Origin: Enchytraeus crypticus
Lineage: Eukaryota > Annelida > Clitellata > Enchytraeida > Enchytraeidae
DNA length: 64,000 bases
Direction: 5' to 3'
Assembly (NCBI GenBank): GCA_905160935.1
Contig: CAJHZI010000711.1
Location: 129,001-193,000, forward strand
Position 1 is the stretch's first letter, and each line of letters begins with the position of its first letter. This document shows positions 1 through 64,000 of the stretch, piece after piece. The notes under the pieces are model-generated. The model made no database searches. It saw nothing but the letters and a program-made list of their open reading frames with translations, and was not told the DNA's origin. The position numbers were made by a program, and so were the translations under genes.

Positions 1-203
1 AAGGTAGATCTTTTCCTCCCCAAATGTTCTAACTCTGGGCACGATGAAGGGGGGTCTAAACTCCTCATACTTAAGGACCCCCTCATCCCTGAAGTTGCCC
101 CACACGACCACGGGCGTCTGGAGCAGAGCTGCCGTAGCAAAGAGCTCTGTCTCCGTGGCCCACACCCCGTCGTCAACCATACCGCTGTCAACGATGTACT
201 GCC
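1..203 (-). CDS. OTU protease exon 2 (partial)
   Basis: The acceptor TTTGACAG is at 204-207 on the minus strand. The reading frame QYIVDSGMVDDGVWATETEL is open to the window edge. It carries the conserved W-x-T-E/D-x-E-L/I-F block of OTU domains. The exon continues beyond position 1 or ends near there; no donor is seen. Confidence 0.78.
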
Positions 204-1047
204 CTGTCAAACAAACGAGTATTGATGTCAGGGACGTCTTATTGACGTCCCTGACATCATCCTTGTACGAGGAAGCGGACGTTAAACCTTCATTATTATA
301 ATAATAATTGTATGATATATATTATTGTATGATATTAGGCTACTACGGTCAGTAGTTGTAGGCTAGAGCCAAGTTTAAAGTCAGTTTCTTGTTCGATGGC
401 ATGTCATTGAAGAGGAGAGCATTTGATTTGAACCTTGCACCTAATGATCAGCAGTGTCATCATATAGATACATGCTAAACACCTTCAGCCCTACCATGGC
501 ATCATAATACAAATTGTTGAGCAGAATTGGCAAAACTTTCATCTGTTCTACATGTAACAATGGTTATTTAATGTTACATCTACTAAACTATTATCTATTA
601 ATACTGGTAGTTAAAATTATAATAATAATATTAATATTAATATTATTACAATGATTTATATCAATATTAATATTATTCCAATGATTTATATAAATGTTAA
701 GTAATTTATTATCTATAAACTCGACACATTCTACTACCTGCTGACTTTCCAATGATCTTGCGCATTTCTCGATCTTGTTCCAGTATAAACCCTACGACAC
801 GCTTCCTCAGGCAGGCCTGCCGCTCCTCAGTGCCGCACAGCTCCAGGCTCAGCGCGCAGAAGTAGCAGTTCCCCTCGCCGCTCACGCACTGGACATGCTC
901 GGGCATGACCATGCGGGAGCAGGCCAGCCGGGCGGGCTGCCACAGCGGCGTGCCCAGGCGCAGCCTGCTGCAGTGATACTCGCGCCAGTCCGGCCCAGTG
1001 GGCGCGAAGGCTACCGGGCGGTCCGAGACTACGACAGGCGGTGCCAT
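1..1047 (-). CDS. OTU-family cysteine protease (deubiquitinase-like), 5' part
   Basis: Two exons on the minus strand, 1047-738 and 203-1, joined by a GTAGTA donor and a TTTGACAG acceptor with compatible phase (1). The ATG at 1047 has a good context (CTACCATGG) and no acceptor is seen upstream, so I take it as the start. Exon 1 holds the OTU cysteine motif SGEGNCYFCALS at about residue 57, followed by a Leu/Arg helix typical of OTU folds. Exon 2 continues with TWATE-like text (GVWATETELFATAALL, then TPVVVW), which is the conserved OTU strand-helix block after the Cys. The catalytic His block should lie to the left of the window, so the gene is truncated by the window edge. OTU enzymes cleave ubiquitin isopeptide bonds. 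The usual Asp of GDGNC is Glu here. Family assignment is by motif; substrate is unknown. Confidence 0.8.
204..737 (-). other. OTU intron with SINE tail and AT-rich DNA
   Basis: The intron carries at 225-300 a repeat tail of the type ...GACATCAT..GAGGAAgcGGACGTTAAAC followed by ATT/TAA repeats. This is the third tail family described under the tRNA-like SINEs. The rest (300-737) is AT-rich with short TAATATTA repeats and no coding signal. Confidence 0.6.
738..1047 (-). CDS. OTU protease exon 1 (catalytic Cys)
   Basis: First coding exon, 310 nt, ending in phase 1 (GCA G). It contains an N-terminal MAPPVVVSDRP segment and the nucleophile loop GEGNCYF. It is clearly more GC-rich than the surrounding DNA, as expected for coding sequence here. 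Confidence 0.78.
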
Positions 1048-1326
1048 GGTAGTGGGTAAAGTTGATTTATTGGAGGTAAAGGTGGCTGATTAGAAGAAAT
1101 TGTTTTTTCAGATTATATTTTTCTTTTATTAGAAGTAGTTGTATTTTTTCAGATTATATTTTTCTTTTATATGATCGTTGGAATGATTTTTCCTGAGACA
1201 TGTTGTATTAACGGATTAACGTACTGAGTGAAGGCAGTAGGTCCTTTGGATAGCAGGATGGTAAATGGGATGCTTTTTAGACTCAGTTTTTCACGATCGT
1301 TCTTGAATTGAATCTGATTTTAAATG

Positions 1327-1512
1327 CTAAGCTATCACATACAGATAAAGTGAAAGTGATAGTATATCACATACAAGTAAAGTGCACGTGATAGTATATC
1401 ACATACAGATAAAGTGCGAGTGATAGTATATCACATACAGATAAAGTGCAAGTGATGATATATCACATACAGATAAAGTGCATGTGATACTATATCACAT
1501 ACAGGTAAAGTG
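1327..1512. repeat. Tandem repeat, about 32 bp x 6
   Basis: Six imperfect copies of a unit built on TATCACATACAGATAAAGTG. It lies upstream (5') of the OTU start codon and no gene overlaps it. Confidence 0.85.
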
Positions 1513-1904
1513 TGTGTTTGTGAACCAGTGTAGAGATTCTTTAAGTCAACTTCATTGCGATCTACTATTTCCATTTATATTGGTGTCACTAGATCATTCT
1601 GTTTCAAGTCAAATAAGTTGATGCTTATAATTGGTAATATTGAGTATTTACATTGCTGTAATACAGTTTTAGAGGCTATATTTCAGAATAGAGGCTATAA
1701 AACGAAAAGTACAAATTCATTAATTATCTATATTTAAGATAATTGAATTGACTAATTACTAGTCAGTTATCTTAGATACTAGGCCCCATATTAATAATTA
1801 CAATTAGGCCCAACTAATAGAAAGAGAATCAATCTTAGTTCTTCCTCTCTATGGTCTTTCTGCCTCCTGAGCCACAGCTGTCCTTGCTAGTCCTCCCCTG
1901 ACCT

Positions 1905-3078
1905 TTTCCTCTCTCGCTTGTCCTTGCTAGTCCTCCCCTGACCTTTTCCTCTCTCGCTTGTCCTTGCTAGTCCTCCCCTGACCTTTCCCCTTGACACCTG
2001 TACTTTCTAGTCCTCCCTGACCTTTTCCCTTGACACCTGTACTTTCTAGTCCTCCCTGACCTTTTCCTCTCTCGCTTGTCCTTGCTAGTCCTCCCCTGAC
2101 CTTTCCCCTTGACACCTATACTTTCTAGTCCTCCCTGACCTTTCCCCTTGACACCTGTACTTTCTAGTCCTCCCTGACCTTTCCCCTTGACACCTGCACT
2201 TTCTAGACCTTCCCTGACCTTTTCCCTTGACACCTGCACTTTCTAGTCCTTCCCTGACCTTTCCCCTTGACACCTGCACTTTCTAGTCCTTCCCTGACCT
2301 TTCCCCTTGACACCTGCACTTTAGGCTTCCCTGACCTTTCCCTTCCTTCCCTGACCTGCACTCTCTAGTCCTTCCCTGACCTTTCCCCCCTGACACCTGC
2401 ACTTTTTAGTCCTTTCCCTGACCTTTCCCCTTGACACCTGCACTTTCTAGTCCTTCCCTGACCTTTCCCCTTGACACCTGCACTTTCTAGTCCTTCCCTG
2501 ACCTTTCACCTTGACACCTGCACTTTCTAGTCCTTCCCTGACCTTTCCCCTTGACACCTGCACTTTCTAGTCCTTCCCTGACCTTTCCCCTTGACACCTG
2601 CACTTTCTAGTCCTTCCCTGACCTTTCCCCTTGACACCTGCACTTCTCTAGTCCTTCCCTGACCTTTCCCCTTGACACCTGCACTTTCTAGTCCTTCCCT
2701 GACCTTTCCCCTTGACACCTGCACTTTCTAGTCCTTCCCTGACCTTTCCCCTTGACACCTGCACTTTCTAGTCCTTCCCTGACCTTTCCCCTTGACACCT
2801 GCACTTTCTAGTCCTTCCCTGACCTTTCCCCTTGACACCTGTACTTTCTAGTCCTTCCCTGACCTTTCCCCTTGACACCTGTACTTTCTAGTCCTTCCCT
2901 GACCTTTCCCCTTGACACCTGTACTTTCTAGTCCTTCCCTGACCTTTCCCCTTGACACCTGTACTTTCTAGTCCTTCCCTGACCTTTCCCCTTGACACCT
3001 GTACTTTCTAGTCCTTCCCTGACCTTTCCCCTTGACACCTGTACTTTCTAGTCCTTCCCTGACCTTTTCCCCTGACGT
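1905..3078. repeat. 40-bp minisatellite, about 29 copies
   Basis: Long pyrimidine-rich array. The unit is 40 bp, containing CTAGTCCTTCCCTGACC and CCCCTTGACACCTGCACTTT. The left part (1905-2110) has shorter, more diverged units. Copies from 2840 to 3060 switch from CACCTGCACTT to CACCTGTACTT, showing local homogenisation. Open frames through it are repeat artefacts. Confidence 0.95.
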
Positions 3079-3289
3079 AGCGCAGTAGCGAATGCGTAAA
3101 CAATTTCACTATGTCTTTAACGTAAATATTAATTCTATTCTTCTTCAAATACTTTAAGATGTAAAATATATTCAAGATATGAAAATTGCAATACGTCACG
3201 TATTTATTTGTTTCTTTCTAAAAATGCCAAAGAACTCTAAAAAAGTAAAACAGGCATTATAGTGAAATGATCAACTGTGTTGATATCTA

Positions 3290-3390
3290 TCACTTTTTAT
3301 CACCACATGTTTAAACCGTTAGGCAAGTTGTTCCATTTTACGTATAACCAGTCCAGTGAATGTCCGAGATTTTACTCTCAGATCAGCACG
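3290..3390 (-). mobile_element. tRNA-like SINE fragment (same family as 49560-49700)
   Basis: Read on the minus strand, this matches the copy at 49560-49700: a B-box-like region, then AGAGTAAAATCTCGGACATT and CACTGGACTGGTTATACG. Two copies in opposite orientations about 46 kb apart indicate a dispersed element. Confidence 0.6.
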
Positions 3391-3542
3391 GCTGGGATGA
3401 AAATTATAAATGTGTCTAAATGTGTGATTGTTGTCTGAAGAAAAAGAAACACTAATTTAGATGTAAACATGCTTATAATTCTATGTGAAATCGGGATAGA
3501 ACGGCAAAGAGAAACTAGGGGCGACTTAAAGATGGATGGATG

Positions 3543-3543
3543 A

Positions 3544-3593
<50 letters not shown>

Positions 3594-3665
3594 GGATAGA
3601 TAGATAGATAGATAGATATATGGACAGATAGATAGGTAGAGAGACGGATAGATAGATAGAGAGAA
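3543..3665. repeat. (GATA)n microsatellite
   Basis: About 120 bp of GATA repeats, with GATG and GACA/GAGA interruptions toward the right end. Confidence 0.95.
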
Positions 3666-4139
3666 AAAAAGTGATAAAAGTTTACACAATTCAAACAGCC
3701 GTTGAGTCAGTTAAAATGCTAGAAGACGTCAAGAAGGAATTATTCCAATTATATTTTCCCAAGCGTTACACAGATATAAATCACATTTATTAGTTGAAAT
3801 ATTAATATTTAGAATAATAAAAGAAAGCTTTACACCAAAATTAATCAATAAAAATTATGCGAATCAAGTTTTGAGAGTCAATAAGTTAAGTCATAGTAAT
3901 TAGTTATACAACTGTAGTTTCAAGGCAGTAATTTGTGTAATATTTAATATCCTCAGTTACTTCCAAATTGGATTCTGGAAATGAAAACCGTTAGGTCGAA
4001 ATTAGATCATCCGAAAGCTGAAAGCGTTTCGTAAGATCCAACTAATTTAGCTATAGGCCTAAATGAGACAATGGCAACAATCTTACAGCACGGACTATAT
4101 TTCTCACCGTCAACATTAAAGCAAAGCAGTCAACGTCTA

Positions 4140-4310
4140 CGATCTGATGTATGAAAGAGCCAATAGCAATCAATGCCTTGGACCTGATATATGAAAGAGC
4201 GCATAACAACCAATGCCTTGGACCTGATATATGAAAGAGCGCATAACAACCAATGCCTTGGACCTGATGTATTAAAGAGCGCACAGCAACAAATGCCTAG
4301 GACCTGATAA
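4140..4310. repeat. 40-bp tandem repeat, 4 copies
   Basis: The unit contains GGACCTGATATATGAAAGAG and CAATGCCTTGG, with period 40. It is intergenic. Confidence 0.85.
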
Positions 4311-4634
4311 ATTGATCGTCACACGCAAACACTGACATACAGTTAAGTCATCATCCGTTACAACAGTCGTAGATCAAAAAGGTAGCTTAGAAATATTAAA
4401 TAAATAAATACAAACTACAACACGAGGCAGTAGAGCAATACCAGATATAAAAATAAAGTAGACTAATGACGCAATAAAAATAGTCTTACTAGAAATATAG
4501 AATCAATAAAATAACAAATAACACATATAAAGAATAAAGAACCAGAAAAGAAAACTCGGCAATAAATATAAATCAAACATTCTCATCCAATATGACATTT
4601 AGCGCGTGAATAGTAAGCGTGTTCAAAGGAAAGA

Positions 4635-4860
4635 GGCCACAGTTTAACTAGGGTCGGAATACGAATAGTTTCTCCACTCCTCTTCGTCCCATACCATATC
4701 AAAATCTCTTCCATTCGTTTTAGAAAATTTTGTGGCAATTTCTGGAGCCTAGGCGCTCACCAACCGAATGCCCTTTCTAACGTTGGTTTGGATCTTAGTG
4801 CTTTAGTCGCCTACTACGACACGTGCAGTCACCGCTTGGTCTATTCTTCGAACAAACCGG
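4635..4860 (-). mobile_element. SINE1, GAT-tail family, near full length
   Basis: Minus-strand copy of the family whose best copy is 41955-42225. It has the head GAAGAATAGACC, the core with CGACTAAAGCAC, the mid-block AGCGCCTAGGCTCC and the tail CCGACCCTAGTTAAACT. It is intergenic between the OTU and PLC genes. Confidence 0.75.
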
Positions 4861-5159
4861 GCACAACTCAGTACAGTTAAACCTTGCAATTAATAAAGAC
4901 AGGGCATTTAAATGTTTCATGAGCAATAGAGAGGTTTGTCTAATACATCAGGGCGGCGATGTATTTACGTTCATTGGTAACACTAATGCCAGGGCTAAGA
5001 AACGAACTCAGGTCTTGTCTTTAGCAGGCAAGTCAGCTATCGACTAGAGTACTAAAACGAGACAAAATAACTATAAATGTAGATGAATAATGTCGATGCT
5101 AAAACTGCTGTACCAATCTCAAGACTCTAATGACAAGTAACTTACAACGACAAGTAAGA

Positions 5160-5285
5160 AGCTGGTAAAGTTAATGTTAACGTCAGTTTCCTAACTCGAA
5201 AGCGATGTCAGTGACGGGCGAGCCCAGGATTTGATCCCCGCACATACTGATCCGCGGTTTAGTATTTTAACGACTTCGCTACTTA
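5160..5285 (-). mobile_element. tRNA-derived SINE, about 125 bp
   Basis: On the minus strand it shows GCGGATCAGTATGTGCGGGG, then the B-box-like GATCAAATCCTGGGCTCG, then the tail CACTGACATCGCTTTCGAGT and GGAAACTGACGTTAAC. Other copies are at 35870-35995, 50363-50485, 57405-57530, 58885-59010 and 62735-62880. Confidence 0.75.
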
Positions 5286-6029
5286 AGTAACTTAAATGTC
5301 ATATTGTACATGTAGCATCCAAAACCTCTGTGTACTGGCCAGTAATCAAAGATATTTTTTAAAACTACATCGTACAATATTACAGTGTTAATAAATTCAA
5401 AATGAAAATAAGTTTGCTCGCAATTAGAAAAAATTCATGTTTCTCCACTAAACCGATCAAATATTATACATGTAGATATCACGGCTTACAGCGGCGTGAT
5501 TTGTAGGTAGGTTGTAGTGCGTTTAACGACAAGGTTCAGAAGCACAAACCTTCTCTTCATGACGACTCGACACACTCGAGCTACCGTCACAATGATTAAG
5601 CTAACAGTAAGTTACTGTATTTCGTAATTTGTGGTGTAAAACACATGAACAAATGTTGTGACGGTATATCGAGTGTGTCAGGTCGCCATGATGAAAACGA
5701 CGGCCCTGACATTGACTTTTGGAGCGAGGAACCGGACGTTAAGTTCTTACTGACTGATTGACTGATGAGCTCTAGTGAGCGCGCTCACGTGACATAATCA
5801 CGTGACATTATCTTACTGTGGACTGGCATTAGGAACATTGGATGATTTACCTCTTTATTTGATATCCTCACTGCATGGCCGACTTGACGTCATAGTGCTC
5901 GAGGTTGTTGAGGACGACAATATCAATAAACTTATTGTCACTGTACATTATAATTTATACCGATCACAAAATACAGAATATCTATTTCAACTAAGTATAT
6001 ATATATGTAATAAGTATGAATTAAGTATC

Positions 6030-6031
<2 letters not shown>

Positions 6032-6073
<42 letters not shown>
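6032..6073. repeat. (TA)n microsatellite
   Basis: About 40 bp of alternating TA. Confidence 0.95.
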
Positions 6074-6077
<4 letters not shown>

Positions 6078-6203
6078 CATACAAGACAATAGACTGAAAA
6101 TTAAAACTTTGTTCGTAGTTAGGCAAGATTAGCACAGAAAAGAAGCACGTTCATTAGAATTACTAAATATGACGAACTGCATTGCAATTATAAGTGACGA
6201 CTG

Positions 6204-6478
6204 TTAAGTCATCGTGACGATATGATTCAGATGAATCAAATCATCGTGACGATGATTCAGATGAATACAATCATCGTGACGATGATTCAGATGAATACAA
6301 TCATCGTGACGATGATTCAGATGAATACAATCATCGTGACGATGATTCAGATGAATACAATCATCGTGACGATGATTCAGATTTATCAAATCATCGTGAC
6401 GATGATTCAGATGAATACAATCATCGTGACGAAATGATTCAGATGAATCAAATCATAGTAACAAATAAGATGAATCAG
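6204..6478. repeat. 30-bp tandem repeat, about 9 copies
   Basis: The unit is built on CATCGTGACGATGATTCAGA plus TGAATACAAT. CATCGTGACGATG is itself a perfect palindrome, so the array is a row of small hairpins. It is translatable on both strands (period 30), but this is a repeat artefact. Confidence 0.93.
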
Positions 6479-7094
6479 AACAATTTTCTGTGAATTAAAC
6501 TACAAGTGGTTCGGCGAGAATTGCAATTAGAGAGTTTTATATAAGCTTGTCTTAACTATAAAACAAATTCATCATCATTAAACATCAGGATAGAAAAAGT
6601 AGAAATACAGCTGCTTCCAGTATTACAAGTCTTTTAACAATAAATAATTAAAAAGCATTTCATTACGTGATTATAGTAAATAGATTTATAGACGACAAAC
6701 ACGATTTGTAAGGCAAATAAATATCGACATCGACAATACATTTAGAGAAAATACAAGATAACCATAGTTAAAAAAACACAAAAACGCTGAAATTGAGTTC
6801 CCAATGTAGGCTACACTGTCATGGTACTGGTTTCAGAGCACAATACCAGAAGCAAATTCTTCGCACAGAGGATTTACTTTAGTTAGCCGTTTTAAAATTT
6901 ATTTATTCATTTCTTTGAATAAGCGAAGTCTTTTTTTATCTCCATAGACCAGAGTGTGTTACATCATAGAGAAATTAAGAAGCAATTGCAATCAAATAAA
7001 GAGTTCCACTCAGCATCTAGGCATGAAGTCATATATCGCTATTAGCCGAACCAGTAATTTTTTTACCACAAGTCGTGAGAGAAAGGCTAAACTA

Positions 7095-7270
7095 CGCCAG
7101 TTCGGTGCTCAAAAGTACTCTAAATAAATAAATAAACAGAGTCGTCATTGTCATCTTCACTTTAAATCCCAGTTTAACGAGGGTCGGGATACGAATAGAC
7201 CGTCTCCACTCCTCTCTGTCCCATACCATATCATCAGTCAATCCAAAATACTTTCTTCCCATTCGCTTGT
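7095..7270 (-). mobile_element. LINE-B / SINE1 3' tail copy
   Basis: The minus-strand translation reads YFGLTDDMVWDREEWRRSI then [11 protein letters not shown]. This is the typical C-terminus of a non-LTR retrotransposon ORF2 and is the tail shared by SINE1 (41955-42225) and the LINE-B fragment (54785-55195). It is truncated, with no RT core. Confidence 0.7.
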
Positions 7271-8090
7271 AAAGTCTTTTAGCAATAAAAAAGTAAATAT
7301 AAATAAATATTAGCCACAAATTAGAGGCACCAATGAGCAATTGAGAATAAAAAATATCATAGTGCTTTATAACATAGAATCCCTTAGCTATCTAAATCCG
7401 CATCTATGAGCAGTTATATCAAATTTTAGTAGCCCATTGATCATGTAACAAAAGTCAATCATTAACAAATGACCTATAATATCACGCAATAGCCATAGAA
7501 TGCCTGAGAGTATCGTGCAGTAGCCTTATATACATATAAGTCATCTCTTAGGCACAAGCAGTTGACATAGAGTACACATTTAATAGAAATCTGATAGAGC
7601 AAATATCAAAGTGAAAGTAGTTTATACAAGGCGGTTTATAAATAGAACATCTGACATTATAAAACAACCCATTTATACAAGATTTATGGCCTTGAGCAGA
7701 GCTTGAAAAAATAGAAAACCAGTGGAATGAAGGGGAGGGGCAAAACTGGAAAACTAATTTATTGCTATACAGCTTCACTCAGAGACTACTTGTTAAAGTG
7801 TTTGGATTTATTATAAGCCGCAGTTAACTGAGATAACTATTCCTTAACTTACCAATGACATGTGCACAAGTTTACATAATTGTCACCTATATTTCATGCT
7901 CTGTAAATTCACTTCAGAGAACACTAAAGACAGGAAATAATCTTCCAAACAATCCTTGAGATTTTCATAGTCGGCTGACAAAAAATTTGAATCCAGTTCT
8001 CTTGATTCTGACGAACACGTGCTATCATCTACACAGAACTCACTCAACCCCCCCCCCCCCGTAACTTCCACCTAGATTAGTAAACAGATA
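7270..8090. other. Non-coding stretch downstream of PLC
   Basis: This is the presumed PLC-delta 3' flank. An open frame on the minus strand at 8071-7883 shows no family motif and begins in a poly-G/C run. I see no convincing gene, RNA or repeat here. Confidence 0.4.
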
Positions 8091-8560
8091 GCTATGACAG
8101 AGCATCACATTGTGTAATGCGCTTCACATTACACTCAGCTAGAAATCACGTTACTTTATAACATTGGACTATGTTATGTGTATATATATTACACTCAGGT
8201 AGAATCACATTATTTTATAACATCAGACTATGTTATGCGAGCTATTCACATTACACTCAGCTAGAAAGCACATTACTTTATAACGTTAGACTATGTTATG
8301 CGAGCTACTCACATTACACTCAGCTAGAAATCAATTTATATCATTAGACTATGTTATGTAAGCTATTAACATTACATTCAGCTAGAAATCACATTATATC
8401 ATTAGACTATGTTATGTGAACTATCCACATCACACTCAGCAAGAAATCACATTATAACATAAGACTATGTTATGTGAACTATCTACATAACACTCAGCAA
8501 AAAATCACATTATAACATAAGACTATGTTATGTGAGCTATGTTATGTGAATGTGAACTAG
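8090..8560. repeat. About 60-bp array reaching into the last PLC coding exon
   Basis: About eight imperfect copies of a unit containing ACATTACACTCAGCTAGAAA and GACTATGTTATGTGAGCTAT. The rightmost copies run into the PLC terminal exon. The exon end, stop codon included (8537-8560), is made of the same CACATAACATAG text that recurs through the array. The PLC 3'UTR would therefore be this minisatellite. Confidence 0.85.
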
Positions 8561-10824
8561 TAATTTGCTGTTGTCATCATTCTCTCCAGCAGCGCTCTTC
8601 AGGTTTATCATCCTGTAACCTAAAATAGTGTAACATAAGATTTTAATAAAGATATGATATCATCCTGTAACCTACAATAATGTAAAATAAAGACTTTAAT
8701 AAAGAGCTCATTTACAACAGACGAGTGCACCAGATTGGTAACATAAAATAAAAAGACACGAACAGAGAGTTGATAGCCAATATATGAGTACACGAGATTG
8801 CGAAAATTGAAATTACTTAATTTAATGGAAAAATTAGAAAATTAATATAAATACACAAGATTTGTGTAGATGAAGTATGAAGACAATAGACTATTACAAG
8901 TTGAGAACATAAGCTTGCAGTACATCAAGTAGTACAAGTTTGTACTAAGCTATACTAGTAGTACAAGTTTGTACTAAACAACACTAATAGTACAAGTCTG
9001 TACTATGCTTCACTAATAGTACAAGTCTGTACTATGCTACACTAATAGTACAAGTCTGTACTAAGCTAAACTAGTACAAGTTTGTACTAAGCTACACTAA
9101 AAGTACAAGTTTGTACTGAGCTACACTAGTAGTGCAAGTTTGTACGTAGCTACACTAGTAGTACAAGTTTGTACTAAACAACACTAATAGTACAAGTCTG
9201 TACTATGCTTCACTAATAGTACAAGTCTGTACTATGCTACACTAATAGTACAAGTCTGTACTAAGCTAAACTAGTACAAGTTTGTACTAAGCTACACTAA
9301 AAGTACAAGTTTGTACTGAGCTACACTAGTAGTGCAAGTTTGTACGTAGCTACACTAGTAGTACAAGTTTGTACCAAGCTACACCAGCAGTACAAGTTTA
9401 TACTGAATTACACTAGTAGTACAAGTTTGTACTACGCTACACTAGTAGTACAAGTTTGTACTGAGCTACACTAGTAGTACAAGTTTGTACTACGCTACAC
9501 TAGTAGTACAAGTTTGTACTAAGCTACATCAGTAGTACACATTTGTACTAAGCTACATCAGTAGTACAACTTTGTATAGAGCTCCACTAGTAGTAGAAGT
9601 CTGTACTAAGCTACACTGGTAGTACACATTTGAACTAAGCTACACTAGCTGTACAAGTTAGCACAGGCCGCTGCACACTTACCCTCACGCACACAGTTGA
9701 AGGGCAGGCAGTACTGAGCCACTAGCTCATCAGTGCCGCTCTTCGACGAGTCAATAACTTGAAAGTAGAGCAGAGCGAACGGTGGACAGCGAATCTTAAA
9801 TAGAAACTCCTCGTTCCACTCTGGATTAAGTCCTGCTCGAGATGACAAAGGTTTCACATTACTATTAGTTTTTTTCTTCTTTAGTGCACTGCCAAGTGGC
9901 AGGTTCAAGGCACATATTCATATTCAAAGTCAGCTTTCTCGATCCAAAAGAGCACTCCTTAGATCAAGAAGTTAATCCCTTCATAACGTCTATGCCTTAT
10001 CCATACCTTATGTAGCCTATACCTTGGGAAAAATATGGCTTCTGAGGTGGTTTCCCGTTGATTTCCTCAGTTAGGTGGATTAATTACCATTTAATCCATT
10101 ATTAACTATTAGTTTTAATCACTATTTATTATCATTTTATTACAATTATTCACTTTATTATATATTATATATTCATAATAACATTTTAAAGCAAAATATC
10201 TAACAGTAAAGAGCTGTCAACATTAATGTTTTTGTAGTTTACTTATAATTATTAAACTGTTTTTAACATCTATCTATCTTTCTATCTATCAATCTCTCTA
10301 AGCATGAATGTATATATTGTATGTATCCGCGACGCATGCATGCATGTATGTATGCATGCATGTATGTATGCATGCATGTATGTATGTGTGTAATGTGTAT
10401 GTATGTATGTGTGTATGTATGCATTTATGTATGTATGTATGTATGTATGTATGTATGTATGTATGTATGTATGTATGTATGTATGTATGTATGTATGTAT
10501 GTATGTATGTATGTATGTATGTATGTACATACGTACGTACGTATGTATGTACGTATGCATTTACCTACATGTATATGAGCATATATAGACTTTCTAAACA
10601 CTAAAGTTTGTAAGAACCGTTGTCATGGATGATCTTTGAGGTGAACTCTTGTTTATCACGCGGCACCCCGGCAATGCTGATCCTAACATACGGGTCCAGT
10701 ATGTTATCAACATCATCTCCTTCCTTCTTAGGCAACTGATAGCCGGCCACCAGCTTCAATCAATCAATTAAATCAACCAGAGGAGATTAATTAACAAGTG
10801 AGAAGATATAGGCAGAGAGAGATA

Positions 10825-10882
<58 letters not shown>

Positions 10883-11112
10883 CGAGAGAAGAGAAAGAGA
10901 TAGGCAGAGCGAGAGAGAAGCATCGAAAGACGGGTGGAGAATGACAGGAAGAGAATGGTAATATTATAATTTGAGTTTTTTAGACTACCACACACCTTTA
11001 TTTTCATTCTCTTCTTCCACTCTTTAGGGTATGGTCCATAAGGCTTGCAAACAGGCGATGCTAAAATATAAAAATATCAATATTTCTTATCAGCGCCAGC
11101 AACAGATATACA

Positions 11113-11160
<48 letters not shown>

Positions 11161-11772
11161 CGTTTGACGTCCATTTCCTCATCCACGGATGATGTCAGGG
11201 ATGTATTTACACAAGTACATAAACGAATTGGTTAACAGAGAATAAATTCTAAGCACTTGTCTAGGACACGTCCAGATGTTTGCCAGGGCGTACTACATAT
11301 CTGGACCAACTGTTTGGAATAATCTTCCTGTCAGTCTGCGTCAGTCTGATCTATCTCTTTATAGCTGCCAGAAGAAACTTAAAACTGTTATATTTTCACC
11401 TGTAGCGTTACTGTGGCATATTGCATAAAGCAGCGAATATAAAAATGTAGGTATTATGTCTGATATTGCCGGCTTTTGTGCAAATTAAACGTTATAAAAC
11501 TGCTGAACGACCCAGCTCAATGTAACATAACTTCATTAACGAAATAGACATTACCTACAGATTCATTTGTTGTTTGTTTATCATACATTAAATTATTTAA
11601 ATAATAATGCAAATATTAACAAAGCAAGGCGAAAAGAGTAAGTTTTTGTAAATGAGCAACGTACAGGTTCTGAGGAACTCGGGTTTTAGCACATATCCAC
11701 ATCTACCGTTGTCCTCGAATAGGCCCCTGTTCAAGTGCATAGGGGAGTCAGGCGTTTGAAAGTTCAAGGCCA
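8537..11772 (-). CDS. PLCD: PLC-delta Y-end and C2 domain exons (5 exons)
   Basis: Exons 11772-11665 ([24 protein letters not shown]), 11060-10996, 10753-10618 (start of C2, [29 protein letters not shown]), 9832-9683 ([42 protein letters not shown]) and 8619-8537 ([14 protein letters not shown], then KLLVHIHIT stop). The last exon supplies the family-typical G-YR-x-x-x-L-x-S ... L-V-H-I ending. Exon 9832 has a GAGCAG acceptor that could also be used three bases earlier, giving DNAGL instead of DNGL. Confidence 0.9.
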
Positions 11773-14715
11773 CTGCAAAAGTAAACACAGTGTACAAAAG
11801 AAAACTTACACAAACAACCAACAGACCTAGACAAAAGCATAACCTTCAACGACAATTATGTTTGACATTGTAATAACGCAATAACATTTGATAAGATAAC
11901 ATTTGATAAGATAACATTTGATAAGATAACATTTGATAAGATAACATTTGATAAGATAACGTTTGATAAGATAACGTTTGATAAGATAACGTTTGATGAG
12001 ATAACATTTGATAAGATAACGTTTGATAAGATAACATTTGATAAGATAACGTTTGATAAGATAACATTTGATAAGATAACATTTGATAAGATAACATTTG
12101 ATAAGACAACATTTGATAAGATAACATAACTTGGATTTCTTTGACATTTGTTATCGAAATTACTCAGAATAAACGAACAGTTAGCTGGTCACAAAAGGCG
12201 ACTAAGCAAGAAGTGAGGAAGGAAAATAAGAGAGTAAAGTTGTAAACGATTTACTCCATCAGACACGAAAAGGTTGAGTAAACATGCAAGTCAAAACTGT
12301 CCTTGATCTTTTTGTTAGATTACGCTATATAACCAACTGATTGACAGTCTGGAACCGGTTCTAGCACTGCAAGACAAAACAACAACACATCTTACCAATC
12401 TGGCAGCCGGCCAGCCACATAGGAACCGGATCGTAGTTGCTGGAACCGGTTCTAAAGCCGGCAGGGTATGTGCGGCTGACCTGACGTCTGTTGTGCGCTA
12501 TGTAGCCGTCCATGTCTTTCTCTATCAGCTTCAGTGCCTTGCTCTCAGAGAATGACGACATCTCTGCAAATGAATCTGCATAAGATAATATTATCATGGA
12601 TGACTGAATAGCAGTCTTAACGGTGAATCATCATCATCAACATCATCATCATAATCATCATCATCATCATCATCATCATCAGCATCATCATCATCATCAT
12701 CATCATCATCGTCATCATCATCTTCCTTTCAATCCGAGATTAGCTCGCGTCGGGACACGAGTATACCTTACACTATTCCATTGGCTTTAGAAAATTTTGT
12801 AGTAATTTCTGAAGCCTAGGCGATACGACGCCGCCACTGGCTGGAGCCAGTGGCGGCGTATAGTAAACTCATAAATGATGTCAGTATAATAACTCATAAA
12901 CCAGAGAGAGAGAGGTAGTGTATACTTTTCTTGGACTGCTCGAAGTTCTTGAAGCTCGTCGCCCTACAGATAACGATGCAGTCTGACAACTCTCTCGACA
13001 ACTCGTTAGACTTGTCCTTCTCTCTCTTCTTCAGGTCCGCCAGTGTCTCCTGCCTCAGTCTCTCGTAGTCCAGGTGCTGGGCCAGTGACGCCTCCTCCAG
13101 GTTACCTAGCAGCTCCTCAGGGTCAAAGTTCAATTCAGCGGGGTCAGCTATCTTCTTACACTGTCAATCAATGAGCAATCCACCAATCAGTGAATAAATC
13201 AATCCATTAATCAATCAGTCAATCAATTAATTAATTATCAATCAGTCAATCCACCAATCAGTCAACCAATTAATTAATCAATCATCAATCAATCAATCCA
13301 CCAATCAGTCAATCAATAAATTAATCAATCATCAATCAGTCAATCCACCAATAAATCAATCAATCAATTAATTAAACAATCAGCAGTCAGTAAATCCGCC
13401 AATCAGTCAATTAATCAATTAATTAATCAATCAATCATCAATAAGTCTATCCACCAATCAGTCAATCAATCATTCACCAATTAATATATCAATCAATTAA
13501 TCAATCAATCGAGCAAGCAATCAATAAATCCATCGATCGATCGATTGATCAATCAATCAGCAACTAAATCAATCTAAACATTCTTCCAGAAATCAGTCTA
13601 ACAATTAGTTAATGAGTGAGTCAGTCTCTCATTCAATAAATCAATCCACTCAATTCAGTTGAGTCCATTAATCTTCAGACATAGATGGTAAATGGCACAT
13701 AAAATTTGGAAAATTGCTCTCAAATCAAGTGACTCAAGAAAAATGTCTCTTGAATCAAGTGACTCATGAGAAAATGTCTCTTAACTCAAGTGACTCATGA
13801 GAAAATGTCTCTTAGCTCAAGTGACTCATGAGAAAAATGTCTCTTAAATCAAGTGACTCAAGTGACTCATGAGAAAAATGTCTCTTCAAAAGATAACAAA
13901 TATTTCACTTTGGTGACACGCATAGAAGATAGCCGCCGATCTAACTACAAACGAAAATTTAAAACAAAGATTTCTAGCTACTGGTCAAACCTTTACAATA
14001 ACTTTTCCTTTCAATTGTTCTGGAGTAGGCAGCTGTGTGCAATCCGGAGGCAAATCCTCTGTGAATAGTCTCCCTGGAGAAAAATACACAGCGACTTTAC
14101 AGTAATTTCACAGTCATCATCGAATCCCAGTTTAACTAGGGTCGGGACTTTTAGAAAATTTTGTAGCAATTTCTAGAGTCTAGGTGATAGGTTGCTCTTC
14201 AGTATATGATTAGTCGCCCCTTTAATATCTGCAGAAATATTCCTTAACCCTCTGACTCAACACATCTTATACACCCAGATTAAATTAAAATATATTTATG
14301 AAATTTGCACAAAATATTAGAAAATAAACTCTGAGCAGGAGAGGATACTATAGAGAGGAGTGAAACAAACCTCCTAGAATGGATTTCATGATTCTCGCCA
14401 TCATAGTCTGCTGTTCCACTGAACAGTGGTTCTCTAGCGACAATATGAGAGGATATCTACATTACATCATCATCACCATCATCATCGTCATCATCATCAT
14501 CATCATCAATATCATCATCATCATTATCATCATCATAATCATCATCATCATCATCATCATAGTCTACTGTTCCACTGAACAGTGGTTCTCTAGCGACAAT
14601 ATGAGAGGATATCTACATTACATCATCATCACCATCATCATCATCATCATCATCATCATTATCACCGTCATCATCATCATCATCATCATCATCATATCAT
14701 CATCATCATCATCAT

Positions 14716-14774
<59 letters not shown>

Positions 14775-17700
14775 AGTCTGCTGTTCAACTAAGCAATGGT
14801 TCTCCAGTGACAATATGAGAGGACATCTACATTAGATCATCAAGGTCATCGTCGTCATCATCATCATTATCATCATCATCATCAGCCTCGTCATCATCAT
14901 CATCATCATCGTCATCGTCATTATCATCATCATCTGCAGTTTCACAGAGTGGTGGTTCTCTAGCTCGATATGAGACGGTATCTACATTGCATGGCATCAA
15001 ATTCAACGCTTTACCTTATGCTGTCATTAAGACTGGTGTCTGAGTCAGTAGCATGCATAGCTGATTATAGCTATAACATTGCGTATTATCATAGTTATCA
15101 AAGCTTTAGATCAGTATAGCTTCATGATACTCACTCAGAAAATTCAAAACCGAACTTGCTGATCACCTCTATGACGTCACGAAACAGTATCTTAGACGTC
15201 ATTGTGAAGCCAGCCATGCCGTGAAATATCACGGGTTCATCGTCTCCATCCCATACATCAACTGTAGCAGTCAATCAATCCATGACTCAATCAGTCAATC
15301 AACTGCTCGATATATCAATCAATCAATCAATTATCATCCAACTAACCATCCAAATCCAACAATTTATCAATCATCTGAGAAAGCAGGCTTTCATCACATT
15401 TCTCACAGAACAACTAAAGAAAAAGCAATCAATTAGCAGATTAGAGGTCTAACGTAATTGACTCACGTTCTACACATCTGCACCCGTCTCTCAGTGAATA
15501 GATAGAGGTCTAACATAATTGACTCACGTTCTACACATCTACACCCGTCTCTCAGTGAATAGATAGAGGTCTAACATAATTGACTCACGTTCTACACATC
15601 TGCACCCGTCTCTCAGTGCTATAACATACGACTCGACTCTGCTGTCACTGGTTAACTGGTTCGTCTCAATGTAACTGCACAGAAACAGTCAAAAAATCAA
15701 TAAGAATATAACGTCCGGTTCCTCGCCATAAGGCAATGTCAAGGACGTGGAACAACAACAGGAATGATTTAAATCCGATTAGCTGACGCTATGCTAAGTG
15801 TATCGGCAGAATTGGTCAGTCGATATCACAGTTGTTCGAGAAACAAGAGTTCACGGGGTTGAATTTTGGCAGGACATAACATAACATAAAAACAATTAGA
15901 GTGCTACAGTCATGAATGACAACATCGAGCACTACTGAGACAAAATCAAGCCAGCGAGCAAAAAAAATTAGGACAATCTCTGACAGCACACTTGTACTAT
16001 AGAATGATACGTTAAACATAGTTTAGTGTCCTATTATAGGAAACCAGTGAAACCAGCAATAAGTGCTCGGTGTTATCATGAATGAGACATGCAATGATGC
16101 TGAACGGCTATATTTGAGTGTCATTAGATCCATAAACTATGTTACAGAGTGTTGCATACAATCCTCACTCACGTGTTATGTGAGGAATCTATGTAGTAGT
16201 CACACAGCGGACGGCTCATGTCCTGATAGACTGTGCTACACGAACTCTTTCTTATATCCAAATGTGTCGAGTTGAACAGGAGCTCAAATCCTGCATTGAT
16301 CAATCAATCAATCATTAATTCATTCATTCATTTAAACAATCGATCTAGGCAATCAGCAAAGCATTTACTCATTTAATCAATATATTAATTGTCATTATCC
16401 ATTTTATCAATAAATTCATTCATTAATATATCAATAATGTATCAATTAATCCATCAATCGATATATCTACAATTGATCAAATAATCAATCAATTAATCAA
16501 TCAATCAATACATCAATAATTAATTGATCAACTAATCACTTAATCAATATATTAATAATTGCTCAACTAATCAATCAATCAATCACTAAACAAAATTGAT
16601 TGATAATTTAATCAATCTATCTGCTTTAGCCATTAACAAACTTATGTATTTTAAGTTTCTAATGAAAGTAGAATAAAGGATTTAGTCTTTTACGAGTAAT
16701 CAAACTCTGAAAAGTCAGGACTCAAAACAAGATCTGCAATCCTAGCAGATCACACTGCTTCCATCAATCCTAAGGATTAAACTCAGAGGAAAATGGACTG
16801 CAGCAAATTACAAATGTTTAAACAACAACAACATGAAAAGATATGAAGGTTAGACTGATACGACATTTAACTTGTTTAGCAGATAACACTTCTCCTACAT
16901 CATCTTAGGGTGCGAAACGTGACGCTAAACCGTCGTAATAAAACTAAACTGTAGTCGTTTCATAGACTACGTCCCTGACATTGCCTTATGGTGAGGAACC
17001 AGACGTTAAATTCTTATTGATTGAATACCTTCAGAAGAGAGAAGCTTTTTCTCTTTCAGTTCTGGAACCGATTCGTATTTCTTTATCAGCGCAATGCATT
17101 CCTCTTCCGCGATGTTGTCCTAACAACAACAATAACAACAGAAATTTTGCAGAATATGAGGAAGGTTTCTGTACAACGTTCGTGTTCATATTGGAAGATC
17201 GATTTTGGTAAACTTATAACCTGATAAGGATCGATACAAAAACGTAAAACTATTTTTTTTTAAGTTACAATCTTTTGCACATCGTCAATAAATCCCTAGG
17301 CAAGCATCCATCAGAATATTCCTTGTAAGCTTGCAATGTCTAACGATTGTAGAAGCAACACTGTCTTGTAGTTTCTACATTCAAGAAAATACCATGTTAA
17401 TTTAATTCTGTAAATAAAATTAAAATATATATTTTATTGTATATTGCGTAACTAGTCTAGAAAACACTTCCACACACTATCAGTCAATAAAATTTACTCC
17501 TACTACATCCACAAACTAAATAAGCAAATATAAGTTAAAGAGATCTTGATTTGATTTATTAAAATATTACACAAATATTTCCACAAAAAATATGATTAAT
17601 TGATTACTGGCTTGTTTAACTGACTGTTAGACAAAACTTTAGATATTATCATATGACTCAATAGACTCATTGATTGATTGATTATTTGATTGATTGATGG

Positions 17701-19735
17701 ATTGATTGATGGATTGATTGATTATTTGATTGATTGATGCATTTATTGATGGATTGATTGACTATTTGATTGATTGATGGATTGACTGATTGATGAGAAC
17801 CTGATGATTATCTTTGAAGAAAGTGAGAAGTTCAGCTGAAGTGAGAAAACCTTTGTTATGATCATATCTACACAACAACAACAACAAGCATAGCTACAAT
17901 ACTGTCGTCGTCCATGGCAAAATAGAGAAAATGCGGATGAGCTAGTATCTCGTCGTTAAGCCTTTCTACTGAGGACCAGCAGGTTCAGGGTTCAAACTCA
18001 GAGCTCACCGGTCACTTAAAAGTTTTTAAGAGAAGAAACAGACGTTAAACTTAATTTCTAAACATATGAAGTCGACGTCACAATAATAACAGCACAACTT
18101 CCATTTATTATAACTATACAGTATTTACTGTTTTCTTTAGAAATCTTTACCCTTTCTTGCATGTATAAATGTATGTATGTATGCACGTATATTTATAGGT
18201 AGGTATGTATATATGTATGTATATATGTATGTATGTACGCATGTAGGTATACGTACGTATGTATGTATGATTACGTGAGTTTGATTATGTTTACGAATAA
18301 GTATGAATCTCATACATACATGCATCATACATAGATACGACATACATACATACATAAGTACGTACGTACGTACGTATGTATGTATGTATGTATGCATGTA
18401 TGTACGTATGTATGAGATTCATACATATTCGTATACATGATCACGCCCATGTAACATACATACTACATACTACTCTGTACATGCATATGTATGTCCACCT
18501 CTTAAAGATATTCTCTATTTCTCTTCTTCTCATCAGCTCCTCCATAAAAGTTATGAACTCATCAACGTTCAGGTCCAGCTTTTTGAAATACTGTATGGAA
18601 AATAAAACAGAGCCAAAATAAAGACTGAAACTTAACATCAGTTTCCTGTCTGTCTCTCTCTCTCTCTCTTAATGCACTGCCTACTGGCAGGTCCATGGTA
18701 TATAACGCCTCCACTCTTCTATGTCTTTCGCTTTCCTGTTCATTTCCACACATGAGTGAGTCTTTAAATCATCTAACATACCTAATCTCGGCCTGCCCCT
18801 GCCTCTTTTTCCTTCCATTCTACCTTCTATGACCTCTTTTATAGCCCTTCCCCCCTTAGAATGTGTCCTATCAACTCTTCTTCTTAATCTCGGCCCCTGC
18901 CTCTTTTTCCTGTCTATAAAGAAAGGATTATGGCACCAAGTAGCATAATTTCAAAATTACAAATTCTATTTGAAATGTAAATTTATTTGCCTTAAACATC
19001 TTTTATTTATTTCTGGGCTATCGTGTTCTCATATAACGAATTTATATGCAAATCTTCAGCCGAGATATGCTGTTGTCTTATACACAGTGGACTATCAACA
19101 TGTTGAATGTAAATGCTCAGTGCCAAAAGAAAACCAGAAAAAATAATTTTAAATAATCACAAACGAATATTTTGAGTATTTTTCTGATCTGAAGAAGATT
19201 TTTGATGCATTATAAAGCAAAACTTATTTAAGAAATTAATATAATATAAAAATAATAATTGTAATAGAAATAACAAAAAGAAAACAATTTAGTTATAGTT
19301 ATGCTGACCACATCTTTAGGATTCACAGCATTGCCTCTCTGATCAGATTTCTTCTGAGCAGTCTTCAGTTTAGCCTTCAGGCACAGCTGAGCAACAACAA
19401 CAACACAAACTGTAGGACATGGAACTGAGTGGCTATTAATAGATGTTTACTAATAATTATCTTTATTATTATTGCCATTATTATTATTTATTATTACTAT
19501 TATTATTACTATTATTATTTACCCCAGGTGTAAAGAATCCGAGGTTTGATAAAAACGATTCAAGCAATACGTGCTGAATCGCCGCCCGGCTACTCGAGGT
19601 CATCTAGCTGCTTAAAAGAATTGCTGAAGCAGAATTCAATAAATCTTTGCAAAGTCATGTAAAGTCTTTGCCAAAGAAAAGATGTCTCTCATTTATCGCC
19701 GGTTTGCTCGGTATTGTTATTATTAATATTATCAC

Positions 19736-19766
<31 letters not shown>

Positions 19767-21285
19767 TCTATGTAATCTGTACGTAATAATTGACTCAAGT
19801 CATCATTTTATATTTCTCAAGAATTTCTCTTTCCTAATACAGGTCACATGAACATACTATATATTCTATAACAACTAAAGAGCTGATTAATTATAATACA
19901 TATAAGAGGAACCTATTCAAGCTAGGAGCACGTTTTGCTTTGACAGTTTTAAACAAGTTGTTTCAAATAATATAACTTACGAGATTTGCATATTCCGGAT
20001 GAACGGAAGCGTTGACACTGTTCACAAGGTCAATGACCTCCTCTAGGTCCAGTCTTCCATTGCTGTTAGCATCGGCTCCCTCAAACATCAGCCTTAGATA
20101 TCTGAGCAGAGTTGTTAAGTGCAGCAACAGCAGCAGACTAATCATTACAGAATAGCAGATCTTACCATTAGTAAAAGCAGCATTGCATAACTTGAATAAC
20201 TTTATAATAATAATACGTAATACTCTCTCTCTCTTACCAAATGTTGGGTAATGTAAGTAACATCGTAATGCTAATAAATGATATAACTTCATAATAATAA
20301 CAAATAATACGCTCTCTTAGCAAATGTTGGGTAATGTAAGTAACTTCATAATGCAATAAATGATATAACTTCATAATAATAACAATCACATCATAAAAAT
20401 CATCATCATCATCATCACCGTCATCTTCCCTAAAATCCCAGTTTAACTACGGTTGGGATACGAATAGACCTTCTTCAATCCTCTCTGTTTCACACCATAT
20501 CATCGGTCAATATGTGCTTTTTATTTCATGTCATTTTTAAGCATGACATCAGTTGTGGTCTACCTTTCTCTAGCCTTAACTAAAAAATAATGCTATTGTG
20601 TAAATAAACAACACTAATCGTAACATCTACTATCTAGCATATTTAATATGAAAGTTAAAGTTAGATCTGATATAACATTTTAAAAATAAAATTATGGACA
20701 TATTTTTGTATAGGAATTTCCAAAATTATCAGTTACATTTCTTATGATTACATTAATTATCTTACATTAAATAAAAACACACAGGAACAAATAAAAGGTT
20801 GATTTTCCTTATGCAGAACGTTAAATATTGAAATCTTTAAACTTAAAAATAGTGAAATACATTTAGTCAAAGATATACTAGAACTTTAGAGCAGCCGACT
20901 TATAGAAAATCTGAGCCTAAGATCTGCTATGTTAGGCCACCTTTTAGACTTACCTTTTCCCACCATAGACATAATAAATCTACCCTGACCCTTTTTGATC
21001 ACCGGACTGGCTTTCGTTTAGGACCTTACTTCTCCTCAGCAAATTTCTTTTGCAGATTGCTCTGGGTGAATTGATCTCTGTAGTTATGTGTGCTGTTGGG
21101 GACGTCCCTGAAATCATCCTTGGATGTGGAAACAGACGTTAAACCTTTATTTTTATTATATTTTTACCCCAGTGTAAAGAACCTGGGTTTGATAAAAACG
21201 ATTCAAGCAATACGTGCTGAATCGCCGTCCGGCTACTCGAGGTCATCTAGCTGCTTAAAAGAATTGTTCAAGCAGACAATTATAA

Positions 21286-21358
<73 letters not shown>

Positions 21359-24300
21359 GTTATTATTATTATTATCAAAGACTCAATAGTTCACTGAATA
21401 ATGAATAACACATGAATATTGAATGGCTAATGTGGATTTAACGTTCATATCCTCGTCCATCACTGACGCGAGGAAGCTGCTTAAGTCCAGATCCTGACAG
21501 AGAGATCGATTCCACCTGACACGAGCAATTCCCCGTTCCTGTCAAATGTGACACACTGCACAGCGTCCTCATGACCCGTCAGTGCACTCACATTTCCCGT
21601 GTCCAGTTCATAGGTACGAATGCTTCCATCATTGCTGGCTACCGCAAGCAGCGCCCCGGTGGGATCGAAGGCGACCATGCTGGCTTGATGCGGTCCAACG
21701 TCCACTGTGGTAAGCTCCGCCACCTTCCTCACGTCCCACAGTTTAGTTATTCCAAAAGAATCGCAGGAAGCCACCGTGTTACCCCTGAGATTGAATGTAC
21801 AGTGATTAACAGAATGATTGTGTCCAAAGAAGGTCTGACCACATATACCAGTTCTGGCGTCCCAGAGCGAGATAGTTTTATCAGCGGAGCAGGTGAGCAC
21901 AGTGTTGGAGTAGTAGAGGAACTGTATGCTGTTAACAGAGCCCGTGTGACCTCTCAACGTGTTGCGACATCGCAGACTGTTGATGTCCCATATCTTGGAG
22001 TTGTTGTCCATGGAGCATGTTGCTATGAAGTCTCCACAGGAATGCCAGCTGCAACCCCACACGGGCTCGCTTTCCGCAACGCTATAAATCCTTTCCACGC
22101 TTCCATTAGCGGATTCTGCACGTTCAGACATAAGTCCAAGCGCCCTTCTCCCTGCCTCCCCTGTCGTATTCCGTGATAAACTCTGCAGGGAATGTCGAGG
22201 GGAAGCGTGACTGGGATTGGACGGGGCAGGCCGCTGATTGCAGGGAGATCTGGACATATGGCTGGGTGAGGAGGGGTAGCCAGCCTGAGTACCAGAGGAG
22301 CCACCGCATTCGTCAGGCCTCTGTTCCATTGTCCTCTCGTGAGTCCCGTAGTTCTTAGCCTTCACTGTTTTAATGCGCCTCTGGTCGTTGTGATATGTAG
22401 CGACCCACGTTCGGTTCGTGAAAATTTCATTCATTCTCTTTACCACACTCTCTGACTCTTCAAGCCCTTCGACAGGCTGACTGCTTAAATTTCTCCGAGG
22501 ATCGACCAATGACAGCCTCGATACCTGCCTCTTCCTACTCGAATGGAATTTATTCCTACCATCCCTGGAGGCACCCATGAGGGTCTCGGCCTTCGAGCAT
22601 CTAGGGGATACGGCGTTGGTACGCCGTGGAGGACAGGGCTGAGAGGCGGCGGAGAAACGCTCCCTGAGGCTGTAGCCCAGGACTCCCTGTTCGAGACGGC
22701 GCAGTGAGATGGGCTTATAACCTCGGCACACTGACTGAATAGCCTCTGAGTCACTCTCCAACAAACCTAAGGAGCTCTCTTTGTAGATAGCAGTCACAGT
22801 TGGGGTGGAAGTTAAGTCAGAGGTCTTGTAAGGGTTGTGAGCGTCATATTTGAATAGCGCAGATTGAGGAGGATAAGCGTCTGTAGATGGACTAGTAGAC
22901 AAAACTCTCTTAATCACATCACTTTCTTCCGTTGCATCAGCCTTGGCAAGACCTCTGGCAGGTGCCGTAAGTTCGGGTTGAAGTTCATGAAGATCTTCAG
23001 AAACTAGTTGATGTGCATGAAGAACTTCATTATCAGTCTGACCATGATGATGATATTCCGAACGGAGCTGTGCATGTGGGTAGACTGTTGAAGAATGGCG
23101 GGGTGAAATTAAATTCTGAGTGTGAGCCAAGCTGTTGGAGAGAGAAGTAGAACGAATTAGATAATCAGATGCAAGAGTGTTTTCAGTTGTAACATAGCTA
23201 TCTGTCCGATTATTATTATTGTTATTATTATTATTATTATAATTGTTATTATTATTGTTATTATTATTATTGTTATTATTATTGTTATTATTATTATTGT
23301 TATTATTATTATTATTGTTATTATTATTATTATTATTATTATTGTTATTATTATTAGCATTATTATTATTATTATTAGTATTATTATCTTATCAAGCAGA
23401 AAACTGATCAACTTTTCCAGTAACAGGAAGGATACTGATCACGAACAGCTCTGGGATTGATGGACGCCTCGTGCAGGAGCTGATCCCTGTGATGTCTCAA
23501 AGCCTCCACCCACAGGTGCCGGTGTTCAGCCGTGCTGGCGACCAGGTCGAGTGTGGCATACCGCTCTCCTATCAGTAGCACCAGACATCTGTCTGACTAC
23601 ACAATCAATCAATCAATCAATCAGTCAATAAGTAGTTTAATATCCTATCAGCAGCACCAGGCACCTGTCTGACTACACATTCAATCAGTCAATCAATCAA
23701 TCAATCCATCAATCGATCAATGAATCAAGCACTCAATCAATCAATCGATCGATCAATAAATCAATTAGTAATTTACTCGAAAATTAAACTAAAATTAACG
23801 CTTCATGAAATTGATTTTCCCCGATAGAGCAGTTAGGTGCTTAACTCTACAGTTAACTGTATGTCTGGCAGACAACATCTTCACATGCCAACACCATTAA
23901 TCTTTAAATCCATATAGTACACTAGATGGTTATGGTTTGACTCTGATTTCATTAACAGAAGATGATGTTAGAATCGTGCTCGGGATAAAATTAGAATGCA
24001 GATGACATACCGGTGGTTGATTAGCCCTCCTGTAAGCAGAAACAAGTCTATCTGAGGCACACCCCTCTCTGATCTCCTTTATATCATTGATGTAGACTGT
24101 ACACAACACAATACACATGTATCATTGATGTAGACTGCATATAATACAATACAAATGTATCTTAGACTGCACACAATAAAATACATAATTGACAATAAAA
24201 TATATCATTGATGTAGACTGTACACAACACAATATACATGTATCATTGATGTAAACTGCACACAACACAATATACATGTATCATTGATGTAAACTGCACA

Positions 24301-26291
24301 CAACACAATATACATGTATCATTGATGTAAACTGCACACAACACAATATACATGTATCATTGATGTAAACTGCACACAACACAATATACATGTATCATTG
24401 ATGTAAACTGCACACAACACAATATACATGTATCATTGATGTAAACTGCACACAACACAATATACATGTATCATTGATGTAAACTGCACACAACACAATA
24501 TACATGTATCATTGATGTAAACTGCACACAACACAATATACATGTAGCATTGATGTAAACTGCACACAACACAATATACATGTATCATTGATGTAAACTG
24601 CACACAATACAATACACATGTATCATTGACGTAAACTGCACACAACACAATACACATGTATCATTGACGTAAACTGCACACAACACAATACACATGTATC
24701 ATTGACGTAAACTGCACACAACACAATACACATGTATCATTGACGTAAACTGCACACAACACAATACACATGTATCATTGACGTAAACTGCACACAACAC
24801 AATACACATGTATCATTGACGTAAACTGCACACAACACAATACACATGTATCATTGACGTAAACTGCACACAACACAATACACATGTATCATTGACGTAA
24901 ACTGCACACAATACAATACACATGTATCATTGACGTAAACTGCACACAATACAATACACATGTATCATTGACGTAAACTGCACACAATACAATACACATG
25001 TATCATTGACGTAAACTGCACACAACACAATACACATGTATCATTGACGTAAACTGCACACAACACAATACACATGTATCATTGACGTAAACTGCACACA
25101 ACACAATACACATGTATCATTGACGTAAACTGCACACAACACAATACACATGTATCATTGACGTAAACTGCACACAACACAATACACATGTATCATTGAC
25201 GTAAACTGCACACAACACAATACACATGTATCATTGACGTAAACTGCACACAACACAATACACATGTATCATTGACGTAAACTGCACACAACACAATACA
25301 CATGTATCATTGACGTAAACTGCACACAACACAATACACATGTATCATTGACGTAAACTGCACACAACACAATACACATGTATCATTGACGTAAACTGCA
25401 CACAATACAATACACATGTATCATTGACGTAAACTGCACACAATACAATACACATGTATCATTGACGTAAACTGCACACAATACAATACACATGTATCAT
25501 TGACGTAAACTGCACACAATACAATACACATGTATCATTGACGTAAACTGTGCAAACCATTTAACATCATTACTCAGTCTATTCTATCAAAAGCATTATC
25601 AAAATCTATAGACCTTTTACCAAGGGTGTTTACTTTGAAAAATCACAATATATATTTCTTCATTTGTTGGAGGGCAACAACGTGCAATCATAAACTTTAT
25701 TGTTTTGCGGATGGGAACAGCAATGTAATATATCCCCTCTAGATATTTTATCTAGATATATATTAAATGTAAATTAAGTAATATGTTTATCATCATTTGA
25801 CCAGTATTTGAAATATAAATTACGAAAGAATTGGCAAATAAAGATATATATATATATATATATATATTAAGCACATTGTAATAAAATGTTACATTTGGAT
25901 ACTAGTGAACAGTACTACTGTGTTTTTAGACTGAAATTTTCGCACTTTGTCATGTTTTGCATTCAAATATATTTACTTTGGTTGCATTGTGTATCAATGC
26001 ATTGTATTGTATTTAAAACTAAATTGTTCTGTGTAGCAATGCAGTGTATTGTATTGTACAATACTGCATTGTATTTTATTGTAATGTATCGTATTATACA
26101 CGACATACTAGCACTCATGTCAACAGTTGATATTCGCAGAAGTTTTCTAAGTTTCCTTAGTTTTCTGGATCCTCTGTACTTGAGCACCAATCCCTCGTCA
26201 TCCATGTAGAAGTGGCGACTGTTCTTGTTGAACCTTGACCGTACCTTCAACATTGGACAACCCTTCCTTGCAAACTCAACTGCCTTCAGTA
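8537..26291 (-). CDS. PLCD: Phosphoinositide phospholipase C, delta type (20 exons)
   Basis: Hydrolyses PIP2 to IP3 and diacylglycerol at the membrane, Ca2+-dependent. The exons, minus strand, are 26291-26109, 24096-24011, 23596-23436, 20101-19981, 19386-19309, 18590-18499, 17867-17801, 17119-17029, 16290-16173, 15674-15589, 15261-15135, 14456-14371, 14073-13991, 13160-12926, 12575-12396, 11772-11665, 11060-10996, 10753-10618, 9832-9683 and 8619-8537. All junctions are phase-compatible and sum to about 777 aa plus stop, the size of animal PLC-delta (about 750-790). Domain order is PH, EF hands, X, Y, C2. The catalytic text is intact: SSHNTY, ELDVWDG, VIFHG, LSLENHC. Only the first few N-terminal residues (an upstream exon, entering in phase 1) are not found. 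The gene hosts a nested SPAG16-like ORF in one intron and five junction-spanning tandem arrays. PLC-eta is the main alternative, but the length and the [11 protein letters not shown] region suit delta. Confidence 0.93.
8920..9660. repeat. 26-28-bp minisatellite in a PLC intron, with a 200-bp internal duplication
   Basis: The unit is built on TAGTACAAGTTTGTACTAAG plus CTACAC. GTACAAGTTTGTAC is nearly palindromic, so each unit can form a small hairpin. A block of about 200 bp (about 8960-9160) is repeated almost exactly at about 9160-9360, showing a recent higher-order duplication. The array stops about 25 bp from the donor of exon 9832-9683. Confidence 0.9.
9880..10110 (-). mobile_element. SINE2, GA-tail family, truncated
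   Basis: Minus-strand copy of the family best seen at 41100-41495. It includes the AACCACCTCAGAAGCC block and ends (minus sense) in ACCTGCCACTTGGCAGTGCA. It is inserted in the PLC intron. Confidence 0.75.
10321..10560. repeat. (GTAT)n microsatellite
   Basis: About 240 bp of GTAT with GCAT and GTAC variants, in a PLC intron. The long Tyr/Cys/Met and His/Thr/Ile open frames on either strand are repeat artefacts. Confidence 0.95.
10828..10880. repeat. (TA)n microsatellite
   Basis: About 50 bp of TA repeats in a PLC intron. Confidence 0.95.
11116..11220 (-). mobile_element. (TAA)n with SINE tail (third tail family)
   Basis: A 45-bp TAA run followed by TTTGACGTCCATTTCCTCAT and CCACGGATGATGTCAGGGAT. 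Read on the minus strand this is the ...CCTGACATCATCC..GAGGAAATGGACGT..(TTA)n tail also seen at 33770-33840 and 21100-21160. Confidence 0.65.
11880..12125. repeat. 15-bp tandem repeat, about 17 copies
   Basis: The unit is ATAAGATAACATTTG with occasional A-to-G changes. It is in a PLC intron, about 110 bp upstream of the acceptor of exon 11772-11665. Confidence 0.95.
12396..13160 (-). CDS. PLCD: PLC-delta X-Y linker and Y-box exons (2 exons)
   Basis: Exons 13160-12926 and 12575-12396. The first encodes an acidic/charged X-Y linker ([35 protein letters not shown]) and enters the Y box at [14 protein letters not shown]. The second carries [33 protein letters not shown] and WLAGCQI, the hallmark Y-box substrate-binding region. 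The linker is short, as in PLC-delta. Confidence 0.92.
12627..12830 (-). mobile_element. (ATC)n plus SINE1 tail fragment
   Basis: About 95 bp of ATC repeats continue into a minus-strand SINE1 tail (CGACGCGAGCTAATCTCGGA, TTTTCTAAAGCCAATGG). It is followed at 12822-12861 by a short perfect hairpin (ACGCCGCCACTGGCT ... AGCCAGTGGCGGCGT). Confidence 0.65.
13161..13640. repeat. TCAA/TTGA tetranucleotide tract abutting a PLC acceptor
   Basis: About 480 bp of degenerate TCAATCAA with CCACCAATCAG spacers. On the transcript strand it reads GATTGATTG and runs into the acceptor (TTGATTGACAG) of PLC exon 13160-12926. Confidence 0.9.
13705..13875. repeat. About 33-bp tandem repeat, 5 copies
   Basis: The unit is built on CAAGTGACTCATGAGAAAAA plus TGTCTCTT. 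It is in the PLC intron just downstream of the donor of exon 14073-13991. Confidence 0.85.
13991..16290 (-). CDS. PLCD: PLC-delta catalytic X-box exons (5 exons)
   Basis: Exons 16290-16173 ([18 protein letters not shown], first catalytic His), 15674-15589 (YIETNQ...[10 protein letters not shown]), 15261-15135 ([15 protein letters not shown], second catalytic His and Ca2+ ligands, then [15 protein letters not shown]), 14456-14371 ([20 protein letters not shown], with the Ca2+-ligand Glu) and 14073-13991 ([14 protein letters not shown], the X-box end). All key active-site residues I can recognise are present, so the enzyme should be catalytically competent. Exon 14456-14371 has three decayed copies upstream, and exon 15674-15589 has its donor edge triplicated. 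Confidence 0.92.
14118..14200 (-). mobile_element. SINE1 tail fragment
   Basis: A CGAATCCCAGTTTAACTAGG-type tail with TTTTAGAAAATTTTGTAGCA, in minus orientation, inside a PLC intron. Confidence 0.6.
14371..14995 (-). repeat. Tandem partial copies of a PLC X-box exon separated by (ATC)n
   Basis: The genuine exon 14456-14371 is followed (toward its 5' side) by three further copies of its acceptor and 5' two-thirds: about 14564-14626, 14775-14845 and 14937-14995. They are separated by ATC-rich DNA. The nearest copy is almost identical but reads CAG-TAG at the Gln-Gln position (a stop). The second has substitutions but remains largely open. The third is decayed with an in-frame stop. Each retains an (AT)GTAG-type acceptor. 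Confidence 0.85.
15135..15261 (-). CDS. PLCD: PLC-delta exon with second catalytic His
   Basis: Encodes [19 protein letters not shown], then [19 protein letters not shown]. The DVWDG acidic residues are Ca2+ ligands and the His of FHG is the second general acid/base. The acceptor is GCTACAG at 15262-15268; the donor GA|GTGAGT is at 15134. TGAT-type repeats lie directly upstream on the transcript strand. Confidence 0.92.
15440..15617. repeat. 61-bp array spanning a PLC exon donor, 3 copies
   Basis: Period 61. Each unit holds the last 30 or so nt of PLC exon 15674-15589 (ACTGAGAGACGGGTGCAGAT...), the donor AAC|GTGAGTC and about 25 nt of intron. The genuine exon end (15589) is in the rightmost copy; the other two lie downstream in the intron with intact donors. 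Confidence 0.92.
15700..15970. mobile_element. Two SINE-related fragments in a PLC intron
   Basis: 15705-15745 is a minus-strand third-family tail (TAACGTCCGGTTCCTCGCCA). 15885-15965 is a repeat with TTAGAGTGCTACAGTCATGA and GACAACATCGAGCACTACTG, also present at 28888-28975 and 37140-37205 and, reversed, at 28515-28585 and 62345-62420. Confidence 0.65.
16293..16620. repeat. CAAT/ATTG-rich degenerate tetranucleotide tract
   Basis: A degenerate TCAATCAA tract. On the PLC transcript strand it reads TGATTGATTGATTGATCAAT and ends at the acceptor of exon 16290-16173. Confidence 0.85.
16960..17020 (+). mobile_element. SINE tail fragment
   Basis: A GACATTGCCTTATGGTGAGG / AACCAGACGTTAAATTCTTA tail, the same type as 5695-5760 and, reversed, 15705-15745 and 42553-42600. 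It lies directly beside the donor of PLC exon 17119-17029. Confidence 0.6.
17029..20101 (-). CDS. PLCD: PLC-delta EF-hand exons (5 exons)
   Basis: Exons 20101-19981, 19386-19309, 18590-18499, 17867-17801 and 17119-17029. The first encodes [18 protein letters not shown], a canonical EF loop with D1, N3, N5, D9 and E12, so it is probably Ca2+-competent. The next ones encode degenerate EF hands ([19 protein letters not shown] and [15 protein letters not shown]). The last gives [15 protein letters not shown], the conserved PLC segment before the X box. The donor of 19309 is ambiguous by one codon (GAT|GTG or GTG|GTC). Confidence 0.9.
17665..17798. repeat. GATT tetranucleotide tract beside a PLC donor
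   Basis: GATTGATTGATGGATTGATT-type tract. On the PLC transcript strand it reads (CATCAATCAATC) and begins right after the donor of exon 17867-17801. Confidence 0.85.
17955..18055 (+). mobile_element. tRNA-like SINE fragment
   Basis: A GCAGGTTCAGGGTTCAAACT B-box-like region followed by the tail AGAAACAGACGTTAAACTTA. The tail matches copies at 37211-37340 and 35560-35655, which have different heads. Confidence 0.55.
18160..18480. repeat. TATG/CATA microsatellite cluster
   Basis: GTAT, ACAT and TACG tetranucleotide repeats with inverted halves (GTATGTATG ... CATACATAC), in a PLC intron. There are no coding signals. Confidence 0.85.
18650..18905 (-). mobile_element. LINE-A 3' end (GA-tail non-LTR retrotransposon)
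   Basis: Minus-strand copy of the 3' end seen best at 31420-31712. It ends (sense) in ACCATGGACCTGCCAGTAGG CAGTGCATTAAGAGAGAGA. It is in a PLC intron. Confidence 0.75.
19523..19640 (+). mobile_element. Dispersed repeat with CCGCCCGGCTACTCGAGG block
   Basis: The block CCCAGGTGTAAAGAATCCGA ... AAAACGATTCAAGCAATACG ... GGCTACTCGAGGTCATCTAG recurs at 21165-21285. Both copies are flanked by ATT-type microsatellites. Confidence 0.65.
20400..20510 (-). mobile_element. SINE1 tail fragment with (ATC)n
   Basis: ATCATCATC, then TCCCAGTTTAACTACGGTTG and ATACGAATAGACC: a minus-strand SINE1/LINE-B tail in the PLC intron. Confidence 0.65.
21005..21380 (+). mobile_element. SINE-like composite with (TTA)n
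   Basis: GGACCTTACTTCTCCTCAGC to GACGTTAAACC (21018-21150) matches 33685-33820. It is followed by the block shared with 19523-19640 and an ATT/ATC microsatellite. Confidence 0.65.
21481..23130 (-). CDS. Intronless SPAG16/PF20-type WD40 protein with a novel N-terminus, nested in PLC
   Basis: A single 549-codon open frame inside the PLC intron 23435-20102, same strand. Residues about 345-549 are five WD40 blades close to the C-terminal half of SPAG16 (PF20), an axonemal central-apparatus protein: [80 protein letters not shown] and [13 protein letters not shown] at the stop. SPAG16 normally has about seven blades and a coiled-coil N-terminus. Here the first blades are absent and residues 1-340 are an unrecognised Ser/Arg/Pro-rich, probably disordered sequence. 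The lack of introns in an intron-rich genome suggests a retrocopy or chimeric gene. The frame is intact with no stop, so it is probably functional. The ATG at 23130 is the first in frame. I have not found a promoter, and no poly(A) tract is visible. Confidence 0.75.
   Translation of the reverse strand: MAHTQNLISPRHSSTVYPHAQLRSEYHHHGQTDNEVLHAHQLVSEDLHELQPELTAPARGLAKADATEESDVIKRVLSTSPSTDAYPPQSALFKYDAHNPYKTSDLTSTPTVTAIYKESSLGLLESDSEAIQSVCRGYKPISLRRLEQGVLGYSLRERFSAASQPCPPRRTNAVSPRCSKAETLMGASRDGRNKFHSSRKRQVSRLSLVDPRRNLSSQPVEGLEESESVVKRMNEIFTNRTWVATYHNDQRRIKTVKAKNYGTHERTMEQRPDECGGSSGTQAGYPSSPSHMSRSPCNQRPAPSNPSHASPRHSLQSLSRNTTGEAGRRALGLMSERAESANGSVERIYSVAESEPVWGCSWHSCGDFIATCSMDNNSKIWDINSLRCRNTLRGHTGSVNSIQFLYYSNTVLTCSADKTISLWDARTGICGQTFFGHNHSVNHCTFNLRGNTVASCDSFGITKLWDVRKVAELTTVDVGPHQASMVAFDPTGALLAVASNDGSIRTYELDTGNVSALTGHEDAVQCVTFDRNGELLVSGGIDLSVRIWT
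23205..23395. repeat. (TTA)n / (TTG)n microsatellite
   Basis: About 190 bp of TTATTATTG-type repeats, 75 bp upstream of the SPAG16-like start codon. Confidence 0.95.
23436..23596 (-). CDS. PLCD: PLC-delta PH domain exon c
   Basis: Encodes [20 protein letters not shown], then the C-terminal PH helix ([10 protein letters not shown]) and the linker to the EF hands, ending RAVRDQ in phase 2. The acceptor is TGTGTAG. The TLDLVA..A..A..W pattern is diagnostic of PLC PH domains. A second, diverged copy of its 5' edge lies at 23641-23700. Confidence 0.9.
23567..23700. repeat. 74-bp duplication spanning a PLC acceptor, 2 copies
   Basis: The 5' edge of PLC exon 23596-23436 and its acceptor (plus strand TATCAGTAGCACCAGACATC, TGTCTGACTACACAATCAAT) recur at 23645-23690 as TATCAGCAGCACCAGGCACC, TGTCTGACTACACATTCAAT. 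The upstream copy keeps the TGTGTAG acceptor. Both are flanked by CAATCAAT tracts. Confidence 0.88.
24011..24096 (-). CDS. PLCD: PLC-delta PH domain exon b
   Basis: Encodes [20 protein letters not shown] and ends QPP|GTATGT. It corresponds to the (I/V)xDIxEVRxG block of PLC PH domains. Its acceptor, GTGTACAG at 24097-24104, is the terminal member of a roughly 1.45-kb array of copies of the same junction. Confidence 0.9.
24091..25548. repeat. 38-bp array of a PLC acceptor junction, about 38 copies
   Basis: On the transcript strand each unit is GTGTATTGTGTTGTGTGCAG, then TTTACGTCAATGATACAT. That is the intron end, the AG, and the first 15 or so nt of PLC exon 24096-24011. The genuine acceptor is the last unit at 24091-24110. 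Units are homogenised in blocks: TGATGT units at 24091-24600, TGACGT units from about 24620. Nearly every unit keeps a usable TGCAG acceptor. Confidence 0.95.
25549..26108 (-). other. PLC intron remainder
   Basis: AT-rich intron between the 38-bp array and PH exon a, with a TA microsatellite at 25846-25868. No coding or RNA signal is seen. Confidence 0.5.
26109..26291 (-). CDS. PLCD: PLC-delta PH domain exon a
   Basis: Encodes the start of the PH domain: [20 protein letters not shown], then [12 protein letters not shown]. This matches the KG-x-LLKVRS-x-x-WKK pattern of PLC-delta. The acceptor TTGGCATAG at 26292-26300 is preceded by a TTGATTGATTG tract. The donor A|GTATGT at 26108 is phase 1. 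Most of the right half is rich in RKLRK, a plausible phosphoinositide-binding basic loop. Confidence 0.85.
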
Positions 26292-26297
26292 CTATGC

Positions 26298-26640
26298 CAA
26301 TCAATCAATAAATAACTCAATCATTGATCAGTCAAGCGATCAATATTAATGTCATACAATATTATTAATGAAACTGTTTAATTATCTAAAGGCATTGTAG
26401 TTACATGAATGTAGTGATGCTGATAGCAATAGTCATGAAAACTAAAATGCCTTAAAATTTATGTTAATCTTCAATGAATCCGTTCATCCATTCATTCATT
26501 CATTCATTAATCAATCATTTAATTAATCAATAACTCAATCAATTAATAAAGCAACCAACCAACAAATTGGTCTATATGTCAGTCGATCACATAATCATTC
26601 AGTCAACCAATCAATCAATCAATCGAGGACTGTGTATCAT
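26298..26640. repeat. CAAT-rich tract upstream of PLC exon 26291
   Basis: Degenerate CAATCAATCAATAAATAACT-type sequence. It reads GATTGATTGG into the acceptor on the PLC strand. Confidence 0.75.
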
Positions 26641-29600
26641 AATATCAGTCACAATACTTCAGTTCGTCAGTCAAATTGCAGAGTAACGCCTTTGTACAGT
26701 GGTATAACGTTTGCCTCTAGAGAGGGAGGTCGAAAGTTCAAGACTGCGTAACATTAAATTTTCCTGAGAAGTGAAGAGAAACCAGTTCTATAGGTGTGGT
26801 GATGTCAGTCTGAAGGATAACTGAAGTTAGGGTTATATATCCTATCTACACTTCTCCATGTTGACTCAGAAAAAGAGATATAACAACATATTTCAAAGGA
26901 AAGGAAATCAGCTAAATATACAGTCCATCAAGGTTACGATCAGTCAAGACAAATCGAAAGAACTTCAAAATTTCAGATACTTCATAGTATATATAGAAAT
27001 ATTTAAAGTAAAATTGAAGACTAAAATAATTAGAGAAATTTTTAAAGATTTAGAGGCAACGTCTTCAGACTAAATACACAGAACAAATATACAACCTACT
27101 ATGAACAAACCAGTTTAATATAATTTCAGCATATAACATAAATTCAACCTTCAGGACTGGAATGTTTAGCATTTTCGAGTCCATCTTCTGCTTTTTTCAT
27201 TCTTTCTTCACTTTCTGTTTCTGCCATTTTGCATTAAATGACTTTGTTACTGATCAAAGCACTTCGATTTTGCATATTCACCCACTAATAAATCAAAATA
27301 AAATAAGTATTATCATTGACAAAGTTAATACACAATCTGATTGAATGATCTTATATGCTGTCATGAAAAAGGCAACAGGCTATAAGGGCTAAGCTTACAC
27401 GCATAAAGCAACATACAACTGATAGACAGCTAATGATGAACACCACCTTGTATTCATTGGGAGAGTTTATATTCTACTTAGGCAGTGAAGAGTTGGAGCA
27501 TAGGAAAATTATAACAACTTTAGGATAAAAAAGGTATCATTCTAGGTTAGCTTGGAAGGATATAGTGACTGATATGCTGGCAGGCTGACAATAGGCTGAT
27601 AATAGTGATAATAGACTGATAGGTTTGAAATTCCGTCCCCTTAAACTTTTTAGTTCATCGCACTAGTTTTTCGATGAATTATGGCACAAAATTCTATTCA
27701 CAACATTATAATTTTAGTTCAAACTTTACACTGTAATATATTTGCACTATTTAAATGGTCTTTTATATTCACATATAATTTTGAATCAAATTTACATTAT
27801 CCTATCTATATAATAAAAGTAAGCAAGAATGTAAGCACTGTCGTGACGCACCAGTAATGTTCATCAGATAAAAATAGAATAGATAATAATGAATAGAATT
27901 ATGAGTAAATTGTTTGTTTATCTCGTAGGCCTACATTAAAATCATTGTTATTGTTTGCTACCCTTTGACTTCTCGAGTTGTGCTTGATTGTTGGTGTTGT
28001 TGTTGTTGTTGTTGTCATATCAGTTAGTTATATATCGAGGGGCGTATCTGCTTGATTGAGTTAAGTGCACATGCATTGAGGGGTTAGGGAGCTAGATCTC
28101 TATGGGGAAGAGTGATGCTTTCTTCTCTGTTCTGCCTGTTCATACAGGATTTCCATGTAGACTGAATGCGGACTACATATAGTTTAAGCATTCAAATTGA
28201 AGAGGACAATTATTGAATGAACAGTGAGAGTGGTAGTGGAAGGATAGATAAGATCTGTATGTACACGTACATATGTATTATTTTGTACATATGCTAAACT
28301 GAATTACTTGAATATCAAGCAACTATGCATCCAGTTGTTGGTTAAACTTTCTGTAGGGTGTTTATAACTTTTTAGATTTTTAAATTATACACTCTCTGAT
28401 AGTGTAATTTGATATAATGTGATCAGCATCAGTTATATAGTGATACCTCTTGCCATGGCATTTTCCCCCCATCGACTCCCAAAAGGTTAAAGATGGCATA
28501 TTAGGCTTAGATTTTGTTCAATAGTGCTCTATGTTGTCGTTGATGACTGTAGCACTCTAATTGTTGTCGTTACAGTTTGTAGTTAATTTTTAATTATTTC
28601 AATTTTGACTTCGAATCTTTATCGTGTTCTTTGGAATTACCATGACAATATGATATTTATAAACACCTTTGACCTATGACATATAATATTGGTATATAAA
28701 TACTTTTATAATTATATATTTCTATACTTATACGTCGATTATACGTGGTGTGTCAGAGTAGCCAATGTTATGGCCGGGTTGCTGAAGAATAGACCAATCG
28801 TCGACTGCACGTGTCGTAAAAGACGGAAAAGCATTAAGATCCAAAGGAAAGTCAGAAAGGGCATTCGATTGGTATGCGCCTTGACAACAACAACAACAAT
28901 TAGAGTGCTACAGTCATCAATGACAACATCCAGCACTACTGAGACAAAATCAAGCCGGCAAGCAAAAATAAGGTTAAAAAACGGTGCAATTTCCAAAATC
29001 CAGAAAATCAGTCCAAAGTAAAGGGATTTAAAGAAAAGGTGGTTTAGGCCCAGGTCGTTGCTCATGGACACCAGATGGAAATGAGAGATGAAAAAGATAG
29101 GTCTTCAACTGCCTATGGAACTGATCATAGGAAAACAAAGGCCAATGTGCTTCAAATGAAGATTTCCAAAGATTGGATGGAAGAGAATTCCAGATCTGAG
29201 GTGCAGCATGCTGGAAAGAACGATTAGATAGCTTAGACTCCTGTAATTGCTACAAAATTTTCTAATCCAGAGCCCACCATGCTAGCTATGCTAGGATTCA
29301 AGGGGGATGATGATGATGACGATGATATATTTACGTCTCTGTTAAACACAATGTTAATATTTTAATATTTCACTGTAAAGCATTATTGAAGATTACAAGA
29401 GAAGTAATGTAAGCTTAGTATATTATTTGTTACTAATTGTAATATTGATTAGTATATGAAACAATTTGCTATCAAGTAATTTTTTAAAAAGAATTGTGTC
29501 GGAATTTCATAATTTCCATAGATTTTTAGTGCGAGTAGCTTGGCATCAAATCATAGCTAAATTGTTACATTTTGTTCTAAATACAGGATACATAAAGTTA

Positions 29601-29700
29601 ATTAGAAACTTTATGTAACTTAACTTAAATTAAGAAAATTTGTTTACCTTGTAGTAAATTTTTATTTTCCAAAAAAATTGTGTATCAATATTAAATATTT
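26640..29700. other. Intergenic region between PLC (minus) and coiled-coil gene (plus)
   Basis: The two genes diverge from this region, so the promoters should lie here or, for PLC, in an unseen first exon. It contains a tRNA-like SINE fragment at 26695-26800 (AGGTCGAAAGTTCAAGACT). It also holds SINE fragments at 28515-28585 (minus) and 28785-28975 (plus; CGACTGCACGTGTCGTAAAA then the GTGCTACAGTCATCA repeat). There is a GATGATGATGAC tract at 29310-29326. I see no convincing exon. Confidence 0.5.
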
Positions 29701-29722
29701 TCAGAAATTTGAATAGTATACA

Positions 29723-29882
29723 ATGACTGACGTAAATACCAGTTTAAAGACAACGGAGGCTGCTCAGTTTCTGCAATCATTTCATATAAAAAGTACTGGA
29801 ATTAAGCAAAATAATGTTCCATGGTCAAGACATATCAGTAGGAGCTGTGTAAGGCCTCTGAATAGAGATGTCCAAATATCTG
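29723..29882 (+). CDS. Coiled-coil gene exon 1
   Basis: Starts at ATG in TATACAATGACT and ends ATATCTG|GTAAGT in phase 1. There is a TTTTCAG at 29698-29704, so a 5'UTR splice just upstream is possible. Encodes [20 protein letters not shown] and continues to [10 protein letters not shown]. Confidence 0.7.
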
Positions 29883-32800
29883 GTAAGTGGATTTCTAAGT
29901 ATAGACCTTTTATAATCTGTAGTGGCAGCTATGCTCAAATTATAAATAAAGCCAGGTGGGGAAGTGGTGGGGAGTTGGAAGGGGTGTGTGTTTATATTGA
30001 CGGCAGGCAATGCTCTATATGTAATCATATATTTACTATGTATTTCTTCATTTATTGACAGAATCACATTACATAAATTAGAAAGGAAATTATATTTCAA
30101 TGACTTTTCAAATGATGATAAAATAATGTCGTAATTTTACATTTAATGTATGTCTAGATAAAATATTAGAGAGTTAATCTTACATTTATGGGATATATTA
30201 CATTATAAATGCCTTCCGTAAAACAATCCACCTTATCAACATCATTCTTACCACATAATTCTTATCACAGAATTCTTATCACATAATTCTTATCACATAA
30301 TTCTTATCACATAATTCTTATCACATCATTCTTATCACATCATTCTTATCACATCATTCTTATCACATCATTCTTATCACATCATTCTTATCACATCGTT
30401 CTTATCACATCGTTCTTATCACATATTTCTTATCACATCATTCTTATCACATCATTCTTATCACATCATTCTTATCACATCATTCTTATCACATTATTCT
30501 TATCACATCATTCTTGTCACATTAAGCATATTGTGTCCAGGTTATCACTTTTAGGCTATCATTTCCAGTTTATCGCTGCCAAGTTAGTACTTCCAGGTTA
30601 AAAGCCAAAGGATGGGGCGGATTTAGCTACTTTAATTGTTTAACATTCGACAGATCTTATTTTTTCTAGGCACATGTGATGGACAACATGTCTGCCCGAT
30701 CAGCCTGGACGTAATGAACAGGCCCTGTTCCCACACGTCTAGCTATCATCATAGCCCTCCTACCCAGCATAGTGGTTCAACCAAACAGGATGAGGCTACC
30801 AGGAGGCAGAGACTTCTACTGGTTAGGCTTTGATGTTACGACGATGAATCTGAATGTGAAATTCAAAAATAGTTAATAGGATGCTCAAGGACGATGACGA
30901 CGTATAATGATATACGCATATTCATCATCATCATCTTCCCTTGAATCCCGGTTTAATCAGGGTCGGATTACGAATAGACTGTCTCAATCCTCTCTGTCCT
31001 ACATCATATCATCAGTCAATCCCATATTTGAGACTTTTCCATTCATTTCAGTTTTTGTAGCAATTTCTGGAGCCTAGGAGCTCATACTCTGATATAAGTA
31101 GACATTTATAAGATGATAACAGTATATCAATATTATTATTGTAATTACTATTCTAATTATTATGATTTGTTTATATTAAATTTGTATTATTATTACTATT
31201 ATTATAAACAGGAGAGATGACATGCATGTAGCAGACTATGATGATTATTTGACTGTCTAACATACTGAAGATATCATGATTATAACTAATTATAGATTAT
31301 GATGATAACAAAATGATAACTAGTAATAAGTTATTATGCTTATATGATGATAACTTACAAAAGGTTACAAATTTTGGTGATCCCTTTTTGGTGATCTAAA
31401 TAAATAAATAAATAAATAAATGAGGAAGTCCTGGAGAGAGTTGGCACAGATAGACAGTTGATAGATGTATTAAGAAATAGGAAGAAGAGATGGATAGGAC
31501 ACATTCTAAGGGGGGAAGGTCTATTAAAAGAGGTCATAGAAGGTAGAATGGAAGGAAAAAGAGGCAGGGGCAGGCCGAGATTAGGTATGTTAGATGATTT
31601 AAAGACCCACTCATATGTGGAAATGAAGAGGAAGGCGGTAGACAGAGAAGAGTGGAGGCGTTATGTACCATGGACCTGCCAGTAGGCAGTGCACTAAGAG
31701 AGAGAGAGAGAGATGATAACTTATAGATGCAGACAATGATAATGTTATGCAGTAAATGAAAACTTTGAGAATACATAAGAATGAAATGGGCTAGACATGT
31801 GCTGGACGAAAATAGAAATCCTGATTAATATTAAATTACAGAACGGAAGGCAAAAGAACAGTGGAAAGACATAAAGGAAGATAATTATATAAAGACTGCC
31901 TCAAAGAAAACCTGAAAGTTGCTGAACAGAAAGAAGAAAAAGAGTGAACATCATGGAAATGGCGTAGAATAGAGTCTTGCAGAGGAACATCATGAAGAAA
32001 TGTATGGCTGTAATCAGCCTAGAGCTTATTATGACGATATAAATGTGTCTTACAAAGTATGATGATGTTTAACAGATGAGACTGGTGAATCTGAGAACAA
32101 CGCTTGAGGAATCCAAGCAAAGAGAAAATTCTCTGTATCCTTTTCATTTAGAAGTTCTTTCTCAAATTTAGATCTATTTTTAAATGTTTTAATTGTGAAA
32201 GCTTCTCACTTGCTAGTAGACTGTGCTAAATCTTTTTCCTCATAGTGCAATTGACCACTAATATATATATTATCTATATATATAGCTTTATTTCACCTCT
32301 CAGGTAGCAAGACAAGAATCAAATACAATACAATCATACAAATAAACACAAAAATATCGTTGACAAAAAATCAACGCAAGCATACACTCAATCAATCAAC
32401 TCAAAATTAATAACTAAAAATTATTAAATGATTTCTAGCGATCGTTCAAAGTAGTTTCGCAAAAACGACTTCAGTCAAGTCTCAACCTGAAATTGACCTG
32501 AAAAAAATTGACATTGCGTAATTGTGTTTTTATCGAAAGTACGAAATAACTTGCTAAACAATTGAGAATAAGCATTTTCTAGGCTCTGAATCACAGATTT
32601 TGACATTTCTACACATTCAGAACCATACATCAAAATAGGTACGCAATATGATTCAACAAGTGAAATTACTACAGAAGGTGCAGAGTTGCCCCCAATTTTG
32701 CTGAAGATAGCGTTAAATGCCCTAAAAAATTTATGTTTACAATTTTAATATTGATTTTGAAGCTTTTAGAAGACACCAAAATTAATCCCAAATAACGTAT

Positions 32801-35800
32801 TTCATTAACCCACTCTATGCTTCTATTATCAATTATCATATTAATGGGCCTAATATTATGTCTAGGACCAATTCTAATGCAGTATGTCTTACTACAATTA
32901 ACACTTAGACCTACATTAGCTAATGCATGTGTACTGATATCAATTAGGGACTGCAAATCGTTCACTGTTAATGATAATAATATTAAATCGTCCGCATACA
33001 TAAAGGAATTGCAGCGCAGAGAAGATACGAAACAACCAATTTTGGATTTTTCAAGTTCAACTAGTGTATCATCGACACATACAGCAAACGCCCAATTCTG
33101 TAACGCCCGATATCTACAATAAGATTATTATACCTTGTATTGTAGCTCATAATGATCAAATATATAGCCGAATCTAGCTTCAGTTTTCTGTACCAAAGGC
33201 ACATTAGTAGTTGGTTGAGCTCAAGATTTGAATCCTTAATCTAGTTACTGATGCGCAGTGAGTTAACTGACTGATGTTCTACCAGACCCATACAGTTGTA
33301 GAACTACTGACCTATCACACTGATTCGCAGTTCTACAACTAACCGATACACTACCAGTCCAGGCCTTATGCTGACTCATTGAATTAATTAAATATTTTAT
33401 CTAAGTTATATTGGGTTACTCTTATATTGGGCTATGCTACTTGACAGAAGCCTCGATGCATTACATGTAGAATTAAGAGCAACGAGACGCTGAAGCAGCA
33501 GATAAACCTGGAGGAAACCTCGTGTCATGAGAGAATTAAATCTCTTCTGAGGAAATATGAACATCTACGTGTCGGTATCTGTGTTATGTAGTGTGTATTA
33601 GATAAGAATTATGTTGTGTAGTATGCATATCAATTTGTACTTCTATCGAATAAGCAAGATTATAGTCAATGTATAATAATTCAGTTTAGGACCCTACTTC
33701 TCCTCAGCACATTTCTTTTTCAGATTGGTCTGGGTGAATTTATCTGTAGTGATGGTTGCTGTTGAGGACATCCCTGACATCATCCCTGGATGAGGAAATG
33801 GACTTTAAACTTTTATTATTATTATTATTATTATATTTCACTACTGATAACTTATAGATTGATTGATTGATTGATGTTCAGGCTGGTTGAGACAATTCGA
33901 TGATACCTCACTGATGATAAGCTATCGATTGATTGATTGATTGATGTTCAGGCTGGTTGAGACAATTCGATGATACCTCACTGATGATAACCTATCGATT
34001 GATTGATTAATTGATGTTCAGGCTGGTTGAGACAATTCGATGATACCTCACTGATGATAGCCTATCGATTGATTGATTGATTAATGTACAGGCTGGTTCA
34101 GACAACATTGATTCCATGCATAATGATGATATAAAGAAAGCCAGAGAAGCCGTTCTTGACCTGCGTCAACAGGAGGAAAGCACTATAAAAGGTATTTTAG
34201 AAATCTTAGTTATTCTAATAATAGAATATTGTCAGTGCCTAATATCAGCAGGTGATGATGAAATGGATATTAAATTCAAACTGTTATGAACTTGGCAGAG
34301 AATTTTAACTATATGTTCAAAGGAGCAAACAATTTTAATTGAATTTCGTGAATGAACTTTTGATTGATTAGCTGTTTGAACGTTTGAATGAATAGCTGTT
34401 GGAACGTTCGATTGATTAGTTGATTGAACGTTTGATTGGTTATTTGATTGAACTTTTAAAGTTGATTACCAGTAAAAAAGCTGGTAAAGCTAAGGTTAAC
34501 GTCAGTCACACTGGATTCTAATCAAGGGTCAGCAGGGTTTATTTTCTGCCTGACCATCTCTGTCAGTATCTGGCAGTATCTCTGACAGTATCTCTGTCAG
34601 TATCTCTGACAGTATCTCTGACAGTACCTCTGACAGTATCTCTGACAGTATCTCTGACAGTATCTCTGACAGTATCTCTGACAGTATCTCTGACAGTATC
34701 TCTGACAGTATCTCTGACAGTATCTCTGACAGTATCTCTGACAGTACCTCTGACAGTACCTCTGACAGTATCTCTGACAGTATCTCTGACAGTATCTCTG
34801 ACAGTATCTCTGACAGTATCTCTGACAGTATTTCTTACAGTATCTCTGACAGTATCTCTGACAGAATCTCTGACAGTGTCTCTCTCAGTATCTCTGACAG
34901 TATCTCTGTCAGTACCTCGGACAGTATCTCTGACAGTATCTCTGATAGTATCTCTGACAGTATCTCTGACAGTATCTCTGACAGTATTTCGTACAGTATC
35001 TCTGACAGTATCTCTGACAGTATCTCTGACAGTATGTCTGACAGTGTCTCTGACAGTATCTCTGACAGTATCTCTGTCAGTACCTCTGACAGTATCTCTG
35101 ACAGTATCTCTGACAGTATCTCTGGCAGTATCTCTGTCAGTATCTCTGACAGTATCTCTGACAGTACCTCTGACAGTATCTCTGACTGTATCTCTGACAG
35201 TATCTCTGACAGTATCTCTGACTGTATCTCTGACAGTATCTCTGACAGTATTGTTGTGGAACTGAAACAAACGTTAAAATTAATTTACAGTTACTGTATT
35301 AAATGCTATATATAATTAATTGATATATTTAATTAATTATTTCTCTGTAATTAATTTGATTGACTAAAATGCTGCTTAGCTGTACAAATAGATTCAAACA
35401 ATTGATTGATATTTTTAGAATTAGAAGATCAAGTGTTGACTTTAGACTTGAGTCTTAAAGAGAGGTCTGACTTTCTAGAGCTAATGAGAACTTACAAGGT
35501 TTGATATATTCAACTTCTTCTTCTTACTTCTTCTTTTCCTCCATTTTCTATGGTGCTGGTAGCATGTTTGCCTGTTAAACAAGAGATCATGGGTTCAAAA
35601 CTTTTCCGTCATACCACTTCAGACTCTTCACATGTGTTTGGAAGCAGATATTAAACTTATACATATCTTTACTGGCACAGCTTTCTTTAAGTTTAATTGG
35701 TGTGCATTTCTTGGAAAAAAGATCATTTGCGGCATTTTTGGTTACTTTTTCTCTTTCATATTTGGCTACTTTTTGGTTATTATGAGTTTTAATTTTGAAT

Positions 35801-38800
35801 ATGTAAAAATCTTGGACGTTCTCTCTTCAATCCTGATCTTGGCTTTAATTCTGCTAGCTTGGATCTTGCCTGGACCGGCGATGTCGGTACGATACTCGAT
35901 CGCGGATAAGTATGTGCAGGGTTCAAATCCTGGTCTCGCGCGTCACTGACATCGCTTTCGAGTGAGGAAACTGACGTTAACATTAGCTTTAACATAGCTT
36001 TAGCTTTTTTGTTGATTTATTTCCTTTGAATTGTATATGTTGGGTTGTTTTGCATTTTGTTGCTTGGTGTTTTAGGATAAAGAATTTTATAAGAAGTGTG
36101 CGGAGATAGGGCGCTTAGAACAAGAGCTGACAGAAACTAGAGAGAAGATTAAGGTATTAGCTAGTCAAGCTAGTATTATAAATTCTAATTATTACATAGA
36201 TAATTACAATTATTATGTAGATAATTCTAATTATTACATAGATAATTACAATTATTATGTAGATAATTCTAATTATTACATAGATAATTACAATTATTAT
36301 GTAGATAATTCTAATTATTACATAGATAATTACAATTATTATGTAGATAATTCTAATTATTACATAGATAATTACAATTATTATGTAGATAATTCTAATT
36401 ATTACATAGATAATTACAATTATTATGTAGATAATTCTAATTATTACATAGATAATTACAATTATTATGTAGATAATTCTAATTATTACATAGATAATTA
36501 CAATTATTATGTAGATAATTCTAATTATTACATAGATAATTACAATTATTATGTAGATAATTCTAATTATTACATAGATAATTACAATTATTATGTAGAT
36601 AATTCTAATTATTACATAGATAATTACAATTATTATGTAGATAATTCTAATTATTATATAGATAATTACAATTATTATGTAGATAATTCTAATTATTATA
36701 CTAATAATTATAATTATTATATACACGTAGATATTTGTAATTATTATTTATAATCATTGTTACATTATTAATAAATTAATATTACTAAGTTACTTATTAC
36801 ATAAAACTACAACAATTATTAAATTTGAATATTTTGAAGTTATAAATTATGGTAAACAAATGCTTTAGTTATTATAGTGACAATTAGAATAAATATGATT
36901 ATTTTTAAATATTAAAAACAATATTAGAAATTTACTATGATTGCAAAAGCCCTGTCTGTGCTTAAAAAATAGAAGTCTATAAAAATTACTGAATCGCTTC
37001 CAGGTTGGTCGAGATCTTCAAGGGTAAATGAGCCACTAGCTCGCCCTCTGCAGTAAAATTTTACATACATCTAGTATGAGGAGACGTTTGTCATGATCTT
37101 TTAGTTTTTTGTCTGTGCTCAGATGCAATGGAAAGTGAATACCAACAACAATATGATTAGAGTGGTACTGTTGTCCATGACAACATCGAGCAACATCGAG
37201 TACCAACATTCGTACGGTTGGATGGCCGAATGGATAGCACACTTGCCTGAGAAGCAAGAGGTTATCGATTCGAATCCCAGCCGGACCATATCTGACAGTT
37301 TCCCTTGTGATATAGAAACAGACGTTAAACTTAGCTTTACAGCTATTACTTAATGAAATAGGTTATATTTAGCCGTGAGTTTTAGGCCAAAGAAATAATT
37401 CGGTGGACTCCGAATTAAATTAATATTAAAACTTTTGTATATTTTTATCGCTACTTCTTCACTAATTTAACTCCAATTAATTTGCTCATGTCGTTCTATT
37501 TTATTTTGAAATGGCACAGGATGAAGAGGACCAAGTAACCAGAGTTGGCAAAGCTGCGCTAAGAAAGCTTAAACATTTTGAAACTATGGAGACATCCTCA
37601 ATAAAAGAGAGCGTTACTAAGGTAACGTAGTATCATTTAATTACAATTGTGACAAACAAGGACAAATATTTGTGTAGTTTTGAATACTAATTGGTGATTT
37701 ACGAAACATATTAAATTTTAAAACACTGATAATTAGAAACAAATGCTGATTTTGAACTACTGATGATAATTTGTAGTATAAATTTTTTGCAAGACAAATT
37801 TAGCACAAATTTCTAAAGCACTTTTATATGGCCAAATTTAAATTTTGATAATATTAATTAGAACTATGTATGATGAAATTTTATAATTATGACTAAAGCT
37901 GTGTTATATTTAACTCTAGCCTAGCGCTATTTTACGAAGGTTCGTTTCATTTTGAACTATTCAAAGAAATACTTAATTTTTGAATTCATTAGCTATGATA
38001 ATTATATACCATCAGTAACCCATTCTGATTCTGTTGCCGACGCTTTGCCAATCCTTCCATGACTTACAAAATGAAAGAGTCACTCTTCAAAAATCTAAAT
38101 TTAAAATCATTGGTTAATTGAAAGCATTCTTTTTTTCGATGGATTCAAGATCTCCATTAGTAGGAGTTAATTAAAGATGACCATGATTGATATAATACCC
38201 TTTAAACAAAGAACTTTATCCATATATTTCGATGTTAAAGGCTGTCGGAAGGAAGCTTGATAGAACTGTTCCTGAAATGGAAAATGAAAACAAACAGATG
38301 GAAGAGGTTTGTGCAATAATGTTTAGAATTGTGTCTCTCAGCGACTTTTTAGTTGTAGTTTTAATGACTAGCTTATACTTAAGATACCTTTTTCTGAATA
38401 TATAGCATATTTCTTAGATATTTGAATAAAATTTTATAGCCGTGGCATTTAGTGCCAATAATTCAAGACCTCTATTAGACTACTACTGACAATTAAATAA
38501 AAATTATTATGATTAATGATAATATAATTAATTTAATATTAACTGAAGTGGTGCATTTGAAAGAACTGGCTATGATCGATCAGGAATTTTGTTTAGTTAT
38601 TTTTCATTAACTATTTTAGTTTTCGTATCATGTACCGAGCCGCTCTAGAATAAGCTAGTCGTCTAATTCTTCTACTTCTTTCTTAATTGTACCAATTAAG
38701 AAGAAGCCGAAGAAGCTTTTTGCGTATTCAGATACCACACGGCGTACACGTTCATTTTTACTTACATTTCCCGAATCCCGACCCTAGTTAAACTGGTATT

Positions 38801-40113
38801 CAAGGGAAGATGATGATGAAACGTGATCAATCAATAATGGATTATTATTCTACAGAACTGTGTCTTACTGAGGAATTGAATCTGTATATATTTGCTATAA
38901 TTTAGGAGATAAGATTGCACAAGATGGAGTTGTCTAAACTGAAAGAAAACATTGGTTCTCTACAGAAAGAGATAGAAACGTTAAAGATAGATCCACGCAG
39001 AAATTTCCGGCGAACGGTTTTTCCTGAACTATTGTCTGCCACCTTGCCTAAGTAAGTTGTGTTATTGTAACTCTCTCTCTTCAGTGCACTGCCAAGTGGC
39101 AGGTTCAAGGTAAATTTCATACTCAAAGTCTACTTTCTCGTTCCATTAGAGCACTCCTTAGATCAACAAGTTAATCCCTTCACGAAGTCTATGCCTTATG
39201 TAGCCTATAGCTTGGGAAAAGTATGGCTTCTGAAGTGGTTTCCCATTACCTTCTTCTGTTATTCTAAAATACTTTATAAAAGCATTGAAGTAGTCTAATG
39301 GAATTGGTACGTTTATTGTGAAAGAGAACAGGGTTTTAGATATAGACCTACCGATAATTTTAAATCGTGAATTCTTAACTTTGATTTATATATATTTCAG
39401 TAAGCAATTATAGCGGTATATGTTAACGCCAGTTGTTTCACAATTTATATTTTTTATTCTCAGTTATATTGTTGTTTCATTTTAATATTTTCAATAAATT
39501 AGCATGTTGATGTAATATTTTATCAAGAAATACTAAAAAAACTCACAAGCACAAGAATGTTGTGATGGGAATAAAGCATAATCACAGTGTGATAAAGGGA
39601 CTAAAGTATAGTCATAAGCTCATTTTATTTCGCAAATGGACTAAAGCATAGACACAATGTGGTAACATATCTAAAGCATAGGCACCCTGTGGACTGTAGT
39701 GATGAACCTAAAGTATTGTCTTCGGCAACTTTGTGCGTTTTCACAGGTATAGACTTTACTTTAAATTATCTAACATACCTAATCTCGGCAGAGACAGGCT
39801 GAGATTAGATATGTTAGATGATTTAAAGACCCACTTATATGTGGACATGAAGAGGAAAGCGTAAGACAGAGAAGAGTGGAAGGGTTATATACCATGGACC
39901 TGCCAGTAGGCAGTGTACTAAGAGAGAGAGAGAGACTTTACTACTCATCACCACGACAATTATTAGGCTGTACAGTGTGCCATTGCTGGCTAATATTGTT
40001 GTGTATTCCATTGATAACGAAACGTTTCTACAATTGAGTGATTTTTTTACAGATGCACACCAGATATGGAAGTTATATTTGATATTCCTATACACGAAGA
40101 TCTTCCGATATGA
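29723..40113 (+). CDS. Coiled-coil protein of unknown identity (10 exons, 355 aa)
   Basis: Exons 29723-29882, 30670-30821, 33448-33570, 34092-34191, 35419-35498, 36076-36153, 37520-37621, 38241-38306, 38906-39051 and 40053-40113, all phase-compatible (1068 nt including the stop). The start ATG is [20 protein letters not shown]. The N-terminal third is Ser/His-rich with scattered Cys ([20 protein letters not shown]). From about residue 120 on it is strongly heptad-like, with many E/K/L/Q ([55 protein letters not shown]). It ends in a short conserved-looking tail, [17 protein letters not shown] and [13 protein letters not shown] do not recognise the family; the composition would suit a centrosomal, ciliary or cytoskeletal coiled coil. 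The donor of exon 3 (CGT|GTCGGT) is weak. Confidence 0.75.
30240..30530. repeat. 14-bp tandem repeat, about 20 copies
   Basis: The unit is CATTCTTATCACAT, in intron 1 of the coiled-coil gene, ending about 140 bp before the acceptor of exon 2. Confidence 0.95.
30670..30821 (+). CDS. Coiled-coil gene exon 2
   Basis: The acceptor is TTTTTCTAG; the donor CTG|GTTAGG is phase 0. Encodes [20 protein letters not shown] and a Ser/His/Gln-rich stretch ending RRQRLLL. Confidence 0.7.
30930..31090 (-). mobile_element. SINE1 fragment
   Basis: (ATC)n, then CCCGGTTTAATCAGGGTCGG, ACGAATAGAC and TGGAGCCTAGGAG: a minus-strand SINE1 copy in an intron. Confidence 0.7.
31420..31712 (+). mobile_element. LINE-A 3' end with ORF2 C-terminus and (GA)n tail
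   Basis: Encodes [20 protein letters not shown], then [20 protein letters not shown] and [13 protein letters not shown] stop. This is the characteristic C-terminal tail of a non-LTR retrotransposon ORF2 (RW-x-GH-x-LR ... GKR-x-RGRPR). It ends in CCTGCCAGTAGGCAGTGCAC and then (AGAG)n. It is the longest copy; 3'-only copies lie at 18650, 39775, 50205, 51405, 61195 and 62480. Confidence 0.85.
31760..32000 (+). mobile_element. Possible decayed LINE ORF2 C-terminus
   Basis: A fragment reading [13 protein letters not shown] resembles the W-x-GH-x-x-R motif of LINE ORF2 tails, but the frame is broken. Weak. Confidence 0.3.
32290..33125 (-). mobile_element. LINE reverse transcriptase fragment (LINE-C)
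   Basis: Minus-strand RT palm to thumb: [20 protein letters not shown], then the catalytic box [20 protein letters not shown], then [11 protein letters not shown]. After a frameshift near 32740 it continues [40 protein letters not shown]. This is typical of CR1/L2-type or jockey-type LINEs. It is 5'-truncated and frameshifted, so inactive. It is inserted in intron 2 of the coiled-coil gene. Confidence 0.85.
33448..33570 (+). CDS. Coiled-coil gene exon 3
   Basis: The acceptor is TTGACAG. Encodes [20 protein letters not shown] and continues to LLRKYEHLR, 41 codons in phase 0. The donor is weak (CGT|GTCGGT); only this choice keeps phase with exon 4. Confidence 0.65.
33680..33840 (+). mobile_element. 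SINE-like element with (TTA)n tail
   Basis: GGACCCTACTTCTCCTCAGC ... GACATCATCCCTGGATGAGG AAATGGACTTTAAAC(TTA)n. It matches 21018-21150. Confidence 0.7.
33851..34105. repeat. 70-bp array spanning an acceptor of the coiled-coil gene, 4 copies
   Basis: Period 70, with AGs at 33881, 33951, 34021 and 34091 (the last is genuine). Each unit contains GATTGATTGATTGATGTTCAG|GCTGGTTGAGACAA. The text after the AG matches the first 15 or so nt of exon 34092-34191 (GCTGGTTCAGACAACATTGA). Confidence 0.92.
34092..34191 (+). CDS. Coiled-coil gene exon 4
   Basis: The acceptor is TTAATGTACAG; the donor AAAAG|GTATTT is phase 1. Encodes [20 protein letters not shown] and [13 protein letters not shown]. Confidence 0.75.
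34560..35255. repeat. 12-bp tandem repeat, about 57 copies
   Basis: The unit is CTCTGACAGTAT with sporadic variants. It is in the intron between coiled-coil exons 4 and 5. Because 12 is a multiple of 3, several frames are open on both strands (long Val-Arg-Asp-Thr or Ser-Asp-Ser-Ile repeats); these are not proteins. Each unit contains a CTGACAG acceptor-like string. Confidence 0.95.
35419..35498 (+). CDS. Coiled-coil gene exon 5
   Basis: The acceptor is ATTTTTAG; the donor AAG|GTTTGA is phase 0. Encodes [20 protein letters not shown] and ELMRTYK. Confidence 0.75.
35560..35660 (+). mobile_element. tRNA-like SINE fragment
   Basis: TGGTGCTGGTAGCATGTTTG ... AGATCATGGGTTCAAAACTT resembles tRNA A and B boxes. 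It is followed by a degenerate third-family tail (AAGCAGATATTAAACTTA). Confidence 0.55.
35870..35995 (+). mobile_element. tRNA-derived SINE
   Basis: ACCGGCGATGTCGGTACGAT, GCGGATAAGTATGTGCAGGG, TTCAAATCCTGGTCTCG (B box) and the tail CACTGACATCGCTTTCGAGT GAGGAAACTGACGTTAAC. Confidence 0.75.
36076..36153 (+). CDS. Coiled-coil gene exon 6
   Basis: The acceptor is TGTTTTAG; the donor AAG|GTATTA is phase 0 to 0. Encodes [20 protein letters not shown] and TREKIK. Confidence 0.78.
36179..36720. repeat. 42-bp tandem repeat, 13 near-identical copies
   Basis: The unit is AATTCTAATTATTACATAGA, TAATTACAATTATTATGTAG, AT. It starts 26 nt after the donor of coiled-coil exon 6. The unit length is a multiple of three, which leaves a 189-codon Ile/Tyr frame that is an artefact. 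The extreme homogeneity implies recent expansion. Confidence 0.95.
37205..37345 (+). mobile_element. tRNA-like SINE, well preserved head
   Basis: CGGTTGG and CCAGCCG can pair as a 7-bp acceptor stem around ATGGCCGAATGGATAGCAC (A box) and TCGATTCGAATCC (B box). CTTGC/GCAAG forms an anticodon-type stem with loop CTGAGAA. The tail is ATAGAAACAGACGTTAAACT. The T-stem is imperfect and a SINE tail follows, so this is an element and not a tRNA gene. Confidence 0.65.
37520..37621 (+). CDS. Coiled-coil gene exon 7
   Basis: The acceptor is GGCACAG; the donor AAG|GTAACG is phase 0. Encodes [20 protein letters not shown] and [14 protein letters not shown]. Confidence 0.78.
38241..38306 (+). CDS. Coiled-coil gene exon 8
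   Basis: The acceptor is GTTAAAG; the donor GAG|GTTTGT. Encodes [22 protein letters not shown]. The polypyrimidine tract is poor, so this exon is less certain than its neighbours. Confidence 0.65.
38906..39051 (+). CDS. Coiled-coil gene exon 9
   Basis: The acceptor is AATTTAG; the donor AA|GTAAGT is phase 2. Encodes [49 protein letters not shown]. Confidence 0.82.
39075..39260 (-). mobile_element. SINE2 (GA-tail family), truncated
   Basis: CTCTCTTCAGTGCACTGCCA, AGTGGCAGGTTCAAGG and onward to GTGGTTTCCCATTACCTTC. It matches 41100-41300. Confidence 0.75.
39775..39940 (+). mobile_element. LINE-A 3' end copy
   Basis: GATTAGATATGTTAGATGAT to TACCATGGACCTGCCAGTAG GCAGTGTACTAAGAGAGAGA. Confidence 0.8.
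40053..40113 (+). CDS. Coiled-coil gene terminal exon 10
   Basis: The acceptor is TTTTTTACAG. It completes AAA and encodes [19 protein letters not shown] stop (TGA at 40111-40113). Confidence 0.75.
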
Positions 40114-41099
40114 GACTCTACATCTCTATATCTACGCTTTAGTATTATATTGTAAAAGTAACCGTCATCCATTTTGTAATGCATGCTTTTATACACCTAT
40201 TGCGTTTCAAAATACCTCTTTTACTGATTTTAATTATTATATTTAACTTATAGCCAATTGCTTGTTATCACTTAAGTTAAAATTTAGGCCTACTTTTATT
40301 TAGTTTGATTGCCAGTTGATTAAATTGCTTTTCGATTAATAATTTTTTTATCATTTGCTTGCTTTGTTGCTACATTTTCTTGTAACCAATGAATGAAGCG
40401 TTATGTAGCCAGTAAATGTTAGGTTGAATTAGCCAGTGAATGAATATTGATCGTGATTTATCCAGCCTTGTGATGCATCTTTTATTTTGAAGTTAGTTAA
40501 GCAACGATGACAAGACTTTCTTCAAATGTCAGTGTATGGAAAAAAACCCGTTAAATTCATGTCATTCCAAAAAATAAATTTATCTCAAATTAATAGTTTA
40601 ATAATTTGTAAAGTAAAAAATACACCGGTTCGTTGATTTGTGCAATGATCGCATGCTGTGTTCTATTTAAGCTTTTTCATTGTTCTACAAAGAGTGCGAT
40701 GCTATTTAATACATCTATTGACTGATTGACTATTTCGCAGTGTGTCAGAAGTACGCTACAGAGTTTAACTATCTTTAAATGTTTAAATTCATACTATCCC
40801 AACAATAAAAAATTCATTGACAGTCTATGAACTTTTAAGCACATGTAGCAACATCAGTTAAATTGGCTGCATGCTTATGAGTAGAAAAACCTGCCATTAA
40901 AAGAATGCACAGAAGAAGAGAGTAATAATTTTGTAATTAGACTTTTTAGCTACTAAGAAGTAATTGAAAAATATTTTAAAAGCAATTAGTTGATCCAAAT
41001 AATACCTAAACTATTTAACTTCCTTATAGCAATTAAGGCAAAATAGAGTTTAGCTAAATCGGTTAATTTACTTTTTAAAAAGTTATGTCAAGTAGTTTT

Positions 41100-41495
41100 A
41101 CTATTCATAACCTATCTTCTTATCTCTCTACAGTGCACTGCCGAGTGGCAGGTTCAAGGTACATCTTCATACTCAAAGTCTGCTTTCTCGCTCCATAAGA
41201 GCAATCTTTAAATCAACAAGTTAATCCTTTCACAAAGTCTATGCCTTATTCATACCTTATGTAGCCTATAGCTTGGGAAATATACCGCTTCTGAGGTGGT
41301 TTCCCGTTGCCTTCCTCAGTTAGGTGGATTAATTACCATTTAATCCCAGGGGAAAATATTTAATGGTGAGGTGGGTCCCCTCTTGCCATCCTCAGCTCCA
41401 GCCTTTAGTCGCCTCTTACGTACAAGCGGCAGATTGTTTGCGGTTACCCTATTCTACAGTGGTCCAACCACACCCGAGCACAACACTGGGATATT
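41100..41495 (-). mobile_element. SINE2 (GA-tail family), near full length, about 395 bp
   Basis: Read on the minus strand: TGTTGTGCTCGGGTGTGG ..., the core GTACGTAAGAGGCGACTAAA, GGGAAACCACCTCAGAAGC, then ACCTTGAACCTGCCACTCGG CAGTGCACTGTAGAGAGA. The last 40 nt are the same as the LINE-A 3' end. Other copies are at 9880, 39075 and 61535. Confidence 0.8.
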
Positions 41496-41954
41496 CATAT
41501 CCATCTAAAAAATAATACTAGCCACCCAAAGTTGCCTATACCCTACTGAGCTCATAAATATTACTCCGTTGATTCAGTAGGCCTAATACTTTTTATAGGC
41601 ATATTTCTGGTACTGAAGAGTATTCAACAAACTACGTATGATTGGCCTTTTTTAAGTATATGTACTATACTATCTATTTTATTGTTCTCTGTTGGTGCTA
41701 TAAATGATATTTTCTACATGTAAATCATATAAGCCTAGTTAATTTATTTTTAATGAATATCAATGTTGTTACATTTATGTTAGTTATATATGTCATTCAT
41801 GGACTGCAATTTCGGAATAACGTCTTTTGATTTTCTACTTTTAGGTACTTCCTCTTGTTTCATTTTGTTCTAAATTTTACTAGTTGTAAGACTGAATTTC
41901 TACTCCATTATGATAATTAGTAAGTTGTTTTTTATATGTTTCCCGTGTTGTGTT

Positions 41955-42225
41955 GAGATTGTTTGAAGAATAGACCAACCGGTGACTGCATGTGTCGTAC
42001 AATGCGACTAAAGCACTGGGATCCAAACCTACGTCAGAAAGGGCATTCGGTTGGTGAACGCCTAGGCTCTAGAAATTGCTACAAAAATTTCCAAAACCAA
42101 CGGAAGAGATTATAGGGAATTGACTGATGATATGCATCGTATGAGACAGAGAGGAGTGAAGAAAGTCTATTCTTATCCCGACTTTACTTAAACTGGGATT
42201 TAGAAGAAGATGATGATGATGATGT
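41955..42225 (+). mobile_element. SINE1 (GAT-tail family), full length
   Basis: GAAGAATAGACCAACCGGTG, ACTGCATGTGTCGTACAATG, CGACTAAAGCACTGGGATCC, AAAGGGCATTCGGTTGGTGA, ACGCCTAGGCTCTAGAAATT, then GATGATATGCATCGTATGAG ... TATCCCGACTTTACTTAAAC and (GAT)n. The 3' 100 nt match LINE-B (55090-55190). Confidence 0.8.
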
Positions 42226-42708
42226 GTTTGCTGAGCTATTCATCATAGTGCTCCTCTTGTTCATATGAGAATTGCAGCAGTCACGATATACACATCTTGA
42301 TAGGGCTACAGAAGCGCTGTGATTATATTTAAACTTAAACGTTATCATCGTGCATCAACATCATTATACAATTATAATAATCATCGTCATCATCAACAAC
42401 ATCAACATTTCTCTAAAAATCTCCCTTGATATTCTCTCGATAGGCCTACATATTTGGTTCCTATTGTTTTGTTTAAACTTAGCCTATGTCGTGTCATTGA
42501 ATGAACGGTATTTACACCATAATTATATTTAAGAAGTTAATCAATCAATAAGAAGTTAACGTCCGGTTCCAAGCCATAAAGCAATATCAGGGACGTCTCA
42601 AGCAAACTTAATTCAGTAGTTCATTAATTCATTAATTTATTCTTTCATTAATTTATTAATTACTAAATTAATCCGATAACTGAGTAGTTAATGTAAGAAA
42701 TACTAGTA

Positions 42709-42978
42709 ATATTTGTGTTAATTATATAATTGATACATATTAGGTGTGGGGGGGGGGTTGTCCGGGGGAGTTTTCTCATCATAAATGAATTAATTTTGCC
42801 ACAATTTTGCGCCGGCAACTGAAAATTAGCTCGGCAGATCTACCGAGCTAATGGGCAGATCTGCCGAGCTAATTTTCAGTTGCCGGCGCAAAATTGTGGC
42901 AAAATTAATTCATTTATGATGAGAAAACTCCCCCGCCCACACCTAATATGTATCAATTTTATAATTAACACAAATATA
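42709..42978. mobile_element. Foldback (long palindrome) element, about 130-bp arms
   Basis: The left arm (42709-42841) and right arm (42857-42978) are nearly perfect inverted repeats. AATATTTGTGTTAATTATAT pairs with the right end, and GCTCGGCAGATCT pairs with AGATCTGCCGAGC around a 15-nt centre. The main difference is an extra G-run (GGGGGGGGGGTTGTC) in the left arm. There is no ORF. It is consistent with a MITE or foldback transposon. Confidence 0.88.
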
Positions 42979-44411
42979 ATCCAGATATATATGTAGATCA
43001 AAAGAGTTGACCACATAAGAATCCTATTGCCACATTATGTGCACACAGTGAACTTATCTCTCCCCCAGTAAATCCCCTTTTTTCCTTCTTCCAGTGATTT
43101 TCCCTGGCTGCTAAAATGTCACTCCAAAACGGCTGCATGTGAGCCTAATAGATCGTCATTTTGAATTTATGTCTGAGGGACAAATTTGAAAAACTATAAC
43201 ATACATTTATACGAGTACTCTGTCAGGGAAGGGTTCTAAGGGTGAACCCTTGCCTGGACCAGGTTCATAAATTCTAAAACTCTAAACTTAAAAGTTAATG
43301 ATCTATAATAGTAGATAACTACTTTCCATTTGTAATTTCTAATTACAGTTAAATTATAACAGACACATAGGTAATGTATTATAACTGAAGTGTAATTCAC
43401 TTCAATTATATTTTATTTTACTCTAACACAATATAACAAAATAATATTTACAAGAAACTGAAACTTGTCCTTATATGACAAATAACGTAATTAAATCTAA
43501 TAATCAAATATTAATAATAAAGTTGAAAATAACTTAATAATATACAGACTAAAATGCAAGAACCGAAAATATTACTAATTAAATACCAGACTACACACAG
43601 GTTGAGAAGTACTTAGTTATAGAGAAATCGCAACGCTTGTCACCAAATACTATCTCATCAGAACATAAAGGCAAACTAGTTCCTATTCAACGTCCTCACT
43701 TCTTCCATAAAAATATACCTAATGACTACAGCATCAAACCCTATAATCCTCTCTTAATGTAATGACACAAGTCTATCACAACTTCCTTGAGTTCAAAATA
43801 CCCAACTCAACTTCGGACCTTCTCGAAGTAACTATCAGCAACGCACGACCCTAGAACCCTCAGCTCCCTATGGCCGTTTAACGTCCTGTTATCTTCACTG
43901 GCAGTTTCTAATAAACCACAATAAACACCACTCAGAAGTTACCTATTCATAGGACTTCCCCTCTAAAACGATTCTATCACTTCCTAGGCCTTTCTTAACA
44001 TACAATCCGATATAACCTTACTGTCTCATGTGGATCGATACCTAGTCAAAACAAATGTACACTGTAATAAAATAGTCACTAGCGAAAAATATAACGTCTA
44101 ATAAGATTTATCTTAAATCTGAAAACTAAAGTTTATCAACAAAATAAAATCCAAGCTCCTCGCTTGCGGCCAACTCTCTCTAAGTCCCAACCCTCGTGTT
44201 CCCTCCAGCCACAGACCCAGGCACGGAACAATAGGCGTGCAGGGTAAGAAACTTGCCCTGTGCTAGTAAAGTACAAAGGTCATTGTGGAGTATCTGGTAA
44301 TAATTAGTATTATCTCTACTCCTACCTTGACATACTCTCTAAAAGAACTTATGAGCCGCTTCGAAGAACTCATGTACCCTATTTACTACTCTTATTTTTA
44401 ATCAGCCCCAG

Positions 44412-44640
44412 TAAAATGTTTTAAAGGAGGCCATGCTAGAGTTTTCTGAAACACCAAATTAAGGTTGTTCATATAGAGACCATCCTAGATATCTTGAACA
44501 AAGCAAATGCTTAGATTGGACTGCATAAAATGTTTTAAAGGAGGCCATGCTAGAGTTTTCTGAAACACCAAATTAAGGTTGTTCATATAGAGACCATCCT
44601 AGATATCTTGAACAAAGCAAATGCTTAGATTGGACTGCAT
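44412..44640. repeat. 114-bp exact tandem duplication
   Basis: Two apparently identical copies starting AAAATGTTTTAAAGGAGGCC and ending GCTTAGATTGGACTGCAT. The identity implies a very recent duplication or an assembly artefact. Confidence 0.9.
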
Positions 44641-46405
44641 AGGAGATACAATATGGTTAGATAATTCACATGATTTTATTAAATAGAACTGCAAAAAATG
44701 GTATTCTTTCCTTTCTTGAGCACAGAATAAAGAATTACCTTATTCCATCTTATTACCTATATCTTTGACCTTGATACTTTTGGGTCATGAAGGTATGATA
44801 GGTTTTATAGATGACTTTCACAGCTGTTAGCCGCGCCCACTTTTAGACACCTGCCGGCATTGGCATCCATATTGGATTACGTTTGTTGATTTTTAGCATT
44901 ACGTATGTATAGATATATATGCATATAAAAAATAAAATTTCTATGTACGTATATTGCAATTTGTAAAAATGCACACGATTTATTAGTAATATACACAGAC
45001 AGTGTACCTGTGTGCCTCATGAAGTTATATAAACTTACGTATGAAATATATGATCTCCGATCTTACCGGTACGCCGTACTTTGTAGATTCGTTATGTAGC
45101 TGGATTCTATAGTTGAAGACTTAAATTAATTATACTCGTTCAGTAAGTCTTGAGGACCTGCAACACTAGTCTAGTCGTAGTTTAATGCTTCAATACACAA
45201 AGACTGTAAAGGATTCAAATACAAACCTTAAGTCTTAAACTATAGGCTAGTGCAAAAGGCCAAAACTTTCAATATTTTTTGTGTACAGATCTATGTATAT
45301 TCCAATAATTTGACTCTGTTTTGAGAAATTTGACCTTAATCTGCATTACGGAAATGGCAGAAATGGCAGAAGTTTTGCAATTACTAATTTCATCAAACCA
45401 TTAAAGCTTGCCAACAATAGGCCTATCTTATATTTCGATTGCTAATTAAATACATAAGTACAAAATAAAACAGAAACACGTACATCGTACGGACAGATTT
45501 TTGTTCCCTTTTCCTTAATTCCACTCATGGAGTCCAAATTTCTGCCATTTCTCTGCCAATTAGCCTATCCCATGCACTAATTGGCAGAAATGGCAGAACT
45601 GCTGAAATTACGTGTAACAAAGCTTTCAAGAACCATCATATCCATTACCAGTTCATTAACCTGTAAGAAAGAGCCCATGTCCATATGCCAGACACAATTT
45701 TATACCAAATTAAGATGAAAAACTGCTTAAAGATACATATATAGCCGTGTATCATATAGACTTTTCTGCATCAAAATGGCGGCTTTGTAATGTAAACAAA
45801 AAATGACGTGTTAATGAAATATCTCTATTATACCTTTATGTTTTGGGTAGTTTCTTATTAATTTTTATGAACACCATTGGCAACACTGCTTTCTGTTGAC
45901 TTTATAAAACTAAAACTAAAATTATCTATGTTATCGGTCAGGTTGACTGCAAAATAGTAAAATGGACAGTATGTATGCTTAGAGTTATGCCTATCTATGT
46001 ATTTACTTTTAAAAAGTAAAATTATTTCTTACCTAAAATACTATAACCACTTTAACTTAAGCTATCGAATTAAAAAATCTGAATACAAAATAAATATAAT
46101 TGTATTTCAATACCTCAATTCTTCTAGACGTAATCAGTTTTCTGAATTATACCTTCGCAGCGTTTGATTGGTGTTTAATAGTTCTGCTTATAAAGTAGTT
46201 GTTTCTTTAACCGAAATAGGAAATTTTGTAGATGGCTTCTCGACTGTAGGAGTGCCATAGTTTAGGGGCTAGCAATTGCAGTTGTAATAATTTCATGAAG
46301 GCAAATTAGCGTTTTTGTGATAGACCACTTATCTTGCTCCAACTATTGATACAAGTTTGTGTGATTTTATTAAAAGTTGCTCCAACATATATTTGCATTT
46401 TACAG

Positions 46406-47928
46406 ATGATATGACTTCCATTCAAGAAGAATTAGAACAGTGGAAAAATGAGGTAAATATTTTGTAGCTGCAATATCATGTTACTGCAATTCCAAAAATT
46501 GCCTGCTCTTTGTCTTCGAAAAACTATTAATATTTTTTATAGTATACTTTTTGACTAACTGATGTGAATAATTGAATGAATAGTCGAATCTTGTTCAATA
46601 AATTATCCAATACCTACTAGTACTGAAATTAATCTCATAGAGTGAGTGATTTTTTTATTATATTCTGCTTGGTAATGTATAGTTCGACTGGGCTCACTTA
46701 TTGTCGTTGTCTGTCATGTTTTAAGGCTCAGAGCTACCGCATCGTGGCGAACAGTTTCGAGAAGAGGGTATTGGACCTGCAGAAGGAGCTGCAGAGTAAA
46801 GACGAAGAGATAGAGAAACTGAAGGGGCAGCTGGAGAATGAAAGAGGTTTAACTGATTGCTTTGTGTAGAGATTGTATCATTTCCTTTGCAGATTCGTGT
46901 CGTTCATGCTCTTTACAGTAGCAGTTGATAAGCAGTGTGGTACATGCGGTGGTACATAGAACAAGAAGACCAAATTTTACAGTGCAGCGGAAGTGTTCGA
47001 CTAAAAATCATCCCTGAAAAGTCGATAATTCTCTTCACCCTGTTGTAGCTACTTGTACTTTTTATGTAGGATACATTGCTTCATGCACACCACCTCACAT
47101 CTGCATTACTATTGGTGTGGGTTGTTTAGCACAGTTGATAGAGCATGCGCTTCTATCAACTGTGCTAAACAACCCACACCAACACACCAATAGTAATGCA
47201 GATGTGAGGATTCTGCCAGGATTCAAGTCTCAGATAACTCAGTTAAAGAATAGCTCTGGATTACTGAAAGATTAATATAGCTTTGATAGCCTTGGACCTC
47301 ACTGTCAGTATGATGAATCTTCTACGATGATGATTGGGCTCATTGCTCATTGCAATATGAATTTATATTAATAATTTTTAAAAGTACAGAAACAAAAGCA
47401 TAGGCCTAGGTAAATTAGCTTGTAGATAATGGGTGATAGTACATAAAGAAATATAGTATATAGACAAAATAGTTAAATGTACAGAGATTTAGATTGTGTT
47501 ATAACTAAAAGCAGCCAAATCATGCTAATTGGTATTGCTCTGATTGCCTTAGTGGCGCAGTTTTTTAACTTGCAGAATTTTGTGACACCTTTTACTCTTT
47601 TCCCATAATGCATATCAGTTGCTTATGTCAGTTATAGATAGATGTCTAGTAATTTTTAAAAGATGCTTAATTCAAGCATAGTATGATTAATGTAAATATC
47701 GATAGTTATTTATTAGATTATTAATTGGTAGACTGTTCGGTTAGAGATGGTTAGTGCAGTGATATTACTGTGATTAGCAGAAAAGCTTATTTCTATTGCC
47801 AGATACTGATAGATTATATTTTAATGCTTTTGATACTCTAGTTATTGCACAGTTTTAGTTCATGAGATTGTTTAGTTGTAGCAGCGAGAAGATCAGCGTC
47901 GACCTTTCAGAATGCTGCAGCATCAGAG
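46406..47928 (+). CDS. Coiled-coil-coding exons upstream of hnRNP (3 exons)
   Basis: Exons 46406-46452 (first ATG 46411, MTSIQEELEQWKNE), 46726-46846 (AQSYRIVANSFEKRVLDLQK, ELQSKDEEIEKLKGQLENER) and 47882-47928 (ARRSASTFQNAAASE). Splice sites are TTTACAG, TTTTAAG and TTGTAG(CAG), with donors GAG|GTAAAT, GAG|GTTTAA and GAG|GTATAT. Phases 0, 1 and 0 lead directly into hnRNP exon 49817 (NGAGDHRAMRGKGG). They could instead be the start of a separate gene. The third exon has a NAGNAG acceptor. Confidence 0.6.
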
Positions 47929-50252
47929 GTATATTGACGTGTTTTAACATTTTTCTAGCTATCGTAGATTACATCGGAGTTGCAACGAATAGTTGAATGT
48001 GAAATAGTTTATCTTAGCAAAGTCCTTTAGTCCAGTAGTTCATTAGCCAAGTACTGTGTAATAAAACACAGCTAGGGCATACTCTCAATTTTGTTCTATC
48101 GTTTAAAACAATGTTTTATACTGAAAACTAGTTCATCGGTGTTTTTAGCTTAGGATACAATAACATTAATACGTAGATAACTTAAGGGCATGTTCTTCGA
48201 GATCTTTATGCTGAAATGAACACTTTTCTTACCAGAAGGTTAGCTCTTTCAGTTTGCTGCCACAGCTTCAGTGATGTGCAGCTAAATCTATTCCTTCTGC
48301 AGCACCTTATGCCCTGTAATTGTTAGTCTTAGTTTGTGTCTCTATTTTTTGGTCAAACCTAAGTTTAGCTTCATATCCTTAGTTGAATGTAATAGTTGGA
48401 GTGCTGTAGTCTATTAGATTTATCTATATTGTCAAGTTCAGTTGCTGCAGTTAGCTGCTTAGTTAACAGTAACATACCTGTTGTCATCTCATACTTGCAT
48501 ATTTAATGCAGTTATGAAATGTAGCAGATTGTAAATTAGATAATTTATTTTATTTTTAGCCATGCAATTTTAATTATTCTTCTTGTTACAATTTACATGT
48601 TTATTATTTTTCTTGCGAACCTTTGAATATTCATAATCAAAGGTATGGTAGAAATGTGTTTGAGTGTATTCCAAATCTTCCATCAATAATTGTTAGATAT
48701 AGATGTATTGAAGTCTAATTTACTATAAAATGGTTGCATTTGTATAACAAAGGTTGTTCCTATTTAAAATGTGTAGAAGATGTGTAAGTGCATCAAAAAA
48801 TTAATTTTTATATAGTTATGCTTACTCCACCAAATATTCAGTTAATAGCTTACTGATTGTTCTATAGCTACATCAATAGCTTAGGATTGTTGTGGCTATA
48901 TCTATAATTAATAGTTTAGTAAATGGTTCTATAGCTATATCTATAACAGCTTATTAATTGTTCTAATAGCTTAGTGGTCATTTTAGCTATATATAAAATA
49001 GTTTAGTGATTGTTGTAGCTATATCTATAATAGCATAGTTATTGTTGTAGCTATATCTATAATAGCATAGTTATTGTTGTAGCTATATCTATAATAGCAT
49101 AGTGATTGATATTATAAAATGTTGGGTTTGTTGATAGATTGATTTAGAAGATTGATGCTGAAGGGATGAAATGTGTTGAAGAGTTAAGCGTACGTGTGAG
49201 GATTTGTTGACTATGTGCTTTAATGATTGATTGATCAAATAATTTGACTGATTGATCAAATAATTTGACTGATTGATCAAATAATTTGATTGATTGATCA
49301 AATAATTTGATTGATTGATTGAATAATTTGATTGATTGATGGCTTGATGAACGGTATAGAAATGAATGTGACAAGTGATTTAATAGAGTAGAGTGCGGGC
49401 TGTAGGTTTTATTGCCACTAAATATAAGTGTTTGATTTGTTTATTTAATGATGATTGAATAATTCAATTGTTTGCATATATGATGGGTGGTCTACTAGAT
49501 AGGCTTTTATAATGTCTTTGAGGGCCTAGTGTGTGTTATTGCATGTATGAGTGGAGGCGTTCTGAGGTGAATTGAATTCTCGCGGGTTCGAATCCTGGCC
49601 GCGCTGATCTGAGAGTAAAATCTCGGACATTCACTGGACTGGTTATACAGAAAATGGCATAAATTGCCTAATGGATTTAACATGTATAATTAAAAAATGA
49701 TAGATATCAACATAGTTGATCATTTCACTATAATGCTTGTTTACTTTACTTTGAGTGTTTAAATAAAAATAAACATAGTACTCTCTCTCTCTTCATTAAT
49801 TGATTGATTGGTGCAGAACGGGGCAGGCGACCATCGAGCGATGAGGGGTAAGGGAGGGGAGGAGTCAGAGATGTTTCGTAAGTTGTTTGTGGGCGGGCTC
49901 AACAACTCGACAACAGAGGAGCACTTGACGGAGCACTTCAGCCAGTATGGGACGATAGTGAGCTGTAAGGTCATGAAAGATACCAACACCAACCAGTGAG
50001 TCCGACGTCAAAACCATTGTATTGCTGCCCTCAATGAAATTTTGTGCTTTGATTGATATTTATAAAGATATTTATTGATAAATGCATAATTTATTTAGAA
50101 ATATTTAGAAATATTTGATTTATTTATAAATGCATGATCAAATGTGGTTTGATCTTGCAATTATATATATAGGTGAAAAGGAAGGCAGAGATAGAATTTG
50201 TTGGAAGAGTTTTATGTCATGGACCTGCAATTACACAGTACACTGACAGAGC

Positions 50253-50288
<36 letters not shown>

Positions 50289-53200
50289 AAAATGTGAGAC
50301 ACAAAAGAAAATAAGCATAGAACCTGAGTAAGGATGTGCATTTGTCATACTGATATACATACAGCTGGAGCGATGTCGGTAAGATATTCGATCTCGGAGC
50401 AGTATGTTTGAGGTTTAAATTCAGGGGCTCGTCTGTCACTGACATCGCTTTCGAATGAGGAAACTGACGTTAACATTGCTATTATTTTATTGCATTGCTT
50501 TTTGACATTACTTTGACTTTTATTAGCTTTATACATGAATGTGTTTGGTTCTTGCAGCTCTCGTGGGTTTGCGTTCATAGTGTTTGCTGATCCTGAGACA
50601 ATTGATGAGGTTCAGAGGAATCGTCCTCATCACGTCGATAACAGAACCGTCGAAACCAAACGTGCCATTCCTCAAGGGGTGCGTGCCGCTTCTCTCTGTG
50701 CCATTTCTTGTTGTGCCCCTTCTCTTTGTGCCGCTCTCTTCGTGCCATTTCTTGTACCGCTTCTCTCTGTGCCATTTCTTGTTGTGCCGCTTCTCTGTGT
50801 CATTTCTTGTTGTGCCATTTCTTGTTGTGCCCCTTCTCTTTGTGCCATTTCTTGGTGAACCATTTCTTGTTATGCCGCTTCTCTTTGTGCCGCTTCTTGT
50901 TGTCCCATTTTTTGTTTCGTGCCTCCCTTGATGTTTATTAATAGTATCAGATTACCTGTAGACAGTGAGAGATGATCGTCTAGTCGTAGGCCTCGCTACA
51001 GAGTAATTATTTGAAATACATGACTGCAAGATATTTTGTATCAACTGAATATTTTATATTTTGTAATAATTTCTATATTTTCTGTTTAATTTCTTTAATT
51101 TTAAGTACCTGATTGCAAGACATTCTGTATCAATTGAATTTTGTATAATCTGTAATAATTGTTATATTTTCTTGTAATGTACGGATAATCAATAATTATC
51201 TGCTACAGATGCCTCAATGCAACAAGCCCATACCTGTAATTATCTAACCTGTCGACTGTAAGTCTATGTTTGCTGGTACTTGTAACTAATTCACCAAAAT
51301 TTGTATTAGGGATAAGAGTACTACTAAATGTCTTGTGACTGATAAAGAACAATCATCATCATCATCTCCCCGTGACTCCCCAGTTTAACTAGGGTCGAGA
51401 TAAAGAGCTCTCTCTCTCTCGTAGTGCACTGCCTTCTGGCAGGTCTATGGTATATAATGCCTCCACTCATCTCTGTCTTCCGTTTTCCTCTTCATATCTA
51501 CATATGAGTGGACCTTCATATCCTCTAGCAATAGGCTACTCATTCTTGCTGTTATATACCATTTCCTTGGGGGATTCTGCTTATGACGAGGTGGGCCCTG
51601 GCTATATATTTTATCTATATTTTAGCTATATATTTTATCTATATTTTAGCTATATATTTTATCTATATTTTAGCTATATATTTTAGCTATATTTTAGCTA
51701 TATATTTTATATATATTTTAGCTATATATTTTATCTATATTTTGCTATATATTATATCTATATTTTATATTATCAAAATGACCGTTAAAATTTTTTTGAT
51801 CGAAATAAGAAAAAGGAATGAGAACATAGCTACATTTTATAATTACAATTATTTTGTGTGGACAGGAGGCGCCGAGCAGCAAGTCTAAGGCTGGCCCTGC
51901 GAACAGTTTCTCCGGATCAAAGAGGAAAGTGTTCATAGGAGGCTTGAGGGCGACCACGGAGGCCTCCGTCATCCACGAGTACTTCTCCAAGTTCGGTGAA
52001 GTGGAGTGCGTGAACCTGCTGGAAGACAAAGTGACTCACAAAAAGCGAGGCTTTGCCTACGTCATCTTCAACGACAGCGACATCGTCGACAAGGTTATCT
52101 GTGAGTATTGACGTTCTCTCATCTCTAGTAGTATAGTTACAATGGACTGAGGTTATATGTGAGTATTGACGTTCTCTCGTCTCTAGTAGTCTAGTTACAG
52201 TGGACTGAGGTTATATGTGAGTATTGACGTTCTCTCATCTCTAGTAGTCTAGTTACAGTGGACTGAGGTTATATGTGAGTATTGACGTTCTCTAATCTCT
52301 AGTAGTCTAGTTACAGTGGGCTGAGGTTATATGTGAGTATTGACGTTGTCTCATCTCTAGTAGTATAGTTACAGTAGACTGAGGTTATATGTGAGTATTG
52401 ACGTTCTCTCGTCTCTAGTAGTCTAGTTACAGTGGACTGAGGTTGACTTTGTATACAGAAGTTTGTTCTATTTTGAGTTTTTCTATGATTGACTGGTGAA
52501 ATAAAAATGATTAAATTAAATTGTTTGGCATGAAAATATTTTAGGTAATATGATAACATTGATGCACTTGTTTTCATTACACAGTGCAGAAATACCACAT
52601 GATCGATGCACTTGTTTTCATTGTACAGTGCAAAAATTCCACATGATCGATGCACATATTTTCATTATACAGTGCAGAAATACCACATGATCGATGCACT
52701 TGGTTTCATTGTACAGTGCAGAAATACCACATGATCGACGGACACAGGGTGGAAGCGAAGAGAGCGAGGTCTGTTGAAGAAATGAATCTTGTTAAAGGAG
52801 GGGGATCCAGAGCCCCTATGGACTCCCAACAATTCGCCGGCGGCATGAGGCCCGGTGGAGGCTACCCCGGCGACCCTACAGGCGCATGGGGTGCCCCTCA
52901 AGCGGGCTACGGGGGTCAGGGACCCATGGGCCCCCAGCCTGCCTGTGGGGGTGGGGTAGATCTGATGCAGCTAGCTAATATGCTGGGTAGCTTCGCTCAG
53001 CAGCAGCAGCAGGGGGGTGGGGCTTATAGTGGGGGGAGGAGCTATGGAGGCTGGGATGGAGGTATGAAGCCTAATGGAGTGTATTTAGTGAAGTAGTTCT
53101 GTGATGTACTGACAGAATATGTTGTATTCCTACCTGTTTCCTGTTTGAAGGAGTCCTCTATTATACTGAATGTTTTTGTAGTATTCATACGTGTTTCCAA

Positions 53201-55363
53201 TTTAATGAAGTAGTTCTGTAATGTACTGAGCGCCTGTGTTGTATTCATACGCGTTTTTATTTTATTGTTTTTTCCAGAAATAGCAATTTCTGGATCCTAG
53301 GCATTCGCCAACCGAATGCCCTTGTTGACGTTGGTTTGGATCTAGTTTTTATGTCGCCTTCTACGACACGTGCATATTTACATGGTTGGTCTATTCTTCA
53401 AGCAATATGGACACAACACAACTTATTTTATTTCTTGAAAAAGAACAGGCAATACTCTGTTAACTTGAAGCGGTTTGGTTGTGTTAAAAAATGTATGTCA
53501 GCAGTAATTTTTACTGAAAAATCTGTGATTGTACTGTGATTGATTGATTGATTACTAAAGTGATTTGTCTTTTATTTGTATTACCTCCCGTCTATCAGTT
53601 GATGTTTGGAGATTCTGGAGGTTGTGTTACATCATGACTGACGTATTCACTGATCAATACCAATAATCCATTATCTGATTGATTGAAACTTTCAAACACA
53701 GCTAGTATTTATAGGTACTGGATTACAATAGCTTGCGATTTTTCTTAATTGATACATGGATTTATGCAATTTAGTGATTCATGCATTCATTCATGGATTC
53801 AATTGATTGATTTATTAATGGAATCGATTGATTGATTAATAGAATTGATTAATTCAGTCATTCATTCATTGAATCGATTGATTAATTGATTTATTCATTG
53901 AATCGATTCATTCATTCATTCATTCATTGAATCGATTGATTGATTCATTAAATTTATTGATTCAGGTATTCGTTCATGGAATTGATTAATTCATTCATTG
54001 AATCGATTGATTGATTCATTGAATTGATTGATTGATTCATTGAATTGATTGATTGATTCAGTTATTCATTTATTGAATTGATTAATTCATTCATTCATTG
54101 AATCACTTGTTCGATTCATTGAATTGATTGATTGATTCATTGAATTGATTGATTGATTCATTGAATTGATTGACTGATTCAGTCATTCATTCATAGAATC
54201 GATTGATTAATTTATTGATTGAATCGATTGATTGATTTATTCATTGATTGAATTTACTGATTCAGTCATTCATTTGAATATGAATTGATTGATTGATTGA
54301 TTCAATCATTCATTTGAACTGATTGATTGATTGAACACCAGGTATGGGCAGTGGAGGCTGGACGTCACCAGGGAATGCAGACTACGCCATGTCGGGTGGG
54401 GTGACAGCTGATGGTGGACAGAGAGGTCCTCAGAAGATGGGCAAATCCAGGGGAGGTCAAAGAGGTCAAGGACCCTATGGAGGTTTGTTAACACTCAATG
54501 TCTCACTGGCAACACTGATTTATTAGCAATTATAACTACTCCCTGACAAATGTAATATCTCACTGACAACTGTAATAACTCCCTGACAACTGTAATACCT
54601 TCCTGACAACTGTAATACCTTCCTGACAATTGTATTAACCCCCGGGCAAATTTAATAATTCCCCGAACACTGTAATACCTTCTTGACGACTGTAATAACT
54701 CCCTGACAAATGTAATACCTTCCTGACAAATGTAATACCTCACTGACTACTCTCTGACATGCATGTACCGCATGCGCCTAAAACTTTACAGAGTTTGTAT
54801 GTGGCAGAAATGGGAATGTTGTGTCTAATGTGTGGAAGAACTAGGAAGGACAGAATGGAAAATGAATATGAATGTGAATATTTGAATATGAATGAATATG
54901 AACATTTGAATGGTGAGGGGATCGGGGATAGGTTGGCTCAGTCGAGATTGAGATGGTATGGGCATATTGCGAGAAAGGCAGACGAGGATGTAGTAAAGAG
55001 AGTTTGGAGGGAAGAACTGGATGTTAAGCTAGAGAGAGGTAGACCATAATTGACTTGGGAAGCAGTGACAAAGAAGGACATGAAAAATATGGGACTGATG
55101 ATATGGTACGGGACAGAGAGGATTGGTGAATGTCTATTCATATCCCGACCCTGGTTAAACTGGGAATTTAAGGGAAGGTAATGATGATGATTGATTCCTG
55201 GTTTATTGATCTGATGATTGATTTCTATACTAATCAAATAACTGTTAATTGATTGATTTCTATGCTAATTGATTGATCGTTTGTTGATCTATTGATTGCT
55301 TAACATGCTAATGGTTTGTTTGTTACAGCTGGATATGGTCTAGGGGGAAACAAGATGGAATAG
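46406..55363 (+). CDS. hnRNP A/B-type RNA-binding protein with alternative coiled-coil N-terminus
   Basis: Nuclear RNA-binding protein with two RRMs followed by a Gly-rich region, the hnRNP A/B (also DAZAP1/musashi-like) layout. Core exons are 49817-49995, 50558-50678, 51866-52100, 52717-53061, 54342-54482 and 55329-55363, all phase-compatible. RRM1 has RNP2 KLFVGGL and RNP1 SRGFAFIVF; RRM2 has RNP2 KVFIGGL and RNP1 KRGFAYVIF, then the hnRNP-type VILQKYHMIDGHRVEAKRA. The C-terminal part is rich in Gly, Gln, Met and Pro, ending AGYGLGGNKME stop. Three upstream exons (46406-46452, 46726-46846, 47882-47928) are in phase and would add MTSIQEELEQWKN ... coiled coil. Without them the ATG at 49841 starts the protein. 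Three introns and the 3' end carry junction-spanning tandem arrays. Confidence 0.88.
47093..47209. mobile_element. Foldback palindrome, about 55-bp arms, with tRNA-like A box
   Basis: CCTCACATCTGCATTACTAT TGGTGTGGGTTGTTTAGCAC pairs with the complementary right arm ending GTAATGCAGATGTGAGG. The right arm has an 8-nt insertion. The centre reads TTTAGCACAGTTGATAGAGC, close to a tRNA A-box region, and a B-box-like GGATTCAAGTC follows at 47220. It lies in the intron between two coiled-coil exons. Confidence 0.8.
48830..49110. repeat. About 36-bp degenerate tandem repeat
   Basis: Copies of TAGCTATATCTATAATAGCA plus TAGTTATTGTTG, best preserved at 49015-49105. Intronic. Confidence 0.8.
49205..49345. 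repeat. 21-bp GATT-based tandem repeat
   Basis: GATTGATCAAATAATTTGAC with a final T, about six copies, then GATTGATT. Intronic, upstream of hnRNP exon 49817. Confidence 0.85.
49555..49700 (+). mobile_element. tRNA-like SINE
   Basis: ATGAGTGGAGGCGTTCTGAG ... CTCGCGGGTTCGAATCCTGG (B box), then GATCTGAGAGTAAAATCTCG GACATTCACTGGACTGG. A reversed copy is at 3290-3390. Confidence 0.65.
49817..49995 (+). CDS. hnRNP exon: N-terminus and RRM1 first half
   Basis: The acceptor ATTGATTGGTGCAG is directly preceded by a GATT tract; the donor CA|GTGAGT is phase 2. In-frame ATGs are at 49841 and 49871. Encodes FRKLFVGGLNNSTTEEHLTE and HFSQYGTIVSCKVMKDTNTN. The fold order (RNP2, helix 1, strand 2) is complete. 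Confidence 0.9.
50205..50290 (+). mobile_element. LINE-A 3' terminal fragment with (GA)n
   Basis: GTCATGGACCTGCAATTACA CAGTACACTGACAGAGCGAAA(GAGA)n, a diverged LINE-A tail. Confidence 0.6.
50363..50485 (+). mobile_element. tRNA-derived SINE
   Basis: GCTGGAGCGATGTCGGTAAG, CTCGGAGCAGTATGTTTGAG, then CACTGACATCGCTTTCGAAT GAGGAAACTGACGTTAAC. It sits 75 bp before hnRNP exon 50558. Confidence 0.75.
50558..50678 (+). CDS. hnRNP exon: RRM1 second half
   Basis: The acceptor is GGTTCTTGCAG; the donor GGG|GTGCGT is phase 0. Encodes SRGFAFIVFADPETIDEVQR and NRPHHVDNRTVETKRAIPQG: RNP1, helix 2 and the last strand of RRM1. ETKRAIPQ is the conserved hnRNP A inter-RRM junction. Confidence 0.92.
50660..50925. 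repeat. About 30-bp array starting at an hnRNP donor
   Basis: Copies of TGTGCCATTTCTTGTTGTGC CGCTTCTCT. The exon end itself (CGTGCCATTCCTCAAGGG|GTGCGTGCCGCTTCTCT) aligns with the unit, so the first unit is the exon/intron junction. Downstream units have lost the GTGCGT donor. Confidence 0.75.
51360..51535 (-). mobile_element. SINE1 tail next to LINE-A 3' end
   Basis: 51355-51400: CATCATCTCCCCGTGACTCC, CCAGTTTAACTAGGGTCGAG. 51405-51530: CTCTCGTAGTGCACTGCCTT, CTGGCAGGTCTATGG and more of the LINE-A end. Two tail types are adjacent, probably one inserted into the other. Confidence 0.65.
51590..51770. repeat. 24-bp (TAGCTATATATTTTATCTATATTT) array
   Basis: About seven copies, in the intron before hnRNP exon 51866. 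Confidence 0.85.
51866..52100 (+). CDS. hnRNP exon: linker and RRM2
   Basis: The acceptor is GTGTGGACAG; the donor ATCT|GTGAGT is phase 1. Encodes EAPSSKSKAGPANSFSG, KRKVFIGGLRATTEASVIHE, YFSKFGEVECVNLLEDKVTH, KKRGFAYVIFNDSDIVDKVI. RNP2 and RNP1 are intact. Confidence 0.94.
52092..52443. repeat. 58-bp array of an hnRNP donor junction, 6 copies
   Basis: The unit contains GGTTATATGTGAGTATTGAC, GTTCTCTCATCTCTAGTAGT and CTAGTTACAGTGGACTGA. The first unit is the genuine exon end GGTTATCT|GTGAGTATTG. Every downstream unit keeps a strong GTGAGT donor and also a TTACAG acceptor-like site 16 nt before it. Confidence 0.95.
52560..52738. repeat. 44-bp array of the next hnRNP acceptor junction, 4 copies
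   Basis: AGs are at 52584, 52628, 52672 and 52716 (genuine). Each unit is TTTTCATT(A/G)TACAG|TGCAGAAATACCACATGATCGA, that is, tract, acceptor and the first 22 nt of exon 52717-53061. It is in the same intron as the donor array at 52092-52443. Confidence 0.95.
52717..53061 (+). CDS. hnRNP exon: RRM2 end and Gly-rich region
   Basis: Encodes LQKYHMIDGHRVEAKRARSV, EEMNLVKGGG, then Gly/Pro/Gln-rich sequence with MQLANMLGSFAQQQQQGGG and YGGWDGG. The donor G|GTATGA is phase 1. Read-through instead of splicing gives MKPNGVYLVK and a stop at 53094-53096, a possible alternative C-terminus. Confidence 0.9.
53275..53405 (-). mobile_element. SINE1 fragment
   Basis: TTTCTGGATCCTAGGCATTC GCCAACCGAATGCCCTTGTT ... 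GTCGCCTTCTACGACACGTG ... TTGGTCTATTCTTCAAGCAA: the 5' two-thirds of SINE1 in minus orientation, within an hnRNP intron. Confidence 0.75.
53680..54341. repeat. GATT / TTCATTCA tract ending at an hnRNP acceptor
   Basis: About 650 bp of GATTGATTGATTCATTGAAT-type repeats that run into GATTGATTGAACACCAG, the acceptor of exon 54342-54482. Confidence 0.92.
54342..54482 (+). CDS. hnRNP exon: Gly-rich tail
   Basis: Encodes MGSGGWTSPGNADYAMSGGV, TADGGQRGPQKMGKSRGGQR and GQGPYGG. It continues the WDGG/GGW pattern of the preceding exon in phase 1. The donor is GAG|GTTTGT. Confidence 0.85.
54510..54750. repeat. About 20-bp degenerate tandem repeat
   Basis: Copies of CTCCCTGACAACTGTAATAC, starting about 30 nt after the donor at 54482. 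Confidence 0.8.
54785..55195 (+). mobile_element. LINE-B 3' end with ORF2 C-terminus and (GAT)n tail
   Basis: Encodes DRLAQSRLRWYGHIARKADE, DVVKRVWREELDVKLERGRP, then after an in-frame stop LTWEAVTKKDMKNMGL and a broken DREEW.. segment. This is the classic RLRWYGH ... GRP-x-x-TW tail of a non-LTR retrotransposon. It ends CCCGACCCTGGTTAAACTGG GAATTTAAGGGAAGGTAATG ATGATG. It is 5'-truncated and inside an hnRNP intron. Confidence 0.82.
55329..55363 (+). CDS. hnRNP terminal coding exon
   Basis: The acceptor is TTTGTTACAG. It completes an Ala codon, then GYGLGGNKME and TAG at 55361-55363. The short Gly-rich end matches the preceding exons. Confidence 0.85.
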
Positions 55364-55560
55364 CCCTGAACTGAAGTCTACTGTTGTATTAATCTGCCCT
55401 CGACTGAAGTCTACTATTGTATGAATCAACCCTGAACTGAAGTCTACTGTAGTATTAATCTGCCCTGGACTGAAGTCTACTGTTGTATTAATCTGCCCTG
55501 GACTGAAGTCTACTGTTGTATTGATCAACCCTGAACTGAAGTCTACTATTGTATATCTGA
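55361..55560. repeat. About 34-bp array beginning at the hnRNP stop codon
   Basis: Units of CCCTGAACTGAAGTCTACTG TTGTATTAATCTG. The first begins at AATAGCCCTGAACTGAAG, overlapping the TAG stop, and the array forms the proximal 3'UTR. Confidence 0.88.
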
Positions 55561-56120
55561 AACTATTCCAAACTGACAATGACTGTCTCATTCGTGTTGT
55601 GACTGTTGTGTGTAGTGGCTTTGTGAGGAAATGTTGAACATTAGAGCCTCAGTTTTAATTAAAACTGCTTTGGAATGAAAATTCCATTTGAGGCTACTGT
55701 TCATAGTTGTATTTTCATTTGAAATGGTAACCTGCGATTGAAATTAAGCCTTTCAGTGCGCTAAGAACGATAACAAATTCTCAAAATCGCTTGACCTATG
55801 TCAGCTTGTTTTTGTCGTGTATGACGAGAGAGAGAGAGAGATATATACAGAGAAAGATAAAGAGAGGGAGAATGCAAATTGAGTAATGTTATGAAGAGAA
55901 AAGAGAATCATAGTTTATATTTGGTAACGTTTATCTGTATCAGAAGATGAACAGAGGCTCAACATGGTCATAGTTGCAAATTTATGAATTAAATAAGTGT
56001 AGCAGATTTATTGAACGCTGCAATACAGCTCTATCCGCTCTAACCGGGTTGATAAACGTGTGCTGTAGTCTGCATTGTTTAGAAATAATTCTCAAATAAA
56101 AGTTGTTTCCTGTAGGACTA
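55364..56120 (+). other. hnRNP 3'UTR with polyadenylation signal
   Basis: The region after the stop includes the 34-bp array and a (GA)n stretch at 55827-55870. AATAAA at 56095-56100 is followed by a GT-rich TTGTTTCCTG and is the best poly(A) signal in the region. Confidence 0.6.
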
Positions 56121-56696
56121 AGACAGGCTGTAGTGATTCAGTTTTCTTTACAGAGTTTGGGACGATCCTCTAACAATGGTTGTGATATTTTACTATAATT
56201 AATCGAATCTTCTCAAGATCGAAGAGAGCTATCTCCTGTTGTTATTTGTTTCTAAGCCTAATCCACATATCTCTTCTTATTACACACTGCAGTATATTGA
56301 TGTTACATAGTAGCATTTAGAACTCTCTCTCTCTCTCTCCCTCTATCTGTCTCTCTCTCTCTCTCGTGTTCTACAATCTGGCAGGTCCTAAGCATAATTA
56401 TACTCTTACTCAGTTTCTTCAGTCAAACTCCATAAAGTGCACTCCATCGATTAGTAGCTTGATTTAATTCTTCTCCTGAACAATTAAGTCAAGCTACTAA
56501 TTAGTGATGGAGTCGTAGACATTTTACATATAACTTTAGGCTAATGTTAGGCTATAACTCTAGGCTAATGTTAGGCTACAAGACTAGGCTAATGCGAGCA
56601 GGGTCATCATGCAATATTGCAGATAGAGCATTTTCTGTTAAAAGGGTTGGGTGAAATAAAAAGTCGCATACAGTTGATAACTTGGTATACTTTATA

Positions 56697-56876
56697 GCAG
56701 TGGCGTAGCCAGGATTTAGTCTTGGGGGAGGCACTTTAATCTTGGGGGAGGCACTTTGAGGAGGTACACACTTTATACAATGTTTGCACTTATACTTTGG
56801 CCTTAATAAAACTTTTACATGACATCTTGGAGGGCGCACATGCCCCTCCTTGCCTCCCCCTCGCTAATCCACTGCA
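56697..56876. mobile_element. MITE-like element with CAGTGG termini
   Basis: Starts CAGTGGCGTAGCCAGGATTT and ends CTCGCTAATCCACTG. It has an internal duplicated CTTGGGGGAGGCACTTT. The CAGTGGCGTAGC start is common to non-autonomous DNA elements in many animals. The target duplication is unclear. Confidence 0.55.
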
Positions 56877-57404
56877 GTATAGTTAGGCGGTGACTAGTCG
56901 TTATGTTTGACTCGGAGGTGAAACTGAATGATGCACATTTTGAAATGATTTACACATCAATAAAAGTTACCCTGCCTCTTAATCATAAATAGGCCTACCT
57001 GTGCTGGAAGTTTAGTCGTGTATCTGTGCTTTTATTTATGTTCACTTAAATAGCGTTAATATTAGTTATAGCCAGGCGAGACGGTAGCCTATTAAATGCA
57101 GATGGGATGAACAATATAAGCCAGCCCTAACGAATCGTTTCATGTCTAAGAAAAGTTACATGTAGATCAGTTACGTAGTTTAGAGCTTGAAGAAATCTTC
57201 TCTATAGTGTAGTTAATAAGTAGAGAGCTAAGAGATGCGAAGCTTCTATTGGCTGCACAGTACACAGCATCCAAACTGTCTAAAGACCCTACTGGGCCAT
57301 GGCCGCAGTGTTCGTCTAAAGAGCGAGTTGTGACACAGTATTTTAGCATACGCCGGCATGCATATATTGTGACTAATTTCTGTGTAGCAATAAAAGTAAA
57401 AAGC

Positions 57405-57530
57405 TAAGGTTAACGTCAGTTTCCTCACTCGAAAGAGATGTCAGTGACGGGCGAGCCCAGAATTTGAACCCCGCACATACTGATCCGCGGTCGAGTACCG
57501 TACCGACATCGCCACTGGCTTCAGCCATTA
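57405..57530 (-). mobile_element. tRNA-derived SINE
   Basis: GTTAACGTCAGTTTCCTCAC, TCGAAAGAGATGTCAGTGAC, ATTTGAACCCCGCACATACT, GATCCGCGGTCGAGTACCGT and ACCGACATCGCCACTGGCT: one of the best-preserved copies. Confidence 0.8.
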
Positions 57531-58835
57531 TACAGCTATGCAATAGCATGAAAATTAGATTACTATTTGCGTATATCGTATCTCTATCCGAAAATGTCTG
57601 CAAATTTCTAATAACTCACTAACATAATGAGTTATTAGGAGCGCTCTTGTATAAAAGTCAACTAAACCCTGGAGTTACAGACTCAAAGCTGCGTGGCATC
57701 TGCTTTGCTTTTACAATAAAACATTTAATGTAAAATATATATCTCTTATTCCGCAATGAAATCATCTGACAGTCAGATGGGTTGTTAAAGACGCAGAAAT
57801 TGTTTGTTATTAAATGAAATGATTGGACGCGACAAGAGCCCGCCGTTATGATTGACGTGTATTGTGTCGCCCTCTGTCACTTGATTGACATTCTAGAGCA
57901 GAATTTCATTAACGAGCGCTCGGGCTCTCAGTTCTCTGAGATCCTGAAAAGATCTAATGCTTGGCATGCTGATGTAGCCGAATGTAGAGCGATAGAGTGA
58001 AATTTAACATAGTAAAATTGCGGGTATATATATACATGTAGGCCCTAAATACATGTAAGCAAATGTCAAATAGATCTATATAAAAGGAATATATAGCTAT
58101 AGCTGGTATAGCTAATGTTAATGTCAGGTCCCTCTCTCGAAGGCGATGTCAGTGACGGCGAAACAATGATATACACGTAGAAATCAGTGAAACTAAGTGA
58201 TAATTCTAATAGAGTCTGTAGTAGTTTATGCCTATTAAGTAGGCATCAGAGATAAACATCGATGACTGTGATATTGTTGGTAACTTGTTATTTACTTTCT
58301 TATTTTCAAATGCTGAGCAAATGCTGTCTCTGGGCTATTTGTAAGCACATGTAGGCATATCTGAATATCTAGACAGCCATAGGCCTATATATTTTAGGCA
58401 TAATAATATAATGTATCTTTTATAGGCCCTTTTAGACATAAGCCTATTAGTAGGTTAGTCTAAATTATAATCAGACAGCATCACTTAGACTACAGTATAT
58501 ATAGACCTATAATATATGGGAATTTATACAGGTCAAATTATAATTTAGAAGTAGGCCTAAGTACGTATAATCTTTAGAGCAAATTGCAGTTTGTATGATT
58601 GCATATCTAGCTCAATTAGGATAAATATTATCCCAGTCTTGGATTACGACTGAATCTAAGGAAAGTTATTGATTACATTGTTGTCTGAAAGATGCCAAGG
58701 TGCCTATTATGATATCAGATACGCAGGTGAGTGGAGTGCTAAGCGATAACTAAATGCATTGTAAGCCAATTGTTTGATATGATGTTTATAAGAGAAGTGA
58801 TAGGAGGTTTTGCTAAATCTCTTTCCCTCTCTCTC

Positions 58836-58884
<49 letters not shown>

Positions 58885-58887
<3 letters not shown>

Positions 58888-59012
58888 CTAATATTAAAGT
58901 CAGTATCCTCACTCGAAAGCGATGTCAGTGACGGGCGAGCCCAGGATTTGAACCTCGCACACACAGATCCGCGGTCGAATATCTTACCGACATCGCCATT
59001 GGCTTCAATGAT
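58885..59012 (-). mobile_element. tRNA-derived SINE flanked by (TA)n
   Basis: The same element as 57405-57530 (GGATTTGAACCTCGCACACA, GATCCGCGGTCGAATATCTT). It abuts the TA microsatellite at 58838-58885. Confidence 0.8.
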
Positions 59013-59927
59013 CACTAAATTAACAATTTATCTGAATGGTATCAATGATTAAAAAATCCTGTCAAATAACGTCAAGGTCAGAAGTACTGAGAGCTTCTTT
59101 ATAAGGCATCAGTGATACAATGGTAAACCTTTGTTGTCCTGAAACCCGATCATCGCCGTGGTTGATCAACCAAAGCAGCAGTCAGACTAGACTGAGCGAT
59201 GATTCAGTTCTCAGACTAAGTGAACAATGCTCTAAACAGTCTCAGGTCCCTGAGACCAGAGTGAACGCCTGCAGTGACCTTATCACGTATGAGCCTCATC
59301 GGTTAGGATACTGCTGGGATAGTTAGGGTACTGCTGGGATAGTTAGGATACTGCTGGGATAGTTAATATACTGCTGGGATAGGTCAGTCTTTAACCATTA
59401 TTCCTAGTCCCAGCAATGCTGCAGTCTTGAGGTCCATGATATTGGAGACATGTTAGCCTGATTCGAAACTGAACTGTTATAACTTTCCATTAGTTCCAAA
59501 ACTCTTCCTTACTACTGCTGTTGGCGTTATGTCGTAGTAATTTTAATAGGCGCCGTGTGTATTTATGTCACAATTTTGGCTAGTAAAATGGTGTTTATAG
59601 TATTATTTAAATGTTACTCAGATTTACTTTAAATACCACTAATCATATTAATTATTTTGTACCAGTTTTTGTCATCTTCCTAATGCTAATTACTCTAATA
59701 AATAATGAAAAACACTTTGTCTCTATTATAAAGAAATTCAGAAATCATTAACTTTTATTAGCATTTTAGACATACATGTATTTATTGTTCTGTTAATTAG
59801 CTCTGCACTTTCCCCCGTAGTGTACTTTTCAAGTAAAATATTAGTTGAAATTAACTACTATACGTATTATTTCCTATCACGAATTAATTAATTATATTTA
59901 AATTGATTGATTGATTGTGTGATGTAG

Positions 59928-60334
59928 TTCGCACAGTCAGACGTTAATGATAACTATGACTCAACATCTCTAAATCACGCCCATAATTACTGTGACGTCA
60001 CTGTTGCGTCACCTCTAAGCCACGCCTACACAAGCAGCCTTGACATCAGCGGTAGAAGTTCAAGGTCATATCATCAGCAACTTCATCAGTATAGAAATGG
60101 CTCATCTACCGAGTTATCAACAGAATTCAGTCAATTTCACTGTGGTGGGGGATCAAGCCATTGTGACCCCCTGGTGCCCTGCAAGCCCCCTCTCTTGACG
60201 AATCCTAGCTCAGTCTCCGGGGACGAATACGACATGGGAAGTTATGGGGAGGTTAGAGGGACAGTGGGGCATTATGACTATCATAATGAGGCTGTGAATC
60301 CTTCATTATCACGCGATAGACAATCAATTTACAG
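59928..60334 (+). CDS. MEIS: MEIS exon (N-terminal, Ser-rich)
   Basis: The acceptor TTGTGTGATGTAG is preceded by GATTGATTGATT. The donor TTTACAG|GTGGGT is phase 2. Encodes [20 protein letters not shown] through [30 protein letters not shown]. The last part corresponds to the basic L-x-RDx-x-IY segment directly before the MEIS domain. Confidence 0.82.
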
Positions 60335-62505
60335 GTGGGTTAATATATCAATCAACTTACACTTGTTTAATATGGCAAACAGTTTACATGTGGGTTAATA
60401 TGGCAATCAGTTTACTGGTGGGTTGATATAAATATCAATTTATATGTGGGTTAATACAACAATAATTTTACAGGTGGGTTAATATGGCAATCAATTTACA
60501 GGTGGGTTAATATATGAATCAATTTACAGGTGGGTTAATATATGAATCAATTTACAGGTGGGTTAATATATGAATCAATTTACAGGTGGGTTAATATATG
60601 AATCAATTTACAGGTGGGTTAATATATGAATCAATTTACAGGTTGGTTAATATGACAATCAACTTAAAGATGGTTTAATATGACAATAATTTACAGGCAG
60701 TTTAATATGACAGAATTAACTGGCAGGTTAATATGGAACTGTAATGCACACATATTCTTATTACAGTCGGCCTGCAACTTTATCCATAACTGGAAATTAT
60801 CTCTACAATGACAGACTGCAGATCGATTTAGTTAGAGCTAGGCTAGGTTCAAATTACTGGCTCGTCGGTCGCTAGTGTTCTCTATTTTCTTGAGATATGA
60901 TACACAAGGCTTTCTCCAGAGGCGGATCCATAAATTTCTAGGGGGGGGGGGGTCGAATTTGTTTTGGATAGTGTTCACGTTTTTTCCTTGCACCCACGTT
61001 CAATTTGCTTACTTACACCCTTGTTAAAACTCTTATATAGTAGGTCTACATATTTTAGGGTAAGTAGGATTGTTTTCTCAGGGAATGACGCCGCTGCCCA
61101 GTAAATATTATCAAAACTAAGGAAGGCATAGGGGACCCAGCTCATAATAAGTAGAATCCCCCAAGAAAATGGAATATAACAACAAGAATGAGTAGCTTAT
61201 TGCTAGAGAATTTGAAGTTCCACTCATATGTAGACATGACGATGAAACGGAAGAAAGAGAAGAGTGGAGGCGTTATATACCATGGACCTGCCAGTGTGCA
61301 GTGCACTGACAAAGATACAAATTTGCACATGCGCATACACATTTATTTATCCATTAACATGATACAATACTTTTTATGGGCTAGCCCAGGGGGCCAGACC
61401 CCTGGGCCCCCTCTAGATCCGCGCCTGGCTTTCTTCTTTATTGTATTTTCTTCAGTTGCAAAAAAGTTAAATTGTTCCTTACACTAAAAAGAGAGAGATA
61501 TATATATATAGTTTCTACTTGCTATCTCTCTTCTCTTCAGTCCACTGCCAAGTGGCAGGTTCAAGGTACATATCCATACTCAAAGTCTGCTTTCTTGCTC
61601 CATAAGAGCATTCCTTAGATCAACAAGTTAATCCCTTCACAAAGTCTATGCCTTATCCATACCTTATGTAGCATAGGCTATAGCTTGGGAAAAGTATAGC
61701 TTGTGAGGTGGTTTCCCGTTGCCTTCCTCAGTTAGAGAGATTAATTACCGTTTAATCCTGGGGGAAAATATTTCATGGTGAGGCGGATCCCCTCTTGCCA
61801 TCTACAGCTCCTGCCTTAGTCGCCTCCTACGTACACGCGGCAGATTGTTTGCGGTTGCCCTATTCTGCAATGGTACAACCACACCCGAGCACAACATGGA
61901 GTACTACTTGCTATATACAGCGTTTAATTAACATTCAGTTAGCTCGATGACCTGAGCTTATTTCTCTATTACTTACTAGGAAATTAAATATTTCGCTTGA
62001 AGACGGTAAATCAATCAGTTGATATACAGAGACTTATGAGAGGTTTGAACCCGTGACGGCTGATTTACGAGCTGCACTTCTTACCACTCAAGAGCTTCTA
62101 GAGGAACAGCTGACTCGACGCACTGATTTACGATAGCACCCGCCGATAAAGCCTTACCTGATAAGTGATAGGGTGATAAGCTTGATAAGGATTGCGATTG
62201 TTATTCTGTCTCTATTTTCGTTAGTCCACACTCTTGGGTGGGTTGTGAAGGTGTCCAGGAAGGGGGGAGGGGTTAATCAATGCTGCGAGGTAGGGGTTTG
62301 TCTTTGACCTGTTTGTAGCCACGTAGTAATCATCGGATTCGATTTGGTACCATAGTGCTCAATGTTGTCATGGACGACAGTAGCACTCTAATTCTGTTGT
62401 GTTGTTGTTGTTCTTGTTGTTTGTAGCAGCAGTCTAGTGATTTTTTGTGACTTGGTTTGTGATTCTCTCTCTCTCTCTTTCTCCCTCTCTCTCTTTCTCC
62501 CTCTC

Positions 62506-62552
<47 letters not shown>

Positions 62553-63665
62553 ATTAGTGCACTGTCTATTGGCAGGTCCATGGTATATAGGGCCTCCACT
62601 CTTCTCTGTTTTCCGTTTGCCGCTTCATGTCCACATTTAAATTATTGAAATCGTTTAGCACAGATTTCCATAAAACCTAGCCACTCTGTCGATTTTTTTT
62701 CTAAATAGTGTACCGTAAAGTTTCTAAGAGGTTCTGGCTGGAGCCACTGACGATGTCGGTAAGATACTCGGTCGCGGATCAGTATGTACGGAGTTCAAAT
62801 TCTGGGCTCGCCTGTCACTGACATCGCTTTCGAGTGAGGAAACTGACGTAACGTTATCTTTACCAGCGTTAGGTTAGAGTTATTATAAGTATATACAAAT
62901 ACAGTACATACATGTGATATGTGTAATGTCGTCAAGTATATTTCTAATTGTCTGCTAATTATTTCTATTGTCGTCGAGTAATTTTCTCTAATCTCATGCC
63001 CATGCAATTTTTGTGTTTCCAGTCACCCGCTGTTTCCACTGCTTGCTCTGATATTCGAGAAATGTGAGTTAGCGACCAGTGCACCACGTGAAAATTCCAG
63101 TTCCGGTCAGGACGCCTGCTCCTCCGAGTCATTCAATGAGGACGTCCGCTTCTTCTCAGCTCAGGTATAGGATAGATTATTAATTCAGTTAATCAATATA
63201 TCCATCGATTTAATCAATCAATCAAACAATCAATTGGACAGTCAATAAATCAGACGATAAGCCTATCGTATATCCATAGATTTAATCCATCAATCAATCA
63301 AACAATCAATTAGGCAGTCAATAAATCAGACAATAAACCTATCGAACAATCAATTAATAATTAGTCAAGGAACGAATAAGTCAATTATATGTAAGTATTG
63401 CACTAATAAATCAATCAGTCCATCAATCAAAAAATCAGTTAATTCTTCAGTCAAACGATCGGCCGGTCGTCTATTCATTAATCGTTCTATCGAACTACAG
63501 TATCAATTTAAAAATTCTTTAATCATTCGCTTTATCTATCTGATTATGAATACATTAATTATTCCACCAATTTATTGGTTGACGATTTTACATGTAGCCT
63601 ACTCTTTTATTTTTTCAAATTTATTGTAATGGAATCTATTCTAAACATTAACTCTATTTTCTTTC

Positions 63666-63720
<55 letters not shown>

Positions 63721-63976
63721 TTCAATCTCTCTCACTCTCTCTTCCTCCCTCACTCTCCCTCACTCTCCCTCTCTCTGTCTCCCTTTCCCACTTGCCTCGG
63801 TATTTTCAAACTTATAGACAGATTTAGAATATTATTGGACTTAAATAACCGCGCTATGTAACATCTGAAGTCTCTAGATATTTTTAACATTTAAATCTAG
63901 ATATATGCCTATTGTTTTACTCCAGGTTAAGGCAGAGAATAGGACTTATCAAGCAAATCCAGATCTGGACGGTTTA
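59928..63976 (+). CDS. MEIS: MEIS/homothorax-type TALE homeobox gene, N-terminal exons
   Basis: Exons 59928-60334, 63023-63164 and 63926-63976 (phases 2, 0, 0). The first is a Ser/His/Tyr-rich N-terminus ending LSRDRQSIY. The second begins [20 protein letters not shown] and contains [18 protein letters not shown]. The third is [17 protein letters not shown], a 51-nt exon. Together they match the start of the MEIS_PKNOX_N domain, with the CSSESFNED text that marks MEIS rather than PKNOX. This domain binds PBX-type partners; the homeobox itself lies beyond the right edge. The domain is more diverged from vertebrate/insect MEIS than is usual in bilaterians. The start codon is not identified: the first exon is open to its acceptor GTGATGTAG, and upstream exons are likely. 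Confidence 0.88.
60320..60700. repeat. 28-bp array of the MEIS donor junction, about 12 copies
   Basis: The unit is GTGGGTTAATATATGAATCA ATTTACAG. The genuine exon end is CAATCAATTTACAG|GTGGGTTAATAT, so each unit reproduces the last 14 nt of the exon plus the donor. The six central units are nearly identical; the right end decays. Confidence 0.95.
60914..61433. mobile_element. MITE-like element with GGCGGATC-type TIRs, interrupted by LINE-A tail
   Basis: Left end CCAGAGGCGGATCCATAAAT TTCTAGGGGG; right end CCCCCTCTAGATCCGCGCCT GG. The termini are inverted (about 15-20 bp). A LINE-A 3' end lies inside at 61195-61310, so it inserted later. Confidence 0.65.
61195..61310 (+). mobile_element. LINE-A 3' end copy (nested)
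   Basis: CCACTCATATGTAGACATGA ... GAGAAGAGTGGAGGCGTTAT ATACCATGGACCTGCCAGTG TGCAGTGCACTGACAAAGA. In the MEIS intron. Confidence 0.75.
61535..61905 (-). mobile_element. SINE2 (GA-tail family), near full length
   Basis: CTTCAGTCCACTGCCAAGTG GCAGGTTCAAGGTACATATC to TTAGTCGCCTCCTACGTACA CGCGGCAG and ACACCCGAGCACAACA. It is the second near-complete copy, in the MEIS intron. Confidence 0.8.
62340..62650 (-). mobile_element. LINE-A 3' end with long (CT)n and adjacent repeat
   Basis: 62345-62420 is the reversed GTGCTACAGTCATCA-type repeat. 62466-62548 is (CT)n. 62550-62650 is the LINE-A tail (TTAGTGCACTGTCTATTGGC AGGTCCATGGTATATAGGGC). The (CT)n is the element's own (GA)n tail, expanded. Confidence 0.75.
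62735..62880 (+). mobile_element. tRNA-derived SINE
   Basis: GCCACTGACGATGTCGGTAA GATACTCGGTCGCGGATCAG, GAGTTCAAATTCTGGGCTCG (B box), CACTGACATCGCTTTCGAGT GAGGAAACTGACG. About 140 bp before MEIS exon 63023. Confidence 0.8.
63023..63164 (+). CDS. MEIS: MEIS exon: start of MEIS domain
   Basis: The acceptor is TTGTGTTTCCAG; the donor CAG|GTATAG. Encodes [40 protein letters not shown] and VRFFSAQ. This is the strongest family match in the window. Confidence 0.96.
63185..63510. repeat. TCAATCAA tract downstream of the MEIS donor
   Basis: AATCAATCAATCAAACAATC-type degenerate repeat with an internal direct repeat (63190-63260 against 63265-63340, TATCC-ATCGATTTAATC). It is in the orientation opposite to the acceptor-side tracts. 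Confidence 0.8.
63660..63785. repeat. (CT)n microsatellite
   Basis: CT repeats with CTCC, CACT and CTGT interruptions in the MEIS intron. Confidence 0.95.
63926..63976 (+). CDS. MEIS: MEIS exon, 51 nt
   Basis: The acceptor is TTTTACTCCAG; the donor TTA|GTATGT. Encodes [17 protein letters not shown], corresponding to the (I/V)RAEKPLFSSNPELDNL block. The 51-nt length matches the equivalent vertebrate MEIS exon as I recall it. Confidence 0.9.
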
Positions 63977-64000
63977 GTATGTGCATATTTCATTCACTTC

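Follow-up and report, generated by a model that had tools for sequence, protein, structure and literature searches.

The stretch of Enchytraeus crypticus DNA considered here (the window, 64,000 nucleotides) carries a PLC-delta-like gene on the minus strand and, on the plus strand, a gene with two RRMs which we take by its resemblance to be hnRNP/DAZAP1-like, a coiled-coil-like gene and one further unnamed gene. Tandem arrays were located with TRF and compared with the raw sequence and the exon models. An array was counted as spanning a splice boundary (the rule) if it included at least 5 exonic and at least 10 intronic nt, with at most 1.3 units within the exon. The genes and arrays are the following.

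8123..8540, minus: 58-bp array of 7 copies, exon-proximal unit holding the PLC coding end and stop codon (TRF; sequence by eye)
8537..24096, minus: PLC-delta-like gene, 17 exons modelled from the PH exon to the stop codon
8606..8705, minus: 52-bp array of 1.9 copies over acceptor 8619 of the last PLC exon, 14 exon nt (TRF and rule)
14399..14716, minus: 156-bp array of 2 copies over acceptor 14456 of PLC exon X4, 58 exon nt, ILSLENHC region (TRF and rule); more degenerate copies are seen upstream by eye
15442..15618, minus: 61-bp array of 2.9 copies over donor 15589 of PLC exon X2, 30 exon nt, RDGCRCVE (TRF and rule)
24082..25550, minus: 38-bp array over acceptor 24096 of the PLC PH exon, 15 exon nt (TRF and rule)
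33838..34105, plus: 70-bp array of 3.8 copies over acceptor 34092, 14 exon nt (TRF and rule)
34092..36153, plus: coiled-coil-like gene, unnamed, three GT-AG exons in frame; label from reading alone
49817..53096, plus: hnRNP/DAZAP1-like gene with two RRMs (exon models)
50697..50916, plus: degenerate 15/45-bp array beside the donor (near 50679) of exon RRM1b (TRF; by eye, outside the rule count)
52092..52444, plus: 58-bp array of 6.1 copies over donor 52100 of exon RRM2a, 9 exon nt (TRF and rule)
52561..52738, plus: 44-bp array of 4 copies over acceptor 52722 of the last hnRNP-like exon, 17 exon nt (TRF and rule)
53083..53256, plus: 57-bp array of 3 copies overlapping the hnRNP-like stop codon (TRF; by eye)
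59928..60334, plus: exon of the unnamed gene (exon model)
60321..60708, plus: 28-bp array of 13.9 copies over donor 60334, 14 exon nt (TRF and rule)

A homology check of the PLC exon models matched 486 aa of the product to rat PLC-delta1 (E 5.5e-119). The best PLC hits, at 51% and 48% (the latter Capitella), include no named lancelet among the 120 matches listed, and together with COX1 they indicate a clitellate annelid rather than a sponge or lancelet. Exon RRM2a of the hnRNP-like gene has a PF00076 match, and positions 59928-60395, which take in the unnamed exon, gave no Pfam match. The 38-bp array at the PH exon consists of two TRF rows, 24082-24161 (2.1 copies) and 24192-25550 (35.8 copies), and its AG is kept in 37 of the 37 extra copies compared. 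At the end of exon RRM1b, a copy of the 15/45-bp unit can be recognized by eye. The exonic part of two PLC arrays encodes residues that are conserved in rat (GCRC and ILSLENHC), and the exon is therefore the source of these arrays. On the same ground exonisation, in which the splice site would have shifted into the array, was rejected for both.

Arrays at exon boundaries of the window

Eight arrays of the window span a splice boundary by the fixed rule, and three more were recognized by eye: a degenerate array at a donor and two others that overlap stop codons. The total of 11, spread over four genes on both strands (PLC-delta-like on the minus strand; hnRNP-like, coiled-coil-like and one unnamed on the plus strand), agrees with the original prediction of at least eleven arrays at junctions or stop codons in four genes. 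In each of them the exon-proximal unit holds the genuine boundary, which had likewise been claimed to form the end unit. The list of unit lengths given at that time stood in part: units of 28, 38, 44, 58, 61 and 70 bp and an exon-sized one (156 bp) were recovered, and none of 30, 34, 60 or 74 bp was matched to a junction. Against a high background, with tandem repeats making up 21.5% of the window, eight of the 47 window boundaries are spanned where uniform seeding predicts 1.74 (P 4.5e-4). The repeat share in 200 kb of the same contig is 16.7%.

Boundaries outside the window

Exon edges had also been proposed to be preferred sites of tandem duplication, and homology-anchored exons of myosins and kinesins from other contigs bear on this claim. 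Among 83 Pfam matches for myosin, the regions with 57 were examined and 4 had no usable exon; the final set holds 55 exons with 98 boundaries, two exons having been added. For kinesin, the regions with 35 of 130 matches were examined, 5 were without a usable exon, and 30 exons with 48 boundaries remained. Where the predicted edge lay more than about 30 nt from the Pfam edge, the boundary was retained only if a paralogue supported it, and one exon end was set by paralogy. On these exon edges, hand-curated with the array positions already visible and hence not blind, 15 of 146 boundaries are spanned. The expected number is 3.55 with uniform seeding, 3.86 with the local rate and 5.76 in a pseudo-exon simulation, 1 of whose 2000 runs reached 15. 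All 15 arrays overlap a Pfam-matched stretch by at least 8 nt. A further spanning array, at acceptor L022:7116, is clear by eye and was left out of the count, TRF having missed it.

Exons called de novo on the rest of the contig, a set that contains false exons and overlaps the window by 1 kb, where 2 of its 110 boundaries lie, gave 5 spanned boundaries of 110 against 2.12 expected (P 0.064). A stricter score left 62 boundaries, 4 of them spanned against 1.25 expected (P 0.038). With the local rate, no excess was seen in this set (4 of 110 against 4.17 expected, P 0.6). The preference for exon edges thus holds in the myosin and kinesin sample, at about 2.6-4 fold, with no clear excess in the de novo exons of the same contig.

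Units and copies of the junction arrays

Donors (13) and acceptors (15) both contribute to the 28 junction arrays, so that 5′ and 3′ exon boundaries are involved alike. Their units range from 27 to 156 bp (TRF period), a diversity that supports the earlier view of a recurring process; the sequence relation of units between loci was judged by reading only. Unit length is divisible by 3 in 8 arrays (9.3 expected), fitting untranslated copies, and in the other 20 it would break the frame. The exonic share of the unit averages 0.39 and never exceeds 0.67, as though sufficient intron signal had to remain.

Origin of the arrays

The arrays are probably "mirage" minisatellites, generated by frequent local tandem duplication that is tolerated at exon edges. 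Such duplications would happen to take in an exon edge together with its splice site, or a stop codon, and would lengthen the intron or the 3′ UTR. Splicing would continue at the copy adjoining the exon body, and all others would leave with the intron, presumably spliced out without effect; the protein would therefore be unchanged, and the array could grow like an intronic repeat. The excess may then mean that duplications are born more often close to exon edges, and this raised birth rate is the explanation favoured here. More tentatively, exon-intron junctions might be genuine hot spots of tandem duplication in this genome, owing to some mechanism linked to transcription, splicing or chromatin at exon edges; roughly one in ten splice boundaries would then carry a young array whose decoy sites have to be passed over by the spliceosome.

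The excess could also arise through survivorship, if DNA flanking exons were old and protected from deletion and let arrays accumulate with no higher birth rate. The density of array ends is indeed raised at distances up to 100-200 nt from exons, also for arrays that do not cross the junction. However, survivorship predicts older arrays, and the junction arrays look young: their mean internal match is 90.9%, compared with 84.6% for intronic arrays (P 0.0016), a difference that may be compositional in part because the units of junction arrays are longer and more complex. Survivorship is accordingly rather unlikely as the main cause.

Pure chance in a repeat-rich genome, where arrays are ubiquitous and some come to overlap exon edges, is unlikely as well. 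The repeat content of the window and contig fits this reading, as do the de novo exons at the local rate and the 7 of 98 myosin boundaries spanned (7%), a share lower than the 10-21% of intron within 600 nt that is covered by arrays. Chance is opposed by the homology-anchored count (15 of 146, with 3.6-5.8 expected) and by that of the window (8 of 47, with 1.7 expected). A naive null equating spanning with nearby intronic coverage would give no excess for myosin; it was set aside because an array cannot run through an exon and only its seed unit overlaps, and the pseudo-exon simulation is its conservative substitute.

The original prediction offered a second possibility, that arrays persist by virtue of the spare splice sites in them; selection might act on these or on splicing regulation. 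GT or AG is kept in 110 of 129 extra copies, somewhat more than the 99.3 expected from overall identity, but the bootstrap interval of this excess includes zero, and without the 37-copy array the numbers are 73 of 92 against 68.6. The spare sites are thus not clearly conserved. In addition, junction arrays look younger than intronic ones, not older, and at the five myosin junctions compared, paralogues sharing the intron at the same place differ in the presence of a crossing array. Selection is therefore a very unlikely cause.

It is still harder to credit an assembly artefact, in which the hybrid assembler made or mis-sized repeated segments: the published E. crypticus assembly is a hybrid of short and long reads, and copy numbers may be wrong for that reason, but the copies within arrays differ by substitutions, and several genes, on several contigs, show this pattern. 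Least credible is the proposed link to intron gain, in which tandem duplication of exon segments containing AGGT would have given rise to the introns and left the arrays behind. Such a route has been proposed in published models, and the units do contain a junction, but they consist of exon and intron sequence rather than exon alone, and at the five myosin junctions the arrays did not create the intron, since paralogues that lack a crossing array share it and the intron is not missing from relatives as the Rogers model would have it.

If the excess extends genome-wide, one mutational process, in which copies of exon edges arise again and again inside introns, would be common to the annelid and lancelets. 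Introns would naturally grow in this way, and raw material would be supplied for new ones. The arrays would also serve as natural tests of how the spliceosome recognizes the genuine site when near-identical copies lie only tens of bases away. The question is testable at once, since an annotated assembly (GCA_905160935) and public reads have been reported for E. crypticus; the study is PRJEB41884 and the transcriptome GALF01.

Relation to known repeats

We had first supposed that splice-junction minisatellites were an undescribed class, but the "mirage" minisatellites of lancelets match. As far as the available portion of the source describes them, these duplicate exon-intron boundaries in Adh3, the globins BflGb6 and BflGb9, PGBD5 and troponin C; splicing and haplotype variation were examined there, and RT-PCR showed regular splicing to be undisturbed. 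As in E. crypticus, the units described in that portion span 5′ and 3′ boundaries alike, have locus-specific lengths and carry AG/GT signals in many copies. The kind is already known, from lancelets and single human cases, and its occurrence in an annelid extends it to a distant phylum. The present analysis adds a measured frequency, 15 of 146 boundaries, which was compared with null expectations, and junction-spanning arrays look unusually common in E. crypticus.

A 1995 report by Turri, to judge by its title, is said to describe a human IFI6 (G1P3, 6-16) minisatellite as the source of several splice donor sites. In the part of a later source available, the IFI6 minisatellite repeats the splice donor, as the E. 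crypticus donor arrays do (PMC4526556). There, downstream units are used as donors and yield alternative transcripts, whereas most E. crypticus units would break the frame if their copies were used in this way. Another human tandem repeat also crosses a junction but is a single polymorphic locus, said in the portion available to affect alternative splicing (PMC5941971). In plants and green algae, according to the accessible part of the report, tandem repeats are enriched toward intron ends near intron-exon junctions (PMC3887541); the enrichment is shared, but those repeats sit inside introns, whereas the E. crypticus arrays span the junction itself.

Exon-intron boundaries are tandemly duplicated in the window

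The assembly searched comprises 524 Mb in 802 contigs. Tandem repeats occupy 21.5% of the bases of the window (16.7% with a period of at least 20), which averages about 36% GC, compared with 16.7% (10.7%) in a 200-kb comparison stretch of the same contig, C615. Four genes carry the boundaries analyzed:

PLC-delta-like gene, minus strand, 17 exons modelled
hnRNP/DAZAP1-like gene, plus strand, named by resemblance
coiled-coil-like gene, plus strand
unnamed gene, plus strand

The first matches rat PLC-delta1 over 486 residues (E = 5.5e-119). Junction arrays, in which the repeated unit spans an exon-intron boundary and the exon-proximal unit bears the genuine one, were called by a fixed rule: the Tandem Repeats Finder period had to reach 10, the array had to cover 5 or more exonic and 10 or more intronic nt, and the exon part could not exceed 1.3 units. 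This rule returns 8 of the 47 splice boundaries in the window, against 1.74 expected under uniform seeding of the same arrays (P = 4.5e-4). Inspection by eye added three more, a degenerate array at a donor and two that overlap stop codons, raising the count to eleven. Residues encoded by the exon part of two PLC arrays, GCRC and ILSLENHC, are conserved with rat, and the exon is thus the source of the repeats there.

Other features of the window are:

21484-23388, minus strand, open frame of 635 aa encoding WD40 repeats and a long run of Asn, with no intron visible; it is flanked by two PLC exons of that strand and may be a nested gene or a retrocopy
32672-33124, minus strand, reverse transcriptase fragment (PF00078), likely a retroelement remnant
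1883-3076 (40 bp x 30), 34556-35251 (12 bp x 58) and 36181-36720 (42 bp x 13), long homogeneous arrays at which no junction was found

The original prediction knew of no described class of splice-junction minisatellites, but one exists. Two reports describe tandem duplications of exon-intron boundaries, termed mirages, in lancelet globin, Adh3, PGBD5 (an imperfect case) and troponin C genes; globin RT-PCR and Adh3 data suggested normal splicing despite them, and they were proposed as a route toward intron gain (PMC3087553, PMC3902484). The E. crypticus arrays match this class in anatomy. Other reports describe a minisatellite bearing several splice donors in human IFI6 (PMC4526556), a VNTR across a junction in human FAM20C (PMC5941971), and tandem repeats that are commoner near intron ends in plants and algae (PMC3887541). 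Among the matches listed in the open-licence literature searched, none reports junction-spanning arrays in an annelid.

Enrichment at myosin and kinesin boundaries

Exon-dense regions on other contigs were chosen from whole-genome Pfam matches to the myosin head (83) and kinesin (130), giving 29 loci that hold 57 and 35 of these matches, respectively. Exon edges were curated by hand by a curator not blind to the arrays, and of the 146 boundaries kept, 15 are spanned (myosin 7/98, kinesin 8/48). Expectations are 3.55 under uniform seeding (P = 5e-6), 3.86 under a local null using array-end density up to 400 nt from exons (P = 1.3e-5), and 5.76 for pseudo-exons simulated in the same non-coding DNA, where 15 was reached in 1 of 2000 runs. 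The enrichment is therefore about 2.6- to 4-fold. All 15 spanning arrays share at least 8 nt with the stretch matched by Pfam. The 7% of myosin boundaries spanned is less than the fraction of nearby intronic sequence that lies in arrays (10-21% within 600 nt), a null judged wrong because arrays are unable to run through an exon.

De novo exon predictions from the remainder of contig C615 speak less clearly. Five of 110 boundaries are spanned against 2.12 expected (P = 0.064), in a set that includes false exons (57 predictions at a score of at least 14, compared with 30 on reversed sequence) and has 2 boundaries within the 1-kb overlap with the window. A stricter score gives 4/62 against 1.25 (P = 0.038), and the local rate 4 against 4.17 (P = 0.6). 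Pooling the window, myosin and C615 sets yields 19 of 255 against 6.53 (P = 5.4e-5). The proposal that exon edges are preferred thus has support from the myosin and kinesin genes, and no clear support from the de novo exons.

Two adjacent kinesin motor domains on contig C252 (G000:C252:65170-66129 and 67655-68659) each lie in one long open frame (of 848 and 521 aa, respectively) and match nearly the whole family, whereas most other kinesin matches are partial. Elsewhere on C615, exons resembling by reading a second PLC-delta (G000:C615:86229-110767, minus strand) include a donor with a 42 bp x 11.6 junction array.

Origin and persistence of the arrays

The E. crypticus genome most likely undergoes tandem duplication often. 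Where a duplication takes in a junction, the copy adjoining the exon body would remain the working junction and the others would join the intron, so selection would leave the change in place and the duplication would escape removal. The excess of spanning arrays suggests that, in addition, more duplications begin near exon edges.

Exon-proximal array ends number 1.33, 0.72, 0.48 and 0.46 per kb (myosin) and 1.91, 1.07, 1.30 and 0.32 per kb (kinesin) in successive 100-nt bins from the boundary; density tends downward with distance and rises again farther out, in small counts that short introns bias toward the same downward trend. TTGATTGATT-like tetranucleotide tracts lie within 60 nt upstream of acceptors in 11 of 73 stretches, compared with 36 of 934 stretches from elsewhere in introns (P = 3e-4), and downstream of donors in 0 of 73, across the 29 loci. 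Such tracts could promote slippage at some acceptors, not at donors, and may also serve as branch-point or pyrimidine-tract DNA.

Simple survival of arrays at junctions is argued against by their apparent youth. Internal identity averages 90.9% in 23 junction arrays and 84.6% in 63 intronic arrays (P = 0.0016), with array composition as a confounder: junction units are longer (median 54 versus 31) and more complex.

Extra copies were compared with the genuine unit in 28 junction arrays, of which 13 lie at donors and 15 at acceptors; 5 of the 28 are on de novo exons. The splice dinucleotide is kept in 110 of 129 extra copies, against 99.3 expected from overall identity, or 73 of 92 against 68.6 without a 37-copy array. 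The bootstrap interval for this excess includes zero, which, together with the young look of the arrays, tells against their being kept for spare splice sites. Unit length is a multiple of three in 8 of 28 (9.3 expected), as for DNA without translation. The exon share of the unit, 0.67 at most and 0.39 on average, is compatible with a need to retain sufficient intron signal.

The suggested link to intron gain is not supported at five myosin junctions, since loci without a crossing array have the same intron there. The donor after the exon ending LI[ED]K is common to six loci and crossed only at L025; two acceptors are common to L034 and L038, with only L034 spanned; one donor is common to L022 and L023, with only L023 spanned; and the acceptor before GESGAGKT is common to L022, L023 and L027, with no crossing array at L023. 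At these junctions the introns therefore preceded the arrays.

Mitochondrial-like fragments

The COX1 gene of a 15,205-base contig shows 93% identity to an enchytraeid and a lumbriculid worm, and none of the at least 120 hits listed is near-identical. Partial COX1 matches occur on contigs C361, C424, C796, C373 and C166 of assembly G000, four of the five with TAA or TAG stops; they are perhaps nuclear copies of mitochondrial DNA.
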